Below, piece by piece: positions 1 through 64,000 of a stretch of 64,000 bases of DNA (position 1 is its first letter; every line of letters begins with the position of its first letter). The position numbers were made by a program, and so were the translations under genes. The DNA is from Phaeobacter sp. B1627. GTDB lineage: Bacteria; Pseudomonadota; Alphaproteobacteria; Rhodobacterales; Rhodobacteraceae. The notes below the pieces were generated by a model. That model ran no database searches. It had not been told where the DNA came from and saw only the letters and a program-made list of their open reading frames with translations. The DNA lies in the NCBI RefSeq assembly GCF_006265095.1, contig NZ_VCNK01000020.1, positions 62,001 through 126,000 on the forward strand. The letters are read 5' to 3'.

Positions 1-2
1 AC

Positions 3-512
3 GCGCCGCTGGTGATGCCCGAGGTGATCACCGGTCTGTCGCTGCTGCTCTTGTTCATCGGCATCGGCCTGGACCGGGGGGTGCTGACGATCGTCTTGGC
101 GCACACGACGTTTTCCATGTGCTACGTCTCGGTGGTGGTGTCGTCGCGGCTGGCGACCTTTGACCGCTCGCTGGAAGAGGCCGCCCTGGATCTGGGCTGC
201 TCCGCCGCCGAGGCGTTTCGTCTTGTAACCCTGCCGATCATCGCGCCGGCCGTGGTGTCCGGCTGGCTCCTTGCCTTCACCTTGTCGCTCGACGATCTTG
301 TGATCGCCTCCTTCACCACCGGACCTGCGGCCACCACCCTGCCGATCAAGATCTTCTCAGCGGTGCGGCTGGGAGTTTCGCCGGAAATCAATGCGCTTTC
401 GACAATCATGATCACGGTCGTCACCGTCGGGGTCATTGGTGCCTCCTTGGTGAGCAAACGCGCATTGGTGAAACAACGGCAGGAAGAACAGGACGCGGTG
501 CGCGCCTCATGA
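3..512 (+). CDS. ABC transporter permease, PotC/PotI type (5' end outside window)
   Basis: Inner-membrane permease of a binding-protein-dependent ABC importer for polyamines such as putrescine or spermidine. Only the C-terminal part is present. The frame is open to the left edge (it reads APLVMPEVITGL), so the first methionine codons seen are internal. The EAA cytoplasmic loop that docks to the ATPase is visible (EEAALDLGCSAAEAFRLVTLP), followed by hydrophobic helices and the LSLDDLVIASF segment typical of PotC/PotI. The stop overlaps the start of the next gene by four bases, so the two are translationally coupled. The neighbouring amine-oxidase-like flavoprotein supports a polyamine role. 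The exact substrate is inferred. Confidence 0.88.
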   Translation, partial: APLVMPEVITGLSLLLLFIGIGLDRGVLTIVLAHTTFSMCYVSVVVSSRLATFDRSLEEAALDLGCSAAEAFRLVTLPIIAPAVVSGWLLAFTLSLDDLVIASFTTGPAATTLPIKIFSAVRLGVSPEINALSTIMITVVTVGVIGASLVSKRALVKQRQEEQDAVRAS

Positions 513-1816
513 TGCGGCGAATCTTTCCGGATTACGCCTACGGCACCGGCCCGCGGAGCAATTGCTGGTGGGATGAAACCTGCCCTGCGCCGGTGTGGCC
601 CGAACTGGACCGGGCGCGCGAGGTCGACGTGGCGATCATTGGTGGCGGCTTTACCGGCCTGTCCACCGCGCTTCACCTGGCCGAGGCCGGTGTCGATGTG
701 GCCGTGATCGAGGCGGAAACACCGGGATGGGGCGCCTCGGGCCGCAACGGTGGCTTCTGCTGTCTTGGCGGTGCCAAACTCGGCAGCAGAGCAATGGAGC
801 GCCTCCACGGTCGCCGGGAGACACAGGTCTATCAGGCGGGCGAGGAAGAAGCTGTCCATCTGGTGGAACGTCTGATCGCCCGCCATGGCATAGAGGCAGA
901 TACGCATTCCTCTGGCGAAACCGTCATGGCCCACTCCGCCAAAGCGGGCGCCGCACTGCGCCGGGCCGCCCAAAACACCGGCGCGGACTTCATCGATGGC
1001 CCAGCTCTTGCAGCAAATGGGCTTGGGGGCCGCTTCCACGGCGCCATGACGACTCCGCTCGGCTTCGCCCTCAATCCCCGCAAGTACCTCTTTGGCCTTG
1101 CCGCCGCTGCCGCGACTGCCGGCGCGACCCTTTATCAGCGCAGCCCGGCTCTGGATCTGTGGCAGGATGACAGCGGCTGGCACGCCCGCACGCCAAAGGG
1201 CCGGATCTCCGCCAAACGGCTGGTGATTGCCACGAATGGGTATTCCAGCGAGAACATTCCCGGCTGGCTGGCGGGCCGCTACATGCCAGCGCAATCCACC
1301 GTCATGGTCACCCGCCCGCTGACGGCGGATGAGCAGGCCGCACAGGGCTGGACCAGTGCCCAGATGGCCTATGACACCCGTCACATGCTGCATTACTTTC
1401 GCCTGATGCCAGACGGACGGTTTCTGTTTGGAATGCGCGGTGGCTTGATGTCCTCGCCCCGGGCCGAAGCGAAAATCCGCACAGCTCTGCGCAGCCATTT
1501 CGACCGACTGTTTCCGGCGTGGCGCGGAGTGGAGGCCACGCATATGTGGTCCGGCATGGTCTGCCTATCGCGCAATCTGGTGCCCTTTGTCGGCTCGGTT
1601 CCGGACCACCCGGGCCTGTTTGCGGGCCTGTGCTACCATGGAAATGGCGTCGCAATGGGCAGCTATGCCGGCAGGTTGCTGGCCGATCTCGTACAGGGCA
1701 AAACTCCCGAAGCCCCCTATCCAGACCTCTTCCAGCGGATGCCCCGGTTTCCCTTGGGCCGGGCCCGCCGCCTGCTGATGCCGCCCGCCTATGCGCTGCT
1801 CGGCCTGATGGACTGA
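509..1816 (+). CDS. FAD-dependent oxidoreductase, DAO/PuuB-like
   Basis: Predicted cytoplasmic flavoprotein of the D-amino acid oxidase family, 435 residues. It resembles enzymes that oxidise gamma-glutamylputrescine or similar secondary amines with release of hydrogen peroxide. An N-terminal Rossmann motif is clear (VAIIGGGFTGLSTALHLAE, about residues 40-58), followed by GWGASGRNGGF, which in this family holds the flavin. The C-terminal FAD motif HPGLFAGLCYHGNGVAMG is also present. It overlaps the preceding permease gene by four bases (ATGA), which points to one polyamine uptake and oxidation operon. Substrate is inferred from context only. Its 3' end overlaps the convergent kinase-like gene by 28 bases. 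Confidence 0.88.
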   Translation: MMRRIFPDYAYGTGPRSNCWWDETCPAPVWPELDRAREVDVAIIGGGFTGLSTALHLAEAGVDVAVIEAETPGWGASGRNGGFCCLGGAKLGSRAMERLHGRRETQVYQAGEEEAVHLVERLIARHGIEADTHSSGETVMAHSAKAGAALRRAAQNTGADFIDGPALAANGLGGRFHGAMTTPLGFALNPRKYLFGLAAAAATAGATLYQRSPALDLWQDDSGWHARTPKGRISAKRLVIATNGYSSENIPGWLAGRYMPAQSTVMVTRPLTADEQAAQGWTSAQMAYDTRHMLHYFRLMPDGRFLFGMRGGLMSSPRAEAKIRTALRSHFDRLFPAWRGVEATHMWSGMVCLSRNLVPFVGSVPDHPGLFAGLCYHGNGVAMGSYAGRLLADLVQGKTPEAPYPDLFQRMPRFPLGRARRLLMPPAYALLGLMD

Positions 1817-2583
1817 AGCTCTGAAACCTCCAGATCCAGCGCCTCGGTATCGTTGCGCCACATGCAGTAGGCCGCCATCCGCCAATGAAACCAGGGCTTC
1901 AGGGCGAAGTAGCGCGCCACCACGCGGCGATCCGGATAGGCAGAGGCAAATTGCGCCTCTTCCTCTGGCCCAAGCGGCCGACCACGGTACAAGAACTGCA
2001 TTGCAGGGGACAGAAACAGGGCCAGATCTTCCGCCGGGTCGCCCCGTTGCGGGCATTGCCAGTCAATCAACGCAAGGGTCCCGTCATGTTCCACCAGGTT
2101 GCCGGGCACCGGATCCCCATGGATGAGGCCCGTCTGGCGCGTCGGCGGGACCACTCCCTGCGGATGCAAGCGACGTAAATCCCGGCCGGGACCAGAGCAT
2201 TGCGCCAATATATTCAGGGTCTGAGACGCCAGAGCCTGCGATCCGTTTGCCCCGTCCGGCAGCCCGGAGAACGCGACCTGATCGTGCAATATCCCCAACA
2301 GACGGGCCACATGCGCGGTATCCTCCCGCCAGGGGGCCCCGACCAGGTGGCTGTACATCAGCCAGTCCTGCCCCTGCCATCTGCCGTGCGCAAGGTAGCG
2401 TGGCACGAAACCGGTGCCGCTCAGGGCCCGCAGGCTCTGACGCTCGCGGACGGGGTCATTGGCAAAAAGCGGATTGCCCCGCGATGGGCGGTAGAGTTTC
2501 ACAACAACCCCGCCGGCCTGCCAGACGTGATTGCTGCGCCCGCCGGACAATGGGGTGGGGCCGGAAAGAGGCCAGCCCTGCAT
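1789..2583 (-). CDS. Phosphotransferase, APH/choline kinase fold
   Basis: A 264-residue small-molecule kinase-like protein of the aminoglycoside phosphotransferase/thiamine kinase fold. The catalytic loop is intact (HGDPVPGN, residues 155-162, with the Brenner Asp157) and so is the Mg-binding DWQ motif (Asp174). An N-terminal Gly-rich stretch (PLSGGRSNHVW) and the ATP-binding lysine in VVVKLYRP complete the fold. The natural substrate cannot be read from sequence. Possibilities include a sugar, choline or thiamine. The ATG at 2583 is the first start in frame. Codons upstream stay open to about 2690 but offer no ATG, GTG or TTG. It lies tail to tail with the oxidoreductase and downstream of flgD. 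Confidence 0.82.
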   Translation of the reverse strand: MQGWPLSGPTPLSGGRSNHVWQAGGVVVKLYRPSRGNPLFANDPVRERQSLRALSGTGFVPRYLAHGRWQGQDWLMYSHLVGAPWREDTAHVARLLGILHDQVAFSGLPDGANGSQALASQTLNILAQCSGPGRDLRRLHPQGVVPPTRQTGLIHGDPVPGNLVEHDGTLALIDWQCPQRGDPAEDLALFLSPAMQFLYRGRPLGPEEEAQFASAYPDRRVVARYFALKPWFHWRMAAYCMWRNDTEALDLEVSELQSIRPSSA

Positions 2584-2712
2584 CGCAAGATGGCGAAACA
2601 GGGCTGGTGCAATATCATCGGCTACGATCGTCAGGATAGCGCTCCACGGTCGGATCGGCGCCTGTCCCCGGCAGCCACAGAGGCCCGGTCAGAAGCCGTA
2701 TCTGCGGAAATA

Positions 2713-3390
2713 TCACGATGCCGTATCGGGATCTCGCAGCGCAGTGACCGAGGAGGCAAGGATGGCGGTTCCGCTTTGAAGGATCAAGGCCACCTGTCCA
2801 TCCACGTTCTGGGTTTCTTCGACCACCCCGTAGACTTCGGCGATTTCCGACAGGATCACCTCATCGTCGGAATAGCTCTCGACCACAAAGGTATAATTGC
2901 CGTCCGGAAGTGTCTCGCCGTCTGTGCCTTCGCCATTCCACATGTAGGGTTCAGCAGAGACCGGCAGTTCAATCCGGCCAACTTCCGCTTCGGTATCATC
3001 ATAGATGACCAACTGCACCTCGTCGGCAACGGCAGCCGGGTTCGGCGAAACGGAGATCGGGGTCGATCCATCAAAGTGAGCCGCCGCCTGGGCCCGGACT
3101 TCCTTGCCGACCCATCCGGTCAATTGCGACATATTCGTGAGCGACAGTTGTGTCAGCATGCTGGCCAATGTGTCGTTGGTCAAAACCTGCTGTTCAACCG
3201 CGGAGAACTGCGCAAGCTGGGCGGTATAGTCCGACGAATCCATCGGCTCCAGCGGGTCCTGATATTTGGCCTGTGTCGTCATCAGCGTCAGGAAGGTTTC
3301 AAAGTCCGACGACAATGCCGATGTTGCGGTTTGCGTCGCAGATGAGCTGAGCGCGCTGGTCGTACCCAGACCGGAAATTTCAGTGGTCAT
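2713..3390 (-). CDS. flgD: FlgD, flagellar hook assembly scaffold
   Basis: Hook-capping protein, 225 residues, exported by the flagellar type III system, where it scaffolds hook-subunit polymerisation. The N-terminal FlgD signature is clear (FLTLMTTQAKYQDPLEPMDSS, with the QxxxQDPLxPxD pattern, then AQLAQFSAVEQQ). The C-terminal half has the FlgD Ig/tudor-like repeat (GRIELPVSAEPYMWNGEGTDG, then LPDGNYTF). It follows the fliK gene by four bases on the same strand, the usual hook-length-control/hook-cap pairing. flgE, the hook gene that often follows, is not here; the next gene is an unrelated kinase. Confidence 0.95.
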   Translation of the reverse strand: MTTEISGLGTTSALSSSATQTATSALSSDFETFLTLMTTQAKYQDPLEPMDSSDYTAQLAQFSAVEQQVLTNDTLASMLTQLSLTNMSQLTGWVGKEVRAQAAAHFDGSTPISVSPNPAAVADEVQLVIYDDTEAEVGRIELPVSAEPYMWNGEGTDGETLPDGNYTFVVESYSDDEVILSEIAEVYGVVEETQNVDGQVALILQSGTAILASSVTALRDPDTAS

Positions 3391-3394
3391 TCTC

Positions 3395-5005
3395 TCAGAT
3401 CCTTATGTCCAGCCCGTCGGCCGATATGTTGAGTTGTTGTGACAAAGGCAGCCCCTGCGGCTCCTCCTCTACGGCATCACCGTCGCCCTTCAGCGCGGTG
3501 CCGCCGGAACTATCTGTCATTTCCCCGTCCTCTGATTGTCCCGCCGACGTGTCGGAGCCGAATTGGAAAGAGATGTCGGAGAAGCCCATTTCCTTGAATT
3601 CCCGCGCCAGGTCCTGAATGTGGCGGCGCATCAGGTCTTCGGTTTCCTGCCGTTCAGCCTGGATGACAACGGTCACGCCGGTTTCAGTGGTGGAAACCCT
3701 CATATTCACGTGACCCAGCTCTCTCGGGTTCAGCGAGACATCGATATTGCGCTTCCCATTGGTGGCAACCGCCTCTGCCAGTTGCTGCGCTACAAGGCGG
3801 GGCGTTTCAGCGCGAAAGCTGGCCGCGCCAGACCGAACAGAGGCCTCAGCCAGCAATTGCGGCAGGGCAAAGCTCTCTGCGCCGCGCTGCGTGAGAACAT
3901 CCTCGCCCGTCCCGGCACTGTCGGACGCGCCAAATACGCTGGTGACCACCGCAGAGGACGATTGCAGAACCGTGCCGGTCGCCGCAGACGGCGTCGCCGT
4001 ACCGCTGGCTGGTGCGCCCGGTGTTTGAGTTGTCTTTGGCTGAACGTTCGCAGATTGCGTACGCACATCAAAGGCGGCGCCCGGAGCTTGCATCCCCGAC
4101 GCCGTCTGAACCGGAGCATCCGCTCTGGCTGATCGGGCCTGCACCTCCGCAACGGTTTGTTGTGCCGTAGTCGCCGGCTGCACTCCCGGCAGACGGATCG
4201 ATGCATCGTCCCCCTTGCCCGTCGCCCCAACCTCGATGTCCGTGGCCGGTTTTGCAGGAGTCCCAGCCTCCGTCGCGCTCGCCTGCGGGCGCTGTTGGCG
4301 CAAGGTCTCACGGTGCGCGTCCAATGTCGTTGAGATGCCATTGCGCCCTTTCTGCTCTTCGAGGGCGCTGGCACGAGATGCCAACAGTGAGGCGGGTTCC
4401 ATATCGGATGCCTCCCCTTCAGCCACTGGTTCTGCGCCGGGCTGGAGGGAATCTTCGTCCGGCAGCTCGGTTGGAGCGGCGGCAGGCGATACCACACGGT
4501 CTCCCGGTGTTTTGGTCAATGACCCCGGTGCCGTCTCTTCCGCGCCTTTGCTGGCGGGTGCCGGGTTTTGCGGAGACAGGATTTGCTCCTGGGCGGTTAT
4601 CAGATCCTGTTCGGCAGAATCATCGACAGAATTACCGGACTGCTCTGTGAATTCATCGCCCTCTAGTGGCGCTACCGCCGTTTCGGGCGATGTGCCATCA
4701 GGAGCGGACCCCTCTTCGGTGTCCAAGCCCCCCCCCTCGGACGCGGGTTGCGATGCGACGGCGGTTGTCTCAGTCTCAGACGCCTGACCGTCAACAGAGT
4801 CAGCCCCTTGGCGTTGTTTCGGTTCTTGGGGCCCCTGGGGATCTCGGGGATCTCGGGCATCTCGGGATTTCTGATTTGCTTCATTGGCCGACCGCCTCAT
4901 AGCGGACTCAAAGGAGTCGCCGGATTTCCGATGGGCATCGGATCGCTGCGGCGACTCAACGGGCTTGCTGCCAACTGATTGAGTCAAAAGGAAGTTCATC
5001 ATCAT
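3395..5005 (-). CDS. fliK: FliK-like hook-length control protein
   Basis: Secreted molecular ruler of the flagellar hook, 536 residues. The first 400 residues are low-complexity, rich in Ser, Ala, Glu, Pro and Gln, as expected for the disordered ruler. The C-terminal Flg_hook domain is recognisable: KRNIDVSLNPRELGHVNMRV (L-x-P-x-x-LG-x-v-x-v), then VVIQAERQETEDLMRRHIQ. Three consecutive ATG codons open the frame (5005, 5002, 4999), and which is used is uncertain. It is transcribed divergently from flgJ across a 126-bp gap holding a CtrA-like box, and upstream of flgD in one operon. Confidence 0.88.
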   Translation of the reverse strand: MMMNFLLTQSVGSKPVESPQRSDAHRKSGDSFESAMRRSANEANQKSRDARDPRDPQGPQEPKQRQGADSVDGQASETETTAVASQPASEGGGLDTEEGSAPDGTSPETAVAPLEGDEFTEQSGNSVDDSAEQDLITAQEQILSPQNPAPASKGAEETAPGSLTKTPGDRVVSPAAAPTELPDEDSLQPGAEPVAEGEASDMEPASLLASRASALEEQKGRNGISTTLDAHRETLRQQRPQASATEAGTPAKPATDIEVGATGKGDDASIRLPGVQPATTAQQTVAEVQARSARADAPVQTASGMQAPGAAFDVRTQSANVQPKTTQTPGAPASGTATPSAATGTVLQSSSAVVTSVFGASDSAGTGEDVLTQRGAESFALPQLLAEASVRSGAASFRAETPRLVAQQLAEAVATNGKRNIDVSLNPRELGHVNMRVSTTETGVTVVIQAERQETEDLMRRHIQDLAREFKEMGFSDISFQFGSDTSAGQSEDGEMTDSSGGTALKGDGDAVEEEPQGLPLSQQLNISADGLDIRI

Positions 5006-5054
5006 GGTCCACCGGATGTTCTATCTCGTGTGACCAATGAATATCGCAAACCAG

Positions 5055-5069
5055 TTACGTTATTTTTAA
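5055..5069. promoter_or_regulatory. CtrA-like box, fliK/flgJ divergent promoter
   Basis: The sequence reads TTAC, seven bases, TTAA, one mismatch from the CtrA consensus TTAA-N7-TTAA that controls flagellar genes in alphaproteobacteria. It sits in the AT-rich gap between fliK (leftward) and flgJ (rightward). The call rests on motif and position only. Confidence 0.4.
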
Positions 5070-5131
5070 CTGCTTTTTGCGAAAACTCGAAAAATCGAAG
5101 AATTCGACACCTATATAAGGACGGAGGCAGA

Positions 5132-5422
5132 ATGCCCGTACCAACTGTTTCGCTGCCCACCTCGGCAGCCCCGTTGCAGCAGGTCGCTGATCCAAAAGAC
5201 GCAGCATTGCGTCAGGCGGCGATCGACCTCGAAGCATCCTTTCTTTCTGAAATGTTAAAAGCAGCAGGCCTGGGCAAGGCGCCGGAAGCCTTTGGCGGTG
5301 GCTCAGGCGAAGACCAGTTCGCAAGCCTGCTGGTCAATGAACAGGCACGGGCCATGGCCGAAAGCGGCGGCATCGGATTGGCCGAATCCATCTATAACTC
5401 ACTGAAGGACTCTCAAGAATGA
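5132..5422 (+). CDS. flgJ: Rod-binding protein, FlgJ N-terminal type
   Basis: Ninety-six residues matching the N-terminal rod-binding half of FlgJ without the muramidase half, the usual alphaproteobacterial form. The conserved core is visible: KDAALRQAAIDLEASFLSEM (family pattern: AA-x-x-FE-x-x-FL-x-x-ML), then a disordered GGGSGEDQF stretch and the NEQARAMAESGGIGLAESIY ending. The frame is open further upstream, but the ATG at 5132 is preceded by ACGGAGG at 5121-5127 and begins where the similarity does. It overlaps the next gene by four bases (ATGA). Confidence 0.88.
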   Translation: MPVPTVSLPTSAAPLQQVADPKDAALRQAAIDLEASFLSEMLKAAGLGKAPEAFGGGSGEDQFASLLVNEQARAMAESGGIGLAESIYNSLKDSQE

Positions 5423-5787
5423 GCACACTGACCAACCAGACCCCCCAAGCCCTGATTACAGCCCTCGATGCAATTCTTGATCAGGAACGCGCCGCGCTAA
5501 AAGAGGGGCAGCTCCATAAGCTGGAAGGCCTCCTGCAGCAGAAGGAAGCGCTGTTTGACCAACTCAATGCCATCGGCAACCTGGAAAAGGCCGCATTGGA
5601 TACCGTAAACAATAAAGTCGCCCGCAACCAGGAGCTACTCGGCAGCGCCATGAAAGGTATCAAGGCTGTTGCCAACCGGATGGCGGAATTACGCAAGGTT
5701 CGCCGGGGTTTGGAAGTTTATGACCGGTCCGGACGGAAGACGCAATTCTCAACCACAGGGAGTCTTAAGTTGGAAAAGCGCGCGTAA
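5419..5787 (+). CDS. flgN: FlgN-like flagellar export chaperone
   Basis: A 122-residue, almost entirely helical cytoplasmic protein with a Glu/Gln/Lys-rich N-terminal coiled coil (LDQERAALKEGQLHKLEGLL) that fits the FlgN family of chaperones for the hook-filament junction proteins FlgK and FlgL. Its start overlaps the flgJ stop (ATGA), so the two are coupled. Clients flgK and flgL are outside the window. The family assignment rests on length, helicity, the LxxLLxxExxAL-like register and position between flgJ and flagellin. Confidence 0.75.
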   Translation: MSTLTNQTPQALITALDAILDQERAALKEGQLHKLEGLLQQKEALFDQLNAIGNLEKAALDTVNNKVARNQELLGSAMKGIKAVANRMAELRKVRRGLEVYDRSGRKTQFSTTGSLKLEKRA

Positions 5788-5831
5788 CCCACCGGGAATT
5801 GGAGACAATTTTAAAAATGCAAATTGGACCA

Positions 5832-5846
5832 TTAGCACTCTCTTAG
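5832..5846. promoter_or_regulatory. Degenerate CtrA-like box upstream of flagellin
   Basis: TTAG, seven bases, TTAG: two matched half-sites with the spacing of the CtrA box but one mismatch in each half. It lies 156 bp upstream of the flagellin start. This is weak evidence on its own. The flagellin promoter could equally be a sigma-28 or other class. Confidence 0.25.
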
Positions 5847-5933
5847 CACCTGATACGCCAAAGTCGCCTTGCATCTCGACTGAGGTGGCGCGGAAACCGA
5901 AAGGTGAAGCAAAGTCAGAAAGACGACAGAGAG

Positions 5934-5981
5934 AGCTTCGGCAACGAAGCTGAGATACCAAATCAGGGGTTAAATTGCCCC
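5934..5981 (+). promoter_or_regulatory. Structured 5' leader of the flagellin mRNA
   Basis: Two hairpins precede the flagellin start. AGCTTCG-GCAA-CGAAGCT at 5934-5951 is a perfect 7-bp stem closed by a GNRA tetraloop. GGGG-N8-CCCC follows at 5966-5981, just before the ribosome site AAAGGAAC. In Caulobacter, FlbT binds the flagellin 5' leader and controls its stability. flbT lies three genes downstream here, so this leader is a plausible FlbT target. The structure is read directly; the binding is inference. Confidence 0.5.
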
Positions 5982-6001
5982 GTATTAAAGGAACTTATGC
6001 T

Positions 6002-6850
6002 ATGTCCAGCATTCTGACGAACAATGGCGCAATGGTTGCACTCCAGACGTTGAAGTCTGTGAACGATGACCTGAACACCACCCAGTCGAATATCTCCACC
6101 GGTAAAGAAATCGGCACAGCCAAAGACAACTCCGCTGTGTGGGCGATCTCCAAGACAATGGAATCCGACATCGCTGGTTTTGAAGCGATCGAAGAAGGCC
6201 TTGCGATCGGCGAAGCAACCGTTGCCGTTGCCTCTGCAGGCGCGGAACAGATTGTTGAAAAACTGACTGAAATCAAGGAACTGATCGTTTCCGCTCAGTC
6301 CGAGAACGTCGATCACGCCAAGATCCAAACAGACATCACCTCCAAGGTTGAGCAGGTTGAAGCCATCATCTCTGCGGCGCAATTCAACGGTGCGAACCTT
6401 CTGGCGAGTGACATCGACGGCAACACAACAACCGAGATGGGCGTTCTGGCCTCCCTCGACCGTGAGGGCGCCGGCGGTACAGTGACTGCAGTGGAGATCA
6501 CCATCGCCACCGTGGACTTTGAATCGAGCCTGGATCTGACTGCGGACTTGACCTCGATCACCGATACCACCTCTGCGGCATCCGCGCTGGGTGAGATCGA
6601 AACCTTCCTGCAAACTGCGATCACCGGCGCCGCCGCTCTGGGTGCCTCTGCCGCGCGCCTGGACGATCAGTCGATGTTCGTGGCCGATCTGGTCGATTCC
6701 ATGACCCTCGGTGTCTCCACAATGACGGACACCAATATGGAAGAAGCCTCTGCACGTCTTAGCGCGCTGCAAACTCAGCAGGAGCTTGCCATTCAATCGC
6801 TGACAATCGCCAATGAAGCCCCGAGCTCGCTCCAACAGCTCTTCCGCTAA
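6002..6850 (+). CDS. fliC: Flagellin
   Basis: Filament subunit, 282 residues, secreted through the flagellar type III apparatus. The N-terminal D0/D1 coiled coil is typical (MSSILTNNGAMVALQTLKSV, then NISTGKEIGTAKDNSAVWAI), and the C-terminal D0 ends in LQTQQELAIQSLTIANEAPSS and QQLF. The central variable domain is short. The ATG at 6002 is chosen over an upstream in-frame codon at 5975 because the mature flagellin consensus starts there and AAAGGAAC precedes it. Only one flagellin gene is seen, monocistronic between a structured leader and a long hairpin, with the regulators flaF and flbT downstream. Confidence 0.96.
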   Translation: MSSILTNNGAMVALQTLKSVNDDLNTTQSNISTGKEIGTAKDNSAVWAISKTMESDIAGFEAIEEGLAIGEATVAVASAGAEQIVEKLTEIKELIVSAQSENVDHAKIQTDITSKVEQVEAIISAAQFNGANLLASDIDGNTTTEMGVLASLDREGAGGTVTAVEITIATVDFESSLDLTADLTSITDTTSAASALGEIETFLQTAITGAAALGASAARLDDQSMFVADLVDSMTLGVSTMTDTNMEEASARLSALQTQQELAIQSLTIANEAPSSLQQLFR

Positions 6851-6861
6851 ATAGCCTTTCG

Positions 6862-6887
6862 CCTGGGACCCTGAATAGGGTCCCAGG
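6862..6887 (+). terminator. Flagellin 3' hairpin
   Basis: A perfect 11-bp stem (CCTGGGACCCT / AGGGTCCCAGG) with a GAAT loop, 11 bp after the flagellin stop. There is no T-run, so it may stabilise the abundant flagellin mRNA or attenuate read-through into flaF rather than terminate fully. Confidence 0.7.
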
Positions 6888-6939
6888 TGCCTACCTACGT
6901 CTCTGAGAATCAGTGAGCAATAATACGTTAGGATAACAC

Positions 6940-7311
6940 GTGAATGCCCTTCTAAAGGCGAAGAGCGCCTATGCGGCGGCAAAAGCCCCGACCCGCACTG
7001 CACGGAACACCGAATATGAAATCTTGGCGCGTATCACGCATCGCATGATCGTGGCGAACGGCAAGGGGTCTGACGGTTTCAAGGAGCTTGTCGCAGCTGT
7101 TTCCGATAACCGTAAACTCTGGACACTCTTCACTGCGGATCTGGCGAAGGACGGCAACAAGCTGCCGACCGAGCTGAAACAACGCCTGTTTCATTTGGCC
7201 CGCTTCACGCGTGAGCACAGCAGCAAGGTCCTGGCTCGCAAAGCCACGGTCCAGCCGCTTGTAGAAATCAACACGGCCATCATGCGTGGCCTCAGAAGCG
7301 GAGCGTCCTGA
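6940..7311 (+). CDS. flaF: FlaF, flagellar biosynthesis regulator
   Basis: A 123-residue member of the FlaF family, found with FlbT in alphaproteobacteria. FlaF promotes flagellin translation or secretion, opposing FlbT. Typical features are ARNTEYEILARITHRM near the N-terminus, DNRKLWTLFTADLA in the middle and PLVEINTAIMRGLR at the end. The start is GTG at 6940; an ATG four bases later is out of frame. It ends two bases before flbT, so the two are cotranscribed. Confidence 0.95.
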   Translation: MNALLKAKSAYAAAKAPTRTARNTEYEILARITHRMIVANGKGSDGFKELVAAVSDNRKLWTLFTADLAKDGNKLPTELKQRLFHLARFTREHSSKVLARKATVQPLVEINTAIMRGLRSGAS

Positions 7312-7313
7312 AA

Positions 7314-7718
7314 ATGAGTGGATTGGTCCTTAAACTCGCGCCGAAAGAGCGCGTTTTGGTCAACGGCGCCGTGATCGAGAATGGAGATCGCCGCAGCCGC
7401 CTATCAATCGTAACCCCTGATGCAAATATCCTGCGTCTACGTGATGCGATTCACCCTGAACAAGCGAATACGCCAGTGCGTCGTGTTTGCTACGCAGCCC
7501 AGCTGGTGCTTTCGGGGGATGTCGATCCCGAAGAAGACCGGTTGCCAATGTTGCGCCGTATCGAAGAACTGAGTCAGGTCTTCACCGACCCAGACAGTCG
7601 GGCGGCCCTGTCAGAAGCAACCGAGTCGGTGATCAGCAACAATCACTATCGATGCCTCAAGGCACTTCGAGCCTTGCTGCCGCGGGAGGAACGGCTCATG
7701 GCCGTCAGATCGCAATGA
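7314..7718 (+). CDS. flbT: FlbT, post-transcriptional flagellin regulator
   Basis: RNA-binding regulator, 134 residues. It couples flagellin mRNA stability to completion of the basal body in Caulobacter and relatives. It starts with the FlbT signature GLVLKLAPKERVLVNGAVIE and contains NGDRRSRLSIVTPDANILRL and YYAAQL-like RRVCYAAQLVLSGD. It lies directly behind flaF and its stop overlaps the start of the DUF1217 gene by four bases. The likely target is the flagellin leader described at 5934-5981. Confidence 0.95.
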   Translation: MSGLVLKLAPKERVLVNGAVIENGDRRSRLSIVTPDANILRLRDAIHPEQANTPVRRVCYAAQLVLSGDVDPEEDRLPMLRRIEELSQVFTDPDSRAALSEATESVISNNHYRCLKALRALLPREERLMAVRSQ

Positions 7719-9691
7719 GTTATACGCCACTCATTCCGTCCTCCGGGGTCGCGGGCTGGAATTTTCTACAATCGACCTATGACCGGCAATATGACGCCTT
7801 TATCCAAGCAGGTCAGTTGAAAAACGATAGCGAGTACTTTGCCGAAAACATTGGCAAAGTCACGTCAACAGATGACCTTCTCGACGACCGCCGCCTTCTT
7901 CAGGTGGCGGTCAAGGCGTTTGGACTGGAAGAAGAAATCAACTATCGCGCCCTCTTGCAGCGTGCATTGAATGAAGGCACAGCCGCCGACGACGCCTTGG
8001 CAAACACAATGAACGACGAGCGCTATGTAAAGTTCTCGGAGGCATTTGGATTTGGCCCGGGGCAATCTCCGAAAACGACGGATTCCAAGGCCATGCAGGG
8101 AGTCATCGACAGCTTTCAATCCGCCTCCTTCGAGGAGGCAGTCGGCGCAGTGGACGATACCATGCGCACTGCGTTGTTTGCAAAACGCGCGATGATAGAA
8201 GTCTTTGGCGAACCGGATGAGGACGATGTCTCGCAGCTCAGCGTGAAAGAGCGAGCGCTCCGGGAGTTCAACCTGACGCTAGAGGACATCACCGGTGAGG
8301 AAGACGAACAACCCGGCGTAACCTCCGTTGAAGATCAGTGGCAGGACATCGTTCAACGCGACGTTCTGACCGATTTCCTCAATACGACCCTTCGCATGTC
8401 TGCGTCCATTACCGGTCTCGATGAGGACGAACAAATTCAGGCTTATCGCGACAGGGCAACCGTTGTCTTCGGTAGCGATGACCCAACCGTTTTCTTCTCG
8501 CCTGACAACAAGGACGTGGTGTTGTCGGCTTACAAAACCCGCGCGACAGTGGATGGTGATCCAAGTGATGAAATCACCGCTATTGCAGATCTGTCGGAAC
8601 GAATTCTGGATCAGATGGTGTCCCGGGATTCGGCTCTGAACGAGGAGTGGGACTATATCGCGCGGCAGGACCCCCTTGCAGAGTTCATGAAAATTGCGCT
8701 GGAATTGCCGGATGATATCGCGGATCGCGAGACCAGTGAAGCGATGAGGATTTACCGTGAGAAGGCGATAGAAGCCTTTGGGACCGACGATCCGAATGTT
8801 TTTGCCAACAGCAAAAATATGGACGATATGCTGGCGGTGTACAGGGAAAAAGCCACCGAATCCGGCATGCGGAATAGCGAAATTTCTGCCAATTTGAGCA
8901 CCGTTGAAACGATTTTGAAATTCTCTTACGGCGAAGACGACACTGCCCCGGACAACAGTGCCGAGCTGGAACAGGCGGCAATCGACGCCGACTGGTTTAG
9001 CACCATGGGCCAAACCGGTGTCCCGCGTTTTCTGAACACCGCTCTCGAAGTCGATTCAGCAGTTGAAGATCTTATTGCCCAGAGCGAGCTGGATGCAGGG
9101 TCGACATTCGATAGCCTTTCCATCGACCAGCAGCTGGCGATCTATAAGGATCAAGCGACCGAACTTTTTGGCACGGATGATTTGAAAGAACTCACAGGCC
9201 CCTACCAAATTGGTCTGGTGAGCGATGCCTATCGCGCAAATGCTGCTGCGGATGGCGAAAGTGAGTTTTTCATCACCTACTATGCGCAAATTGCAGAACG
9301 AGAGCTGGAGACCCTGTTTCAATCCGATGATACAGATGCGGAGCAAGAGTTCGAAGACGCGCTGGAAAAACTGCGCACTATGAATGATGAGGACGACGGG
9401 CCAAGTGCCACATCGCAATGGTTCACCATTATGGGGCAGCAGGCGATGACCGACTTTATGCAGGTGGCGCTGGGCTTGCCAAGTGAGGTCGGGCAAATGG
9501 ATATTGATCAGGCCGTCGAAGTTTACAAGCGTAAATCTGAGGAAATTCTGGGAACCGACAAGCCGTCAGAGTTCATCGCCGGGAACAAGATGGATGATCT
9601 GGTCAATATGTACCTGACACGGGCACAAATGAGATCAATCAGCAGCGGCTATAGCTCTGGAAGTGCCGCACTTATGATGCTCCGCAGCTAA
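7715..9691 (+). CDS. DUF1217 flagellar-locus protein
   Basis: Protein of 658 residues made of about four repeats of the DUF1217 unit, each with a pattern like DFLNTTLRM, then a helix ending AIEAFGTDDPNVF and a ...NSKNMDDMLAVYREKA element. The repeats start near residues 20, 210, 320, 440 and 570 with varying conservation. The composition is acidic and helical, with no signal peptide. DUF1217 proteins occur in flagellar loci of Rhodobacterales and rhizobia; their role is not firmly known, though a secreted flagellar part or export substrate is likely. The ATG at 7715 overlaps the flbT stop. The open frame extends upstream only inside flbT. Confidence 0.85.
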   Translation: MSYTPLIPSSGVAGWNFLQSTYDRQYDAFIQAGQLKNDSEYFAENIGKVTSTDDLLDDRRLLQVAVKAFGLEEEINYRALLQRALNEGTAADDALANTMNDERYVKFSEAFGFGPGQSPKTTDSKAMQGVIDSFQSASFEEAVGAVDDTMRTALFAKRAMIEVFGEPDEDDVSQLSVKERALREFNLTLEDITGEEDEQPGVTSVEDQWQDIVQRDVLTDFLNTTLRMSASITGLDEDEQIQAYRDRATVVFGSDDPTVFFSPDNKDVVLSAYKTRATVDGDPSDEITAIADLSERILDQMVSRDSALNEEWDYIARQDPLAEFMKIALELPDDIADRETSEAMRIYREKAIEAFGTDDPNVFANSKNMDDMLAVYREKATESGMRNSEISANLSTVETILKFSYGEDDTAPDNSAELEQAAIDADWFSTMGQTGVPRFLNTALEVDSAVEDLIAQSELDAGSTFDSLSIDQQLAIYKDQATELFGTDDLKELTGPYQIGLVSDAYRANAAADGESEFFITYYAQIAERELETLFQSDDTDAEQEFEDALEKLRTMNDEDDGPSATSQWFTIMGQQAMTDFMQVALGLPSEVGQMDIDQAVEVYKRKSEEILGTDKPSEFIAGNKMDDLVNMYLTRAQMRSISSGYSSGSAALMMLRS

Positions 9692-10005
9692 CAGCATTGA
9701 CCTGCCCCCGCATGGTCTGAGCCCATCGGGTGGACTGGTTTGATTGCGAGTGCATTGTTGACCTCCGGTACTTCGGAATAATGGTTTTGAGCGCAGTTGG
9801 GCGATCGCCCAGCTGCGCTGTGCGGCGTGACTGTTTTGAGATGGATGTGCCATTGTCAAACAAGCGTTGGGATTCCTCCGAGCTATCGACGATTTCGCCA
9901 TTCAACAGCTCGTCATGGAACCGGGCGCTGAAGCTTTCGCAGACGCCGTTCTCCCAGGGTGATCCTGGTTCGATATAGGATCGGCCGCGATACAATCCCT
10001 CACCT
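9672..10005 (-). pseudogene. IS3-family transposase remnant (OrfB C-terminus)
   Basis: The minus strand encodes YIEPGSPWENGVCESFSARF and HDELLNGEI, the signature end of the DDE integrase core of IS3-group transposases, including the catalytic Glu in WENGVCESF. Downstream the match becomes patchy (QLGDRPTALKTIIP for the usual LGYRPPAPETIIP), so the copy is frameshifted or eroded. OrfA and most of OrfB are absent and no terminal inverted repeats were found. It lies inside the flagellar locus between the DUF1217 gene and fliI and touches the 3' end of the former. Confidence 0.75.
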
Positions 10006-10055
10006 TTAAAGCGGTAGATCCCATCCCATCAACGGTCGGATCGGAGTCGTCCCTC

Positions 10056-10090
10056 CCAGTATGTCCCGAGGTACCAGTATGTCCCGAGGT
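10056..10090. repeat. Tandem 17-nt duplication
   Basis: CCAGTATGTCCCGAGGT occurs twice, separated by a single A (18-nt period), in the non-coding stretch next to the IS3 remnant. Probably a slippage or transposition scar. Confidence 0.8.
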
Positions 10091-10214
10091 GTTTGAGCGC
10101 GTCACCCAAGGGAGCTGCGGCGGAGACGCGGGCGCGGCGGGCGGCCAACCTCGCCTCAAACTCAGCGACAGACGACCGCATCCCTCATATCAAAACCCAT
10201 GCCCAGGAGCATCT

Positions 10215-10244
10215 TTCCAGGCCAAATGGTTCCAGGCCAAATGG
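10215..10244. repeat. Tandem 15-nt duplication
   Basis: TTCCAGGCCAAATGG is directly repeated twice without a spacer, 37 bp downstream of the fliI stop (fliI is leftward). Together with the 10056-10090 repeat it marks a region of repeated slippage around the IS remnant. Confidence 0.8.
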
Positions 10245-10280
10245 GATAACATCCTCCGCACACCGGATCCTTTGGCCGAC

Positions 10281-11609
10281 CTAGCGACCGGAACCGGCCC
10301 GCCGCAGCAGCAGAGCGAGTCTGTTGAAACTTGCTTTAATCCCCTCAGGCTCCGCACGACCGAAAAATGCGTCCAGCTCCGGCCAAACCTTCACAGCCTG
10401 GTCAAGAACCAGGTCGTTTCCTTCGGAATAGAGCCCGGCCCGGATCATGACCTCGGATTGCTCATAGGCGCCTAGAAACTTTCGTACCCCGAGAATCATC
10501 TCGTTTTCGTCCTTCGTCGCCGCCGCAGGCAGGCTGCGCGATACGGAGCGTGACACATCAATGGCAGGGAATCGGCCCCGTTCGGCGATCTCCCGGTTGA
10601 GTACGATGTGGCCGTCCAGAACCCCCCGCAGAATATCGGCGATAGGTTCGTCCATATCGGACCCTGCGACCAACACGCTGAAGACGGCGGTGATATCACC
10701 CTGCCCATCCGACCCCGGCCCCGCGCGCTCACACAGCCCCGTGATAAGGGGCGTGACGGAGGGCGGGAAGCCACGCAGGGCCGGCGCCTCGCCAGAGGCC
10801 ACTGCAATTTCCCGATGGGCCTCGGCAAACCGGGTGATAGAATCGGCCATAAACAACACATTCATTCCCTGATCCCGGAAATGTTCGGCAACGGTCATCG
10901 CGGCCCATGCGCATCGACGGCGCACCAGCGCCGATTGATCCGAAGTCGCAGCCACAACGATCGCACGCTTCATGCCCTCTGGTCCCAACACATCCTTCAC
11001 AAAATGGTTGACCTCACGACCCCGCTCGCCAATCAGCGCCATGACGACCACATCGGCCTCCATGTTTTGCGCGAGTTGCGCCATCAATGTGGATTTACCA
11101 ACACCTGAGCCCGCGAACAGACCCACCCTTTGTCCGGTTACGATCGGCAGCACGGTGTTGAGAATGGACAGGCCGCTGGACAATCGTTTGCCCAGACCCC
11201 TGCGCGACGCAGCCTTTGGCGGGCTGGCCATCAGGTCCCGGCTCTCCACACCACGCAGCATCGGATTTGCATCCAGAGGTTCACCAAAGGGGTCTATCAA
11301 CCGTCCGATCCAACTGTTATCCGGCGCAAAGTCCGGCGTCGGAAACAACAGCACCGCGTCCCCGATGGAGGCGCGTTCCGGCGCGGTATCCGGCAGCATG
11401 CGGATATGATCGGAGCCGATCGCCAGGACTTCACCATGGAGATCATCCTTCTTCCCGCGACGCAGAACCAGCCTGTCACCGATACGGGCCTGGCGCTCCA
11501 GGCCCGACACCTCGATCTCGCCGCCGGAAATACCGGTAACACGTCCCAATGGGGTAGAGAGCTGCGCGCTTGCCAACTCTTGGCTGAGCGCTTCGATCGA
11601 TTTCATCAT
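10281..11609 (-). CDS. fliI: FliI, flagellar export ATPase
   Basis: Cytoplasmic F1-like ATPase that energises the flagellar type III export gate, about 442 residues. The Walker A motif is GLFAGSGVGKSTLMAQLAQN and Walker B is MNVLFMADSITRFAEAHREI. The DGHIVLNREIAERGRFPAID segment is typical of FliI/SctN. The frame begins at 11627, but the ATG at 11609 has GGAG nine bases upstream, whereas the first ATG has its AGAGGA directly abutting; the choice is tentative. It is divergent from flgB with a CtrA-like box between them. The IS remnant lies downstream. Confidence 0.95.
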   Translation of the reverse strand: MMKSIEALSQELASAQLSTPLGRVTGISGGEIEVSGLERQARIGDRLVLRRGKKDDLHGEVLAIGSDHIRMLPDTAPERASIGDAVLLFPTPDFAPDNSWIGRLIDPFGEPLDANPMLRGVESRDLMASPPKAASRRGLGKRLSSGLSILNTVLPIVTGQRVGLFAGSGVGKSTLMAQLAQNMEADVVVMALIGERGREVNHFVKDVLGPEGMKRAIVVAATSDQSALVRRRCAWAAMTVAEHFRDQGMNVLFMADSITRFAEAHREIAVASGEAPALRGFPPSVTPLITGLCERAGPGSDGQGDITAVFSVLVAGSDMDEPIADILRGVLDGHIVLNREIAERGRFPAIDVSRSVSRSLPAAATKDENEMILGVRKFLGAYEQSEVMIRAGLYSEGNDLVLDQAVKVWPELDAFFGRAEPEGIKASFNRLALLLRRAGSGR

Positions 11610-11659
11610 ATGCGGGTTCTCCAACATTCCTCTGAAAACAATTTCTAAAGGAATCAGGG

Positions 11660-11674
11660 TTAAGCCTTGATTGA
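11660..11674. promoter_or_regulatory. CtrA-like box, fliI/flgB divergent promoter
   Basis: TTAA, seven bases, TTGA, one mismatch from TTAA-N7-TTAA. It lies in the short gap between the divergent fliI and flgB operons, 24 bp from the chosen flgB start. Confidence 0.4.
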
Positions 11675-11697
11675 AATTGATCGAGGGAGAAGCCCCG

Positions 11698-12087
11698 GTG
11701 TTCGAAAGACTGAATGTTTTTAATATCGCCTATTCCATGGCGACCCATGCAGGTAAGCGTCAGGCGCTTATCTCGGAAAATATCGCGAATGCGGATACCC
11801 CAGGGTATCACGCCAAGGATATCAAACCTTTCACTGAAGTTTTCGCTGCAGGCGAAGCGCAGGGCGACATGACGGCCTCGCGCGGTGCCCATCTGCATGG
11901 TGCGAACGGAAGTGGCTTTGACTGGGCCGTCACCACCGACGACAGCTCTATCGATCCAAATGGCAATTCCGTTTCCGTGGAGGAACAGATCCTCAACGGC
12001 GTTGAGGCTAAACGGCAGCATGATCGTGCGCTCGCCGTTTACCGCTCTTCCATGAACATCCTACGCGCCAGCCTCGGCCGCAGCTGA
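11698..12087 (+). CDS. flgB: FlgB, proximal rod protein
   Basis: Periplasmic rod subunit, about 129 residues, exported by the flagellar system. The rod/hook N-terminal motif SENIANADTPGYHAKDI is clear. The start is GTG at 11698, preceded by GAGGGAGA. A TTG at 11671 would add nine residues that do not match the family, whose members begin Met-Phe-Glu. It heads a long rightward operon flgB-flgC-fliE-fliQ-flgF-flgG-flgA-flgH-fliL-like. Confidence 0.94.
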   Translation: MFERLNVFNIAYSMATHAGKRQALISENIANADTPGYHAKDIKPFTEVFAAGEAQGDMTASRGAHLHGANGSGFDWAVTTDDSSIDPNGNSVSVEEQILNGVEAKRQHDRALAVYRSSMNILRASLGRS

Positions 12088-12101
12088 TCAGGAGACAGAC
12101 A

Positions 12102-12494
12102 ATGAGCGATTTTTCCAAAGCCCTGTCAGTGACTGCTAGCGCCCTGCGCGCGCAGGCTGCCAGATTGACCCATGTGTCCGAGAACATCTCGAACGCGGAT
12201 ACCCCCGGCTATCGCCGCAAGACGGTCTCCTTTCAGGCCGTTCGCGATCTGGCGACAGATGTCAGCGAAGTCAGGGTTGGGCGTGTGTCTCTGGACCGCA
12301 AAAACCTGGAGGAAATTTACGACCCCTCGCACCCGCTGGCAGATGAAACTGGCCACTACGAGGGCTCAAACGTCGATCTGATGATCGAAGTCTCGGACGC
12401 GCGCGAAGCGCAGCGTACCTACGAAGCAAACCTGAAGATGTTTGATCAGACCCGGCAAATGTCGGCCTCTCTGATGGACCTCTTGCGTCGCTAA
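12102..12494 (+). CDS. flgC: FlgC, proximal rod protein
   Basis: Rod subunit of 130 residues. The N-terminal SENISNADTPGYRRKTVSFQ and the C-terminal FlgC helix (DAREAQRTYEANLKMFDQTR) are both present. The intervening SNVDLMIE is the usual link in FlgC (family form: NVN-x-x-xEM). It sits 14 bp after flgB, and the ATG has AGGAGA upstream. Confidence 0.95.
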   Translation: MSDFSKALSVTASALRAQAARLTHVSENISNADTPGYRRKTVSFQAVRDLATDVSEVRVGRVSLDRKNLEEIYDPSHPLADETGHYEGSNVDLMIEVSDAREAQRTYEANLKMFDQTRQMSASLMDLLRR

Positions 12495-12517
12495 CCTGAA
12501 CAGATTGGAGATCCAGA

Positions 12518-12814
12518 ATGGATATTCGTTCAATTAATGCCACATCCGGCTACAATGCGGCCCGCCCGGCCACGAAAATCGACCCGGAATACACCCCCGG
12601 TACGATTCAAGAGCACGCAAAAGCAAGCTTTGAAGATTTCACCAATACGCTGGTCAACAGTGAGCAGGTCTCCGTGCAGTCGATGACTGGAAACGCTGAT
12701 CCGCACGCGCTGGTACAAGCCCTTGCGCAGACCGAACTTGCCGTGGAAACCGCTGTGACCGTGCGCAACAAGGTGGTCGAAGCCTATCAGGAAATCCTGC
12801 GGATGCCGGTCTGA
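12518..12814 (+). CDS. fliE: FliE, rod-MS ring adapter
   Basis: Small export-substrate protein of 98 residues that joins the MS ring to the proximal rod. The C-terminal family motif is good: DPHALVQALAQTELAVETAV followed by RNKVVEAYQEILRMPV. The N-terminus is disordered. It lies between flgC and fliQ in the rod operon. Confidence 0.93.
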   Translation: MDIRSINATSGYNAARPATKIDPEYTPGTIQEHAKASFEDFTNTLVNSEQVSVQSMTGNADPHALVQALAQTELAVETAVTVRNKVVEAYQEILRMPV

Positions 12815-12817
12815 GCC

Positions 12818-13090
12818 ATGATGAGCGAAGGCGTATTCTACGACACCCTGCGTCAGGCCATCCTGGCAGCGATTACGATGGCTTTGCCAATCCTGGTTGT
12901 TGCTCTGGTCGTCGGCCTGACGGTGGGCCTGTTTCAAGCCCTGACCTCCATCCAGGAGATGACACTGACGTTTGTGCCTAAACTCGCAAGCATTCTGGTC
13001 GTTTTCTGGTTGACCATGGGCATCATGACGCAAACGCTGGTCGCTTTTTTTGACGGAAGTATCATTCCTCTGATCCAAGGGGGCTTTTAA
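12818..13090 (+). CDS. fliQ: FliQ, export gate membrane protein
   Basis: Inner-membrane component of the flagellar type III gate (FliP5Q4R1 complex), 90 residues with two hydrophobic helices. The FliQ core ALVVGLTVGLFQALTSIQEM and TLTFVPKLASILVVFWLTM is intact. The stop overlaps the flgF start by one base (TAATG). Its partners fliR and fliP are encoded elsewhere in this window, in separate operons. Confidence 0.96.
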   Translation: MMSEGVFYDTLRQAILAAITMALPILVVALVVGLTVGLFQALTSIQEMTLTFVPKLASILVVFWLTMGIMTQTLVAFFDGSIIPLIQGGF

Positions 13091-13806
13091 TGGGATCCAT
13101 CGGTTATACTACCCTTTCACGTCAGTCCGGCCTGTTGAATGAAATGCGGGTCGTGGCCAACAATATCGCGAACTCCGCAACCTCAGGGTTTCGGTCCGAA
13201 GGCCTGATTTTCTCGGAATACGTGCAATCGGCACCAGGACAGGAAAGCCTGTCGATGGGGCGGGCAAATATCCGCAACACCTCGCTGGAGCAAGGCACGC
13301 TGAGCCAGACCAATGGTACGTATGATCTGGCGATCGAAGGCGACGGTTTCTTCATGGTCGAAACGCCGGTCGGCAATCGCCTGACCCGCGCGGGCAATTT
13401 CACGCCAAATGCCGCGGGCGATCTGGTCACGGCCGATGGCTACCGCGTTCTGGACGCAGGGCAGGCTCCTGTTTTTGTCCCCGGTGACGCACAAACCGTT
13501 TCTTTCGGGGCTGATGGTACGCTGAGTGCCGATGGCCAGCAGTTGGGGCAGATCGGTCTGTTCCTGCCGGGCGAAGACGCTCAGATCCTGCGCGAAGATG
13601 GTGTCATGTTCCGGGTGGAAGGTGAAACCGTTGCCGCCGAGGACGCCAAAGTCCTGCAGGGCTTTGTCGAAGGGTCCAACGTCAATACCATTCACCAACT
13701 GGCCCGGATGATCGAGGTGCAACGCGCCTACGAAATGGGCCAGAGCTTTCTTGACCACGAGGATAAGCGGATCCGCGCGGCCATCGACAACCTGATGAAA
13801 TCATAG
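13090..13806 (+). CDS. flgF: FlgF, proximal rod protein
   Basis: Rod subunit of 238 residues. N-terminal rod motif NNIANSATSGFRSEGLIFSE, the central EGDGFFMVETPVGNRLTRAG typical of FlgF/FlgG, and the C-terminal NTIHQLARMIEVQRAYEMGQ. It starts at the A of the fliQ stop and is followed by flgG after nine bases. Confidence 0.94.
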   Translation: MGSIGYTTLSRQSGLLNEMRVVANNIANSATSGFRSEGLIFSEYVQSAPGQESLSMGRANIRNTSLEQGTLSQTNGTYDLAIEGDGFFMVETPVGNRLTRAGNFTPNAAGDLVTADGYRVLDAGQAPVFVPGDAQTVSFGADGTLSADGQQLGQIGLFLPGEDAQILREDGVMFRVEGETVAAEDAKVLQGFVEGSNVNTIHQLARMIEVQRAYEMGQSFLDHEDKRIRAAIDNLMKS

Positions 13807-13815
13807 GAGATAACC

Positions 13816-14601
13816 ATGCGTGCACTCAAAATCGCCGCCACGGGGATGAGCGCGCAACAGCTGCGCGTCGAAACCATCTCCAATAACCTCGCGAACATGA
13901 ACACCACCGCCTACAATGCCCGGCGGGCGGAGTTTGCGGACTTGCATTATCAGCAAGTCGCACGGCCTGGAACTGTGAATGCCTCGGATGGCACCGTGCT
14001 GCCGACCGGTGTGCAGCTCGGTCTTGGGGTGCGTCCCTCAGCGGTGTCCATCTATCTGCAACAGGGTGCTCTGTCTCAAACGGGCAACGACCTCGATATT
14101 GCCATCGACGGCAACGGCTACTTCGAGGTCACGCTGCCTTCCGGAGACACCGCATACACGCGCGACGGGTCCTTCAAACGGTCCGCGGATGGTCTGGTGG
14201 TCACCAATGATGGCTATCCGGTCTCGCCTGAGATTACCGTCCCCGAGGACGCAACTTCAATCTCGATCAACGCCCAGGGCGAACTCTACGCCTATTTTGA
14301 TGACAGCATCGAGGCAGAGCTGCTCGGGCAGTTCACCATTTCCGGCTTTACCAATCCCAAGGGGTTGGAAGCGGTCGGCGGAAACCTGTTCAAACAGACC
14401 GAAGCCTCTGGCCAGCCCGTCACCACAGATCCCGGAACCGATGGTCTGGGAACCATGCGCCAGGGCTATCTGGAAGACAGCTCGGTGGATGCCGTGCGTG
14501 AAATCACCGATCTGATCGAGGCCCAGCGTGGCTATGAGATGAATTCCAAAGTGATATCAGCGGTTGATCAGATGATGTCGGCGACCACCCAGGTTCGCTA
14601 A
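13816..14601 (+). CDS. flgG: FlgG, distal rod protein
   Basis: Major distal rod subunit, 261 residues, the usual length. It starts MRALKIAATGMSAQQLRVE and carries NNLANMNTTAYNARRAEFAD, GNGYFEVTLPSGDTAYTRDG, and the conserved end SVDAVREITDLIEAQRGYEM then NSKVISAVDQMM. The flgA start follows the stop directly. Confidence 0.97.
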   Translation: MRALKIAATGMSAQQLRVETISNNLANMNTTAYNARRAEFADLHYQQVARPGTVNASDGTVLPTGVQLGLGVRPSAVSIYLQQGALSQTGNDLDIAIDGNGYFEVTLPSGDTAYTRDGSFKRSADGLVVTNDGYPVSPEITVPEDATSISINAQGELYAYFDDSIEAELLGQFTISGFTNPKGLEAVGGNLFKQTEASGQPVTTDPGTDGLGTMRQGYLEDSSVDAVREITDLIEAQRGYEMNSKVISAVDQMMSATTQVR

Positions 14602-15021
14602 ATGAAACATCTGCTCGCTCTCATCGTCGGGATCCTCTTCGCCCAGTCCGCATTGGCCGAAATACTCGTGCCCGCACGGACTATCCGGGCCAAGGAAATC
14701 ATCTCCGCCGAGGATCTGATGTTCAAAAACATCCAATCCCCAGGCGCGCTGAGCAATCCCGAGGATGTGATCGGGCAGGAAGCGCGTATTGCGCTTTACG
14801 CAAGCCGTCCGATCCATGCCGGGGACATAGGCGCCCCTGCCATCGTGGATCGCAATGATCTGGTGAAGCTTATTTTTCGCCACGGCGGTCTGGAAATCAC
14901 CACCGAGGGCCGGTCACTCGGCCGCGGTGCGGAAGGCGAATACATCCGGGTCATGAACCTGTCCTCGCGCACGACCGTCACAGGACGGATCACCGCGAGC
15001 GGAAATATTGAGGTAGATTAA
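14602..15021 (+). CDS. flgA: FlgA, P-ring assembly chaperone
   Basis: Periplasmic chaperone for the FlgI P-ring protein, 139 residues, shorter than the enterobacterial form and with only the SAF-like C-terminal domain. A signal peptide is visible (MKHLLALIVGILFAQSALA). The SAF domain reads VPARTIRAKEIISAEDLM and ends SLGRGAEGEYIRVMNLSSR. The client flgI is outside the window. It overlaps flgH by one base. Confidence 0.93.
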   Translation: MKHLLALIVGILFAQSALAEILVPARTIRAKEIISAEDLMFKNIQSPGALSNPEDVIGQEARIALYASRPIHAGDIGAPAIVDRNDLVKLIFRHGGLEITTEGRSLGRGAEGEYIRVMNLSSRTTVTGRITASGNIEVD

Positions 15022-15758
15022 TGAAACCCATTCTCGCAGTGAAATGTGCAGTTCTCGGTCTCGGGCTCCTGGGGGGCTGCGCGCGCATGGACCATATCGG
15101 CAAGCCGCCGAGCTTCACCCCCGGAAATGAAACCCAGGAACATGTGGCGATGCTCTACCAGGGCTTGCCATTGACCTCGCAAACCCAACGCGCTGTGGAC
15201 AATGCGTCCCTTTGGAGCGGGTCCCGGCAATCGTTGCTCGGGGACCGGCGGGCGACCAAAAAAGGTGATATCCTGACTGTGGTCATCGAGATCGACGAAC
15301 AGGCATCGATTTCCAATGACACCTCCCGGTCGCGCAATTCGTCCGAAAGTATGCAGGTTCCCCAGCTTCTCGGCTTGCCGCAGCGCGTGAACGAGCGGTT
15401 GCCAGAGGGCGCCAGCAGTGATGACCTCATTGACCTGGGGAGTTCATCCTCTTCCGGCGGCAGCGGGTCGGTGAGCCGCAGCGAAAATCTGGAACTGCGC
15501 GTTGCTGCAACTGTCGTTGATGTGCTGCCCAATGGCGTTCTCGCCATCACTGGATCGCAAGAGCTTCGGGTGAATTTCGAATTGCGTGAACTGCTGGTGT
15601 CCGGCTATGTGCGCCCGGATGACATTTCCCGCCAGAACGAAGTGACATACGACAAAATTGCCTCCGCCCGAGTGTCCTACGGCGGGCGTGGACAGATCAC
15701 CGATATGCAGCAGCCCCGCTATGGTCAGCAGGTGCTTGATGCGATCCTTCCATTCTGA
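15021..15758 (+). CDS. flgH: FlgH, L-ring lipoprotein
   Basis: Outer-membrane L-ring subunit, 245 residues. A lipoprotein signal peptide with lipobox LLGGC puts the lipidated Cys near residue 20. Family motifs SLWSGSRQSLLGDRRATKKG and GDILTVVIEIDEQASISNDT are present, and the C-terminus reads VRPDDISRQNEVTYDKIASA then ARVSYGGRGQI. It is in the flgB operon; the next gene starts 12 bp later. Confidence 0.96.
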   Translation: MKPILAVKCAVLGLGLLGGCARMDHIGKPPSFTPGNETQEHVAMLYQGLPLTSQTQRAVDNASLWSGSRQSLLGDRRATKKGDILTVVIEIDEQASISNDTSRSRNSSESMQVPQLLGLPQRVNERLPEGASSDDLIDLGSSSSSGGSGSVSRSENLELRVAATVVDVLPNGVLAITGSQELRVNFELRELLVSGYVRPDDISRQNEVTYDKIASARVSYGGRGQITDMQQPRYGQQVLDAILPF

Positions 15759-15770
15759 GGTCTCCGTATA

Positions 15771-16274
15771 ATGTCGAAATTGCTCCCAATACTTCTGCTG
15801 GTGATCGGCCTTGGCGGCGGGATCGGTGCGGGCATCATGCTTGCACCGCCTCCGGAAGAAGGGGACCACGCTGAGGCCGGCGAAGATGGTGCACCCCACA
15901 AGGAAGAGGGCCACGAGGAGGAAACTGACGAAGAAATTGATGAAACCATTCCGAATGATTTCATCAAGATCAGCAGCCAGTTTGTTATCCCAGTCGTTGA
16001 ACGCGACCAACTCTCATCTCTGGTTGTCGTGTCATTGAGCCTGGAGACCAAACCCGGAATGGCATCGAAAGTGCATTCGTTCGAGCCAAAACTGCGGGAC
16101 GTTATGCTTCGGGTCCTGTTCGATCACGCCAACATGGGAGGCTTTCGCGGTGCCTTCACGCGATCCGAAGTCCTGGACCCCCTGCGCACATCGCTGCGCG
16201 AAGAAGCGCGCCGGTATCTTGGCTCTGACCTGATTGACGTGCTCATTCTGGAGATCACCCGGCAAGACGTCTAG
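15771..16274 (+). CDS. FliL-like flagellar basal body protein
   Basis: Single-span inner-membrane protein of 167 residues. It has an N-terminal transmembrane helix (LLPILLLVIGLGGGIGAGIM), an acidic His/Glu-rich linker and a periplasmic stomatin-like FliL domain (DFIKISSQFVIPVVERDQ, then SLETKPGMASKVHSFEPKLR and ILEITRQDV). FliL surrounds the stator and supports torque. A second, different fliL lies at 25561-26085, so the locus holds two paralogues. It is the last gene of the rod operon, before a strong terminator. Confidence 0.82.
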   Translation: MSKLLPILLLVIGLGGGIGAGIMLAPPPEEGDHAEAGEDGAPHKEEGHEEETDEEIDETIPNDFIKISSQFVIPVVERDQLSSLVVVSLSLETKPGMASKVHSFEPKLRDVMLRVLFDHANMGGFRGAFTRSEVLDPLRTSLREEARRYLGSDLIDVLILEITRQDV

Positions 16275-16303
16275 ACAGACATCTTTCGCCGCATGCCAGA
16301 GAG

Positions 16304-16340
16304 AAAAAAGCCGCCTTCGTGCATGAAGGCGGCTTTTTTA
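16304..16340. terminator. Bidirectional rho-independent terminator
   Basis: A6-GCCGCCTTC stem, GTGCAT loop, GAAGGCGGC-T6. A perfect 9-bp GC-rich stem flanked by A- and T-runs on both sides. It serves the flgB operon from the left and the flhA-flhB-fliJ operon from the right. Confidence 0.93.
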
Positions 16341-16364
16341 GCTCTGCAGCTCTGTGGGGGCTGA

Positions 16365-16769
16365 TCAGTCCAGATCCATCAACCGGTCAAACAGCATCTT
16401 GTTTTTCTTTTCTTTTGCCTCGCTCCTGAAGCGATCTTCCATCGTTTCAACGGCATGCTTGCGCCCGAACGCGGTACGCAGCTTGTCCATGGCACGGAGT
16501 TTCTGAGCCGTAACCTGAGCCAGATCCTGATTGATATCTCGCCGGGCATTGGTATGCCACTTCTGCCATTGAAGATCGACGCCAAGCGCCTTCATCTCAT
16601 GGCTGTCGTCGATCAACGCACGGGACTGCTCAACCTGTTGTTTCAACATTGAAAGCTGACCACGCAGCTGAGCTTCACGGTCCAGAATCGGCTTCACCTT
16701 GGCGTGTTCTTTCAGATACACGGCGTGGGTGACGGCCCGCATCTGGGCAAGCATCTTGTCCTGTTTCAT
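16365..16769 (-). CDS. FliJ-like flagellar protein
   Basis: A 134-residue, highly charged, all-helical protein with long coiled-coil segments (LDREAQLRGQLSMLKQQVEQ). The size and position (last gene of flhA-fliR-flhB) fit the FliJ/SctO stalk or a general chaperone of the export apparatus, but no diagnostic motif is present. The start overlaps the flhB stop by four bases, so it is cotranscribed. Confidence 0.6.
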   Translation of the reverse strand: MKQDKMLAQMRAVTHAVYLKEHAKVKPILDREAQLRGQLSMLKQQVEQSRALIDDSHEMKALGVDLQWQKWHTNARRDINQDLAQVTAQKLRAMDKLRTAFGRKHAVETMEDRFRSEAKEKKNKMLFDRLMDLD

Positions 16770-17857
16770 AGCACGCTTTCCTTGGCACGTTTGCGCATCT
16801 CTTCTGCAAAGCGGATCGCAGCCGCAACCGGGGCAAAATGCTCCTCGGCGATTTCTTCCCCAACTTCCACAGTCGCGTACAAAGCGCGTGCGGTGGGCGG
16901 GTCACTGTGCAGCGGCACGCCATGTTCCTGCGCAATTTCCCGTATGACCGCCGCGACCTCGTCCACGCCCTTGGCCACACATTCCGGTGCGCTGCCGGAA
17001 ACACGGCTCCATTTCAACGCCACTGCATAGTGGGTCGGGTTCACGATCACCACATCGGCGGTCGGAACGGCCGCCTTGATCTGCTTGGCAACAATCTGGC
17101 GCCCCTTCTGCTTTCGCTGTCCCTTGGTATGTGGATCGCCCTCGGAGTTCTTCATCTCATCCATGACATCTTTCCGCGACATCATGTTTTTTCGAATGAA
17201 TTCAGCCTGTTGGAATGGTGCGTCGATCAATCCTATCCCGAGCGAAATAATCAGCGTCAGGATCAGGAATTCCATGGCCAGCTGAACCAGAAACGGGGTG
17301 ACCGTCTCGACACCGGTTCCAACGATGGCAATCATCTCGGGTATACGCCACGTCAGATATACCCCAAGGGCAATCGAATAGAGGAGCAGTTTGAAAAAGC
17401 TCTTGCCAAACTCAAACAGCCCGGCGCGTCCGAATTTGTTCTGGGCATTCTTGACGATCGACAAGCGCGAGAATTTCGGCTCGATCCGTTTGGGCGCGAA
17501 CACCATGGCGCTCTGCGCAAATACAGCCAGTAGAACCAAGGCAGCAGGCACAATGAACCAGGGCAGGACTGACCGGAAGGCCGCCGTCATCAGTTCCCCG
17601 GCAACCGGAGCCGCCATACTGTCCCCGAAAAACACCGGCGCAAGTCGGTCAGGCTGATCGATCATGGACATCAAGACAGTGCCAAGCTGTTCCACGCTGC
17701 TGCGACCGGCCGCGTAAAAGGCGATCAATAGCCCCATGTAGGACGCGGCCTGAAGAAGATCGTTCGACTTCGGAACGTCCCCTCCCTGCCGGGCTTTGCG
17801 AAGTTTTTCGGGCGTAGGCTCGAATGACTTGTCTGAGTCGTCTTTGTCGTCGCTCAT
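16766..17857 (-). CDS. flhB: FlhB, export switch protein
   Basis: Inner-membrane export component that switches substrate specificity from rod/hook to filament, 363 residues. It opens with the family signature DKSFEPTPEKLRKARQGGDV, has four hydrophobic segments, and contains the autocleavage site NPTH in VVIVNPTHYAVALKW. The cytoplasmic tail ends LYATVEVGEEIAEEHFAPVA. It overlaps fliR and the fliJ-like gene by four bases each. Confidence 0.97.
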   Translation of the reverse strand: MSDDKDDSDKSFEPTPEKLRKARQGGDVPKSNDLLQAASYMGLLIAFYAAGRSSVEQLGTVLMSMIDQPDRLAPVFFGDSMAAPVAGELMTAAFRSVLPWFIVPAALVLLAVFAQSAMVFAPKRIEPKFSRLSIVKNAQNKFGRAGLFEFGKSFFKLLLYSIALGVYLTWRIPEMIAIVGTGVETVTPFLVQLAMEFLILTLIISLGIGLIDAPFQQAEFIRKNMMSRKDVMDEMKNSEGDPHTKGQRKQKGRQIVAKQIKAAVPTADVVIVNPTHYAVALKWSRVSGSAPECVAKGVDEVAAVIREIAQEHGVPLHSDPPTARALYATVEVGEEIAEEHFAPVAAAIRFAEEMRKRAKESVL

Positions 17858-18633
17858 GGCATGCCCGCACCCGGATTTGCAAAGAACATCAGCAGGCTAC
17901 GTCCCCAGACATCAAGGATCATCGGCGCACCGATCATCAAGATACCGAGACCTCCGAGGGTGATCGCAGGTGCGCCGATGAAGATCACCATCAGCTGCGG
18001 CATGGCGCGGTTGATAATCCCAAGCGTCAGGTTGTAGATGACTGCCGTGATCAGGAACGGCGCGGAAAGCGTAAAGGCCATCGAGAAGGTCGCGGATACG
18101 CGATGCACGCCCCAGGCGGAAAAACTGCCGGCATCAGGGAATTGGCCGAGCGGGAACAAATCGTAGGATCGGATCAACAACTCTGCTGCCCTGATATGCA
18201 AGTCCAGCATCACGGCGAGCGCAAGGCCGGAAATCCACAAGATAGCGCCGAGAGCGGGCATCGGGTCTGCACCTGCCCCGCCCAAAACCTGGCTGAGGGA
18301 TGTACATTGAGCCGCGATGGATCCTGCGGTCTGCAGCATGTGCATAAACATACGCAGCGCCATCCCAAGCCCGAGCCCCACGACCACTTCTGTGGCGATC
18401 AATCCCGCGTATTGCATAATGCTCTGTGGCATGGCGATTTGCGGCAGGGCCGGCGCGACGATCGCGGTGAACACAAGCCCCACGATCATTCGGATCTGTG
18501 TCGGCAGAAACGTTTCGCTGAATGCCGGCATGATCGACGTCATCGCGCCGACGCGCAGGAATACGATCGCTGCATGCCAGAACCCGGCCCCGAAAAGGGC
18601 CATCAGTTCCGGAGTGATGCCGACAAAATTCAC
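17854..18633 (-). CDS. fliR: FliR, export gate membrane protein
   Basis: Polytopic inner-membrane protein of the type III gate, 259 residues with about six hydrophobic helices. FliR features are FWHAAIVFLRVGAMTSIMPA near the N-terminus and IATEVVVGLGLGMALRMFMH. The start is GTG and overlaps the flhA stop, giving a tight flhA-fliR-flhB order. Confidence 0.95.
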   Translation of the reverse strand: MNFVGITPELMALFGAGFWHAAIVFLRVGAMTSIMPAFSETFLPTQIRMIVGLVFTAIVAPALPQIAMPQSIMQYAGLIATEVVVGLGLGMALRMFMHMLQTAGSIAAQCTSLSQVLGGAGADPMPALGAILWISGLALAVMLDLHIRAAELLIRSYDLFPLGQFPDAGSFSAWGVHRVSATFSMAFTLSAPFLITAVIYNLTLGIINRAMPQLMVIFIGAPAITLGGLGILMIGAPMILDVWGRSLLMFFANPGAGMP

Positions 18634-20720
18634 GCGGCCACCATTCCGACAAGCGCCGGACGCGCTTCCAGACCGATTTCCTCGAAGGACAGAACCGGGT
18701 TGAGGATGCCTCTGGAGCGCAAGATGGTGCGCAGATAACGGCGGCGGCGCGTCGAGGTCACAATCGCGGCAAAGATCCCTTGCTCAGTGACCTGATTGAT
18801 CTTGTCGCTCATTGCGTCAACCAGCTTGTTGAACGTGTCCGGCGGCAACGCGATATCGAGGCCCGTCTGCGTTTCCACCTGGTAGGTCGTGAAGGCATCT
18901 TCCCATTCAGGCGCCAGTTGCACCAGGGGAATGGTGCCATCCTCGCGTTTCATTTCTGCCACCAATTGGAAACCCAGTCGCTGACGCACGTGCTCGGTGA
19001 TCAATTCGGGCATCGTCGTCCGCAGTCGCGCCTCGGCAATGGACTCGAGGATGAGAGGCATGTTCCGGATCGAAACGCGCTCTTCCAGCAGCAGGCGCAA
19101 TACGGAATGCAATGTGTCGATCGGCACTTTATCCGGGATCAGCTCTTCCAGCAGCTTTTTGTTGCCATTTGAACGGAACTCATCCGTCAGCTCGGTCATT
19201 TCCCGCAACAGACGACGCAGCGCTTTGAGGGTTAGCAAGCGTGGGAAGCTCTGTTTCACAACCTCCAGAAGATGCGTTGCGAGAATTTCAGGCGGAGACA
19301 CAACAGTGGCCCCCATCAATGCGGCGTCTTCCTGGTATTTGGTCCCGATCCATCGCGCCGGCGCGCCGTAGACGGGTTCAGTCACATCCGTGCCTGAGGG
19401 AAGGGCTGCGTGGTTATCGGGCATCAGTGCCAGAACCATGTCCGGATGCAGGGTGCCGCGTGCCTGTTCCACCCCCTGGATGCGGATAACATATGTGCCG
19501 TTGTCGAGTTCGGCTTCATCAGTCAGTCGGATTTCGGGCAAAATAAGCCCAAATGTCGTCGCCACATGAGTTCGCATATTGGCGATCCGAGCATCCAGGC
19601 CGGTTCCCGGGTCAAGAACCATGGACACGAGATCCTGCGAGAACTCCAGGTGAAGATCGTCAAGATCAAGAATGTCGCCCAGCGCTTTTGCTTTTTCCGG
19701 CGATTTGACCTCTTCCACCTGGGCATCCAGGAGCGCTTTGTCTTCCGCGGCATTCTTCACGTACATACGGTACGAAAGATACCCAAGCCCGCCGCCCCCG
19801 CAAATGAACGGCAAAAACGGAAGCCCCGGCACCAGCGCGAACAAAATCATCAGCACCGAAACAGTCGCCAGCGCGCCTGGGTGTTTGCCCAATTGAGAGA
19901 AGATTGCGGTATCCGTCGCCCCGGTGGCACCACCGCGCGCGAGCAACAGAGCCGCCGCGATCGAGATGATCACCGAGGGGATCTGCGACACAAGGCCGTC
20001 ACCAACGGTCAGAATGGCATAAGTCTCGAACGCGGTTCCGATCGGCATGCCGTGGATCAGAACACCCATGATCAATCCGACAACCAGATTCAGCAGCGTG
20101 ATCAAGAGACCGGCGATTGCATCGCCTTTGACAAATTTCGACACACCGTCGAGCGAACCAAAGAAGGTGGTTTCGCGCTGCTCTGTCTCGCGGCGTTCTT
20201 TGGCAGTGGCATGATCAATTGCGCCGGCCGACATATCGCTGTCGATTGCCAGCTGTTTGCCGGGCATCCCATCCAGCGCAAAGCGCGCGCCGACTTCGGC
20301 CATTCGCGCCGCGCCCTTCGTGATGACCATGAAGTTCACGATCAATAGAACGCCAAACACAACGAGCCCGAGGAAGACGTTGCCGTCCATCACAAAGTTC
20401 GCGAAACCTTCGATCACGTTCCCTGCCGCATCGGTGCCACTGTGCCCCTGCCCGATGATGAGCTTGGTCGACGAAACATTCAGGGACAGCCGGAGCATCA
20501 AAGATCCCAACAGGATCGTTGGAAACGATGAAAAGTCCAGCGGCCTTTCGATAAACAGTGTGATCGTGAAGATCAGGATCGCCAGCGCGAAAGATGTGGC
20601 CAGACCAACGTCCAGAACCCACGCAGGCATCGGCAGGATCATCATGACAATAATCGCCATGAGCGCCATGGCGAGGAGTATCGTCGGATTGAATAGCTCT
20701 TTGACTGATAGTTTCGGCAC
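18630..20720 (-). CDS. flhA: FlhA, export gate
   Basis: Large export-gate protein, 696 residues, with an N-terminal membrane half and a C-terminal cytosolic ring. The FHIPEP region is well conserved (KGAARMAEVGARFALDGMPG, then KQLAIDSDMSAGAI and KERRETEQRETTFFGSLDGV). The cytosolic half contains PLVQLAPEWEDAF and TSTRRRRYLRTIL. The start is GTG at 20720, preceded by AAGAGAAA. It is the first gene of the leftward flhA-fliR-flhB-fliJ operon. Confidence 0.97.
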   Translation of the reverse strand: MPKLSVKELFNPTILLAMALMAIIVMMILPMPAWVLDVGLATSFALAILIFTITLFIERPLDFSSFPTILLGSLMLRLSLNVSSTKLIIGQGHSGTDAAGNVIEGFANFVMDGNVFLGLVVFGVLLIVNFMVITKGAARMAEVGARFALDGMPGKQLAIDSDMSAGAIDHATAKERRETEQRETTFFGSLDGVSKFVKGDAIAGLLITLLNLVVGLIMGVLIHGMPIGTAFETYAILTVGDGLVSQIPSVIISIAAALLLARGGATGATDTAIFSQLGKHPGALATVSVLMILFALVPGLPFLPFICGGGGLGYLSYRMYVKNAAEDKALLDAQVEEVKSPEKAKALGDILDLDDLHLEFSQDLVSMVLDPGTGLDARIANMRTHVATTFGLILPEIRLTDEAELDNGTYVIRIQGVEQARGTLHPDMVLALMPDNHAALPSGTDVTEPVYGAPARWIGTKYQEDAALMGATVVSPPEILATHLLEVVKQSFPRLLTLKALRRLLREMTELTDEFRSNGNKKLLEELIPDKVPIDTLHSVLRLLLEERVSIRNMPLILESIAEARLRTTMPELITEHVRQRLGFQLVAEMKREDGTIPLVQLAPEWEDAFTTYQVETQTGLDIALPPDTFNKLVDAMSDKINQVTEQGIFAAIVTSTRRRRYLRTILRSRGILNPVLSFEEIGLEARPALVGMVAA

Positions 20721-21093
20721 GGATTTTTTCTCTTATATCAAAGCGATCAGGAGCGGGCCGACAGATGCGGCCAGAGTGAAACCATCCCCGACTCCCCTTG
20801 CATACTGGGGAGAGACAGGCAGTTGAGGGGGAAGAAACTGACGGGGAAACGAGAATAATTTCGCCGCACAAATGCAACGAGCCGCATCGACAAGGGTGTC
20901 CCTCGCAGCGCGGCATCCATTTCCCAAGGCCCAGGCCCGGTCTGTGTTTTCGGTTTCACTGGCATTCTGCCCGTTCCAAATCAGGATTCTTCCCTGACCC
21001 TCACGCTAGGCTTCGAGCGTTTACAAAGTATTATCATCGCTAAAGGAAATGGCCGCTCCTCAGGGCGGCCAGATGAAACGCTAGATAGATTTC
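20721..21093. other. Intergenic region upstream of flhA
   Basis: This 373-bp stretch between flhA and the 813-aa protein gene must hold the flhA promoter. Short open frames are present on both strands but none has a ribosome site or a recognisable product. No CtrA box was found. The only clear structure is the hairpin at 21050-21071. Confidence 0.5.
21050..21071 (-). terminator. Hairpin after the 813-aa protein gene
   Basis: TGGCCGC / GCGGCCA, a 7-bp stem around an eight-base loop, 23 bp beyond the leftward stop. On the minus strand it is followed by TTTCCTTT, a weak U-tract, so it is a probable but modest terminator. Confidence 0.5.
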
Positions 21094-23535
21094 CTAGTCC
21101 GCTGGCGGCGCCCGTTCGACTTGCCGGAGCAACTCCTCGATGGAGCTCCGGGCACCGGCGCTACTTTCCAGCAAAGCACGTGCCTCTGCCAGGGGAGGAA
21201 GCCCCTGCGGTTCACTTACCGCCGTATCAATCTGCGTAGTGAGATCGGCTACGGCACGGAAAGGAGCGGCCTCGGTATCAAACTGTTCTGCGGCGTTCAG
21301 ATCCTCAGAATGCCAGAACCCTCGGGCTGCTTCATTCAATTCCTGAGCAGACAGCATGTATTCACTGGCGCGTTCGTATTCTTTGTTGCGCCACAACGCC
21401 CTCGCGCGCATGCGGTCAGCCTGTGCGCCTTCAAGCCCCATCAATTGGACCAGTGCACGTTGTGGCTGATCCATAGCCAGATGTGCCTCGGCACTCATCA
21501 TTCGCCGATCCTCATTTTCCGGCTCCAGACTCATCTTGCGCAAAATCGCCTCGGCTTGCTCGGCAAAACCCAAGTCTAGAAGACGCCGGGCCACCACATC
21601 ACCGACCTGACCGGCCCGGGTTGCGCCGGCCTCTTCGGCAAAGATCAGAGCATATTTGAGAAAGGTGACATCGTTGGCGTTTTCGGTCAGCAAGGTCATG
21701 ATCGGTGCGTTGACCTTGTTGCGCGCGCCGGGCCCGTCACGGCTTTGCATCTTGTGCGCCCGGGAGAATGCAGCATCAAAACGCCCTGTCAACGCCAGAG
21801 CAATGACTTCAGCAACACGCAGCTCGGCGCCAAGTGGCGTGTCGCGGCTCTCAAGTTCATAAGACGCCGTCAGCTCGGGAACATCAGGAGACAGGGCCCG
21901 GCGCTCCCGATAGGTCAGCTCGATCAATTCAATCAGAGCCTTTGGCGTATTTTCACTTTGCTCTGCCACCTCCTCCGTCAGGTTGCGCGCGACGGCATCG
22001 GTATTCCCTTCAAGCTGCGCAATTGCTGCCTCGGCAAGATTTCGGTCGGGCACGGCATCTATCCCGGTCCGGTCAACCGAACGCAGTGCAGCCTTTGCCA
22101 CATGAGGGTCCCCCGCGACCGCAAAAAAGGTGCTCATCCGCGGCCCCATCTGAACGCGCAGATGGGCAGGAAGCTTTGCAAAGGCTTGCTGGATCGCATC
22201 GGTGTTTGCATTTTTTTTCACAACGCCATCCGACATCGCGGCCCAAAATGCAGCATCTCCATCGCAGGTTTGCTGTCCGATAAACACGGTATTCACCGGC
22301 AGGGACGCGGCATCGAGAATACCGGCCAGCGTATTCATGATGTCCCGTGACCTGGGGTTCAGGTCGTTTTCTGGAATCATACGCAGGGTCGCACGCGCTT
22401 CTGCCCCAAAGCCGAAATACAAATATGTGCGTGCCAGCTTGAGAGCCGTATCGCGATTGACCGCATCAAATTCGCCAAACAACTTGGACCGTAACGCTCC
22501 GATCTGAACGGCAAAGGGCTCGGGCCCACCCCATTTGTGGATGGCCATTTCGCGGTTCTCGATGCAGTGAGCGGCCTCTTTCTGCCCATCTGGTCCCACA
22601 GCCAACAACCCGGTCTCGCGATCAATTGCTGAGGTAACAGAAATGTTGTCGAGTGGATTTAGGGGTCTGTTCTCGTTGCCAAGCGGATCAAGTTGCATAT
22701 TGTCCTGCAACTGCTCCGTGGGCTTAAGTAGCCCCTGCTCGCTGGCCCGCCCAATTTGTTGCAACAAGCGCGTTTCGGAATCATTGACCATCGCGGCGCG
22801 CTGATTTTCGTCAAAGTCCATCAGAAGACTCGCGTCTGCATTCAGCCTTGCAGGTTCCGATTTACCATCTTCGGTCTTAACCTCGGTTGGTTTCTTCGGT
22901 TCAGAGTTTCCAGGTTGCGATGGGTTCGAAGGGTCTGCCCCCGCCGCCGCGAATTGCGTTGTCGGGTCTATAAACAATGGTAATTCAATAGGCCCAGTGC
23001 GGGACGGTTGCTGTTGAGCACTCCCGAAAGTGGCCTCGACCGCCTCTTCCAGATCCATAGCCACCCGAGCGCTCGCCAGATCCTGGCGCCCAAGATTAAA
23101 ACTGTATCCTCCGCCGCTGACCGGGAAAGTAAGCGGCAAACTCGACGAATCGCCAGGCACCGCGAGTTCCAGTGGACGACCTTCGCGCACATCGATAACC
23201 AGATATCCGTCAGCCTGCTGATAGTAGTCTACGACACATTCGCATCCAAGATCGATCCGAAGCGGCTGCCCTGGTCCGTTCTGGGAAACCGATTGGATGC
23301 GGGTTCGTGGAATGAGGTCAAAAACACTTTGCGTGTTGAACAAAGCCGTCGGCGACCCGACGTTGACTGTTGCAATGCGATCGCTCTGGGTCAGCGACCA
23401 TTCCACGCCATCAGGGATTCGCATCACCAGTCGTGAAAAGTCACTGTGCTCCCCCGAGCGCGCAACAATTGTCTGTGCTTCTGCATAGTCGGCCACCACT
23501 CCTGCGGCGACAAATGCGATTGCTCGCGAAATCAT
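21094..23535 (-). CDS. Large periplasmic flagellar-locus protein
   Basis: Predicted exported protein of 813 residues behind motA. Residues 1-20 look like a signal peptide ending ADYAEA. Residues 25-125 form a beta-rich region with the flavour of an AMIN-type domain (PTALFNTQSVFDLIPRTRIQ). Residues 190-290 are low-complexity, and the C-terminal 500 residues are helical repeats of TPR character (ALKLARTYLYFGFGAEARAT, and RRLLDLGFAEQAEAILRKMS). I do not recognise a named family. Its start overlaps the motA stop by four bases, so a stator-related periplasmic role, perhaps like MotC of rhizobia, is an inference. Confidence 0.8.
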   Translation of the reverse strand: MISRAIAFVAAGVVADYAEAQTIVARSGEHSDFSRLVMRIPDGVEWSLTQSDRIATVNVGSPTALFNTQSVFDLIPRTRIQSVSQNGPGQPLRIDLGCECVVDYYQQADGYLVIDVREGRPLELAVPGDSSSLPLTFPVSGGGYSFNLGRQDLASARVAMDLEEAVEATFGSAQQQPSRTGPIELPLFIDPTTQFAAAGADPSNPSQPGNSEPKKPTEVKTEDGKSEPARLNADASLLMDFDENQRAAMVNDSETRLLQQIGRASEQGLLKPTEQLQDNMQLDPLGNENRPLNPLDNISVTSAIDRETGLLAVGPDGQKEAAHCIENREMAIHKWGGPEPFAVQIGALRSKLFGEFDAVNRDTALKLARTYLYFGFGAEARATLRMIPENDLNPRSRDIMNTLAGILDAASLPVNTVFIGQQTCDGDAAFWAAMSDGVVKKNANTDAIQQAFAKLPAHLRVQMGPRMSTFFAVAGDPHVAKAALRSVDRTGIDAVPDRNLAEAAIAQLEGNTDAVARNLTEEVAEQSENTPKALIELIELTYRERRALSPDVPELTASYELESRDTPLGAELRVAEVIALALTGRFDAAFSRAHKMQSRDGPGARNKVNAPIMTLLTENANDVTFLKYALIFAEEAGATRAGQVGDVVARRLLDLGFAEQAEAILRKMSLEPENEDRRMMSAEAHLAMDQPQRALVQLMGLEGAQADRMRARALWRNKEYERASEYMLSAQELNEAARGFWHSEDLNAAEQFDTEAAPFRAVADLTTQIDTAVSEPQGLPPLAEARALLESSAGARSSIEELLRQVERAPPAD

Positions 23536-24401
23536 GCTGCGTCCTGTTTCACCGAATTCAAGGCCTCTTCCAACTCGGAAAACCCGGGCCGGATGTGGGA
23601 TGGCGTATTCTGGCGCCCCACCTCAATACAGATTGCGGCGGCGTGGTTATGAAGGTTGGCCACAAGAACCTCTCGGATCAGCTGGTAAAAATGCGCGTCC
23701 TCTTCAACCACGGCTTTGACCTTGCCCGCAAAGGGCGCGACCAGACCGTAGGACAGGAAAACACCCAGAAAGGTTCCCACCAGCGCGCCACCGATCATTT
23801 TACCCAAAACTTCTGGTGGTTGATCGATGGAGGCCATCGTCTTGATAACCCCCAGAACAGCGGCAACGATCCCAAGAGCCGGAAGGCCATCCGCCATGCT
23901 TTGCAACGCGTGGCTAGAATGCAGCGCGTGATGAAGGTTGGCTTCGATACGCTTTTCCAGAACCTCTTCAACCTGATGTGGGTCGTCGTAGTTCATTGAG
24001 GCCGAACGCATTGTATCGCTGATCAGATTGATCGCTTCCTTGTCGGCCAGGATCTTGGGGTATTTGCTGAAGACTGCGGAATTTTCCGGGTCTTCGATAT
24101 GCTGCTCCACCTCGACCGGGTTTGCGCGTGCGATTCGGATCAGGGCGAACATAAGACACAGAAGATCCCGGTAGTCGTCAGGGGCCCATTTCGGCCCTTT
24201 GAAGACCTTGCCGATGTCCTTGATCGTATGCTTCACGCCGCCCATATCATTGCTGATCAGGAATGCACCAACGGCGGCCCCCCCGATCATCATCATTTCA
24301 AACGGCAGCGATTTAATGATGATGCCCAGTTTGCCACCCGCAAGCAGGTAGCCACCGAACACCATGACAAAAATCACAATGATCCCCACAATACCGATCA
24401 T
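23532..24401 (-). CDS. motA: MotA, flagellar stator subunit
   Basis: Proton-channel stator protein of the flagellar motor, 289 residues with four membrane segments. Typical motifs are FVMVFGGYLLAGGKLGIIIK at the N-terminus, the TMRSASMNYDDPHQVEEVLE cytoplasmic loop, and SMADGLPALGIVAAVLGVIK then GKMIGGALVGTFLGVFLSYG. motB does not follow, as it does in enterobacteria. Instead an 813-residue periplasmic protein gene overlaps its stop. Confidence 0.96.
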   Translation of the reverse strand: MIGIVGIIVIFVMVFGGYLLAGGKLGIIIKSLPFEMMMIGGAAVGAFLISNDMGGVKHTIKDIGKVFKGPKWAPDDYRDLLCLMFALIRIARANPVEVEQHIEDPENSAVFSKYPKILADKEAINLISDTMRSASMNYDDPHQVEEVLEKRIEANLHHALHSSHALQSMADGLPALGIVAAVLGVIKTMASIDQPPEVLGKMIGGALVGTFLGVFLSYGLVAPFAGKVKAVVEEDAHFYQLIREVLVANLHNHAAAICIEVGRQNTPSHIRPGFSELEEALNSVKQDAA

Positions 24402-24475
24402 AGGTAAGCTCCAAATATTGTCACAGTCTGAAAGGTAGGCCAGTCGTGTTAAGAAAGGCTGAGTGAGAGCCCAAG

Positions 24476-25090
24476 TTACTCCTTAGGCACTTCACCATTT
24501 CGTCCGGCCAGCACGACGCTGATGGTATAGGCTGCTTCAGGGCTCAGACCCGCCATCACGCCGGCAGCGGATTCCGGGCGCATACGGGACAGAAAACCAG
24601 CCGCAAAACTCGGGTCCATTTCCTCAAACAAAGCAGCAGCATCTTTGGGCTTCATCTGTTCATAGACAGAGGTCAGCTTGGTCACGTCCTGCTCTGCGGC
24701 ACCATCGGCAAGAGTGAGCGTTGCCAGTAGCTTCGCCTCGGCTTGCTGCAGATCCATGAGCTTTTTCTCAATCGCCTGATCGGCAATCTCCAACGCCTTC
24801 ATCCGGTCTTCGATTTCGGCTTCACGCTCTGCGAGCTGCATCTCGCGTTTTTTGAAGGCGGCAATCATCGCCTGCATCTCTGCCGAATCGGGTATCCCCG
24901 CCGCAGATGGCGCCATCTCGTTGGTTTCTTCGGTGTCGGTTTTTGCTGCCGCCACTTCCCGCGCAATAGCCGGCGCCGCTTCCAGAGCGATCCGGACAAT
25001 GGCCGACCCCATCAGAAATACTGCCAGAAGCATCAAGGTGCCGCGCTTCGCCCGGTACATCTTCTTTGATTTATCTGCCTTTGCCATCAT
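24476..25090 (-). CDS. MotE-like flagellar protein
   Basis: Protein of 204 residues with an N-terminal membrane anchor (GTLMLLAVFLMGSAIVRIAL), a long charged coiled coil (ERE AEIEDRMKALEIADQAIE region, residues 85-135) and a C-terminal MgtE-N-like helical domain (YEQMKPKDAAALFEEMDPSF, then AAGFLSRMRPESAAGVMAGL). This is the architecture of MotE, the periplasmic chaperone of MotC in rhizobia. It lies between fliL and motA in the same leftward operon and overlaps the upstream gene by four bases. Confidence 0.75.
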   Translation of the reverse strand: MMAKADKSKKMYRAKRGTLMLLAVFLMGSAIVRIALEAAPAIAREVAAAKTDTEETNEMAPSAAGIPDSAEMQAMIAAFKKREMQLAEREAEIEDRMKALEIADQAIEKKLMDLQQAEAKLLATLTLADGAAEQDVTKLTSVYEQMKPKDAAALFEEMDPSFAAGFLSRMRPESAAGVMAGLSPEAAYTISVVLAGRNGEVPKE

Positions 25091-25551
25091 GCGACCCGAT
25101 TCTGATTTCGGTTGTGACGAACGAACATCAGCCCAGATGGTTTCGCCTCTTCCTGCGGTTCAACGGGTTGAGCCGCCTCTTCCTGTCCGTCGGCCTCATA
25201 GGCCGCTGCAAGGGCATCGTTTTCCTCAGTGCGGCTTGCACTGGTTTCCAGCCGCTTATCCGGCTGGGGCGCAATGTCATGCATGGAGGCCATCATCAGC
25301 TCCAGCTTGTGCGACACCGATTCGGCGCGGCCGGTCAGCTGCTCCAGCGCCTTGCTCGAGCCGTCCGACATCTGCCGGGCCGACACCAGCGATTTGTTCA
25401 GATCGTCCACTTGCGACGAAAGCACCGCCACAGCCCCGCCAACCCCTTTTTCAAGGTCGTTGAACCGCTTCAGTCGGCGCGACAGCACCAGGCAATAAAA
25501 CCCGGCACCCAGTGCTCCGGCCGCAAGCAGGATATCAGCTATAAGTTCCAT
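25087..25551 (-). CDS. Membrane-anchored flagellar-locus protein, DUF6468-like
   Basis: A 154-residue protein with one N-terminal transmembrane helix (MELIADILLAAGALGAGFYC) followed by a cytoplasmic basic turn (LSRRLKRFNDLEKG), a helical coiled coil and a disordered acidic tail. It resembles the DUF6468 proteins found beside fliL and motE-type genes in alphaproteobacteria, but I cannot confirm this without a profile search. Function unknown. It is coupled to the MotE-like gene by a four-base overlap. Confidence 0.7.
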   Translation of the reverse strand: MELIADILLAAGALGAGFYCLVLSRRLKRFNDLEKGVGGAVAVLSSQVDDLNKSLVSARQMSDGSSKALEQLTGRAESVSHKLELMMASMHDIAPQPDKRLETSASRTEENDALAAAYEADGQEEAAQPVEPQEEAKPSGLMFVRHNRNQNRVA

Positions 25552-25560
25552 CCTGTCCTC

Positions 25561-26085
25561 CTAGTTGAGTACGAAATCCATAATCAGCAGATCACGCACG
25601 CGACCTTGTCCGGTCGCTATGTTGATCCGCCGTAGCATCTGTGCCCGCAGTTTAGGCAGCGCCATCGGATCGGTCAGATCCTCAAGCTCGAGCGCCCGCA
25701 GGTAACTGTTGAGGACATCGACAACTCTGGGGAGGACTTTCTCAACCTCGACCTGATCGGCCTGGTTGACCTCGAGTTGTGCACGGAACCGAAGTTGACT
25801 GACTCCGCTGGCTTTGCGCAGCGTAATCACGATCGGTTCCATTTCGATAAAAGCAAGATTGGCGATTTCGTCCGCCGACTCACCCTTGTCCACGCCTTCT
25901 GGCGCCTCTTCGGTTCCATCCTCCGCACTTTGAGCGGACGTGTTACCAAAGGGAAGAAGACCTGACTGAACAGCGTAAAACCCGCCCCCTGCGCCAGCAA
26001 TACAAAGCACGAGCCCTATGATCAGGGGCATCTTACTTTTCTTTGCGGACCCATTTGTTTCTATATCAGCTACAGCGTCTGTCAT
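25561..26085 (-). CDS. fliL: FliL, flagellar basal body-associated protein
   Basis: Inner-membrane protein of 174 residues with one transmembrane helix (MPLIIGLVLCIAGAGGGFYA) and a periplasmic FliL domain (FIEMEPIVITLRKASGVSQL, then LRAQMLRRINIATGQGRVRD and the LLIMDFVLN end). The frame is open to an ATG at 26118, but the ATG at 26085 has AGGGA in front and begins where FliL proteins usually do. It is the first gene of the leftward fliL operon, divergent from fliF over a CtrA-like box. A second FliL-like gene is at 15771. Confidence 0.9.
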   Translation of the reverse strand: MTDAVADIETNGSAKKSKMPLIIGLVLCIAGAGGGFYAVQSGLLPFGNTSAQSAEDGTEEAPEGVDKGESADEIANLAFIEMEPIVITLRKASGVSQLRFRAQLEVNQADQVEVEKVLPRVVDVLNSYLRALELEDLTDPMALPKLRAQMLRRINIATGQGRVRDLLIMDFVLN

Positions 26086-26131
26086 GGCTATCCCTAAAAC
26101 ATCGTGCAACCCGTTCATAACCCGACAGGAA

Positions 26132-26146
26132 CTAACCGAATGTTAA
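26132..26146. promoter_or_regulatory. CtrA-like box, fliL/fliF divergent promoter
   Basis: CTAA, seven bases, TTAA, one mismatch from TTAA-N7-TTAA, in the 119-bp gap between the divergent fliL and fliF operons, 58 bp before the chosen fliF start. In Caulobacter the fliL and fliF promoters are classic CtrA targets, which supports the call. Confidence 0.45.
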
Positions 26147-26204
26147 GGCCAATCGGAGAAAAGGGTTGCAGGCCGGAGAGAACGCCGGTGCGACGGAGGT
26201 TAAT

Positions 26205-27890
26205 GTGCAGCAGATCAAGAATGTCTGGGCAGGTTTGGACACGCGGAAGCGGATGATGGCGATCGGGGCGACTGTCGCCGTGATCCTGACTTTCTTTCTC
26301 ATGTCCATGGTGGCCAACAAGCCGACCATGCAACTACTATATGCCGGGCTGGAAAGCAGCACGGCCGGAGATGTTGTCAGCGCTCTGGAACAGAGCGGTG
26401 TCGACTATGAAGTGCGCGGGGGATCAATCTATGTTCCCGGTGCAAGGCGCGACGAGCTTAGGATGACGCTCGCCAGCCAAGGACTGCCTGCCAATGGCGG
26501 CAAGGGCTATGAGCTGCTTGATTCGCTCAGCGGTTTCGGCACCACATCGCAAATGTTTGACGCGGCCTATTGGCGCGCGAAAGAAGGTGAACTGGCTCGG
26601 ACCATTGTGGCCAACCCGCATGTCAGCCAGGCCCGGGTCCATATTGCCAATACCGGCAGCAACCCGTTTCAGCGAACCCTTGAACCAACCGCGTCGGTTT
26701 CGGTCACGCCCATGGGGACCCCGATCACACCGGCGCAGGCCAATGCGATACGGTTTCTGATCGCCTCCGCGGTGGCCGGTCTCGCTGTCGACAATGTTGC
26801 GGTGATCGATGCCAACGGCTCTTTGGTTGGGTCGCCCGAAGCAGCCGCGGCAGCCGGAGCTGGCACAGATGACCGGTCCCAATCGATTCGCGAGCGCGTT
26901 CTGCGCCTCGTTGAAGCGCGGGTTGGTCACGGAAACGCAGTGGTCGAGGTCAGCGTCGAAACGGTCACTGACACAGAATCGATCCGTGAAAAGCGGGTTG
27001 ACCCGGAAAGCCGTGTCGCAATCAGCACGGATGTGGAGGAGAGAACGGACAGTTCTCAGAATCAGGCGGGTGAAGTCACCGTCGCCTCCAATATTCCAGA
27101 CGGCGACGCAGGCGCAGGAGAAGGGTCCCGTGCCAATACCAACTCCACGCGGGAGCGTATAAATTATGAGGTTTCTGAAACAGAGAAGGAGATCATCCGC
27201 GGCCCTGGGGCGATCAAACGTCTGACTGTTGCGGTTCTCGTCAATGGCGTCACCACGAACATCGCCAACGGAGAGACCGAATTTGCCCCCCGCCCCGACG
27301 ACGAGCTGGAGGCGCTCCATGAACTGATCTCCGCAGCCATCGGTTTCAATGCGGAACGCGGTGACGTGATCACCCTGAAGTCGATGGATCTTCCCAACAT
27401 CGAGCCACAGGGCACCGCGGCATCAACGTCGTTCCTCGACAACCTGTACTTTGATGTCATGTCGATCATTCAGATGGCAGCACTCGCGATTGTTGCACTT
27501 GTGCTTGGCCTGTTTGTTGTTCGCCCGATTCTCGCCGGGAACGGGGCAAGCGTCATGGCGCTTCCATCTCCGGACGGCTCCGGCGCATCTGACCTGCCCG
27601 GCCTGCCCAGTATGGGCGGAGATGACGGCGGCTTCATGATGAACCCGAACTTGGGGGCGGGCATTGCGCTGGATGGTGAAATCGAGAATGGCGATACCGG
27701 TCAGTTTGAGCCGATGGGCGGTATGGGTGGCTTGCCTGGCATGGGCGACGGCCTGAACAGCTTCGGCGGTGGCGGCGGCATGGGCGGGGATCCCGTTGAT
27801 CGCCTGCGGTCCATGATCGGCGACCGACAGGAAGAAACCGTGCAAATTCTGCGCGGATGGCTGGAAGAGAAAAATGAGGAGCGTGCCTGA
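26205..27890 (+). CDS. fliF: FliF, MS-ring protein
   Basis: MS-ring subunit, about 561 residues, with two transmembrane segments (residues about 22-42 and 430-450). The YscJ/FliF domain is clear: LLYAGLESSTAGDVVSALEQ, then GGSIYVPGARRDELRMTLAS and NPHVSQARVHIANTGSNPF. The start is the GTG at 26205, preceded by GGAGG at 26195-26199. The TTG at 26166 lacks a ribosome site and adds residues not seen in relatives. The C-terminal tail that would bind FliG is Gly- and Met-rich before the RGWLEEKNEERA end. Overlaps the fliH-like gene by one base. Confidence 0.95.
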   Translation: MQQIKNVWAGLDTRKRMMAIGATVAVILTFFLMSMVANKPTMQLLYAGLESSTAGDVVSALEQSGVDYEVRGGSIYVPGARRDELRMTLASQGLPANGGKGYELLDSLSGFGTTSQMFDAAYWRAKEGELARTIVANPHVSQARVHIANTGSNPFQRTLEPTASVSVTPMGTPITPAQANAIRFLIASAVAGLAVDNVAVIDANGSLVGSPEAAAAAGAGTDDRSQSIRERVLRLVEARVGHGNAVVEVSVETVTDTESIREKRVDPESRVAISTDVEERTDSSQNQAGEVTVASNIPDGDAGAGEGSRANTNSTRERINYEVSETEKEIIRGPGAIKRLTVAVLVNGVTTNIANGETEFAPRPDDELEALHELISAAIGFNAERGDVITLKSMDLPNIEPQGTAASTSFLDNLYFDVMSIIQMAALAIVALVLGLFVVRPILAGNGASVMALPSPDGSGASDLPGLPSMGGDDGGFMMNPNLGAGIALDGEIENGDTGQFEPMGGMGGLPGMGDGLNSFGGGGGMGGDPVDRLRSMIGDRQEETVQILRGWLEEKNEERA

Positions 27891-28486
27891 TGACCATTGC
27901 GCATCTTCTTGAAGACTTTGGCATGAAAACCCCCGTGGAACCCGTCAACTCCGTTTCAGAAGAGTTGGTAGAAGAGGCCAAGTTGGTATCCTTTGAAAAG
28001 GGCTACACGGCCGGGTGGGATGATGCCATCGAAGCAAAGGACAAAGAAGCCACCCGTGTGTCGGCGGCATTGGCCGGATCTCTCGAGGATCTGAGCTTCA
28101 CCTACCATGAGGCGCAAACGCAGCTGATCGAGGCACTCGACCCGATGTTCAAGGTCCTCACCTCGGTCATTTTGCCAGACACGATGGCTGCGAGCTTTGG
28201 CCATCACATCATCGATCAGCTCAATGAGATGGCAAAGGGGCAAATCAACGAACCCATGGAGGTCGTAGTGGCGGCAGGAGAAAGCAATGCTGTACGTGCG
28301 CTTCTTCGCGAGGAACCAAGGGTCGACGCTCGGGTGCGCGAAGATGCAAATATGTCGCGAGGCCAGGCGCAGCTGCGCGTCGGCCAGAGCGAAAGAGAAC
28401 TGAACTCCGAGGCTCTGATTGAAGCAATTCGCGAATCGATCGAAGCCTTCTCCTATCAATTCAAAGAGGAAAGCAACTATGGATGA
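27890..28486 (+). CDS. fliH: FliH-like export ATPase regulator
   Basis: Cytoplasmic protein of 198 residues, mostly helical, placed between fliF and fliN where FliH usually lies. FliH-like features are the FEKGYTAGWDDAIEAK segment (the GYxxG-type repeat) and the C-terminal stretch GQAQLRVGQSERELNSEALI. FliH normally forms a stator for FliI, which is encoded 16 kb away in this locus. Similarity is modest, as is common for FliH. The stop overlaps the fliN start. Confidence 0.78.
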   Translation: MTIAHLLEDFGMKTPVEPVNSVSEELVEEAKLVSFEKGYTAGWDDAIEAKDKEATRVSAALAGSLEDLSFTYHEAQTQLIEALDPMFKVLTSVILPDTMAASFGHHIIDQLNEMAKGQINEPMEVVVAAGESNAVRALLREEPRVDARVREDANMSRGQAQLRVGQSERELNSEALIEAIRESIEAFSYQFKEESNYG

Positions 28487-28775
28487 GACAGGCGATCTGA
28501 ACCCAAAATCCGCCGACGCTGCCAATCCGTTTGTTTCGGTACCGGTCGAAGTGATCGTATCCGTCGGAAAGGCACGTCCGTTGATCCGTGATCTCGTCAA
28601 CCTTGGGGAAAATGCAATCCTCACACTCGATAAAAAAGTCGAGGACCCGGTGGATCTCTACGTCGGGGATCGGCTGGTTGCTCGCGGGCAACTTGAAGAA
28701 ATGGAAGGTGACCAGGCCGGACAGCTTGCTGTACGGCTCACGGAAATCGCCGATTTGCAAAGCGGGCTGGGATGA
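28479..28775 (+). CDS. fliN: FliN, C-ring switch protein
   Basis: Motor switch protein of 98 residues with a complete SpoA/SurfB domain: VPVEVIVSVGKARPLIRDLV, then GENAILTLDKKVEDPVDLYV and GDRLVARGQLEEMEGDQAGQ. The frame is open to 28419, but the ATG at 28479 has AGAGGA in front and starts the normal FliN length. It overlaps fliH by eight bases and fliP by four. fliM and fliG are not in the window. Confidence 0.93.
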   Translation: MDETGDLNPKSADAANPFVSVPVEVIVSVGKARPLIRDLVNLGENAILTLDKKVEDPVDLYVGDRLVARGQLEEMEGDQAGQLAVRLTEIADLQSGLG

Positions 28776-29518
28776 TACGAAATTTTTTCGCTCTGGGTGC
28801 AACTGCAGTTTTCATGCTGCTTTTGCTTCCCCAGGTAGCGCTGGCCCAAGAACTGAGCCTCAATCTCGCCGATGGTCAGTCGATCTCGGCCCGTACCATC
28901 CAGTTGATCCTGCTTGTCACGGTGCTCAGTGTTGCGCCGGGGCTGCTGATTATGATCACCTGTTTCCCGTTCCTGATCACAGTGCTGTCGATATTGCGCC
29001 AGGGGATCGGCCTGCAACAGGCTCCTCCCAATATGCTGATGATCAGTCTTGCGATGTTCCTGACTTACTTTGTTATGGAACCGGTCTTTACCGAGGCGTG
29101 GGAAACCGGAATTGCGCCTTTGATCGACGAGCAACTTGAAGTCGTTCCCGCGCTTGAGCGTGCGGTAGAGCCGTTCAGGGCCTTTATGGTCAACAGGCTT
29201 GACCCCGATACGTTTTATGCCATCTCCGACCTGCGGCCTGGCACCCAGGGACTGGACCCGACAGAAGAAGCGCCTCTTTCCGTTTTGATCCCCAGCTTTA
29301 TGCTGTCGGAAATAACTCGCGCGTTCGAGATCGGCTTTCTGGTTTTCCTGCCCTTCCTCGTCATCGATCTGGTTACAGCGGCGACCCTGATGTCCATGGG
29401 TATGATGATGGTCCCACCCGCTCTGGTGTCCTTGCCGTTCAAGTTGGCATTTTTTGTCGTCGCGGATGGCTGGAGCCTGATCGCAAGCGCATTGGTCCGA
29501 AGTTATTATCCTAGCTAA
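28772..29518 (+). CDS. fliP: FliP, export gate membrane protein
   Basis: Core membrane component of the type III gate, 248 residues, with a cleavable signal peptide (MLLLLPQVALAQ) and four hydrophobic helices. Family motifs include CFPFLITVLSILRQGIGLQQ, FMLSEITRAFEIGFLVFLPF, and ATLMSMGMMMVPPALVSLPF then KLAFFVVADGWSLI. It is the last gene of the fliF operon and of the flagellar locus. An integrase pseudogene begins 18 bp downstream. Confidence 0.97.
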   Translation: MIRNFFALGATAVFMLLLLPQVALAQELSLNLADGQSISARTIQLILLVTVLSVAPGLLIMITCFPFLITVLSILRQGIGLQQAPPNMLMISLAMFLTYFVMEPVFTEAWETGIAPLIDEQLEVVPALERAVEPFRAFMVNRLDPDTFYAISDLRPGTQGLDPTEEAPLSVLIPSFMLSEITRAFEIGFLVFLPFLVIDLVTAATLMSMGMMMVPPALVSLPFKLAFFVVADGWSLIASALVRSYYPS

Positions 29519-29536
29519 AATAGGCTTGAGCCAAAA

Positions 29537-30403
29537 CTAATCCCAGGCGCCAGACCACGGACCCGGGGTTAGGTCATGTTGAGGTGCCTCTGCTTTGGCA
29601 CGGTCCTTGATTTCTTGAAGCAAGGCAATAGTGGCGCTGGATAGGGGTAAGTGTTCGGTGCGTTTCTGTTTTGTGTGGTGTGAAGGTTTTACCCAGACGC
29701 CCCGGATTATATCGAAATCGGTCCATTCGGCAGACAGAACCTCGCCAATGCGTGCGCCGGTCAGAAGTTGCAACCGGATGGCATTGGCCGCATTCTGGTT
29801 CGGTTGTTCGTTGAGAGCTGCAACAAGCCGTGCCAGCTCCGCATCGCATAGCCAGCGATGCCGCTTATTCTCGGGGAAACGCTCCACACCCTTGGCAGGG
29901 TTGTCGTGCCGCCATCCCCAAAGGACTGACAAGGCAAACATCTTCGAAAGAAGCGCGAGCCTGCGATTTGCCCTGTAGGGGATTTCTCGCAGGCTGTTGT
30001 GGAGAGCTTGAATATCGCGGTGCCCGACTTCTGAAACCTTCCGATTGCCCAATTCCGGAATGATAATCGCATTTAGCATCGAGACATCATTCGCCACGCT
30101 CCTTTCGCGCTTCTTGGGCTTGGCGTGATGCGTAAGGTATTGATCTGCAAAATCGGCGATGGTTTCCGCTTGGCGAGCAGTCTGTTTTGCTTCAACAGGG
30201 TCGCCACCCTGCGCGGCCTCGCTTAGAAGACGCATCGCCTCTTTCCGTGCATTGGTGAATGAAAGAAGCGGGCCAACCTGACCGATGGTTTGCTGTCGAG
30301 ATCGACCTGTGATGCGATTACGATACTGAACGATGTAGCTCTTGGTGCCGTTAGGCTGAGCTACCCGGCCTGCCAAAGGCTGCACAGAGCGCACAGGCCG
30401 CAC
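29537..30403 (-). pseudogene. Truncated tyrosine integrase (phage type)
   Basis: Remnant of a DUF4102-type tyrosine recombinase, 288 codons of an expected 400. The SAM-like arm-binding region is present (YLTHHAKPKKRERSVANDVS) and the first catalytic arginine is in LLTGARIGEVLSAEW, with a probable lysine in HHTKQKRTEHLPLS. Translation stops after QHDLTPGPWSGAWD, before the HxxR, His and nucleophile Tyr boxes, so it cannot recombine DNA. The N-terminus joins the family only at QPNGTKSYIVQYRN, so the beginning is lost too. No tRNA or att repeat was found beside it. Confidence 0.85.
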
Positions 30404-30576
30404 AGACCGGAGCGGTCTTCCTCCCCTGCTTCCCCTCGATCACCGGAGTTTGGCGGGCTGCGCGAAAGAAGCGGGCGATCTGCTTCAAAAGGTGGTGAAA
30501 GCACGGTATGCATGCCGCACGCTGACCCATTCAGCGGCCGCAGTCGGTTTGCAGAAATTTACACAGGTTCCTGAAC

Positions 30577-31239
30577 GTGAAGCTGAATTCATCTCCTAGC
30601 GTGCAGGCGGCTGCACTTTTCGGCTTTCCGGTCCTGAGTGCGCTCTGGTTGGGGATTGGCGTCGCAGTGACCGGGGCTTTGACGCCGGGCTACTCACATA
30701 TCAGCCAGTTCATGAGTGCCCTTGGCGCGTCCGGAGCACCTGTGGCGGCATGGGCAAACTACGCGGTCTTCATCCCCGCCGAGCTTTGGCTGCTGGCCTT
30801 TCTCGCGGTCCTCAGCGCCCGACAACCGCGCAGCAGATCGCGGCGATTTTCCATACTGATCCTGGCCGCATTTGCGGTTTTGCTCATACTCGCTGCGGTT
30901 CTGCCCTGCGATGCGGGATGCCGAGGCGAGGCCAGCGGGGATCCTGCGGCGGGCAGCTCCGTTCATCTCGCACATATGGTCATCGCGGCAGTGGCCTATC
31001 CACTGGCCCTCATTGGCTTGCTGCCCATCAGCCTGACCGCATCCCGCTCATCGCTTGTGCGCCGCCTCGCTCTCCCGGTGACCGCCAGCGGATTTTGCCT
31101 CTATGCCTGCATTATCCTGTTTCCGGAGGCGCAAGGACTGTTCCAGCGCCTGCTTGAGGCATTGATCTACGCACAGATCATTTTGCTGGGACGGCATGAG
31201 GCTTCCGCAGCAGCCCCCATCGCTACGGCTCAGCCATAG
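30577..31239 (+). CDS. DUF998 family membrane protein
   Basis: A 220-residue integral membrane protein with about six hydrophobic segments. The first loop reads LTPGYSHISQFMSALGASGA, which is the DUF998 signature (usually Y-x-x-x-x-x-xSELGA), and residues ILAAVLPCDAGCRG lie in the middle. The start is GTG at 30577; the first helix begins soon after. The function of DUF998 proteins is not established. It lies alone between the integrase remnant and oxyR. Confidence 0.82.
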   Translation: MKLNSSPSVQAAALFGFPVLSALWLGIGVAVTGALTPGYSHISQFMSALGASGAPVAAWANYAVFIPAELWLLAFLAVLSARQPRSRSRRFSILILAAFAVLLILAAVLPCDAGCRGEASGDPAAGSSVHLAHMVIAAVAYPLALIGLLPISLTASRSSLVRRLALPVTASGFCLYACIILFPEAQGLFQRLLEALIYAQIILLGRHEASAAAPIATAQP

Positions 31240-31302
31240 TGACTCCGGGGGGCTCTCCGATTGGGCCGACCACCAGGTCCGGAGCCGGTGACGACGACTA
31301 CG

Positions 31303-32226
31303 CTAGGACGGCAGCAAGTGTTGGTTTTCCGTGCGAAGCTGCTCCGCTGACAGCCTGACTACATCTGCAATCTCCATGAGCTGTGGCGCGAGAGGGCTGG
31401 TTTTGCGCCAGACCATCCCAATTGTGCGGCCCGGTTCATCCCCTTTGAACCGCGCCAGCGAGACCGGAGCAGAGCGGGTTTCGACGGGCACCGCCATCTC
31501 GGGGATCAGGGTCACTCCGATCCCGGCGCCGACCATTTGCACAAGCGTCGACAAGGAGCTTCCGTCCAACCCGTCACTGGGAAGCGTGGAGCGGAAATTG
31601 CAAAAAGACACGGCCTGATCCCTGAAACAATGGCCTTCTTCCAGCAGCAGGAGCTTCATCTCCCGCATACCCTCGGGAGAGGGGACAGGCGCCGCGGCTT
31701 CCTGCGCGCTGCGGACGAGCACGAATTTCTCGTCAAACAGAGCCGTTTCCGCGAGACCCGGTTCCGATACAGGCAGGGCGACAATCGCCGTATCCAGACG
31801 ACCATCGAGAAGCTCCGATATCAGCTTTTGCGTCATCGTTTCGCGAATATGCACGTCCAGCCCGCTGTGCGCCTTGTGCAGCCGCTGGATCAACGTTGGC
31901 AACAGATACGGAGCAACGGTGGGAATCACCCCGATGCGAAGGCGGCCAACCATACGGTCCTTGGCCAGCCGCGCCAGATCTCCCAGTTCGTCCACTGCGC
32001 GCAGGATGTCACGTGCTCGGTCGGCAAAATCCTGACCAAACCCTGTCAGCCGAACCTGACGCGCGCTGCGTTCAAACAGCACCACGCCAAGGTTTTCCTC
32101 CAGATCCTTGATCTGAACCGACAGCGCCGGCTGGCTGATCGAGCAGGCATCCGCCGCGCGCCCGAAATGGCCGTGTCGCGTCAGGGCCTCGAAATAGCGG
32201 AGCTGTTTGAGCGTGATATTGATCAT
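31303..32226 (-). CDS. oxyR: OxyR, peroxide-sensing LysR regulator
   Basis: LysR-type activator of peroxide defence, 307 residues. The HTH reads LKQLRYFEALTRHGHFGRAA then CSISQPALSVQIKDLEENLG. The redox pair is visible in GHCFRDQAVSFC, matching Cys199 and Cys208 of the E. coli protein, which form the regulatory disulfide. It is divergent from katG over 175 bp, the usual target-regulator arrangement in alphaproteobacteria. Confidence 0.95.
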   Translation of the reverse strand: MINITLKQLRYFEALTRHGHFGRAADACSISQPALSVQIKDLEENLGVVLFERSARQVRLTGFGQDFADRARDILRAVDELGDLARLAKDRMVGRLRIGVIPTVAPYLLPTLIQRLHKAHSGLDVHIRETMTQKLISELLDGRLDTAIVALPVSEPGLAETALFDEKFVLVRSAQEAAAPVPSPEGMREMKLLLLEEGHCFRDQAVSFCNFRSTLPSDGLDGSSLSTLVQMVGAGIGVTLIPEMAVPVETRSAPVSLARFKGDEPGRTIGMVWRKTSPLAPQLMEIADVVRLSAEQLRTENQHLLPS

Positions 32227-32260
32227 AGGAAATTCTTATCGTGACTATCAAAAAATGCAA
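32221..32260. promoter_or_regulatory. Possible OxyR operator in the oxyR-katG gap
   Basis: Starting at 32225 the sequence gives ATAG-N7-TTAT-N7-ATCA, an imperfect match to the four-part ATAG-N7-CTAT-N7-ATAG-N7-CTAT OxyR site. It overlaps the oxyR start codon, which would suit autoregulation. The match is weak beyond the first two elements. Confidence 0.3.
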
Positions 32261-32305
32261 CTTAGAATAATTCTGAATTGTTGTTACACAGGTCAGCGAG
32301 GGTAG

Positions 32306-34615
<2,310 letters not shown>

Positions 34616-34639
34616 TCCCTGCCAAAAGCTGAACCAGAG

Positions 34640-34669
34640 AAAGGCGTCGCATCCCGCGGCGCCTTTTTT
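34640..34669 (+). terminator. Rho-independent terminator of katG
   Basis: AAAGGCGTCGC-ATCCC-GCGGCGCC followed by six T: an 8-bp GC-rich stem with one G-T pair, 25 bp after the katG stop. Confidence 0.88.
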
Positions 34670-34673
34670 GGTT

Positions 34674-35783
34674 TCACGCCCCGGTCGCTTCGAAAACTGC
34701 GGCAGTACCGATCCCGCCGGCTGCGGCGATCGCGGCCAGGGCCGGGCCATCTCCGGGGTGCAGCGCGTGGAATAGCGTGACGGCCAAGATCGCCCCCGAC
34801 GCCCCAACGGGATGACCCTGCGCCAGTGCGCCACCGGCCGGATTGACAATGCCGGTCGGCAAATTGGCACCGGCGATGCAGGCAAGGGCCTGAACGGCAA
34901 AGGCCTCCATGATCTCCGCCCGGTGCAATTCCGACGGGGCGACCGATTGACGGGACAGGACGGACCGCACGGCAGCCACAGGGGCAATGCCCGGTTGTTC
35001 AGGGTCGGCCCCCAGTGTCACCCCCTGCAACAGCCGCAGCCCTCCCCGGCCGAGGCGCGCCGCCATCCGGTCACTGACAATCACGACAAAGGCCGCCGCA
35101 TCTGCGGCAACGGCCATATTGGCGGCCGTGATGTCTCCGGAAACCGATGCCGCGAGGGCACAATGGCGCGGTGTCAGCTCCCGGATAAAAGCATCCTCAC
35201 TGAAGCCATGGATGTCGACGATCTCCGCCCTGCGCGCGCCCGCATGAGACCTTGCATTTGCGTGGCTGCGTTGCGCCCAGGCATCCTGCTTGGTGCGGCT
35301 GATGCCCAGCGTCCGCCCCAGTTGATCCGCCGCTTGTGCCATGTTTGGGTCGCGGTCCGCCCAAGGGGTGAACCGGGCCTGATCATAGGGCTCCGGCGGG
35401 CGGCCATCGGCAAATGTACGGGCCCGCGCGGGGCGGCGCGAATAGCTCTCTGCACCGCCGGCGATCACCACATCGTGCAGCCCGGCCTCCACCAGGGCAT
35501 GTCCGAGCAGGATTGCGTCCAGTCCACCGACACATTGCCGGTCAATGCTGAGACCGGGAACGCCCTCCGGCAGGCCGCTTGCCAAGGCGGTGATCCGCGC
35601 GGGATTGCCGCCGCCGCCAAGAGCATTCGACAGGATCACCTCGCCAACGTCACCGGGGCAGATCCCGGCATCTGCGAGGCAGGCGACAACAACAGGTGCG
35701 GCCAGCTCGTGCGGTTCCAGCGCTGTGAAACCGCCACCTCTGGGACTAACGGCGGTGCGCCGGGCTGCGATAATCAAGGCCAT
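34674..35783 (-). CDS. Thiolase-family protein lacking one catalytic Cys
   Basis: A 369-residue thiolase-fold protein, annotated by homology as acetyl-CoA acyltransferase. The nucleophile is present (Cys84 in DRQCVGGLDA) and so is the active-site His324 in GGALAQGHPVGASGA. The NEAFA box is altered to MEAFA. The second catalytic cysteine, normally in CxGGGxG near the C-terminus, is replaced: the segment reads AAAGGIG with Ala353 in the Cys place. It may be a degenerate or SCP2-type thiolase with changed chemistry. It overlaps the AMP-binding gene by ten bases, so the two form an operon. Confidence 0.85.
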   Translation of the reverse strand: MALIIAARRTAVSPRGGGFTALEPHELAAPVVVACLADAGICPGDVGEVILSNALGGGGNPARITALASGLPEGVPGLSIDRQCVGGLDAILLGHALVEAGLHDVVIAGGAESYSRRPARARTFADGRPPEPYDQARFTPWADRDPNMAQAADQLGRTLGISRTKQDAWAQRSHANARSHAGARRAEIVDIHGFSEDAFIRELTPRHCALAASVSGDITAANMAVAADAAAFVVIVSDRMAARLGRGGLRLLQGVTLGADPEQPGIAPVAAVRSVLSRQSVAPSELHRAEIMEAFAVQALACIAGANLPTGIVNPAGGALAQGHPVGASGAILAVTLFHALHPGDGPALAAIAAAGGIGTAAVFEATGA

Positions 35784-36937
35784 TCGTCCGCCTGCAGCAG
35801 TCTGGTGAGGGCAAGCAGATCGGGTTTGCCTGCGGCCAGCATCGGGATCTGGGCGACCGATCTGATTTCTTTTGGCACCGCATGATCACCGATGGTCTGT
35901 CGGCAGAGCTGGCGCATCGGGCCAATGTCAGCCTCCCCTTGCACAAGAGCCACGATCCGGTGGCCGCGCTTTGGATCCGGCAAGGCAAGAGCGACGGCAC
36001 AATCGACCCCCTCGACACCCATCAGCAGGCTTTCGATTTCCTCGGGAAAGACATTCTGGTCTGCGACGGTCACCATCCGGTTGCGCCGTCCCTTGGGAAA
36101 GAGATTGCCGTCACGATCGAGACGACCCATTTCACCGATGGTCAGCCAGCCGTCTTGCCAGCGGGTTTCCTTGCTGCTGCCCTTGGCATATCCGTCAAAC
36201 AGATAGGGGCTGCGCAGCCAGATTTCGCCCACTCCCCTGTCATCGGGGTCCGCAATGCGGATTTCGACACCCGGGTAGGCGCGGCCCACCGATCCGCGCG
36301 GCGTGACACCATGGGACAGGGTGATGTAGCTGGTCTCTGTCGCGCCGAAAATCTCGTGCAGGTCGGCGCTTGGGAACAGCCTGCCCAGCGCGTCTCTGAG
36401 GTCATCGTCCAGCTTGCCGCCGGAGGAAAAGATCAGGCGGATCGTCGGCGGCGGGGTGCCATCGTTGGCGCGCACCAGAAGCCGGAACTGCGCCGGCGTG
36501 GCATAGAGAACCGTCGCCCCCAGCGTCGTCAGCTGCGACATTTGCCTGCGCGGCCCCGTCCCTCCCAGCATCGCCAGATCCGCGCCGACATGGCAGGCGA
36601 ACACGGCGGCAAACAGGGTCAGCGAATGCGACAGGGTGCCCAGACTCGCGACGACATCCCCCTCGCCAAGGTCAAACTGACGCCGGTCCATGTCAAAGCT
36701 GCGGATCCAGCTTGTCGGCGTACGGCGGATGGTTTTTGCATAGCCGGTCGAGCCGGAGCTCTGACAATAGAGCCATTGTTCAGACTCTGATATGGCAGAT
36801 ATCGGTGTGTCCCCCGGCGTTGCCAGAATGGACTGTCCAGTCCCGAGCGCGCGGGTCAGCTCGCTCAGACCGACAACCTCAGGGGTCCGGATCCTCGTCT
36901 GCGGCGAGAGCTGAAACCGGGTGTTATGCGCTGTCAT
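35774..36937 (-). CDS. Short AMP-binding acyl-CoA synthetase-like enzyme
   Basis: ANL-superfamily adenylate-forming enzyme of 387 residues, well below the usual 500-550; the N-terminal ~100 residues before the P-loop are reduced. Motifs: P-loop SSGSTGYAKTIRRT, A5-like EIFGATETSY, the ribose-binding GEMGRLDRDGNLFPKGRRNR, and the C-terminal lysine loop in AAGKPDLLAL. The ATG at 36937 avoids overlap with the RpiR gene; the frame stays open to 37036. Coupling to the thiolase suggests activation of an acid that the thiolase then handles. The substrate is unknown. Confidence 0.82.
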   Translation of the reverse strand: MTAHNTRFQLSPQTRIRTPEVVGLSELTRALGTGQSILATPGDTPISAISESEQWLYCQSSGSTGYAKTIRRTPTSWIRSFDMDRRQFDLGEGDVVASLGTLSHSLTLFAAVFACHVGADLAMLGGTGPRRQMSQLTTLGATVLYATPAQFRLLVRANDGTPPPTIRLIFSSGGKLDDDLRDALGRLFPSADLHEIFGATETSYITLSHGVTPRGSVGRAYPGVEIRIADPDDRGVGEIWLRSPYLFDGYAKGSSKETRWQDGWLTIGEMGRLDRDGNLFPKGRRNRMVTVADQNVFPEEIESLLMGVEGVDCAVALALPDPKRGHRIVALVQGEADIGPMRQLCRQTIGDHAVPKEIRSVAQIPMLAAGKPDLLALTRLLQADEWP

Positions 36938-37001
36938 TGTCGGATCCACCGGGAGTGTTTCGGCGCAGAACCTAGCCCGCCTGCGCGACAGAGAACAAGC
37001 C

Positions 37002-37859
37002 TCAAGTGAACTTGCGGAAAAGCCGGGTCCGGTCAAACGCCGCTTCCAATTCGTCGGTGCGCGCTTTCACGATCTCCCAATGGTCTTCCTGGATCTTGGC
37101 GATCATGCTTTCCACCAACAGCAGGAGCGCAACGCCGGAATCCCAGGCCGAGGGCACTGCGATACGCGCCGCAAAGGTGTATTTGGCCAGCTTCTGGATC
37201 GGTGAGCGCCATTGATCGGTGAACAGCACCACGCGAACGCCGCGCTCATGCGCCATTTCCGCCAGCAGCAGCGTCGCGTTTTCGTATCGGCGGATGTCGA
37301 AAAGGATCAGCGTGTCGCCGGGCAGCAGGTCCAGCACCGAATGCGTCCAGGAGGCCCGCGGCGGGATCATGAACACATCACGGCGGATCATCTGCAGGTG
37401 CAGGTAAAAGGATTGCGCCAATGTGCCGCTCAGCCGCCCGCCGGCAATATGGACCCGATGGCTGTTATCGGCCAGCAGGGCGCATAGGGTGTCGAACTCG
37501 GCGAGGTTCACATTTTCAAGCGTTGCCCTGATGTTGTCGTAGACGCCGACCGCATAGCGGTTGAGCATATGCGCCTCCGGCAAGGCAGGGGCTTGCTCGG
37601 CACGTTTCTCCACCGGGTTGGAAATTATTTCACGCAGCTCCTCTCTCAGCGCATATTGGAACTCCGGATATCCTGAAAACCCCAGTTTCTGCACCATCCG
37701 CGCGACGGTCGGCGTCGACACCTCGGCCAGATCGGCCAGCTCAGTGATGCTGCCAAGGCCCGGAATCGGATAGTTGTCGAGGATGGCGGCGGCCAGTTGG
37801 CGCTCGGCGCGGGTCAGCTCCGACTCGCGTGATTTCAGTTTCTCGGCAATCGTCGGCAT
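37002..37859 (-). CDS. RpiR/MurR family transcription regulator
   Basis: Regulator of 285 residues. It has an N-terminal HTH_6 domain (ELTRAERQLAAAILDNYPIP, then STPTVARMVQKLGFSGYPEF) and a C-terminal SIS sugar-phosphate-type domain (VHIAGGRLSGTLAQSFYLHL, then PGDTLILFDIRRYENATLLL). It is divergent from the amidohydrolase-TRAP operon across 115 bp and is the natural candidate for its control. The effector is unknown. Confidence 0.9.
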   Translation of the reverse strand: MPTIAEKLKSRESELTRAERQLAAAILDNYPIPGLGSITELADLAEVSTPTVARMVQKLGFSGYPEFQYALREELREIISNPVEKRAEQAPALPEAHMLNRYAVGVYDNIRATLENVNLAEFDTLCALLADNSHRVHIAGGRLSGTLAQSFYLHLQMIRRDVFMIPPRASWTHSVLDLLPGDTLILFDIRRYENATLLLAEMAHERGVRVVLFTDQWRSPIQKLAKYTFAARIAVPSAWDSGVALLLLVESMIAKIQEDHWEIVKARTDELEAAFDRTRLFRKFT

Positions 37860-37974
37860 GCACCTGCCCTCCTGCGCGCATTTTCTACATATTATTACAG
37901 GCCGCCATTCGATGAAAGAATATTTACAGAAAACATATTGACAGGAACAAGGCTACTGAAGAGCATGCTACATT

Positions 37975-38739
37975 ATGAGCACTGATACCCTCGTTGAATC
38001 CTATGGTCCGGCCTTTGCGAAAACCCCCTCTGCCGCTGACGCAGAAGTGATTGTCGTGTGTGAGCACGCCTCAAACTGGATTCCCCCCGACCTGAACGGG
38101 CTCGGATTGGCTCCGGCCGCCCGTGACAGTCATATTGCCTGGGACCCCGGCGCTCTGGGCGTTTCCCGTCACCTGGCAGAGCAGCTGAGCGCCCCGATGG
38201 TCGAGGGATGCATATCCCGGCTGGTCTACGACCTGAACCGCCCACCCGAGTCGCCGACGGCCATTCCGCCGGCATCCGAGATATTTGACGTTCCAGGCAA
38301 CCGGAACCTCTCGGACGCGGCGCGCACTCTGCGAGTAGAGGCGGTATACACACCGTTCCGCGCCGCCCTCGAAGAGGAAATCCAACACCGGCGGAAGGCG
38401 CTTCGGCTGATGGTCACGGTGCATAGCTTTACCCCGGTCTACAACGGCAAGACCCGAACCGTGGAGCTGGGGCTGCTGCATGGCCGCGACGACCGGTTCG
38501 CCCGTGCGATGCTGGCGCGGCAGCCCGAGGACAACACCTGGAACGTACAACTGAACGAGCCCTACAGCGCCTCCGATGGTGTCGCGCACACGCTGGACCT
38601 GCATGGCTGTGATAACGGATTGCTGAACGTTATGTTGGAAATTCGCAACGATCTGATTGCAACCGAGCAGCAGCAGCAGGCCTGGGCGGCAGCGCTTGCG
38701 CCCTGGATAAGGTCCACCCTCCGGGAGGCATTTGCATGA
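37975..38739 (+). CDS. N-formylglutamate amidohydrolase-like protein
   Basis: FGase-family metallo-amidohydrolase of 254 residues, about the normal length. Diagnostic elements are VIVVCEHASNWIPPDLNGLG, CISRLVYDLNRPPESPTAI and VHSFTPVYNGKTR. HutG members release formate and glutamate in histidine breakdown, but no hut gene is nearby. It is instead the first gene of a TRAP transporter operon (four-base overlap with dctQ) that also encodes a glutamine-synthetase-like ligase. Hydrolysis of a gamma-glutamyl or N-acyl amide is therefore the better guess. Confidence 0.85.
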   Translation: MSTDTLVESYGPAFAKTPSAADAEVIVVCEHASNWIPPDLNGLGLAPAARDSHIAWDPGALGVSRHLAEQLSAPMVEGCISRLVYDLNRPPESPTAIPPASEIFDVPGNRNLSDAARTLRVEAVYTPFRAALEEEIQHRRKALRLMVTVHSFTPVYNGKTRTVELGLLHGRDDRFARAMLARQPEDNTWNVQLNEPYSASDGVAHTLDLHGCDNGLLNVMLEIRNDLIATEQQQQAWAAALAPWIRSTLREAFA

Positions 38740-39323
38740 TCCGTGCCATGCTGGGATATGTGCGCGTGGTTGATGCGGTGAACTACCGCATCGGGCGCAT
38801 CATGATGTGGGGGCTGTTTGCGATGATGGGGGTCCTGCTGTGGTCTTCCATCTCAAAGACGTTCTTTCTGCCGTCGCTCTGGACACTGGAAATGGCGCAG
38901 TTCGCCATGGTCACCTACTACATCCTCGGCGGGCCTTACTCGATCCAGCTGGGCTCCAACGTCCGCATGGATCTGTTCTACCACAATTGGACCATCCGCA
39001 GAAAAGCCTGGTTTGACTCCTTTACCGTGCTGGCGCTGATCATCTACCTCGCGATCCTGTTCTACGGCGGTCTGGGCTCGACGGCCTATTCCCTGGGCTA
39101 TTGGGGCGACAATCCGTTTGCCTTTTTCTGGGGGCTGCTGACCGGTGCCGAAAGTATCGGATATATCGAGCGCTCCTCCACCGCGTGGCGCCCCTTTGTG
39201 TGGCCCATCAAATCCATCATGGTTGTCGGTTTTCTGCTGATGCTGCTGCAGGCCATTTCCGAACTTTTCAAAGACATCGCCCGCATCCACGGGCATGACA
39301 TCCCGAGTGAGCGTGACGCATGA
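38736..39323 (+). CDS. TRAP transporter small permease (DctQ type)
   Basis: Inner-membrane protein of 195 residues with four hydrophobic segments, including FAMMGVLLWSSISKTFFLPS and VTYYILGGPYSIQLGSNVRM. The GGxYxLxxxxHVRVD-like motif of DctQ appears as GGPYSIQLGSNVRMDLFY. It is larger than minimal DctQ proteins, as in the mannitol/chloroaromatic TRAP subgroup. Overlaps both neighbours by four bases. Confidence 0.92.
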   Translation: MIRAMLGYVRVVDAVNYRIGRIMMWGLFAMMGVLLWSSISKTFFLPSLWTLEMAQFAMVTYYILGGPYSIQLGSNVRMDLFYHNWTIRRKAWFDSFTVLALIIYLAILFYGGLGSTAYSLGYWGDNPFAFFWGLLTGAESIGYIERSSTAWRPFVWPIKSIMVVGFLLMLLQAISELFKDIARIHGHDIPSERDA

Positions 39324-40639
39324 GCCAGGAATACATCGCCATCTTCATGTTTGCGTCGATGATGCTCATGCTTTTTACGGGGCAGCGAGTCTTTGGGGCG
39401 ATTGGTGCAGTGGGCGCGGTTGCCGCGATGCTGCTCTGGGGGGTGGGTGGCTACGACATTCCGTTCTCGGCCGCGATGAAGCTGATGAAGTGGTACCCGC
39501 TTCTGACGCTCCCTATGTTCATCTTCATGGGCTATGTCTTGAGCGAAAGCCGTCTGGCGGACGATCTCTACAAGATGTTTCACGTCTGGATGGGGCCGAT
39601 CAACGGCGGCTTGGCCATTGGCACCATCGGGCTCATGGTACTGGTCTCTGCCATGAACGGGCTCTCTGTTGCGGGCATGGCGATTGGCGCCACCATCGCG
39701 CTGCCGGAACTGCTCCGGCGCGGGTATGACAAAACCATGGTCACCGGCGTCATTCAGGCCGGATCATCCCTCGGGATCCTGGTGCCGCCCTCGGTCGTTC
39801 TGGTGCTCTATGCCATGATCGCGCGGCAGCCAGTGGGGCAGCTGTGGCTGGCCGGAGTGCTGCCGGGGCTGATGATGGCGGCCCTGTTCATCCTCTACAT
39901 CTGGTTGCGCTGCCGGATGAACCCCGATCTCGGGCCTGCAATGGAAGACGCCCATGAGGTGCCGCGGGCGGAAAAACTGCGCCTGCTCGGGGCGGGGGCG
40001 CTGCCGCTGTTGATTTTCGCCGCAATGATGGTTCCCTTTGTCAATGGCTGGACATCGCTGGTCGAAAGCTCCGCCATCGGGGCGCTGACGGCGCTCGCGG
40101 CCTCCATCGCCAAACGCCGGATGAGCTGGAAAATTTTTGAATCCTGCACCAGGAACACGCTGGCGATTTCCTGCATGTTCATGTGGATCATCCTTGCGGC
40201 TCTTGGCTTTGGCGCCGTCTTCGACGGGCTTGGCGCGGTCAAGGCGATCGACAACCTGTTCACCGATCAACTGGGGCTCGATCCCTGGGTGATCCTGATC
40301 CTGATGCAGCTGTCCTTCATCATCATGGGGACATTCCTCGACGACACGGCGATGCTGGTGATTGTGGCCCCCCTCTACGTGCCGCTGGTCCAGGCGCTGG
40401 GGTTCGATCTTGTCTGGTACGGCATTCTCTATACGATCACCACGCAGATCGCCTATATGACACCGCCCTTCGGCTATAACCTGTTCCTGATGCGGGCCAT
40501 GGCACCTCCGGAAATCGGGCTGGGCGACATCTATCGTTCCATCGTGCCGTTTGTCGGCATCATGGTCGTGGCGCTGGCCATTATCATGATCTTCCCGCAG
40601 ATCGCGCTTTGGCTGCCACAGACAGTTTACGGACAATAA
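39320..40639 (+). CDS. TRAP transporter large permease (DctM type)
   Basis: Twelve-helix-class membrane subunit, 439 residues, that drives sodium-coupled uptake. DctM signatures are NGLSVAGMAIGATIALPELL, GVIQAGSSLGILVPPSVVLV and QIAYMTPPFGYNLFLMRAMA. It follows dctQ with a four-base overlap and precedes the binding-protein gene by 54 bp. Confidence 0.95.
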   Translation: MSQEYIAIFMFASMMLMLFTGQRVFGAIGAVGAVAAMLLWGVGGYDIPFSAAMKLMKWYPLLTLPMFIFMGYVLSESRLADDLYKMFHVWMGPINGGLAIGTIGLMVLVSAMNGLSVAGMAIGATIALPELLRRGYDKTMVTGVIQAGSSLGILVPPSVVLVLYAMIARQPVGQLWLAGVLPGLMMAALFILYIWLRCRMNPDLGPAMEDAHEVPRAEKLRLLGAGALPLLIFAAMMVPFVNGWTSLVESSAIGALTALAASIAKRRMSWKIFESCTRNTLAISCMFMWIILAALGFGAVFDGLGAVKAIDNLFTDQLGLDPWVILILMQLSFIIMGTFLDDTAMLVIVAPLYVPLVQALGFDLVWYGILYTITTQIAYMTPPFGYNLFLMRAMAPPEIGLGDIYRSIVPFVGIMVVALAIIMIFPQIALWLPQTVYGQ

Positions 40640-40693
40640 CCAGAAGACCCTTCAAAGGGCCCAAAACAAACTGACCACAGAGAGGTATCACCA

Positions 40694-41728
40694 ATGACGA
40701 CACGTCGTAATTTCCTGAAGACCACGGCACTCGGCGCCGCCGCTGCGCCGCTGGCCGCCCCTGCCCTCGCGCAGGGCAAGATCACCTGGCGCATGCAGAC
40801 CTATGCGGGCCCCGCACTGGCCGCGCATGTGATCGACCCGGCGATCGAGATGTTCAACAAGATCGCAGGCGACCGCATGCAGATCGAACTGTTCTACGCC
40901 GACCAGCTGGTCCCCACCGGTGAATTGTTCCGGGCCCTGCAGAAAGGCACCATTGACGCCGTGCAATCGGATGACGACTCCATGGCGTCGCCGACCGAAG
41001 TCACCGTGTTTGGCGGCTACTTCCCGTTTGCTTCGCGCTATTCGCTCGATGTGCCGGTCTTGTTCAACCAGTATGGCCTGAACGAGATCTGGGATGCCGA
41101 ATACTCCAAAGTCGGCGTGAAACACATCTCTGCCGGCTCCTGGGATCCGTGCCACTTCGCAACCAAGGATCCGATCAATTCTCTGGCGGACCTCAAGGGC
41201 AAACGCGTCTTCACCTTCCCGACGGCCGGTCGGTTCCTGTCGCAATTCGGCGTCGTGCCGGTCACCCTGCCATGGGAAGACATCGAGGTCGCGGTGCAGA
41301 CCGGCGAGCTGGACGGGATCGCATGGTCCGGCATCACCGAGGACTATACCGTCGGCTGGGCGGATGTGACCAACTACTTCCTGACCAACAACATTTCCGG
41401 CGCCTGGGCCGGTAGCTTCTTTGCCAATATGGATCGCTGGAACGAGTTGCCCGAGGATCTGCAGACCCTGTTCCGCGTGTGCTGCGATCAGTCGCATTAC
41501 TACCGCCAGTGGTGGTATTGGGGTGGCGAGGCCTCCTTGCGTGTGGAGGGCGACAAGATGAAGCTGACCTCGATCCCCGATGCCGAATGGCAGCAGGTCG
41601 AAGATGCGGCCGTCGCCTTCTGGGACGAGATCGCGGCAGAGTCCGAGACGAAGGCAAAGGTCGTCGAGATCTTCAAGAAGTACAACGCCGATATGGCAAA
41701 AGCCGGCCGCCCGTATCGCTACGGATAA
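40694..41728 (+). CDS. TRAP transporter substrate-binding protein (DctP type)
   Basis: Periplasmic solute receptor of 344 residues. A twin-arginine-like signal peptide opens it (TTRRNFLKTTALGAAAAPLA, cleavage after PALAQ). The fold is of the TakP/SmoM subgroup that binds keto acids and related carboxylates as dimers (LVPTGELFRALQKGTIDAVQ, LDGIAWSGITEDYTVGWAD). A strong hairpin follows the stop. Which ligand it binds cannot be told from sequence. Confidence 0.92.
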   Translation: MTTRRNFLKTTALGAAAAPLAAPALAQGKITWRMQTYAGPALAAHVIDPAIEMFNKIAGDRMQIELFYADQLVPTGELFRALQKGTIDAVQSDDDSMASPTEVTVFGGYFPFASRYSLDVPVLFNQYGLNEIWDAEYSKVGVKHISAGSWDPCHFATKDPINSLADLKGKRVFTFPTAGRFLSQFGVVPVTLPWEDIEVAVQTGELDGIAWSGITEDYTVGWADVTNYFLTNNISGAWAGSFFANMDRWNELPEDLQTLFRVCCDQSHYYRQWWYWGGEASLRVEGDKMKLTSIPDAEWQQVEDAAVAFWDEIAAESETKAKVVEIFKKYNADMAKAGRPYRYG

Positions 41729-41755
41729 GCGGACAGGCATAGTCACCATTTTACG

Positions 41756-41778
41756 GGGGCGGGGTCTGACCCTGCCCC
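41756..41778 (+). terminator. Hairpin after the TRAP binding-protein gene
   Basis: GGGGCGGGG-TCTGA-CCCTGCCCC: a 9-bp stem with one G-T pair and no T-run. Its place after the receptor gene and before the enzyme genes suits a processing or attenuation hairpin that raises the level of the receptor mRNA over the downstream part. Confidence 0.6.
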
Positions 41779-41803
41779 CTGTCAGAACCACAGGGAACGC
41801 CAG

Positions 41804-43153
41804 ATGACTTTCGAGGATCTCAAGACACAGATCGCGGCCGGGCAGATTGACACTGTCCTGACCTGCATTGTGGACATGCAAGGCCGGTTGATGGGCAAAC
41901 GGTTTCACGCCGAAGCCTTCCTCGAGATGGCAGAGGGCGAGACACATTGCTGCAACTACCTTTTGGCCACCGACCTCGCGATGGCAACGCCTGACGGCTA
42001 TGCCTCCACCAGCTGGGAGGGCGGTTACGGCGACTACATCATGAAGCCCGATCTTTCGACGCTGCGGCCTGTTCCGTGGCTCGAAGGGACAGCCCTGGTG
42101 CTGTGCGATGTGCTGGACCATCACACCCACGGGCCGGTGCCGCATTCCCCCCGTGAGATCCTGAAGGCGCAGATCGCGCGCTGCACGGCGCTCGGCTATA
42201 CGCCGGTCATGGCGACGGAGCTGGAGTTTTTCCTGTTCGAAGGAACCCATGACGAGATCGCGCGGACCGGTTTCAAACTGAAGCCGATCTCCAACTACAA
42301 TGAGGATTACAGCATTTTCCAGACCTCCAAGGAGGAGCCGGTCATGCGCCCGATCCGCAATCATCTGCGGGCCATGGGCATCCCGATCGAGGGCTCCAAG
42401 GGAGAAGCAGAAGCAGGCCAGGAAGAGCTGAACGTCAAATACGACGAGGCCCTGGCGACGGCGGATCACCATACGTTGGCCAAACACGGCATCAAGGAAA
42501 TCGCCCACCAGCAGGGCTATGCCGCGAGTTTTCTGCCGAAGTGGGACAAGGACCGGGTGGGGTCGGCGGCCCATGTGCACCAGTCATTGTGGATGAATGG
42601 AGCGAATGCGTTTTTTGACGGTGCCGCGCCGCTCGGCAAGTCGAAGCTGATGGACCACTATATGGCGGGGCTGTTGAAATACGCTGCCGATTATACCTAT
42701 TTCATGGCGCCCTACATCAACAGCTACAAACGCTTTGCCAAGGGGACCTTTGCCCCGACCCAGACCGTATGGTCCGTGGACAACCGGACGGCGGCCTTCC
42801 GTCTTTGCGGTGAAGGGTCCAAGGCCGTCCGGGTCGAATGCCGGGTGCCGGGGTCTGACATGAACCCCTATCTGGCGCAGGCCGCCATGCTGGCGGCGGG
42901 TCTCAGGGGGGTCGAAGAGCAGCTCGAACTGCCTGCCCCCTTCCGGGGCGATGCATATGCCGGTGATACAGAGCAGCATATTCCGCGCACGCTGCAAGAG
43001 GCGCGTGACGCGCTGGAAGCGTCGGAGATGTTGCGAGAGGCGCTTGGAGAAGAGGTTGTGACCCATTATGTCCGCGCGGCGGACTGGGAAATCGAAGAAT
43101 TCAACCGCGTCGTGACCGATTACGAGATCGCGCGTGGGTTTGAGAAAGCCTGA
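41804..43153 (+). CDS. Glutamine synthetase-like (gamma-glutamylamide synthetase type)
   Basis: GS-fold ATP-dependent ligase of 449 residues that joins ammonia or an amine to the gamma-carboxyl of glutamate. Metal and glutamate sites are visible in MATELEFFLFEGT, VGSAAHVHQSLW and KRFAKGTFAPTQTVWSVDNR, with RVECRVPGSDMNPYLAQAAM at the C-terminal side. It is not a housekeeping GlnA: it lacks the adenylylation-site Tyr region and lies in a catabolic operon. Relatives glutamylate putrescine, ethanolamine or isopropylamine. The amine here is unknown. Confidence 0.88.
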   Translation: MTFEDLKTQIAAGQIDTVLTCIVDMQGRLMGKRFHAEAFLEMAEGETHCCNYLLATDLAMATPDGYASTSWEGGYGDYIMKPDLSTLRPVPWLEGTALVLCDVLDHHTHGPVPHSPREILKAQIARCTALGYTPVMATELEFFLFEGTHDEIARTGFKLKPISNYNEDYSIFQTSKEEPVMRPIRNHLRAMGIPIEGSKGEAEAGQEELNVKYDEALATADHHTLAKHGIKEIAHQQGYAASFLPKWDKDRVGSAAHVHQSLWMNGANAFFDGAAPLGKSKLMDHYMAGLLKYAADYTYFMAPYINSYKRFAKGTFAPTQTVWSVDNRTAAFRLCGEGSKAVRVECRVPGSDMNPYLAQAAMLAAGLRGVEEQLELPAPFRGDAYAGDTEQHIPRTLQEARDALEASEMLREALGEEVVTHYVRAADWEIEEFNRVVTDYEIARGFEKA

Positions 43154-43166
43154 TCCGGAGCGGGCC

Positions 43167-43207
43167 GCGGGGGCCAGCCCCCGCACCCCCGAGGTATTTG
43201 GGAAAAG
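43167..43207. repeat. Extragenic hairpin element (REP-like)
   Basis: GCGGGGG-CCAG-CCCCCGC stem-loop followed by ACCCCCGAGGTATTTGGGAA. Elements of this form (C-rich hairpin, then CCCCGAGGTATTT) recur between genes in many Rhodobacterales genomes. Only one copy is in the window, so repetition is from general knowledge, not seen here. Confidence 0.55.
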
Positions 43208-43255
43208 ATGAAAACGGTGAAGGCCGCGTTTATACGCTGCCGAGGAGTAGGCCAC

Positions 43256-44638
43256 ATGGGCAAGACATTGAACTGTATCTCTCCGATTGATGGATCGGTT
43301 TTTGCGAGTCGGGAAACACTGGATCCGGAGGCGGCGCGCAAGACGGTCGACAAGGTCCGTGCCGCACAACGCGCCTGGGCTGCGCGGCCTTTGCAGGACC
43401 GGATTGATCTGGTGATGGCGGGGGTGGCTGCAATCGGCGCCATGAATGACGAGATCGTCCCTGAGCTGGCCCATATGATGGGCCGGCCAATCCGCTTCGG
43501 CGGTGAGTTCGGTGGGGTCAATGAACGCGCATCCCACATGGCGAAGATCGCAGCGGAGAGCCTGGCGGATATCGAAGTGGGTGAAGACCAGACCTTCAAG
43601 CGGTATATCAAGCGCATTCCGCATGGCGTGGTCCTTGTCGTCGCGCCGTGGAACTATCCCTATATGACGGCGATCAACACCGTGGCGCCGGCCCTGATCG
43701 CCGGCAATACGGTGGTGTTGAAACACGCGACACAGACCCTGTTGGTCGGTGAGCGGATGGCGCGCGCGTTCCATGCTGCGGGCGTGCCGGAGGATGTTTT
43801 CCGCAACCTGTTTCTCGATCACGATACCACTGCGGCGCTGATTGCCGAGCGGGCCTTTGATTTTGTGAATTTCACCGGCTCTGTGGGCGGCGGTCAGGCG
43901 ATGGAGCGCGCGGCTGCAGGGACATTTACCGGTGTGGGAACCGAGCTGGGCGGCAAGGATCCCGGTTATGTGATGGAGGATGCCGACGTGGACGCAGCGG
44001 TCGATACGCTGATCGACGGTGCCATGTTCAATTCCGGCCAGTGCTGCTGCGGGATCGAGCGGATTTATGTCCACGAGAGCCTCTATGACACCTTCGTCGA
44101 GAAGGCCGTTGCGGTTGTCCGGGGCTACAGGCTCGGCAATCCGCTGGATGCGGAGACGACCATCGGACCGATGGCGAATGTCCGCTTCGCAAGGGAGGTC
44201 CGGGATCAGATCTCCGAGGCGGTTGCAGCAGGAGCCGTCGCGCATATCGAGCCCATGGACGCCGACGATGGTGGGGCCTATCTCACGCCGCAAATTCTGA
44301 CCAACGTGACCCATGACATGCGGGTGATGCGGGACGAGAGTTTCGGGCCGGTCGTGGGGATCATGAAGGTCTCTTCGGATGCGGAAGCCATTGAACTGAT
44401 GAATGACAGCGAGTTCGGCCTGACCGCCTCGCTCTGGACCAAAGATGTCGCGCGCGCGCAGGCTGTCGGAGATCAGATCGAGACGGGAACCGTGTTCATG
44501 AACCGGGCGGATTATCTGGATCCGGGGCTGTGCTGGACGGGCTGCAAGAATACCGGTCGCGGCGGCGGGTTGTCTGTCATTGGCTACCAGAACCTGACCC
44601 GCCCGAAGTCTTACCACCTGAAGAAAGTCACCGTCTGA
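43256..44638 (+). CDS. Aldehyde dehydrogenase
   Basis: NAD(P)-dependent aldehyde dehydrogenase of 460 residues. Cofactor region APWNYPYMTAINTVAPALIA, general base Glu in GTELGGKDPGYV, and the nucleophile Cys in FNSGQCCCGIERIYV. The start is the ATG at 43256 with AGGAG eight bases upstream; an upstream in-frame ATG at 43208 lies in the extragenic element. It probably oxidises the aldehyde made by the iron alcohol dehydrogenase that follows, possibly as a gamma-glutamylated intermediate. Confidence 0.93.
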   Translation: MGKTLNCISPIDGSVFASRETLDPEAARKTVDKVRAAQRAWAARPLQDRIDLVMAGVAAIGAMNDEIVPELAHMMGRPIRFGGEFGGVNERASHMAKIAAESLADIEVGEDQTFKRYIKRIPHGVVLVVAPWNYPYMTAINTVAPALIAGNTVVLKHATQTLLVGERMARAFHAAGVPEDVFRNLFLDHDTTAALIAERAFDFVNFTGSVGGGQAMERAAAGTFTGVGTELGGKDPGYVMEDADVDAAVDTLIDGAMFNSGQCCCGIERIYVHESLYDTFVEKAVAVVRGYRLGNPLDAETTIGPMANVRFAREVRDQISEAVAAGAVAHIEPMDADDGGAYLTPQILTNVTHDMRVMRDESFGPVVGIMKVSSDAEAIELMNDSEFGLTASLWTKDVARAQAVGDQIETGTVFMNRADYLDPGLCWTGCKNTGRGGGLSVIGYQNLTRPKSYHLKKVTV

Positions 44639-44713
44639 CCTCGCTTTCTGGCGCTGTTGCGTCCGGAACTGAACCTATTTCGGCCGATTGGCCATATAAG
44701 AAAGGCAAACCTC

Positions 44714-45859
44714 ATGTCTCTCACTGGAAACTGGTCCTATCCGACCGCAATCAAATTCGGTGCAGGCCGGATTGGGGAACTGGCCGAGGCCTGTGCGCAG
44801 GCAGGGATCAGGAAACCTCTGCTTGTAACCGACAAGGGGCTGGCAAACCTGCCCGTGACCCAGGCGACGCTCGACATCATGGAGGCAGCGGGGCTTGGTC
44901 GTGGCATGTTCTCGGAGGTGGATCCAAATCCGAACGAGAAAAACCTGGACGCCGGGGTTGCGGCCTATCAGGCCGGTGGTCATGACGGTGTGATTGCCTT
45001 TGGCGGCGGCTCCGGGCTCGATCTTGGCAAGATGGTGGCCTTCATGGCGGGGCAAACCAGACCGATCTGGGATTTTGAAGATATCGGTGACTGGTGGACC
45101 CGTGCCGATGCGAATGCAATTGCACCGATCATTGCGGTGCCAACCACGGCCGGAACCGGGTCCGAGGTGGGCCGCGCCTCCGTCATTACCGACAGCGTGA
45201 CGCATCAGAAAAAGATCATTTTCCATCCGAAAGTGCTGCCGACGGTGGTGATTTGCGACCCGGAGCTCACCCTGGGCATGCCAAAATTCATCACGGCCGG
45301 CACAGGCCTCGATGCGTTTGCACATTGCGTCGAGGCCTTCTCCTCGCCGCATTATCACCCGATGTCGCAGGGTATCGCGCTGGAGGGCATGCGCTTGGTC
45401 AAGGAGTACCTCCCACGTGCCTATGAGGATGGAACCGACATTGAGGCCCGCGCTCAGATGATGTCAGCGGCGGCGATGGGCGCGACCGCCTTTCAGAAGG
45501 GGCTCGGGGCGATCCATGCCATGAGCCACCCGATTGGCGCGGTGTTCAACACGCACCACGGCACCACAAACGCCGTCTGCATGCCTGCGGTGCTGGCGTT
45601 CAATGCCGAAGCCATTTCGGACCGGTTCGACACTGCCGCCGCCTACCTCGGGATCGAGGGCGGATTCGCAGGATTCAGAAGCTATGTGCAGGATCTGAAC
45701 GACAGCCTCGGCATCCCGCGTGGCCTGTCAGAACTCGGTGTGACCGAGGAGGCCATCCCAGAGCTGGTCAAGGGCGCGATCATTGATCCGAGCTGCGGTG
45801 GCAACCCGATCACCCTGACAGAAGAAAACCTGACACAGCTTTTCAAAGCCGCACTCTGA
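44714..45859 (+). CDS. Iron-containing alcohol dehydrogenase
   Basis: Group III metal-dependent alcohol dehydrogenase, 381 residues. The nucleotide site is GGGSGLDLGKMVAF, and the metal ligands are in AGTGLDAFAHCVEAFSSPHY and IHAMSHPIGAVFNTHHGTTN (Asp, His, His, His all present). The ATG at 44714 gives the family N-terminus (SYPTAIKFGAGR); the frame is open further up. It ends the TRAP-GS-ALDH operon at a hairpin terminator. Confidence 0.94.
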   Translation: MSLTGNWSYPTAIKFGAGRIGELAEACAQAGIRKPLLVTDKGLANLPVTQATLDIMEAAGLGRGMFSEVDPNPNEKNLDAGVAAYQAGGHDGVIAFGGGSGLDLGKMVAFMAGQTRPIWDFEDIGDWWTRADANAIAPIIAVPTTAGTGSEVGRASVITDSVTHQKKIIFHPKVLPTVVICDPELTLGMPKFITAGTGLDAFAHCVEAFSSPHYHPMSQGIALEGMRLVKEYLPRAYEDGTDIEARAQMMSAAAMGATAFQKGLGAIHAMSHPIGAVFNTHHGTTNAVCMPAVLAFNAEAISDRFDTAAAYLGIEGGFAGFRSYVQDLNDSLGIPRGLSELGVTEEAIPELVKGAIIDPSCGGNPITLTEENLTQLFKAAL

Positions 45860-45899
45860 CAGGCATCGGTGGCCTTTGTCCGCAGAGTGACAACACATG

Positions 45900-45923
45900 T
45901 GGCCACGCCCAGCAGCGTGGCCA
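45900..45923. terminator. Bidirectional hairpin between the ADH and LacI genes
   Basis: TGGCCACGC-CCAGCA-GCGTGGCCA, a perfect 9-bp stem between the convergent iron-ADH and LacI-type genes. It is followed by TTTG on the plus strand, a short U-tract. Confidence 0.7.
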
Positions 45924-45935
45924 TTTGCATCGGTC

Positions 45936-46943
45936 CTAGTCGGAAATGCGGGCCACGCTGTCGCGGCATATCAGTTCGACCTCGACGGTCTGTGACGGTC
46001 CTGACAGAGTCCCCGCCTCGATCATGTCCAGCAGAAGCCGCGCGGCCTGTTCGCCAATCTGCGTGCGCCGCTGGCGGATCGTGGTCAATGCCGGGGTGAG
46101 GTGTTCGACAACCTCGATATTGTCAAAACCCACCAGTGAGACATCTTCGGGCACTCTGATGCCGCGATGCTGCACCGCCCCCATAAAGCCGATCGCCATT
46201 TCATCCGAGGAGCAGAACAATGCGGTCGGCCGGCGCTCCAACCGGAGCCATTTCTGGGCTGCAGCGGCGCCGGAATCCATGCTGAAGTCGCCATCGAAAA
46301 CCCAGTCCGGACGCGCTGCCAATCCACGTTCCGCCAATGCATCACGATAGCCGGTCAGTCGTGTTTCAGACAGGACATTCCCCTGCGGCCCGGTGATGTG
46401 GCCGATCTGCCGATGCCCCATGTCAAACAGATGTCCCACCGCCAAGGCCGCGCCGCGGGCGTTCTCGGTACAGACGGAGGGCAAATCGTCATCCATCCAT
46501 TCACATGCGAGAACCACTGGCGGACGACCAGGATTTTTCAGCGCCTCAGGTGACAGCGTGCCGTCAAAAAGGATCAACCCATCTGCCATGCTGGATTGGA
46601 GGTACGCCGACAGCCGATCCTCAAGATTGGGCCCGGCTTGGGTATCAGCGATCAAAAGGCCATAGCCGACGGGATGCAGAACCGAATTGATGCCCGCGAG
46701 GATTTGCGAGAAAAACGGATTGGCGAGGTTCGGAACCAAGGCGATGACGCTGCCCGTGCGTTGCCTGCGGAGGTTCGAGGCCGTCGCATTGACGCGGTAT
46801 CCGGTTCGGTCGACGGCTGCCAGAACGGCTTCCCGCGTGGCTTTTGCAACCACAGAAGGTTTCGACAAGGTCCGGCTGACGGTCGCGGTGGAAACACCCG
46901 CTTGCGCAGCAACATCTTGAATCGTAGCGATCTTCTTGTCCAT
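45936..46943 (-). CDS. LacI family transcription regulator
   Basis: Repressor of 335 residues. HTH and hinge: ATIQDVAAQAGVSTATVSRT, then the LRRQRTGSVIALVPNLANPF linker into a periplasmic-binding-like effector domain (HLFDMGHRQIGHITGPQGNV, SLVGFDNIEVVEHLTPALTT). It is convergent with the iron-ADH gene and probably controls the catabolic genes to its left, or itself. The effector is unknown. Confidence 0.93.
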   Translation of the reverse strand: MDKKIATIQDVAAQAGVSTATVSRTLSKPSVVAKATREAVLAAVDRTGYRVNATASNLRRQRTGSVIALVPNLANPFFSQILAGINSVLHPVGYGLLIADTQAGPNLEDRLSAYLQSSMADGLILFDGTLSPEALKNPGRPPVVLACEWMDDDLPSVCTENARGAALAVGHLFDMGHRQIGHITGPQGNVLSETRLTGYRDALAERGLAARPDWVFDGDFSMDSGAAAAQKWLRLERRPTALFCSSDEMAIGFMGAVQHRGIRVPEDVSLVGFDNIEVVEHLTPALTTIRQRRTQIGEQAARLLLDMIEAGTLSGPSQTVEVELICRDSVARISD

Positions 46944-47459
46944 GAGCCTTCCTTTGAAGGCGCCAATAATGCCCTATTGCGAAATTGTTGTAAACGATTG
47001 CGGTTTTTTTGAAAACCGAAGAAGAAGCCATTTCATAGGACATAGATCCAGGAAGAGAACGGTGTGCCGGTTTCTGATCAGTGCCGCGAATACTTTATGC
47101 GCAATGCAACACTCCCCTGGCAGCGAGATGGAGCGGAAAGGATACGGGGCACTTGTGGGTTACCTTGTACCACACGGCAGGCAATCTGCGCCATCGCTCT
47201 CCTGGGCGCAGGTCCAATTCACCGCCAATCGGCTGTCGCGAAAATGGGGCGCGCAACTTTAGCCTGACACGATGACGCAACATCAGTCATAGGTGGCTCG
47301 GTCCGGTTGACCAGTTTCGAGCCGTTTCAAGAAATCGTTCTCCAATGCCAACTGGCCGATCTTCGCATGCAGGGCTGTGGTTCCGTCGTGGTCGTCTTGC
47401 CATCTTCGCTCCTTCGTCCCGGCAACGCTGCCGGAGTGGGAGCAGAAAATCCACCTAGC
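46944..47459. other. Intergenic boundary region with IS fossil
   Basis: This 516-bp stretch separates the catabolic locus from the biosynthetic cluster. Its left end should hold the LacI gene promoter; TTGTAAACGATTGC near 46990-47003 resembles half of a LacI-family operator. Its right third contains the IS3 OrfA remnant at 47283-47415. The rest (47040-47280) has short unrecognised frames on both strands and no supported gene. Confidence 0.5.
47283..47415 (-). pseudogene. IS3-family OrfA C-terminal remnant
   Basis: Reading the minus strand gives LHAKIGQLALENDFLKRLET followed shortly by a stop at 47283. LHAKIGQL-x-LENDFL is the hallmark C-terminal coiled coil of OrfA of IS3-group elements. The normal ending (ALNKAGLLSAKR type) and OrfB are missing, so this is a short fossil. 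It lies just outside the ACP gene and marks the left border of the biosynthetic cluster. Confidence 0.7.
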
Positions 47460-47771
47460 TCAACAGTTCGGATTCGTCGGGCCACCTCTGTCGGCAGAGG
47501 CCAGGCGCTGACAGTAAGAAATCACGTTTTCAACGGTTTGGAACTCAAGGTAATTTAGGTACCGATCTTCGAATTCCAACCCGATCTGGTTTTCAATCTT
47601 GAGCACAAGCTCGATGAACCCGAATGACGTGACACCGAGCTCCTCCAGGCGCGTATCGACGGATATCGCCTCTGGCAAATCAAGGTGGTTCTGAAAGATA
47701 CTAACTATGTCGTTATGCACGGCAAGCGACCAATTCGCAGGGAGAGAGCGCGGCAGGCTTTTGTCGGCCAC
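47460..47771 (-). CDS. Discrete acyl/peptidyl carrier protein
   Basis: Free-standing carrier protein of 103 residues. The phosphopantetheine site is Ser49 in LEELGVTSFGFIELVLKIEN; the residue before the serine is Thr rather than the usual Asp. The helical register of the second half (IGLEFEDRYLNYLEFQTVEN) fits an ACP. It lacks its own loading enzyme, so it must be charged by an NRPS adenylation domain or another ligase. It lies downstream of a cupin gene by 39 bp on the same strand and would need the phosphopantetheinyl transferase at 63880. Confidence 0.88.
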   Translation of the reverse strand: MADKSLPRSLPANWSLAVHNDIVSIFQNHLDLPEAISVDTRLEELGVTSFGFIELVLKIENQIGLEFEDRYLNYLEFQTVENVISYCQRLASADRGGPTNPNC

Positions 47772-47810
47772 GCTCTCGGTGTTTTCAGGATACCGGGCTT
47801 TGCCGAGGTC

Positions 47811-48521
47811 TCAGTACCCAGTCGAGACTGGGAATTTGCCTTGCATCGCGCGCCGCGAGCTCGGCTCCCCTTTCCAATAGGCGGCCACCCAAATCGTTTT
47901 CTCAAAACTCGCCGTTTCAAGGACCTGGCTTTTTGTTTTGGCCGGAATGAATATGTGGTCCCCAGGCGACAACTCGAACTTTTCGTCTTCCATTGCGATC
48001 GTCGCGCCGCCGCTGACAAGCATCAGCCATTCGTGAACACCCTGCTCGCAGGGGGCTCCGGCAACTTGTCCCGCAGAGATGACGCGTTCAATTCGCACAG
48101 ATTCGGTTTCGGCAAGCGACTCGATCATGGCGGTGTCGCGGAATATATTGCGCACGCGGGGTGTAACTTTCTCCGCGTCGGGGGCGGGAAAAATCCCCGG
48201 GCGGTTCTTTCCGGCGGCCGAAATCTTCACCCAAACAGATTCTTGTCCTTCTCTGGTCGCCTCGACGCGGTTCTCCTCGCCGGGCTCCGTCATGATCGAA
48301 TCGCCGGCACGCAAAGAGACCGTTTCCTTTTCGCCTTTGTACTCAAGCTCCAGAGTGCCCTTCAGCATGATCAGGAAATCGAGTGCCTCCTGTGGGCAAA
48401 AAGCAGCCGCTTCGGACGCTTGCCCGCGAGTGACGACACGCTCGACTTTGATGACGTCACTTTCAACAAGCGTTTCAACAAAGACCGCGTCATCGGTTCT
48501 GGTTAAATCCTTTTTCTCCAT
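47811..48521 (-). CDS. Double-cupin protein 1
   Basis: Cytoplasmic bicupin of 236 residues. Two RmlC-like beta-barrels are visible: the first around LDFLIMLKGTLELEYKGEKE then RAGDSIMTEPGEENRVEAT, the second around HEWLMLVSGGATIAMEDEKF then LSPGDHIFIPAKTKSQVLET. It is paralogous to the cupin gene at 61652 (shared HEWL(M/L)ML and SGTVW/KTIWVA-x-(Y/F)-x-(K/R)G elements). Metal-ligand histidines are few, so it may be a non-enzymatic binding protein, an isomerase or an oxygenase. It is transcribed with the ACP gene and divergently from the P450. Confidence 0.82.
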   Translation of the reverse strand: MEKKDLTRTDDAVFVETLVESDVIKVERVVTRGQASEAAAFCPQEALDFLIMLKGTLELEYKGEKETVSLRAGDSIMTEPGEENRVEATREGQESVWVKISAAGKNRPGIFPAPDAEKVTPRVRNIFRDTAMIESLAETESVRIERVISAGQVAGAPCEQGVHEWLMLVSGGATIAMEDEKFELSPGDHIFIPAKTKSQVLETASFEKTIWVAAYWKGEPSSRRAMQGKFPVSTGY

Positions 48522-48928
48522 AATAGCTTTCCCCCTTAGGATGAATGTCTTCTTTGAAGTTCAGTCCTGAGCCAAATACGATGGCCGAGCAAGGTAGCAG
48601 GGTTCTCATAGGGCATTAGCCCATGACATATTGCGCAAAAATAGTATATTCCATTGTGATATTGGCGCAAGAAAATACGTGCGCACCCTCGCGGTTGAGG
48701 CATATGCTACCGATAAATCAGATATTTTTTTGCCTATTCAATGCAGCCTTCGGTTGCGCAGAGCACTCAGAGACTGTTTGGATGAAATTCAGCTATGACG
48801 TGCACCTCAGATTCGAATACATTCCTGAAGTGTGTGCGCCACAATGACCGCGCCTGATGCCGCAGGCGTCTGTCGATCATCACCGCCGCCACCAGCGCCG
48901 AAGCCCCCCAGAGATGAGGAGTGCCGCC
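48522..48928. promoter_or_regulatory. Divergent promoter region of cupin 1 and P450
   Basis: A 407-bp AT-rich gap with no supported gene. It carries a palindrome CAT-A-GGGC-ATTA-GCCC-ATG at 48607-48625, an inverted repeat TTGCGCAA / TTGGCGCAA at 48631-48670, and the motif shared with the HemN-like/PPTase gap (separate entry). The P450 ribosome site GAGGAG lies at 48916-48921. Confidence 0.6.
48607..48645 (+). promoter_or_regulatory. Shared cluster motif, copy A
   Basis: Reads TAGGGCATTAGCC, then ATGA, then TATTGCGCAAAAATA. It matches copy B at 63801-63840 (opposite strand) at about two thirds of positions, with identical TAGGGCA, ATGA, TGC and AAATA blocks and small spacing changes. In this orientation it points toward the P450 gene. 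It is a candidate operator for the cluster. Confidence 0.4.
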
Positions 48929-50158
48929 ATGAATTTGGACATACCGCTGAGTTTTGATGATACCGACCTGCGTCCCGATCTGGCAAATCCCGAGAACTAT
49001 GCGATCGGGGACGGCCTGGACCTGTTGGCCCAGGTCCAACAGACCGACCGGGTTTACTGGAACAAGAGCGAGCTGGTTCAGGATTTCTGGGCCGTTACCG
49101 GATGGTCCGAAGCCCGCGAGTTTTTTTTGGACGCGAAGTCGTTCTCTAGCGCACAGGGAATGAACGTCGGTCAGAACGACGATTCCGCCAAGAGCGCAGC
49201 GGGCAAGATGCTGATTGTCACCGACCAGCCGCGCCATCGCGTGATGCGCCGCATTATCGCGCCTCTTCTTGAACCCAGGCAGCTCGCCGAATTGCAGCCC
49301 GGGATGAACGCGCTGCTGTCCCGCACTATCGAGCCGTTGGTCGATGGACCTGACTTCGATTGTGTCAGTGTGCTTACCAGCGTCTTGCCGGCCTTTACGG
49401 TCTGCAAGTTCCTTGGCGTGCCGGACAGCGATGTGGCCGAGATCACTCAGATGGTGAGGATCGCATATGACGTTGAAGCAGAGGCCGGGAGCCAGACCCG
49501 GATGCAAAAATTCGAGGCGAATGCCGGGCTCTTTGACTACTTCGGCGGGTTGATTGAGCGTAGACGGCACGCGCCGCAACAGGATGCCGTCAGCCGGATG
49601 CTGACCGACCGCTTTCAAGGATCGGGCCTTACAGGAGATGAAATGGTCTTCAACTTGCATGGGCTGATCACTGGGGGAAATGAAACCACGCGCCACGCTT
49701 CAACGGGTGCGATCCTCGCCTTCGCCGATCACCCCGAGCAGTGGGAAAAAATTCGGTCTGATCCGGAGACGCTGCCGCGCGCTGTCGAAGAAGTCATGCG
49801 ATGGACCTCTCCGAGCTTGAACCTGATGCGCACCTGCGTTGCCGACACCGTCCTGGCGGGAAAGGAAATCCTTTGCGGAGAACGGGTTAGCGCTTGGTTC
49901 CCCATCATCAATCGGGACCCCCTTAAGTTTGATCAGCCCAACATGTTCCGCGTCGACCGTGAAGAAAACCCGCATCTGACTTTTGGACTAGGGGCGCACG
50001 CCTGCGTCGGCGGCGCGATGGCGCGCTATGAGGTGGCCCTGCTGCTTGATTGTCTGGCCCGGTATGTTGCGCGGTTCGAACGGGCCGGGCCCTCACGTCG
50101 GCTGCGCTCGAACCTGCTTTGGGGAATCGTCGAAGCGCCGGTACGGCTCTTGTCGTAA
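48929..50158 (+). CDS. Cytochrome P450
   Basis: Bacterial class I P450 of 409 residues, soluble, needing ferredoxin partners not seen here. The haem-thiolate loop is LTFGLGAHACVGGAMARYEV, the K-helix ExxR is EEVMRW, and the I-helix is GLITGGNETTRHASTG, with the oxygen-activating Thr but Gly-Asn in place of Ala-Gly-x-Glu. The ATG at 48929 follows GAGGAG; the upstream frame to 48857 lacks similarity. Within the NRPS cluster it most likely hydroxylates or cross-links a carrier-bound residue or the final product. It faces the NRPS gene tail to tail. Confidence 0.94.
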   Translation: MNLDIPLSFDDTDLRPDLANPENYAIGDGLDLLAQVQQTDRVYWNKSELVQDFWAVTGWSEAREFFLDAKSFSSAQGMNVGQNDDSAKSAAGKMLIVTDQPRHRVMRRIIAPLLEPRQLAELQPGMNALLSRTIEPLVDGPDFDCVSVLTSVLPAFTVCKFLGVPDSDVAEITQMVRIAYDVEAEAGSQTRMQKFEANAGLFDYFGGLIERRRHAPQQDAVSRMLTDRFQGSGLTGDEMVFNLHGLITGGNETTRHASTGAILAFADHPEQWEKIRSDPETLPRAVEEVMRWTSPSLNLMRTCVADTVLAGKEILCGERVSAWFPIINRDPLKFDQPNMFRVDREENPHLTFGLGAHACVGGAMARYEVALLLDCLARYVARFERAGPSRRLRSNLLWGIVEAPVRLLS

Positions 50159-50178
50159 CACCGCCCCGATGCGTAAGC

Positions 50179-50190
50179 CTCCCCGGAGGA
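50179..50190. terminator. Small hairpin between convergent P450 and NRPS genes
   Basis: CCTCC-CC-GGAGG in the 36-bp gap between the two converging genes. The stem is only five base pairs and lacks a T-run next to it, so termination here is uncertain. Confidence 0.3.
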
Positions 50191-50194
50191 TGGG

Positions 50195-53100
50195 TTATTT
50201 CGGATTTAACAGGATCTCTTCCGCACGCAGCACAGCCTCCGCCTGATCTGCAAGGCGGCTGAAGACACTGGCTGTGTACTTCCCTGAAAACTCTGCCTTC
50301 AGCAGGATGTTCCGCATCGTCTCCAAGCCTGCGGCAGAGGCTGACAGCGCAGAAAGCATGACCGTCGAGCCGCTGCCATTGATTTGTTCACAGGCGAACT
50401 TGGCGATTTTGCGCGCGTTCATGGCCTCGCCGATGAAGAAGCTCAGAAGTCGCGCGGTTTGCCTTGCGTCATCTTGGTGGTTTCCGGGCGCGGTCAAAAT
50501 CGCTTTGACCTTCTCCAGCGCCGCCAAAGTTGATGCACCGTGCCGGGCTTGCGTGGTCAAAAACGTGTCCTGCGCCAGCGCCGCAATCTCGGCTTGAGAG
50601 AATGTATTGCGCCCGTGTTTGCCGCGGATCACGCTGAAGCTCGGCGCCAGACGATCAGCGTTGAACACTTTGTTGAAGCTGACGTGACCGGCGACCAATT
50701 GCGCATAGGCCACCGTGCAGTGACGATAGTTCAGACCGATCATGGTGTCGTTGACGACGATGTCAAACTGCTGGGCCGTATCATCAAACCCGACCACCAA
50801 GGCGCTATGGCCGCTATGTTTTTGCTGAAAATGATCCTTCTGCAGGGAGACATCAAACCAGTCAAAATCCACCAGAGCGGGGTGGCCTGCAGTCAAGGCA
50901 TCACGCAAATTATTGACCAGATCGTGCGATTGAATGTGATCTTCAACCGCCACACCCAGTCTCGCCAGAAGCTCCGGTTGGTCATAGGTGTCATGGTAGT
51001 GCACGCTCAACTCGGGCTCGGCCTCAAAATAAGTGGCCGTATTGGCAAAGAACGGCAGAAACGCAGCCGAGAAATAGTGCGTTGCCGAAAGCAGACCTTG
51101 ATTTCGGCAATGCTGGAAAAACACCTCGTTGAATGGTTCAACGTCCAGCCGGACACGACGGGACTGGGCCGACGAGGGGGCGGGCTCGGGCGGCAACGTT
51201 GCGAGCATGCCCGCCAGACTGAATTTCATGATCCCGAGGACCTGACTGAGCACCGCGCTTTGTGCGGCGTCTGTGACTCCCGCCTCGATGTGCAGCTTGG
51301 ACGCATCTGCCCGAGCCGTCACCCAAAGCGATAGGGTTGGATCTGGTTGCTCCTCACTCTTCGTGCCCAATGAAAACGCAATCGGGGCGCGGACAGGATC
51401 TGCCCCGGTGCGCGCCGCATCTATTCGATCCGCGATCTCTCGCTGGCTGGCCACGGGGTCATGCGGCGCATCCAGATCTGCGGAGAGCACAAATCTATCG
51501 ACAGACGCGCCTTGGTGCAGGGACACGCCAACCGTTTTTTCGAACGGCGAGAATTTCAGCGCCGATGCAAGCGACGTCAAAAGTATGCGCGTGAGCTGCT
51601 GGCCTCTTTGCGGTGCTTGAAACTCCAGCCGACCGGGCACCGGCAGATCGATCGAGAACGACTCTGTGACCATCCTCTGCAAAGGCACTGCGGCAATCAG
51701 ATCCTCAGCCTGACGCGCGAGGGAGGCCGCAAGCGCATTGATCGAATTCAGCTTGAACAAGTCGGTTACCGTGACGGAGAATCCAGCGGACTTCAACTGC
51801 CGCACAATGACGCTAGCGGTGATTGAGTCCCCCCCGATATCAAAGAGATTGGCGTCCGGATCGAGGCTGCTTTGCGGCACACCAAGACTGTTTGCCCAGA
51901 TCTTTTCAATCTTTTCCAACAATCCTTTGGGGATGTCCCTTGTGGCTTCTATCTCAGCGCGGCCCCGTGATGTTGCGGGCGCCGGCAGGCTCTTCCTGTC
52001 AACTTTTCCGTTCGGCGAGAGAGGAAGAGAGTCCAGCTGGATGAGGTGCGACGGCAGCATGAACGCCGGCAGACGGTCGCGTATATGTTGACGTAGCGCC
52101 GCCTCGTCCTCCACTTCATGAGACACAAAATAGGCGGCCAAGCGCGTCTCGTCGCGCACGTCGGAAAAGCCCACAACGATCACGTCCCGAATCGCGCCGA
52201 ACTCGGCGATGCATCGCTCGATCTCTTCGGTTTCGATCCGGTAGCCGCGGATCTTGATCTGGTGATCCGCGCGAGAGATGTAGACAAGATCGCCATCCAG
52301 CAGCCACTTTGCCAAATCATTGGTGCAATACAGAATGCGGTTCGGATCATACGGATCCTGCACGAATTTCGCGGCGGTCTTCTCGGCATCGTTGATGTAG
52401 CCAGCACCTATGCCGAGCCCGCCGATATAGATCTCTCCGGTCATCCCCTCCGGCACCGGAACCCCATAGGGATCAAGCAAGCGGATATAGGTGGACTTCA
52501 ACGGGCGACCTATGCTGGCTGAGGCGCGCGCATCCGCCGCGACATTGACATCCTTGAATGTGGTGTAAATTGTCGTCTCGGTGGTGCCGTAGCCATTTAC
52601 CAGGCGGATGTCAGAAAAGGTCTTGTGCCAATTGGCCAGCCTATAGGGTTTGAGTGCCTCCCCCCCCAGCACGACACAGCGCAGCGCGCCACATCGGCCA
52701 GCGCTGAGCATCTCTTCGGACAGCAGATAAAACGCTGACGGCGGCTGGCAGAGGAAGGTGACCCCCTGCCACTCAATCCAGCGCAACACCTCGCCAGGGT
52801 CCTTCTGGACCTCACTGGGCAAGATCACCATCTTGGCGCCATTCAACAGGCTGCCGAATATCTCCCAAACGGACACATCAAAGCAGGTACTGTGAAACTG
52901 CGAGAGCACGTCGCTGGGCTGGATATCAAAATGTGCACCGACGTAGTTGATCAGACTTGCAAGATTTCGATGTCGAACGCCCGCGCCTTTCGGCACACCG
53001 GTCGTGCCCGACGTGAAAAGCAGATAGGACAGGTCGTCCGGTCGGGCGCGGGCGGCGGGGTTCTCGGACGGGTATCCCGACAGATCCTCCTGATCGATCC

Positions 53101-56100
53101 GTACGATCAAAGAGAAATCGCCAAACGCGCTGGGGTCCTCGCGATCCGTCAACAGGACGCGCGCATCGCTTTGTCCGGCGATCAGGCGCGTCCGATCTCG
53201 GGGGTAGGTAAAGTCGATGGGGACATAGGCCGCACCCAATTTTTGGGCGGCCAGCATGCAGCCGATACTCTGCCAAGTCCGGTCGCACAAAACGGCCACC
53301 CTATCGCCCCGCCCAACCATGTCTTGCAGCCGATGCGCCAGCTGATTCGCCCAGGCGTTCAGCGTCGCGTAGCTGACCGAGCCGTTAAAGGCCACGATGG
53401 CGATGGCATCTGGCTGCGACTGAACCTGTCGTTCGAACAGGGACACCACGGTGTCATCGCCGAATTCAGCGCCGTCCAAAGCGTCTCCGAGACGGAGCAG
53501 CCTCCGGGTGTCGGCATCGTCAATGATAGCGACGCTGGACAGCGGACGGTCCGGAGCGTCCAGGACGCCGCCAATCATTGTGCACAGGCATTTGAGGATG
53601 CGTTCTGCTGTCGCGGGTCGGAACCGCTTGGTGTCATACTCTATCGCGCATTCGAATAGATCGCCCCTGTCCCGGATCTCGAATAGGAGCGGATATTTTG
53701 ATGTGGCGTTGTGGACATCGCGCTGGGTCAGCTGTGCATCGCCCATGTCGAGCCGCCGTTGACCCTGTTTTACAAAGGACAACATTACGTTGAAGACGCT
53801 TGAGAAATCTCGGTCACTGCGCCAGCCAATCGCCTGCAGCACGTCGTTTAACTGGCCTTCAGCGTGGGCCTGGTCGGTTTGCAGGGTCGCGCCGATTCGC
53901 TGCGCCATCTCTACGAAGGACAGATCGCTATCAACGCTATTGGACAGTAGCAAAGTGTTCAGCAGCAGGCCGACGGTCTCTTGGGTGTCTACCGTTTGGC
54001 GTTCAGACACAGGGCAGGCGAGGGTTACCTGTGACTGGCGCCCTATGCGCGCCAGAAGGCAGGACACCGCCGTCAGAAAGAAGCCGAACGCGCTGCAGCC
54101 ATGTGTGTCGCAGAAGTGACGCAGCTGCTGCGAGACCTCGGGCTTGAGGGACGTGACGACCTGTGCCCCAAATCCGGAGCTTCCTTCGATTGCATAGTCG
54201 TAGGGCAAGTCGACGGGCTCCAGGTCCAGCGACCCAAGCCGATCACGCCAATAGTCGAGCAGCCCTGTCTGGGCGGGTGATTGTCGTGCCGCGCGCTGCG
54301 TTGCGACATAGTCTGCAAACCGCTGGCCGCTTCGCAGAGGAAGCGCTGCGCCAGTATAGGCACGGGCCACATCCTCCAGCACCATATCCAGCGAAGGTTC
54401 ATCGATAATCACATGATGAAACGCAATCACGACGAAGCTCTTGTCGCCAGGGCCTTGCACCAAGCCCGCCCGCACCAAGGGCGCAACTTCCAAATCAAAA
54501 TCCGACAACGCGGGCAGGACCACCGTCGACAGATCGGCTTCGGAAGAGATGGAGAAGTTGCGAAACGGTACACGGCATTTGTTGGTGAACCTGACCATCG
54601 TGGTTTCGGCCAGAAAGACGAACTGACTGCGGAGGACCTCATGGTGCGCAACCACGCAATTGATCGCCGCTTCCAGCCGCGTGGGGTCCAGCGGCCTGGA
54701 GGCTTCGAACACGACGCTTGCGGCGTAGTTCCGGTCGGTCTCGCCAAACTGCTTCAACGCGAGCATCCGGGCCTGCGCCCGTGAGACCGGGAACAAGGCC
54801 TCCGGGTCCAGAGGCTTGGAAGCCGAATTCGAGGCGCCTGCCGCGTTGCTCAACGTATCGTCGATGAGATGCGCCATATCGCGCAGCGTGTTCGCGTTGA
54901 AGATCTCTCGCAAAGACAGGCTGCAGTTAAAAGTCTGCGCGATCCGTGACAACAGCTGCGTCGCTTTGAGGGAATGGCCACCTGCAGCAAAGAAATTATC
55001 GTCTGGGCGCACCGATCCAAGGCCAAGCAGCGATTTCCAGATCTCAGCCAGTCTTGCCTCGTTTTCGGTTTCCCACTTCACGGGGCGGTGCCCATCAGCC
55101 GAGGATCCAAGACGCTCTCGCATCAAGGCGACGTCGTATTTGCCGTTTTCCCTGATTGGCAGCGCAGCCATTTGCAGCATCTGATGCGGCACCATGTAGC
55201 TGGGCAGGTCTTGCGACAGCTTGGATCGAATGGTGTCGTATTGAACCTCCGATTTTGCCGAAAAACAGGCCGCCAGGGTGGCATCGTTGGCATCGCCGAC
55301 CACGAAAACGCAGGCAGTCTCGATGCTGTCGAGCGATTTCAGACGGTCTTCCACCTCACCAAGCTCTACCCGCATCCCGCGCAGCGACACCTGGTTGTCC
55401 TTTCGGCCCAGGAACTCGATTTGCCCATCTTCGCACCAACGTGCGCGATCGCCAGTGGCATAGGTGCCCACTCCATCGACCTGGGAAAAGGGCGCACCCT
55501 CTTTCGGAGTTGCGTTCAGATACCCGCCCCTGACGAGCCCATGGCCCGCCAGAAGTATCTCGCCGGAGACACCAATCGGCTGCGGTCGCCCCTGATCGTC
55601 GACAATCCGGACACAGGTATTCGCGATTGGTCGTCCGATGATGTTGGGGGCGTCCCGGTCGACGGTTTCCGCATAGGTCGACACCACAGCGTTTTCGGTC
55701 GGGCCATATTCGTTCGAGATGGCGGCCTTCGGGCAGAACCGCGTGATTGCGTGTATCAGGCTCGGGTCAATCGTGTCTCCGGCCAGGGTGATGCGCCGCA
55801 GGCTTTCCAGCTCTCTCGTGGGATCGCCATCGGCAAGCATCGCTTGCAGCAACGCAGGCCCGATGGTCATAAACGTTACCGCGTATTGCGTCACAAGACC
55901 ACGCAGAGCAGAGGGGTCGCGGGCGGCGTCATCCGTCGGCAAGATGACATGCTCACCCGACACCAGCGGCGAGAAAAGATTGAGAATGAAGGCGTCGAAG
56001 CTGGGTGGGAAGACCAACAACACTGTCTGCTTCGTGGGCTCGGCATAGGTCGTTGCGCGCCACTGCACGGCATTTGCGATGCCCCTGTGAGAGATCTCAA

Positions 56101-57277
56101 CACCCTTCGGAGTGCCGGTGGAGCCAGATGTGAAGATCACATAGGCCGGGTCTTCTGGCGCGATCAGCGGCAGGTCGCCCCTGCCAAGCGGGGCGCTGGA
56201 GGATTGTCGCAGGGATGCAGGCGGAAGGGTCGCTTTCGCACCTAGCCCGTCAAAGCGATCGGAATCACCAATTACAAGCGCGGGCTTCGCAATATCCAAT
56301 ACGCGTTTCAGGCGAGAGTCCGGGTCTTGCAAATTGAGCGGTAGAAAGGCAGCGCCGCTGCGCAGGATGCCAAGCATCGCAAGGACAAGAGATGCGCCTC
56401 GGGGCAGAGCCACGGCAACCCGGTCGCCCTTGCCAATGCCTCTGGCCAACAGCGCGGCCGCGATCCTGTCAGCTTCCGCGCACAGCTCCATATAGCTGAA
56501 GCTGGCCTCTGCGTCACTGAGCGCGACCGCATCCGGAGTGTCCCGGGCGCGGGCATCCATCGCGGCCCACAGGTCGGAATGGGAAAAGGTCTGCCTGGGA
56601 CCCTCAGCGAAGCCATTCAATTCTCGGACCTCTTCGGGATCAAGCATCTCGATATCAGCGGCACTCGCGCTGAAATCCGCAGCTCCGTTCCTGATCAGGT
56701 TGGCCAAATGCGCAGCAAACTGTTGTACCCGGGCGTCCGAGACCTTGCCTTGGTCGAATTGAAAGTTAACCCGCAGACCGGTGTCTCTTCGGTGCAAGGT
56801 CACGGCCAAGCTTCTGAGCGGCGACTGATCCGAAGCGCTCACCCCGCCGAGATTTGAGATGCTGAGATATGGCAGATCCGATGGCAATGTCAGGTTCGGC
56901 TCCGATTGCGCTCGGCTCAACGCCTGCAGGATATTCGCCCGGCTTTCTTTCGCGTTTTCGGCGAGACTCCTGGTCGCGTGCATCTCGTCCTCGATCATGA
57001 CCAGCCCACAGGCGTTCCCATCGCTGTAATTGGGGGCGAGATAATCGAACCGGGTTTCGCCGGTGTACCGGCTGACAGCCAATTTGAAGAAAGTGGTGAA
57101 AAGGATGAAGAGGCCGAGATCGGACCCTTTCGCTGCATCAATAAGGCGCCGGGTGGCGGACGGATCGATGTCAACCGAAACAGATCCATCGCCCGCCAGC
57201 CCGCGGCGCCCCGCGGAGAGTGGCCGCAACAATGCGACGCTCGCTGTAACAGTCTGAAATGGTTTAGGATTGGTCAT
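50195..57277 (-). CDS. Two-module NRPS with C39/BtrH-like terminal domain
   Basis: Giant peptide synthetase of 2360 residues. Domains in order: C-lobe of a condensation domain without the HHxxxD motif (about 15-225); adenylation A1 (240-720; TSGSTGTPKG at 383-392, NEYGPTE, GKYD); carrier PCP1 (745-805, Ser769 in GGHSL); full condensation C2 (828-1255, HHVIID at 954-959); adenylation A2 (1275-1765; TSGTTGVPKG, GYGTTET, GKVD); PCP2 (1785-1855, Ser1818 in GGDSI); a second C-lobe remnant (1865-2030); and a papain-like domain (2045-2220) with Cys2057 in QHCRNQG, His2157 in SGHSALVVGFDD and Asp2177 in VVND. There is no thioesterase, reductase or methyltransferase domain. Last gene of a six-gene operon; acts in the cytoplasm. 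Confidence 0.93.
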   Translation of the reverse strand: MTNPKPFQTVTASVALLRPLSAGRRGLAGDGSVSVDIDPSATRRLIDAAKGSDLGLFILFTTFFKLAVSRYTGETRFDYLAPNYSDGNACGLVMIEDEMHATRSLAENAKESRANILQALSRAQSEPNLTLPSDLPYLSISNLGGVSASDQSPLRSLAVTLHRRDTGLRVNFQFDQGKVSDARVQQFAAHLANLIRNGAADFSASAADIEMLDPEEVRELNGFAEGPRQTFSHSDLWAAMDARARDTPDAVALSDAEASFSYMELCAEADRIAAALLARGIGKGDRVAVALPRGASLVLAMLGILRSGAAFLPLNLQDPDSRLKRVLDIAKPALVIGDSDRFDGLGAKATLPPASLRQSSSAPLGRGDLPLIAPEDPAYVIFTSGSTGTPKGVEISHRGIANAVQWRATTYAEPTKQTVLLVFPPSFDAFILNLFSPLVSGEHVILPTDDAARDPSALRGLVTQYAVTFMTIGPALLQAMLADGDPTRELESLRRITLAGDTIDPSLIHAITRFCPKAAISNEYGPTENAVVSTYAETVDRDAPNIIGRPIANTCVRIVDDQGRPQPIGVSGEILLAGHGLVRGGYLNATPKEGAPFSQVDGVGTYATGDRARWCEDGQIEFLGRKDNQVSLRGMRVELGEVEDRLKSLDSIETACVFVVGDANDATLAACFSAKSEVQYDTIRSKLSQDLPSYMVPHQMLQMAALPIRENGKYDVALMRERLGSSADGHRPVKWETENEARLAEIWKSLLGLGSVRPDDNFFAAGGHSLKATQLLSRIAQTFNCSLSLREIFNANTLRDMAHLIDDTLSNAAGASNSASKPLDPEALFPVSRAQARMLALKQFGETDRNYAASVVFEASRPLDPTRLEAAINCVVAHHEVLRSQFVFLAETTMVRFTNKCRVPFRNFSISSEADLSTVVLPALSDFDLEVAPLVRAGLVQGPGDKSFVVIAFHHVIIDEPSLDMVLEDVARAYTGAALPLRSGQRFADYVATQRAARQSPAQTGLLDYWRDRLGSLDLEPVDLPYDYAIEGSSGFGAQVVTSLKPEVSQQLRHFCDTHGCSAFGFFLTAVSCLLARIGRQSQVTLACPVSERQTVDTQETVGLLLNTLLLSNSVDSDLSFVEMAQRIGATLQTDQAHAEGQLNDVLQAIGWRSDRDFSSVFNVMLSFVKQGQRRLDMGDAQLTQRDVHNATSKYPLLFEIRDRGDLFECAIEYDTKRFRPATAERILKCLCTMIGGVLDAPDRPLSSVAIIDDADTRRLLRLGDALDGAEFGDDTVVSLFERQVQSQPDAIAIVAFNGSVSYATLNAWANQLAHRLQDMVGRGDRVAVLCDRTWQSIGCMLAAQKLGAAYVPIDFTYPRDRTRLIAGQSDARVLLTDREDPSAFGDFSLIVRIDQEDLSGYPSENPAARARPDDLSYLLFTSGTTGVPKGAGVRHRNLASLINYVGAHFDIQPSDVLSQFHSTCFDVSVWEIFGSLLNGAKMVILPSEVQKDPGEVLRWIEWQGVTFLCQPPSAFYLLSEEMLSAGRCGALRCVVLGGEALKPYRLANWHKTFSDIRLVNGYGTTETTIYTTFKDVNVAADARASASIGRPLKSTYIRLLDPYGVPVPEGMTGEIYIGGLGIGAGYINDAEKTAAKFVQDPYDPNRILYCTNDLAKWLLDGDLVYISRADHQIKIRGYRIETEEIERCIAEFGAIRDVIVVGFSDVRDETRLAAYFVSHEVEDEAALRQHIRDRLPAFMLPSHLIQLDSLPLSPNGKVDRKSLPAPATSRGRAEIEATRDIPKGLLEKIEKIWANSLGVPQSSLDPDANLFDIGGDSITASVIVRQLKSAGFSVTVTDLFKLNSINALAASLARQAEDLIAAVPLQRMVTESFSIDLPVPGRLEFQAPQRGQQLTRILLTSLASALKFSPFEKTVGVSLHQGASVDRFVLSADLDAPHDPVASQREIADRIDAARTGADPVRAPIAFSLGTKSEEQPDPTLSLWVTARADASKLHIEAGVTDAAQSAVLSQVLGIMKFSLAGMLATLPPEPAPSSAQSRRVRLDVEPFNEVFFQHCRNQGLLSATHYFSAAFLPFFANTATYFEAEPELSVHYHDTYDQPELLARLGVAVEDHIQSHDLVNNLRDALTAGHPALVDFDWFDVSLQKDHFQQKHSGHSALVVGFDDTAQQFDIVVNDTMIGLNYRHCTVAYAQLVAGHVSFNKVFNADRLAPSFSVIRGKHGRNTFSQAEIAALAQDTFLTTQARHGASTLAALEKVKAILTAPGNHQDDARQTARLLSFFIGEAMNARKIAKFACEQINGSGSTVMLSALSASAAGLETMRNILLKAEFSGKYTASVFSRLADQAEAVLRAEEILLNPK

Positions 57278-57322
57278 TGGATTGCCTTGAAATAAGCGGG
57301 AAGAGGCCCCTTCGTTTCGAAT

Positions 57323-58939
57323 TCAAAATGCAAAGGTCACGTTGGCGACTGCGTCGTTTTGCACCAGCGCAATAGGCGGTGCCTGCCCCTCGTTGCCCAG
57401 TCTCCGGCGCACACGGCTGTTGAAATCGCGCAAGAATGCCTTGATCTGCTCTATGCTCCACCCACGGCTCAAGAGGTTGAACAGGCTGGGATAATCGAAA
57501 TCGTTCTGCGGCAGCCACACAGATTTGGTGATATTGCCATGAATATGTTCGATCCAGTCGGCAGCCTGCCGGGACGTCATGGTGTTGTGGGTCCATTCGA
57601 ATTGCGAGTTCCGGAGCCCGTATTTTTCAGCGCTATCGTGGACTGGCGTCATCGTATCATAGTACCAAAGCTGCGCTCGGAAAAAGTCAGGCTGCCCCTC
57701 CTCAATCATCGCGATCGTCTCGCCTACGGTTTCGTCCGTCTCACCGGGGAAGCCGATTATGAAAGACGCGTAACTCATGATTTCGTGTTGCCGCAGCCAC
57801 TTCAGACCCTGGAGGTAGCTCCGTGCACGCGACTTCTTGTTCATGTTGCGCAAGATGGTGTCGCTGCCGGACTCAAGCCCGAGGAACACACCTTCGCACC
57901 CCGCCTGCCTGAGCTTTGAAATAATGTTCTCGTTGACGTGCTGCAGCCGGAGGTTGCAGTTCCAGCGAAAGCTGTAATTGCGCCTCAGCAGGCGCTCAAG
58001 AATGTCTTCAAAGCGGTGGATCGGTACGTTGAACGTATCATCGATGAAGGTCACACTGTTCACAGAACCGAGCGCCTCGATATGGTCCAGCTCCTTGATC
58101 ACAAGGTCCGGAGGCAGATAGCGGTAGGTCCCGGCATGTGCGGGGAAACTGCAGAACGAACAGGAAAAGGGGCAGGAAACAGCTGTGCGCGTCATCACCA
58201 TCCTGCGATTGTCCTCGCCGACAGCATCCCGGAACAGCGACCAGGTCGTCATGTGATCGGCGAGTTGGTGGACCTCGGCTGTCTGCCGGAAACCCGGGGT
58301 CGGTGCAGCTGCTGCGGCGATACAGTTTGGCACGTCGGTGGGTTCTTTGTTGTCACGCAGAGCCGACAGCACATCGACCAGCGCCTGTTCGCCCTGCGAA
58401 TTGACGACATAGTAGTCCGCTCCGATTTGCGACATCAGAAAGGCGAACTCTTCCTGCCCGTTGATCTTGAACTGCGTATTGATGTAGGGGCCGCCGACGA
58501 TGACTTTGACCTGTGGCGCATGAGTGCGGATGAGGTCCATGATCTCCATGATGGGAAGGGCGAAGACATAGTAGGTCGTGGTGATGGCGACGGCGCGAAT
58601 ACGTTTTTCTTTCAGGAGGGACACCAGTTTTTCGCGTCCTTCCTGAAAGCTGTTGATGAAGTCGAACGAGAAGCCAGCCTGGTCAAGGAAACTCCCCATG
58701 ACCGTCACAGTAGCGCTGAGGACGTTATCATAGCTGAACTCTGCGCCGTCGGACCGATAGTGCCGATTGAAATGATCGGTGCAGGACAGGATTTCGCCGT
58801 TGGCCTCGTAAAAGCTAAGTCCGACATCACGAAACGCCCCGGCTTTTTCGCCCATTTGGCGAAGGGTGCGAACGTATTCCGAGAAATTCATTTGGTTGTT
58901 GCCGACGATAAGGCAATCGATATCGAAGTCTTGGGTCAT
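57323..58939 (-). CDS. Cobalamin-binding radical SAM enzyme, PhpK type
   Basis: Class B radical SAM protein of 538 residues. The N-terminal half has a B12-binding-like Rossmann fold (IRAVAITTTYYVFALPIMEI, then VKVIVGGPYINTQ). The cluster motif CxxxCxxC is Cys256, Cys260 and Cys263 in SCPFSCSFCSFP. It ends with sequence typical of the PhpK family (FFRAQLWYYDTMTPV, WLPQNDFDYPSLFNLL). PhpK itself methylates phosphorus in phosphinothricin synthesis; relatives occur in NRPS clusters without phosphonate genes. No phosphonate gene is visible here, so C-methylation of an unactivated carbon on a carrier-bound intermediate is the more likely role. It lies 13 bp after the C-domain gene. Confidence 0.85.
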   Translation of the reverse strand: MTQDFDIDCLIVGNNQMNFSEYVRTLRQMGEKAGAFRDVGLSFYEANGEILSCTDHFNRHYRSDGAEFSYDNVLSATVTVMGSFLDQAGFSFDFINSFQEGREKLVSLLKEKRIRAVAITTTYYVFALPIMEIMDLIRTHAPQVKVIVGGPYINTQFKINGQEEFAFLMSQIGADYYVVNSQGEQALVDVLSALRDNKEPTDVPNCIAAAAAPTPGFRQTAEVHQLADHMTTWSLFRDAVGEDNRRMVMTRTAVSCPFSCSFCSFPAHAGTYRYLPPDLVIKELDHIEALGSVNSVTFIDDTFNVPIHRFEDILERLLRRNYSFRWNCNLRLQHVNENIISKLRQAGCEGVFLGLESGSDTILRNMNKKSRARSYLQGLKWLRQHEIMSYASFIIGFPGETDETVGETIAMIEEGQPDFFRAQLWYYDTMTPVHDSAEKYGLRNSQFEWTHNTMTSRQAADWIEHIHGNITKSVWLPQNDFDYPSLFNLLSRGWSIEQIKAFLRDFNSRVRRRLGNEGQAPPIALVQNDAVANVTFAF

Positions 58940-58952
58940 GCGTTCCGGCTCC

Positions 58953-60347
58953 CTAAAAGTCGAAATCCGTGTGGGCCACTAGATCCTGAGCCGCACGCGA
59001 TATCACCAGCTCCCGAAGGCTGGTGTCTGGGGTCCTTTCGAACCATGCGAGAATATCCTCTAACACGTCGCACACTTCGGACGCGTCCCAACGGCCTTTG
59101 CGGGTATCGTGTCGGACCGCCAGGCTCGGGTTGTCGCGGTTGAGGAAGACGTCCAAACAGACTGCAAAATGCGCCTGTTCCCGATAGCGGATCTTGTCGA
59201 TCTCAATCGGAAGGGTGCTGGTATGGGTATTGCTGATCCTCGGCTGATCTATCGAGATGTTGACGAGGCTCGACAGATCGTTGGCGGTCAGCCCGCCGGT
59301 GGCCATGATTTCGCTGAGCGACAACCAGCCATTGCCGGGCCATTGCATCATGTGGCGATGCACCGCCTTGATCTGTTCGGCGGCACTACTGTGACGCGCG
59401 CAGCGTATCGGAAGCGAATTGACGAAGAGACCCGCCACCGAGCCGGCTCCCCGGAATGGTAGCAGGCGGTTGGCATAGACACAGCCGATGACGTCTTCTT
59501 CTCGGCCGTGACGGGTCAAGGAGTAGGCGCACCAGGCAGCGAGAAAGACACTGTTCGGTGTGACCTTGTGCAGGCTGGCCAGCTGATCAAGACGATCGAG
59601 AACGGACAGTTTCAAGTCGGCCTTGGTCGTCTCGATACACTGGTCGATCGTTTCCAACGGCAGTTCAAAAGGCACACGTGACCTGCCTCGTCCAAGATAG
59701 CCACGCCAGAACGCCACTGCCTTGACCTTGGTCTCACCGAGGGTCCAGTCGACGTAGTCCCGGTATTGCCGCGGTTGCTTCTCCAGCCGCAGAGGCTCGC
59801 CCCGAAGCGCCGCCGCATAAAGCTGTGTGAACTGCTCCTGCAGCATCAAGAGTGTCCAAGAATCCATGATAATGTGGTGGTAGGTCCACAAAAAAACAAA
59901 GGTCTCGTCGGCCAGCTGCAGAAGTTTGCACCGAGACGCGGCACTCGCCAGATCGAGATTGCATGCCGCTTCGCGGTCCAAGATCGCTTCAATCGCCACA
60001 TCCGGTTCTGCTGCCGCACGCAGGTCGAGACACTCAATATCCAGTCGGACATAGGGCAATATCACCTGGCGCAGGCCCTTCGGCGGGCGAATTGTGAAGA
60101 CCGTGCGCAGAATTTCATGCTCGCGCACCAAGGTTTCTGCGACACGCGTTGCGATATCGACGTCCAATGGTCCGCGAATCTCGCAGGTCATCTGCTCAAG
60201 GTAGACGGTGTTGCGCACCTGCAGATGGTGGAAATACATCCCCTCTTGCAGCGGAGAGAGAGGGCGGACATGCCCTTGCAAGCGCGAAGTGGCGTCGACC
60301 ACATCGGGCTTTGGGAGGCTCTCCGGACACGCGCCCCTAGGCATCAT
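58953..60347 (-). CDS. Free-standing NRPS condensation domain
   Basis: Complete stand-alone condensation enzyme of 464 residues. C1 motif LSPLQEGMYFHH, catalytic HHIIMDSW (His157, His158, Asp162), QYRDYVDW, and the C5-type GAGSVAGLFVNSLPIRCARH are all present. It has no attached adenylation or carrier domain. It could join the acyl or aminoacyl group on the discrete ACP to PCP1, whose own C domain is only a C-lobe, or act as a release or amide-forming enzyme. It overlaps the aminotransferase gene by 11 bases and precedes the radical SAM gene by 13 bp. Confidence 0.9.
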   Translation of the reverse strand: MMPRGACPESLPKPDVVDATSRLQGHVRPLSPLQEGMYFHHLQVRNTVYLEQMTCEIRGPLDVDIATRVAETLVREHEILRTVFTIRPPKGLRQVILPYVRLDIECLDLRAAAEPDVAIEAILDREAACNLDLASAASRCKLLQLADETFVFLWTYHHIIMDSWTLLMLQEQFTQLYAAALRGEPLRLEKQPRQYRDYVDWTLGETKVKAVAFWRGYLGRGRSRVPFELPLETIDQCIETTKADLKLSVLDRLDQLASLHKVTPNSVFLAAWCAYSLTRHGREEDVIGCVYANRLLPFRGAGSVAGLFVNSLPIRCARHSSAAEQIKAVHRHMMQWPGNGWLSLSEIMATGGLTANDLSSLVNISIDQPRISNTHTSTLPIEIDKIRYREQAHFAVCLDVFLNRDNPSLAVRHDTRKGRWDASEVCDVLEDILAWFERTPDTSLRELVISRAAQDLVAHTDFDF

Positions 60348-61647
60348 GCACCCCCCGGTCAGCAGTGCGAGACAACGGGCGATCCCATGCGGGTCTGGGG
60401 GCGCTGTCTCTGAGTGCGCGCATGCAGTCAGCCAGGATCGTCAAGCCGTGTTCCAATGTCTCGGCGGGCTGATTCAGGCTGATCCTCAGGCATTGCTTCA
60501 TCCAGGCATGCTCTTGCTCAGAACCCAGGAAAAAATAGCGCCCGGGCGTAAAGAAAACACCGCGTTCCTTGCCCATGCGGTAGAGTTCCAGGTCGTCGCT
60601 CCATGGCTCGTCACACCATAGCCAAAGGAACATCCCACCGTCTTGCGCGTGGGTTTTCCAGTTTATCGACGCGGGAAGACAGTCACGAGCCGCGCGCTGC
60701 GCATGCACGGCTGCCCTGCGGTAATGAGGGGAGATATTGTTGCGGACCAATGCCAGAATGCTCTGATCGCGCAGCGCAGCCGTCGCAATGTCCTGCGACA
60801 GGCGCGAGGCATGCAATACGGTGTTCGACACAAACGCGGTCATTGCGTCAATCCGGTCGGGGTCCCCGATCGCAAACCCCAAGCGTGCGCCAGGCAGGCC
60901 TGCCTTGGACAGGCTGAAGCAATGCAGCACACGCGGGTCCAGCGTCATCCAGGTGGTGCCGTGCGCGATGGCCGGAAAGGGCAAACCGTAGGCGTGATCG
61001 AGCAGAACCGTAGCGTTCGTCCGCTTTGCGGCATCCAGGATCAGCAATAGCGCCCGCTGGTCCAAGACGTCCGATACAGGGTTGCTCGGAGTCGAGGCCA
61101 CAAAAAGGCCTGCCCGATCAATCTTCGCAAGCGCGCTCTCGTCCAATCGGTAGCGGAACGAACGTTGATCGAGGATTTCCACTTGCGGTTCAATGCCCCG
61201 CAGCGCGTTTCGTCCAGCGCGCAGCGCATCATAACCAGTGTAATCTGGCAAACGGGGAAGTATGATCGGGTGATCACAATCGGCAAAAAGCACGCCCGCA
61301 GCAAAACACAGAAACTGACTTCCGGGACCCACCACAATGTTCTCCGGACCGATGTCCCAGTCGAGATGCGTCCGAAAGAAACGGGCGATCTCCAGTAGCA
61401 GCGCCTCCTCGCCGCGCGAAGCGCCGTAAGAACCCATTTTGCAAGTCGCATTCTCGTCGATCACCTCTTGGGTCAGGGAGCGCCAATAGGTTGTGACCTC
61501 AGGGATCGGTGCCGGATTGCCGATACCAAGATTGACGAAGTTCCCGTTGCCTTGATCAGCGGTGTGGAGCGTTTGCGCGATGTCCTCCATTATGGTTCGC
61601 AACCCATTGGGACTGGCGAGCGCAGCTCCTTCTTTGGATACAAACAT
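60337..61647 (-). CDS. PLP aminotransferase, AvtA-like
   Basis: Fold-type I aminotransferase of 436 residues most like valine-pyruvate transaminase AvtA: SPNGLRTIMEDIAQTLHTAD at the start, NLGIGNPAPIPEV, the PLP lysine Lys248 in CFSLSKAGLPGARLGF, and the C-terminal GVFFTPGRYFFLGSEQEHAW. The ATG at 61647 (AAGGG upstream) begins the family match; 59 codons of open frame upstream do not match it and overlap the cupin gene. In the cluster it probably aminates a 2-oxo acid to supply an unusual amino acid for one of the adenylation domains. Confidence 0.9.
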   Translation of the reverse strand: MFVSKEGAALASPNGLRTIMEDIAQTLHTADQGNGNFVNLGIGNPAPIPEVTTYWRSLTQEVIDENATCKMGSYGASRGEEALLLEIARFFRTHLDWDIGPENIVVGPGSQFLCFAAGVLFADCDHPIILPRLPDYTGYDALRAGRNALRGIEPQVEILDQRSFRYRLDESALAKIDRAGLFVASTPSNPVSDVLDQRALLLILDAAKRTNATVLLDHAYGLPFPAIAHGTTWMTLDPRVLHCFSLSKAGLPGARLGFAIGDPDRIDAMTAFVSNTVLHASRLSQDIATAALRDQSILALVRNNISPHYRRAAVHAQRAARDCLPASINWKTHAQDGGMFLWLWCDEPWSDDLELYRMGKERGVFFTPGRYFFLGSEQEHAWMKQCLRISLNQPAETLEHGLTILADCMRALRDSAPRPAWDRPLSRTADRGVHDA

Positions 61648-61651
61648 CGAT

Positions 61652-62452
61652 CTACCCTTGGAGTTCCCGGAACGCTTTGAGCCGTCGGGCCGCGGCAGAC
61701 ATTTTCCTGCCATCGGCCAAAGGATCCGTTGATGCGGACGCTTCTGCGGCGCGCGGCTGCCAGTCAAAGTCGCCGATCGCACCGCGATAAAACACCGCCA
61801 TCCAAACGGTTCCACTTTCGACATTTGTATCGCGCACCCCGTTGGGAACCCCGGGCGGCAGATAGATGGTGTCTCCCGCAGTCAGGGGATACTCTGTCCC
61901 TTCGATGGTAAAGACCGTGTCGCCCTTCAACATGAGCAGCCATTCGTGAGAGCTGCTGTCGCATTCACGCCCCCCCGGTGACGCGTGGCCGAGCGAGGTT
62001 ACGACATCGAACCTGACGAAACGGGTCTCGCAAACCGTTACGATCCGGGGGCGATCGGCAAACACGTTCGAGACAGACAGAGCCCCCACGTTACGACGTG
62101 TCTCAGGGAACCGCTCGTGTTCGACATCTCCATGAAAGAGACAGCGAACCACTGTTGCAGCGCCGGTGACCTCGTGCAGCTGGTCTGCGCCGGTGACGAC
62201 GATATAGTCGCCCGAGGCCATACGGACAGGTGATCCACAGCGATTGTGTCTGCACTCCAGACTGCCCTCCTGAACGAGAAGAAGCGCATTCAAACCGTTC
62301 CCGTTGAGCAAGCCTGCGCTTTCGCTGGCCTCGTTCAGTGTCCACTGTTCAATCAACAGGTTCTTGCTTTCGGTGCAGGTCAGGACTTGACCTGTTGGCG
62401 AAGGGTGCGGAGCTCTGGCGGGAAACGCCGATTGCGAAGGGGCTTCACTCAT
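61652..62452 (-). CDS. Double-cupin protein 2
   Basis: Bicupin of 266 residues, paralogous to the protein at 47811. First barrel around LNALLLVQEGSLECRHNRCG and SGDYIVVTGADQLHEVTGAA; second around SHEWLLMLKGDTVFTIEGTE and AGDTIYLPPGVPNGVRD. The second barrel keeps a clear AGDTIYLPPGVP cupin motif. The start overlaps the HemN-like stop by four bases and the stop is four bases from the aminotransferase start. The role is unknown; an enzyme acting on a bound intermediate or a product-binding protein are both possible. Confidence 0.82.
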   Translation of the reverse strand: MSEAPSQSAFPARAPHPSPTGQVLTCTESKNLLIEQWTLNEASESAGLLNGNGLNALLLVQEGSLECRHNRCGSPVRMASGDYIVVTGADQLHEVTGAATVVRCLFHGDVEHERFPETRRNVGALSVSNVFADRPRIVTVCETRFVRFDVVTSLGHASPGGRECDSSSHEWLLMLKGDTVFTIEGTEYPLTAGDTIYLPPGVPNGVRDTNVESGTVWMAVFYRGAIGDFDWQPRAAEASASTDPLADGRKMSAAARRLKAFRELQG

Positions 62453-63717
62453 TGCGCTACCAACTCGTCGAGCCCGTTGTTTATGATGCTCTCGACGATC
62501 CCCAGGCTGACAATTCCCTCAGTCGTCAACGAAATCGACGTAGTGGTGACCTCGATGAACCCAAGATGCGCTAGGTGGTCCAGGAGGTCCGCAAAATACA
62601 CCTGCGGCTGCACGCCATACCGTGCCGCGAAGTCAGCCGTCAGATATTCTTTTCGTCTAATCCCATAGAGCAGACAGAATCGCATCTGCTGATCGCGATC
62701 CATGCGGCGTCCATAGCCGGTCTCATACTGGCCGTTGTTGATCCCTTTCATGTACTTCTCGATGTTTTTTTCGTTGAAGAACACAGTGCCTTGAAGGCAA
62801 CTCATCGAGGACATGCCAAGGCCCAGCCAATCCCTGGTGTCCATCTGCCAAAGCCCATAGCCGTGGTGATGTTGCGGGCCGCGAGCGTAGTGGAAGGACG
62901 TGTAGCGATGGAAACCGGCTTGCGCGAGCAGAGGCGAACCGACGGAAAGCTGTTCGCAGAGTTGCTCGAACTTGGGAACGTCGAACTTGCCGTTGCGGAT
63001 CTGTTTGTCGAATGTGGTTTTCTCGTAAATCCACAGCGGGTAAAATGCGAGGTGATCGACGGGCAGTTCGGCGAGGATGCCGATGTCCCGCTCCACGATC
63101 GCGGGAGAGCTACCCGGCAATCCATAGATCAAGTCGATGCCAAGCGAGGCAATCCCCTCCTCCTTGCACATATGGAAGGTTTCAATTGCTTCCGTGGCAT
63201 CATGGCGCCGTCCTGCTTCGTCCAGCAGGGTTTGATCGAAGGTTTGGGCTCCAACATTCAGTTTGACGGCGCCTAGGGATTTCAGCGCGCGGATCTTCTC
63301 GCGCGTGATCGAACTTGGAAAGCCTTCGAAGACGATTTCTTCCAGTTCGGAGCAATCGAAGAGTTCGAAGATGTCATCAAACATTGCCTTGATTTGGTCG
63401 GCGCTGATTGCGGTGGGCGTTCCACCGCCAATTTGAATCCGCGCAACGGAGACATCTTGCTCACGCAGTATCCGACCAAAATACGCCATCTCGGCCTTGA
63501 GCGCGCTCATATACTGAACGACCAGGTCTCCAGTGAATTTGGACCCGGCTACGATAGAGAAAGTGCAAAAAAAGCAACGCGTTTCACAGAAAGGTATATG
63601 GACATAAAGAGCGATCTTCTCGCCAGGAGAGACACGTCGCTCTAGTTTGGATTGCGTGTCAAAGTTGTGTGACGGATAGTAGTGAACGCCAGTATTCTTT
63701 CCAAAACTATGTGACAT
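62449..63717 (-). CDS. HemN-like radical SAM enzyme
   Basis: Radical SAM protein of 422 residues in the coproporphyrinogen-oxidase-like (HemN/HemW) superfamily. The cluster motif is Cys44, Cys48 and Cys51 in PFCETRCFFCTF, preceded by the typical ALYVHI. The GGGTPT SAM-binding motif follows, and a HemN C-terminal domain is recognisable (LLYGIRRKEYL...). It is not a housekeeping HemN: it opens a biosynthetic operon. Cluster-bound HemN-like enzymes are class C methylases or cyclopropanases that use two SAM molecules. Its substrate is unknown. AGGAA precedes the ATG. Confidence 0.88.
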   Translation of the reverse strand: MSHSFGKNTGVHYYPSHNFDTQSKLERRVSPGEKIALYVHIPFCETRCFFCTFSIVAGSKFTGDLVVQYMSALKAEMAYFGRILREQDVSVARIQIGGGTPTAISADQIKAMFDDIFELFDCSELEEIVFEGFPSSITREKIRALKSLGAVKLNVGAQTFDQTLLDEAGRRHDATEAIETFHMCKEEGIASLGIDLIYGLPGSSPAIVERDIGILAELPVDHLAFYPLWIYEKTTFDKQIRNGKFDVPKFEQLCEQLSVGSPLLAQAGFHRYTSFHYARGPQHHHGYGLWQMDTRDWLGLGMSSMSCLQGTVFFNEKNIEKYMKGINNGQYETGYGRRMDRDQQMRFCLLYGIRRKEYLTADFAARYGVQPQVYFADLLDHLAHLGFIEVTTTSISLTTEGIVSLGIVESIINNGLDELVAQ

Positions 63718-63879
63718 GGAAAATTCCTAACCAGTGGATGAAACGAATCTCACTCTCGTTAAGGTTATCTTCACACTTGCGCATTGCAACCATTGAGCGT
63801 TTATTTGGGGCAAATACCCTCATAAGCATAGTGCCCTAAAGAGTGGCCGCGTGAGGAGCTGCGAAGGGATGAGCGCGCT
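63718..63879. promoter_or_regulatory. Divergent promoter region of the NRPS operon and PPTase
   Basis: A 162-bp gap between the HemN-like gene (leftward) and the phosphopantetheinyl transferase (rightward). It must hold the promoter of the six-gene operon and includes copy B of the shared motif. TTTGGGGCAAA at 63804-63814 is a near-palindrome inside that motif. Confidence 0.55.
63801..63840 (-). promoter_or_regulatory. Shared cluster motif, copy B
   Basis: Read on the minus strand: TAGGGCACTATGC, then ATGA, then TATTTGCCCCAAATA, ending 84 bp before the HemN-like start. It is the counterpart of copy A at 48607-48645, in the same orientation relative to a downstream gene. Confidence 0.4.
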
Positions 63880-64000
63880 ATGTCTGAGCTGGTATGTTGG
63901 ATGGCGGTCCCGGATGCACGCGCGCCTATCACGTCGCAATTGTACACAGCTCTCACGCCCGTCGAACAAGCGCGTGCTGACCGCTTTCGCTTTGCCCGCG
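63880..64000 (+). CDS. Phosphopantetheinyl transferase, Sfp type (3' end outside window)
   Basis: The first 40 codons of an Sfp/AcpT-type phosphopantetheinyl transferase, which adds the 4'-phosphopantetheine arm to carrier-protein serines. The partial protein reads MSELVCWMAVPDARAP near the start and LTPVEQARADRFRFAR at the edge, the N-terminal signature of the family (LSPDE-x-x-RA-x-RF-x-F-x-x-DR). The ATG at 63880 has AAGGGA upstream; an overlapping ATG at 63869 is out of frame. It is divergent from the NRPS operon and would activate PCP1, PCP2 and the discrete ACP. Confidence 0.85.
   Translation, partial: MSELVCWMAVPDARAPITSQLYTALTPVEQARADRFRFAR

What the first reader, a model, noticed from the sequence alone, without database searches (positions are those of the whole stretch)
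47460..64000. Candidate undescribed NRPS cluster with two radical SAM enzymes, P450 and paired cupins
The cluster combines a two-module NRPS, a discrete ACP, a stand-alone condensation enzyme, a PhpK-type cobalamin radical SAM enzyme, a HemN-like radical SAM enzyme, a P450, an AvtA-type aminotransferase, two paralogous bicupins and a phosphopantetheinyl transferase. I do not recognise this combination as a known pathway. Four modifying enzyme classes acting on a product of two or three residues implies a small, heavily tailored molecule. No exporter, resistance or regulatory gene is visible, so it must continue to the right.
Basis: partly seen in the sequence, partly recalled or inferred. Interest (0 to 1): 0.92.

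Follow-up and report, generated by a model that had tools for sequence, protein, structure and literature searches.

The report
Acquired peptide-making cluster with radical enzymes
This bacterium carries a block of genes, apparently acquired, that probably builds a small, heavily modified peptide, and one of its enzymes resembles a family named for methylating phosphorus although this genome shows no sign of the phosphorus chemistry that such an enzyme would need.

Summary
The gene set is real. Window 47460-63717 holds a two-module NRPS, an ACP, a stand-alone condensation enzyme, PhpK-type and HemN/HutW-like radical SAM enzymes, a P450, an AvtA-like aminotransferase and two paralogous bicupins; a phosphopantetheinyl transferase begins at 63880. 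Genes go on to about 75.2 kb (window numbering), including a MATE exporter, a second ACP, an A-T didomain, LuxC and LuxE.

PhpK-type enzyme, C-lobe-A-T module and BtrH-like protein recur together in four genomes of a Lachnospiraceae family (C-lobe weak in three of the modules); a Spirochaetes fragment shows the first two. PEP mutase passes its cut-off in 1 of the 7 genomes with the enzyme, not this one, so phosphinate methylation is unlikely here. I read the enzyme as a C-methyltransferase serving the initiation module; this is inferred.

No close relative of the enzyme appeared in samples of 18 genus, 394 family and 385 class genomes, each counting this one. No structure prediction ran, and the product is unknown. 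New variant of a known kind.

The parts
47460..47771 (-). discrete acyl/peptidyl carrier protein (ACP1), 103 aa
   Evidence: PF00550 E 1.1e-8; best NCBIfam match AmcB, 35.1 bits, cut-off 80; tblastn matches of 36% and 26% identity in the G1136 and G957 clusters
47811..48521 (-). bicupin 1, 236 aa
   Evidence: PF07883 E 1.4e-12, two stretches; TIGR03890 71.9 bits, cut-off 159; 29% identical to bicupin 2
48929..50158 (+). cytochrome P450 with heme-Cys motif FGLGAHACVG (longest ORF from 48857)
   Evidence: PF00067 E 4.4e-21; motif and start
50195..57277 (-). NRPS, 2360 aa: C-lobe only, A1, T1, C2, A2, T2, region of unknown fold, BtrH/C39-like domain
   Evidence: Pfam domains; T motifs at residues 766 and 1815, HHVIID at 954
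56561..57277 (-). NRPS residues 1-239: degenerate C-terminal lobe of a condensation domain, no HHxxxD motif
   Evidence: own sequence alone 10.2 bits against a best of 1.1 among its 200 shuffles; profile of eight such N-termini against full C domains by hhalign, probability 99%, E 2.8e-18, template columns 197-462 of 464; not reported by Pfam
50195..51175 (-). NRPS residues 2035-2360: BtrH_N / Peptidase_C39-like domain; Cys at residue 2057
   Evidence: PF13529 24.2 bits (cut-off 24.0), PF14399 19.5 bits (cut-off 29.7); 20-23% identity, E 2e-13, 1e-11, 1e-10 and 3e-15, to discrete proteins of G790, G957, G1136 and G1069, Cys and His conserved
57323..58939 (-). PhpK-type B12-binding radical SAM enzyme, 538 aa, CPFSCSFC motif
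   Evidence: TIGR04479 564.2 bits over residues 7-509, cut-off 600; PF04055 and PF02310; 42% identity to the G790 homologue
58953..60347 (-). stand-alone condensation enzyme with HHIIMD motif
   Evidence: PF00668 E 4e-56; motif
60337..61647 (-). AvtA-like class I/II aminotransferase
   Evidence: NF006967 343.6 bits, cut-off 402; start codon; solved relatives 3if2, 3g7q
61652..62452 (-). bicupin 2, 266 aa, overlaps the HemN-like gene by 4 bases
   Evidence: PF07883 E 1.9e-9
62449..63717 (-). HemN/HutW-like radical SAM enzyme, CETRCFFC motif
   Evidence: TIGR04107 197.2 bits, cut-off 400; TIGR00539 194.9 bits, cut-off 205.4; phmmer to HemN 1olt 102.7 bits and the methyltransferase NocN 9p2u 85.9 bits
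63880..64000 (+). first 40 codons of a phosphopantetheinyl transferase (whole gene 63880-64587 in window numbering)
   Evidence: PF01648 E 2e-18

Best explanation
An acquired NRPS island of about 28 kb that makes a short, heavily tailored peptide. The minus-strand genes from 63717 to 50195 lie head to tail with overlaps or short gaps and probably form one operon. A1-T1 loads the first amino acid; its pocket code resembles tyrosine codes that I recall. The PhpK-type enzyme methylates a carbon of that residue, free or held on T1. C2-A2-T2 adds a second residue. The stand-alone C joins a unit held on a discrete ACP. The BtrH-like domain takes the chain from T2 and passes it to an amine or to water. 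AvtA supplies or interconverts an amino acid and its keto acid. HemN-like enzyme, P450 and cupins tailor, and MATE exports. Shown: gene content, domain order, the recurring trio, absence of a full-scoring PEP mutase, sporadic distribution in the samples. Inferred: acquisition by transfer, every catalytic step, the order of steps, and that the left and right halves make one product.
For: Domain anatomy. All nine PhpK-type genes that I found in seven genomes lie beside NRPS genes. Eight of the nine have a gene that begins with a C-lobe-like region and an A domain next to them (six, gaps -49 to 45 bases) or one gene away (two, 1246 and 1967 bases). Within 1.5 kb, NRPS similarity was found at 5 of 8 PhpK-type loci (own left out) and 0 of 19 other loci that match our enzyme weakly. 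A BtrH-like protein is in the same neighbourhood in 4 of 4 clusters of the G790 family. PEP mutase over its cut-off in 1 of 7 genomes, on another contig than the rSAM. Precedent: CysS methylates a substrate natively held by a thioester (PMC12846815, one passage seen).
Against: No activity is shown. The rSAM scores below the family cut-off (564 against 600). The C-lobe is clear in four of the eight partner modules (22 to 61 bits) and weak in the other four, ours among them (best stretch 2.4 to 9.2 bits). The partner A-domain codes differ: Gln-like in three, Asn-like in one, Tyr-like here, two that I cannot assign, so no single substrate is implied. For AvtA the best matches in the four clusters are 21-23% identical, and for HemN-like enzyme, cupins, P450, PPTase, MATE, methyltransferase, LLM, LuxC, LuxE and class III aminotransferase tblastn found none, so only the trio and a small ACP are corroborated. 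The control loci come from another lineage. Completeness of the six other genomes is not told, and G791 has only 2.1 Mb. The BtrH-like domains share only 20-23% identity.
Confidence: 0.5

Rival explanations
1. The PhpK-type enzyme is a true P-methyltransferase and the product is a phosphinate peptide related to phosphinothricin tripeptide.
For: Full-length match to TIGR04479, the PhpK family; an NRPS context is also that of phosphinothricin tripeptide (recalled). One relative's genome, G790, does have a PEP mutase over the cut-off.
Against: No PEP mutase over cut-off in this 99.9% complete genome: PF13714 best 20.6 bits against 31.5, TIGR02320 none. Three of the four genomes whose rSAM scores over 600 also show none. 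I saw no phosphonate gene among the family matches of the island.
Confidence: 0.07
2. Amino-acid supply reading: the B12 rSAM methylates SAM or a free amino acid and the AvtA-like PLP enzyme converts the product, as Orf29 and Orf30 do for norcoronamic acid, and A1 or A2 then loads the unusual amino acid.
For: Orf29 (B12 rSAM) and Orf30 (PLP aminotransferase fold) act in that way (PMC7277169, passages seen); here a B12 rSAM and a class I/II PLP enzyme lie in one operon.
Against: That paper speaks of Orf29 as a distinct clade among class B enzymes that include PhpK (the wording leaves some doubt). The AvtA-like enzyme has no counterpart in the G790 cluster, which has the closest rSAM; the class I/II enzymes of the three others are 21-23% identical.
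Confidence: 0.2
3. Two neighbouring clusters, not one: the left genes (47460-63717) and the right genes (63880 to about 75218) make different products.
For: The halves are divergently transcribed with a gap of 162 bases; the clusters in other genomes match only left-half parts, apart from A domains; LuxE and LuxC with an AMP-binding protein and an ACP also occur elsewhere on plasmids.
Against: Both halves were found in this genome alone in the family samples: rSAM, 394 genomes, next best match 106 bits; LuxC, 1 of 384 at E 1e-25. The left half has no PPTase or exporter and the right half showed no condensation domain in the Pfam scans.
Confidence: 0.3
4. A decaying, silent cluster that makes nothing.
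For: The N-terminal C-lobe is degenerate; no promoter-like site in L002 7600-8000, the divergent gap (0.3 are expected by chance).
Against: The genes are open and the motifs that I looked at (P450 heme Cys, A, T and C motifs, rSAM cysteines) are present; a C-lobe is also seen in relatives of other phyla.
Confidence: 0.1

Closest known systems
PhpK/BcpD P-methyltransferase (TIGR04479)
   Same: full-length similarity, B12-binding and radical SAM domains, CxxxCxxC
   Different: 564 bits against a cut-off of 600; no PEP mutase over cut-off; paired with a C-lobe-A-T module (that pairing was not checked in the phosphinothricin producers, whose sequences I did not have)
NRPS clusters of four genomes of the G790 family (G790 = L004, titled Lachnospiraceae; G957, G1136, G1069)
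   Same: PhpK-type rSAM beside a C-lobe-like-A-T module, and a BtrH-like protein nearby
   Different: BtrH-like protein is discrete there; other tailoring genes differ; more modules
CysS of cystobactamid
   Same: B12 rSAM methylase of an NRPS pathway whose native substrate is a thioester (passage)
   Different: sequence not compared here
Orf29/Orf30 norcoronamic acid pathway
   Same: B12 rSAM plus PLP enzyme of aminotransferase fold in an NRPS cluster (passages)
   Different: no evidence that the AvtA-like enzyme acts on SAM; sequences not compared
BtrH of butirosin
   Same: weak BtrH_N and C39-like profile matches, conserved Cys and His
   Different: fused to an NRPS; below the BtrH_N gathering score

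Membership tests
PhpK family radical SAM P-methyltransferase | score over the curated TIGR04479 cut-off | tested here: not met
   564.2 against 600 bits
PhpK family radical SAM P-methyltransferase | B12-binding and radical SAM domains with CxxxCxxC | tested here: met
PhpK family radical SAM P-methyltransferase | phosphinate substrate, hence a PEP mutase in the genome | tested here: not met
PhpK family radical SAM P-methyltransferase | methyl transfer to phosphorus | not testable with these tools
   needs an enzyme assay
Modular NRPS | C, A and T domains with core motifs | tested here: met
BtrH-type acyltransferase | BtrH_N gathering score | tested here: not met
   19.5 bits in the whole protein, 21.8 in the C-terminal piece, cut-off 29.7
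BtrH-type acyltransferase | conserved Cys and His | tested here: met
   alignment of five sequences
BtrH-type acyltransferase | fold | not tested
HutW / HemW / HemN | curated cut-offs | tested here: not met
   TIGR04107 197.2 of 400; TIGR00539 194.9 of 205.4; TIGR00538 145.5 of 324.95
AvtA valine-pyruvate transaminase | curated cut-off of the nearest model | tested here: not met
   NF006967 343.6 of 402
Norcoronamic acid (MeACC) pathway | rSAM of the Orf29 kind and PLP enzyme of the GnmY/Orf30 kind | not tested

The most novel reading that the evidence does not exclude
A cross-phylum NRPS initiation device: a PhpK-type B12 radical SAM enzyme works in trans on an aminoacyl carrier of a module whose condensation domain has been cut down to its C-lobe, the lobe serving as its docking platform, and the chain leaves through a BtrH-like acyltransferase. 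On this reading most of the 'P-methyltransferase' family would be carbon methylases, and PhpK itself a specialised branch.
Probability: 0.3. Interest if true: 0.75.

Novelty: new variant of a known kind. Interest (0 to 1): 0.52.

Why it matters
The TIGR04479 model names these enzymes P-methyltransferases. If many of them serve NRPS modules in genomes without phosphonate chemistry, the name misleads genome mining, and a set of small, C-methylated peptides in Lachnospiraceae and in this alphaproteobacterium may be overlooked. The gene pairing gives a direct, testable partner for each enzyme.

Tried and rejected
Phosphonate reading: unlikely because no PEP mutase passes its cut-off here or in five of the six other genomes; G790 is the exception. 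Orthologous cluster in Rhodobacterales: none seen among 18 genus, 394 family and 385 class genomes (own genome counted in each, samples overlap, family and class drawn from larger groups). Plasmids: all 88 records matched by the rSAM are under 60% identity, and the annotated ones among the 30 rows listed are BchE or other radical SAM or B12-binding proteins or hypothetical. No match for the BtrH-like piece at E 0.01. HemN-like, AvtA, bicupin 1 and stand-alone C gave only matches under 60%. Phages and viral contigs: only partial matches at 20-27% identity. AvtA relatives at 40-41% lie on Streptomyces plasmids near halogenase or LLM and NRPS genes; apart from NRPS domains, only a P450 (33%) in one and a PPTase (39%) in another matched ours. 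Right-flank synteny: relatives share the left flank up to 47008 and then differ; the right junction was not found. NRPS residues 1855-2050 are not a C-lobe by the profile used. The A2 code DVWCVGGIY could not be assigned. The scan finds close relatives only and did not return G957, G1136, G1069 or G1261. Tree: the PhpK-type rows group with support 93/93, not starred; one outgroup row (out_L013) is suspect on its long branch, so the tree is not leaned on. The first ACP2 translation was out of frame; the right one is. L057 repeats L005 and was counted once. The paper names LuxC and LuxE only as a reporter.
Full report
Place and extent. The window is contig C49, 62001-126000, of a genome of 4.35 Mb in 134 contigs, 99.9% complete. 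The best plasmid matches of window 20000-44900 are Ruegeria, Marinovum and Paracoccus, in line with a Rhodobacterales origin. Relatives in the genus share the left flank up to window position 47008 (85%, 78% and 75% identity in G400, G395, G404) and then differ: in G395 and G404 nothing of the next 18 kb matches the 96 kb of our contig that I held, and in G400 the contig ends 58 bases later. The first gene of the cluster ends 450 bases further on. To the right I took 32 kb beyond the window. In window numbering the genes are PPTase 63880-64587, MATE exporter 64722-66173, methyltransferase 66193-66963, a second ACP 67013-67276, a protein weakly like spermidine synthases 67273-68028 (17.4 bits, cut-off 22.9), luciferase-like monooxygenase 68018-69193, A-T didomain 69486-71339, LuxC 71290-72594, LuxE 72461-73561, and a class III aminotransferase 73860-75218. 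The last one's best NCBIfam model is GntE, 279 bits against a cut-off of 525, so that name is not taken. Type VI secretion genes follow.

The left genes. From 63717 down to 50195 six genes lie on the minus strand, head to tail: HemN-like rSAM, bicupin 2 (overlap 4 bases), AvtA-like aminotransferase (start 61647, gap 4), stand-alone C (overlap 11), PhpK-type rSAM (gap 13), NRPS (gap 45). A P450 on the plus strand converges on them; bicupin 1 and ACP1 follow on the minus strand. Base composition does not set the region apart: 52-61% GC per gene against 58.5% for the window.

NRPS anatomy. Pfam gives A1, T1, C2, A2, T2 and a C-terminal C39/BtrH-like stretch. The first 240 residues look like a condensation C-lobe only. 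Pfam does not report it. Against a profile of ten full C domains of these clusters it scores 10.2 bits, with a best of 1.1 among its 200 shuffles. Eight N-termini of this kind, ours included, aligned as one profile, match columns 197-462 of 464 with probability 99%; the HH motif lies upstream of that part. One by one, four of the eight are clear (G957 copy two 60.6 bits, G790 30.4, L005 26.2, G1136 copy two 22.2) and four are weak (best stretch: G1069 9.2, G957 copy one 8.7, ours 7.2, G1136 copy one 2.4). C2 reads HHVIIDE and the stand-alone C reads HHIIMDS. Pocket residues by alignment are DALTTAEVV for A1, DVWCVGGIY for A2 and DPRHLALLA for the A-T didomain. I recall tyrosine codes close to the first; the others I cannot assign.

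The PhpK-type enzyme. It matches TIGR04479 over its whole length with 564 bits, under the cut-off of 600. A scan of genome contigs, which reaches close relatives only, gave two: records titled Lachnospiraceae (L004, later G790) and Spirochaetes (L005, later G791). The TIGR04479 model was then run on samples, centre genome counted each time: 1 of 385 class genomes (own); 4 of 397 genomes of G790's family, all four over the cut-off, two of them with a second copy under it; 2 of 383 genomes of G791's phylum, both under the cut-off. By protein search it was in 1 of 18 genus genomes at E 1e-60; in the family sample of 394 the next best match had 106 bits at 28% identity over 206 residues.

The recurring trio. 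All nine PhpK-type genes found (own, G790, G957 twice, G1136 twice, G1069, L005, G1261) lie beside NRPS genes. Six abut a gene that begins with the C-lobe-like region; two are one gene away, at 1246 and 1967 bases; in G1261 the 9.5 kb contig shows NRPS modules before the rSAM and a KS-bearing protein after it. Four A-T didomain genes that do not neighbour the rSAM (own, G957, G1136, G1069) start with the A domain or within about 40 residues of it. A BtrH-like protein is in the neighbourhood in 4 of 4 clusters of G790's family and is fused to the NRPS here; in Pfam terms the G1136 protein passes the BtrH_N cut-off (32.9 of 29.7), the G790 one does not (27.1), and the other two were judged by alignment only. 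The Spirochaetes and G1261 contigs are too short to tell. Small discrete ACPs like ACP1 are also present in the G1136 and G957 clusters. Against a simple substrate model, the codes of the partner A domains differ: DAQDLGVVD in three (Gln by recall), DLTKIGEVG in one (Asn by recall), DGTSVAEIG and VAWALTGDD at the second copies, DALTTAEVV here; the A domain of L005 is cut off by the contig end. As a control, NRPS similarity within 1.5 kb occurred at 5 of 8 PhpK-type loci (own left out) and at 0 of 19 loci of the family sample that match our enzyme weakly. The three misses are G1136 copy two, G957 copy two and G1261. What the 19 control genes are was not determined, and they come from another lineage than the eight, so this is a modest control.

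No phosphorus route. PEP mutase, which by established knowledge opens nearly all known C-P natural product pathways, is over its TIGR02320 cut-off in 1 of 7 genomes (G790, contig C15; its rSAM is on C2). G1261 has a relative under the cut-off (64 of 320 bits). Own has none, and PF13714 gives 20.6 bits against 31.5. Completeness of the six others is not told; G791 has about 2.1 Mb.

Mechanism. I propose C-methylation at the initiation module. The precedent for a B12 rSAM acting on a thioester-held NRPS intermediate is CysS (PMC12846815, one passage seen). The alternative, supply of a methylated amino acid with a PLP enzyme, has its precedent in Orf29/Orf30 (PMC7277169, passages seen) and is kept as a rival. 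The HemN-like enzyme matches HutW and HemW models about equally and passes no cut-off; among solved structures HemN and the methyltransferase NocN are nearest, so methylation by the class C route is possible but not favoured over others. The cupins have no assigned role; by eye they lack most of the metal ligands that I recall for active cupins.

What is not shown. No activity, product, transcript or structure. Whether left and right halves are one pathway rests on their shared rarity: LuxC was in 1 of 384 family genomes at E 1e-25. That nothing of the kind was found in print rests on ten searches of an open-access library, judged from listings and from passages of three papers; subscription papers and MIBiG were not covered.

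Noticed in passing
window 43166-43213: A stretch of about 47 bases here matches many other places in at least 15 of the 18 genus genomes (query 567-614 in the listed rows), like an interspersed repeat.
   Followed up: no
L003 2552-15630: Type VI secretion genes (ImpA_N, VipB, TssF) and a caspase-domain protein follow the island to the right.
   Followed up: no
L002 12019-17562: LuxC, LuxE and a luciferase-like monooxygenase stand together with an A-T didomain and an ACP: aldehyde-forming genes as in bioluminescence operons, here beside an NRPS.
   Followed up: partly
L042-L045 (G957, G1136): NRPS clusters with two PhpK-type enzymes each, a further B12 rSAM, a VOC protein, an A-T didomain with the unusual pocket TDWQFGIIY and a class I/II aminotransferase (families from Pfam in G1136; in G957 by like N-termini); no PEP mutase over cut-off in either genome.
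   Followed up: partly
L047 2046-3245 (G1069): A gene whose N-terminus reads by eye like S-adenosylmethionine synthetase lies between the A-T didomain and the further B12 rSAM of this cluster.
   Followed up: no
L063 6402-16000: AvtA-like enzyme (40% identity to ours) on a Streptomyces plasmid beside a chlorinating enzyme, a carrier protein, a thioesterase, a cupin and leucine-pathway homologues.
   Followed up: no
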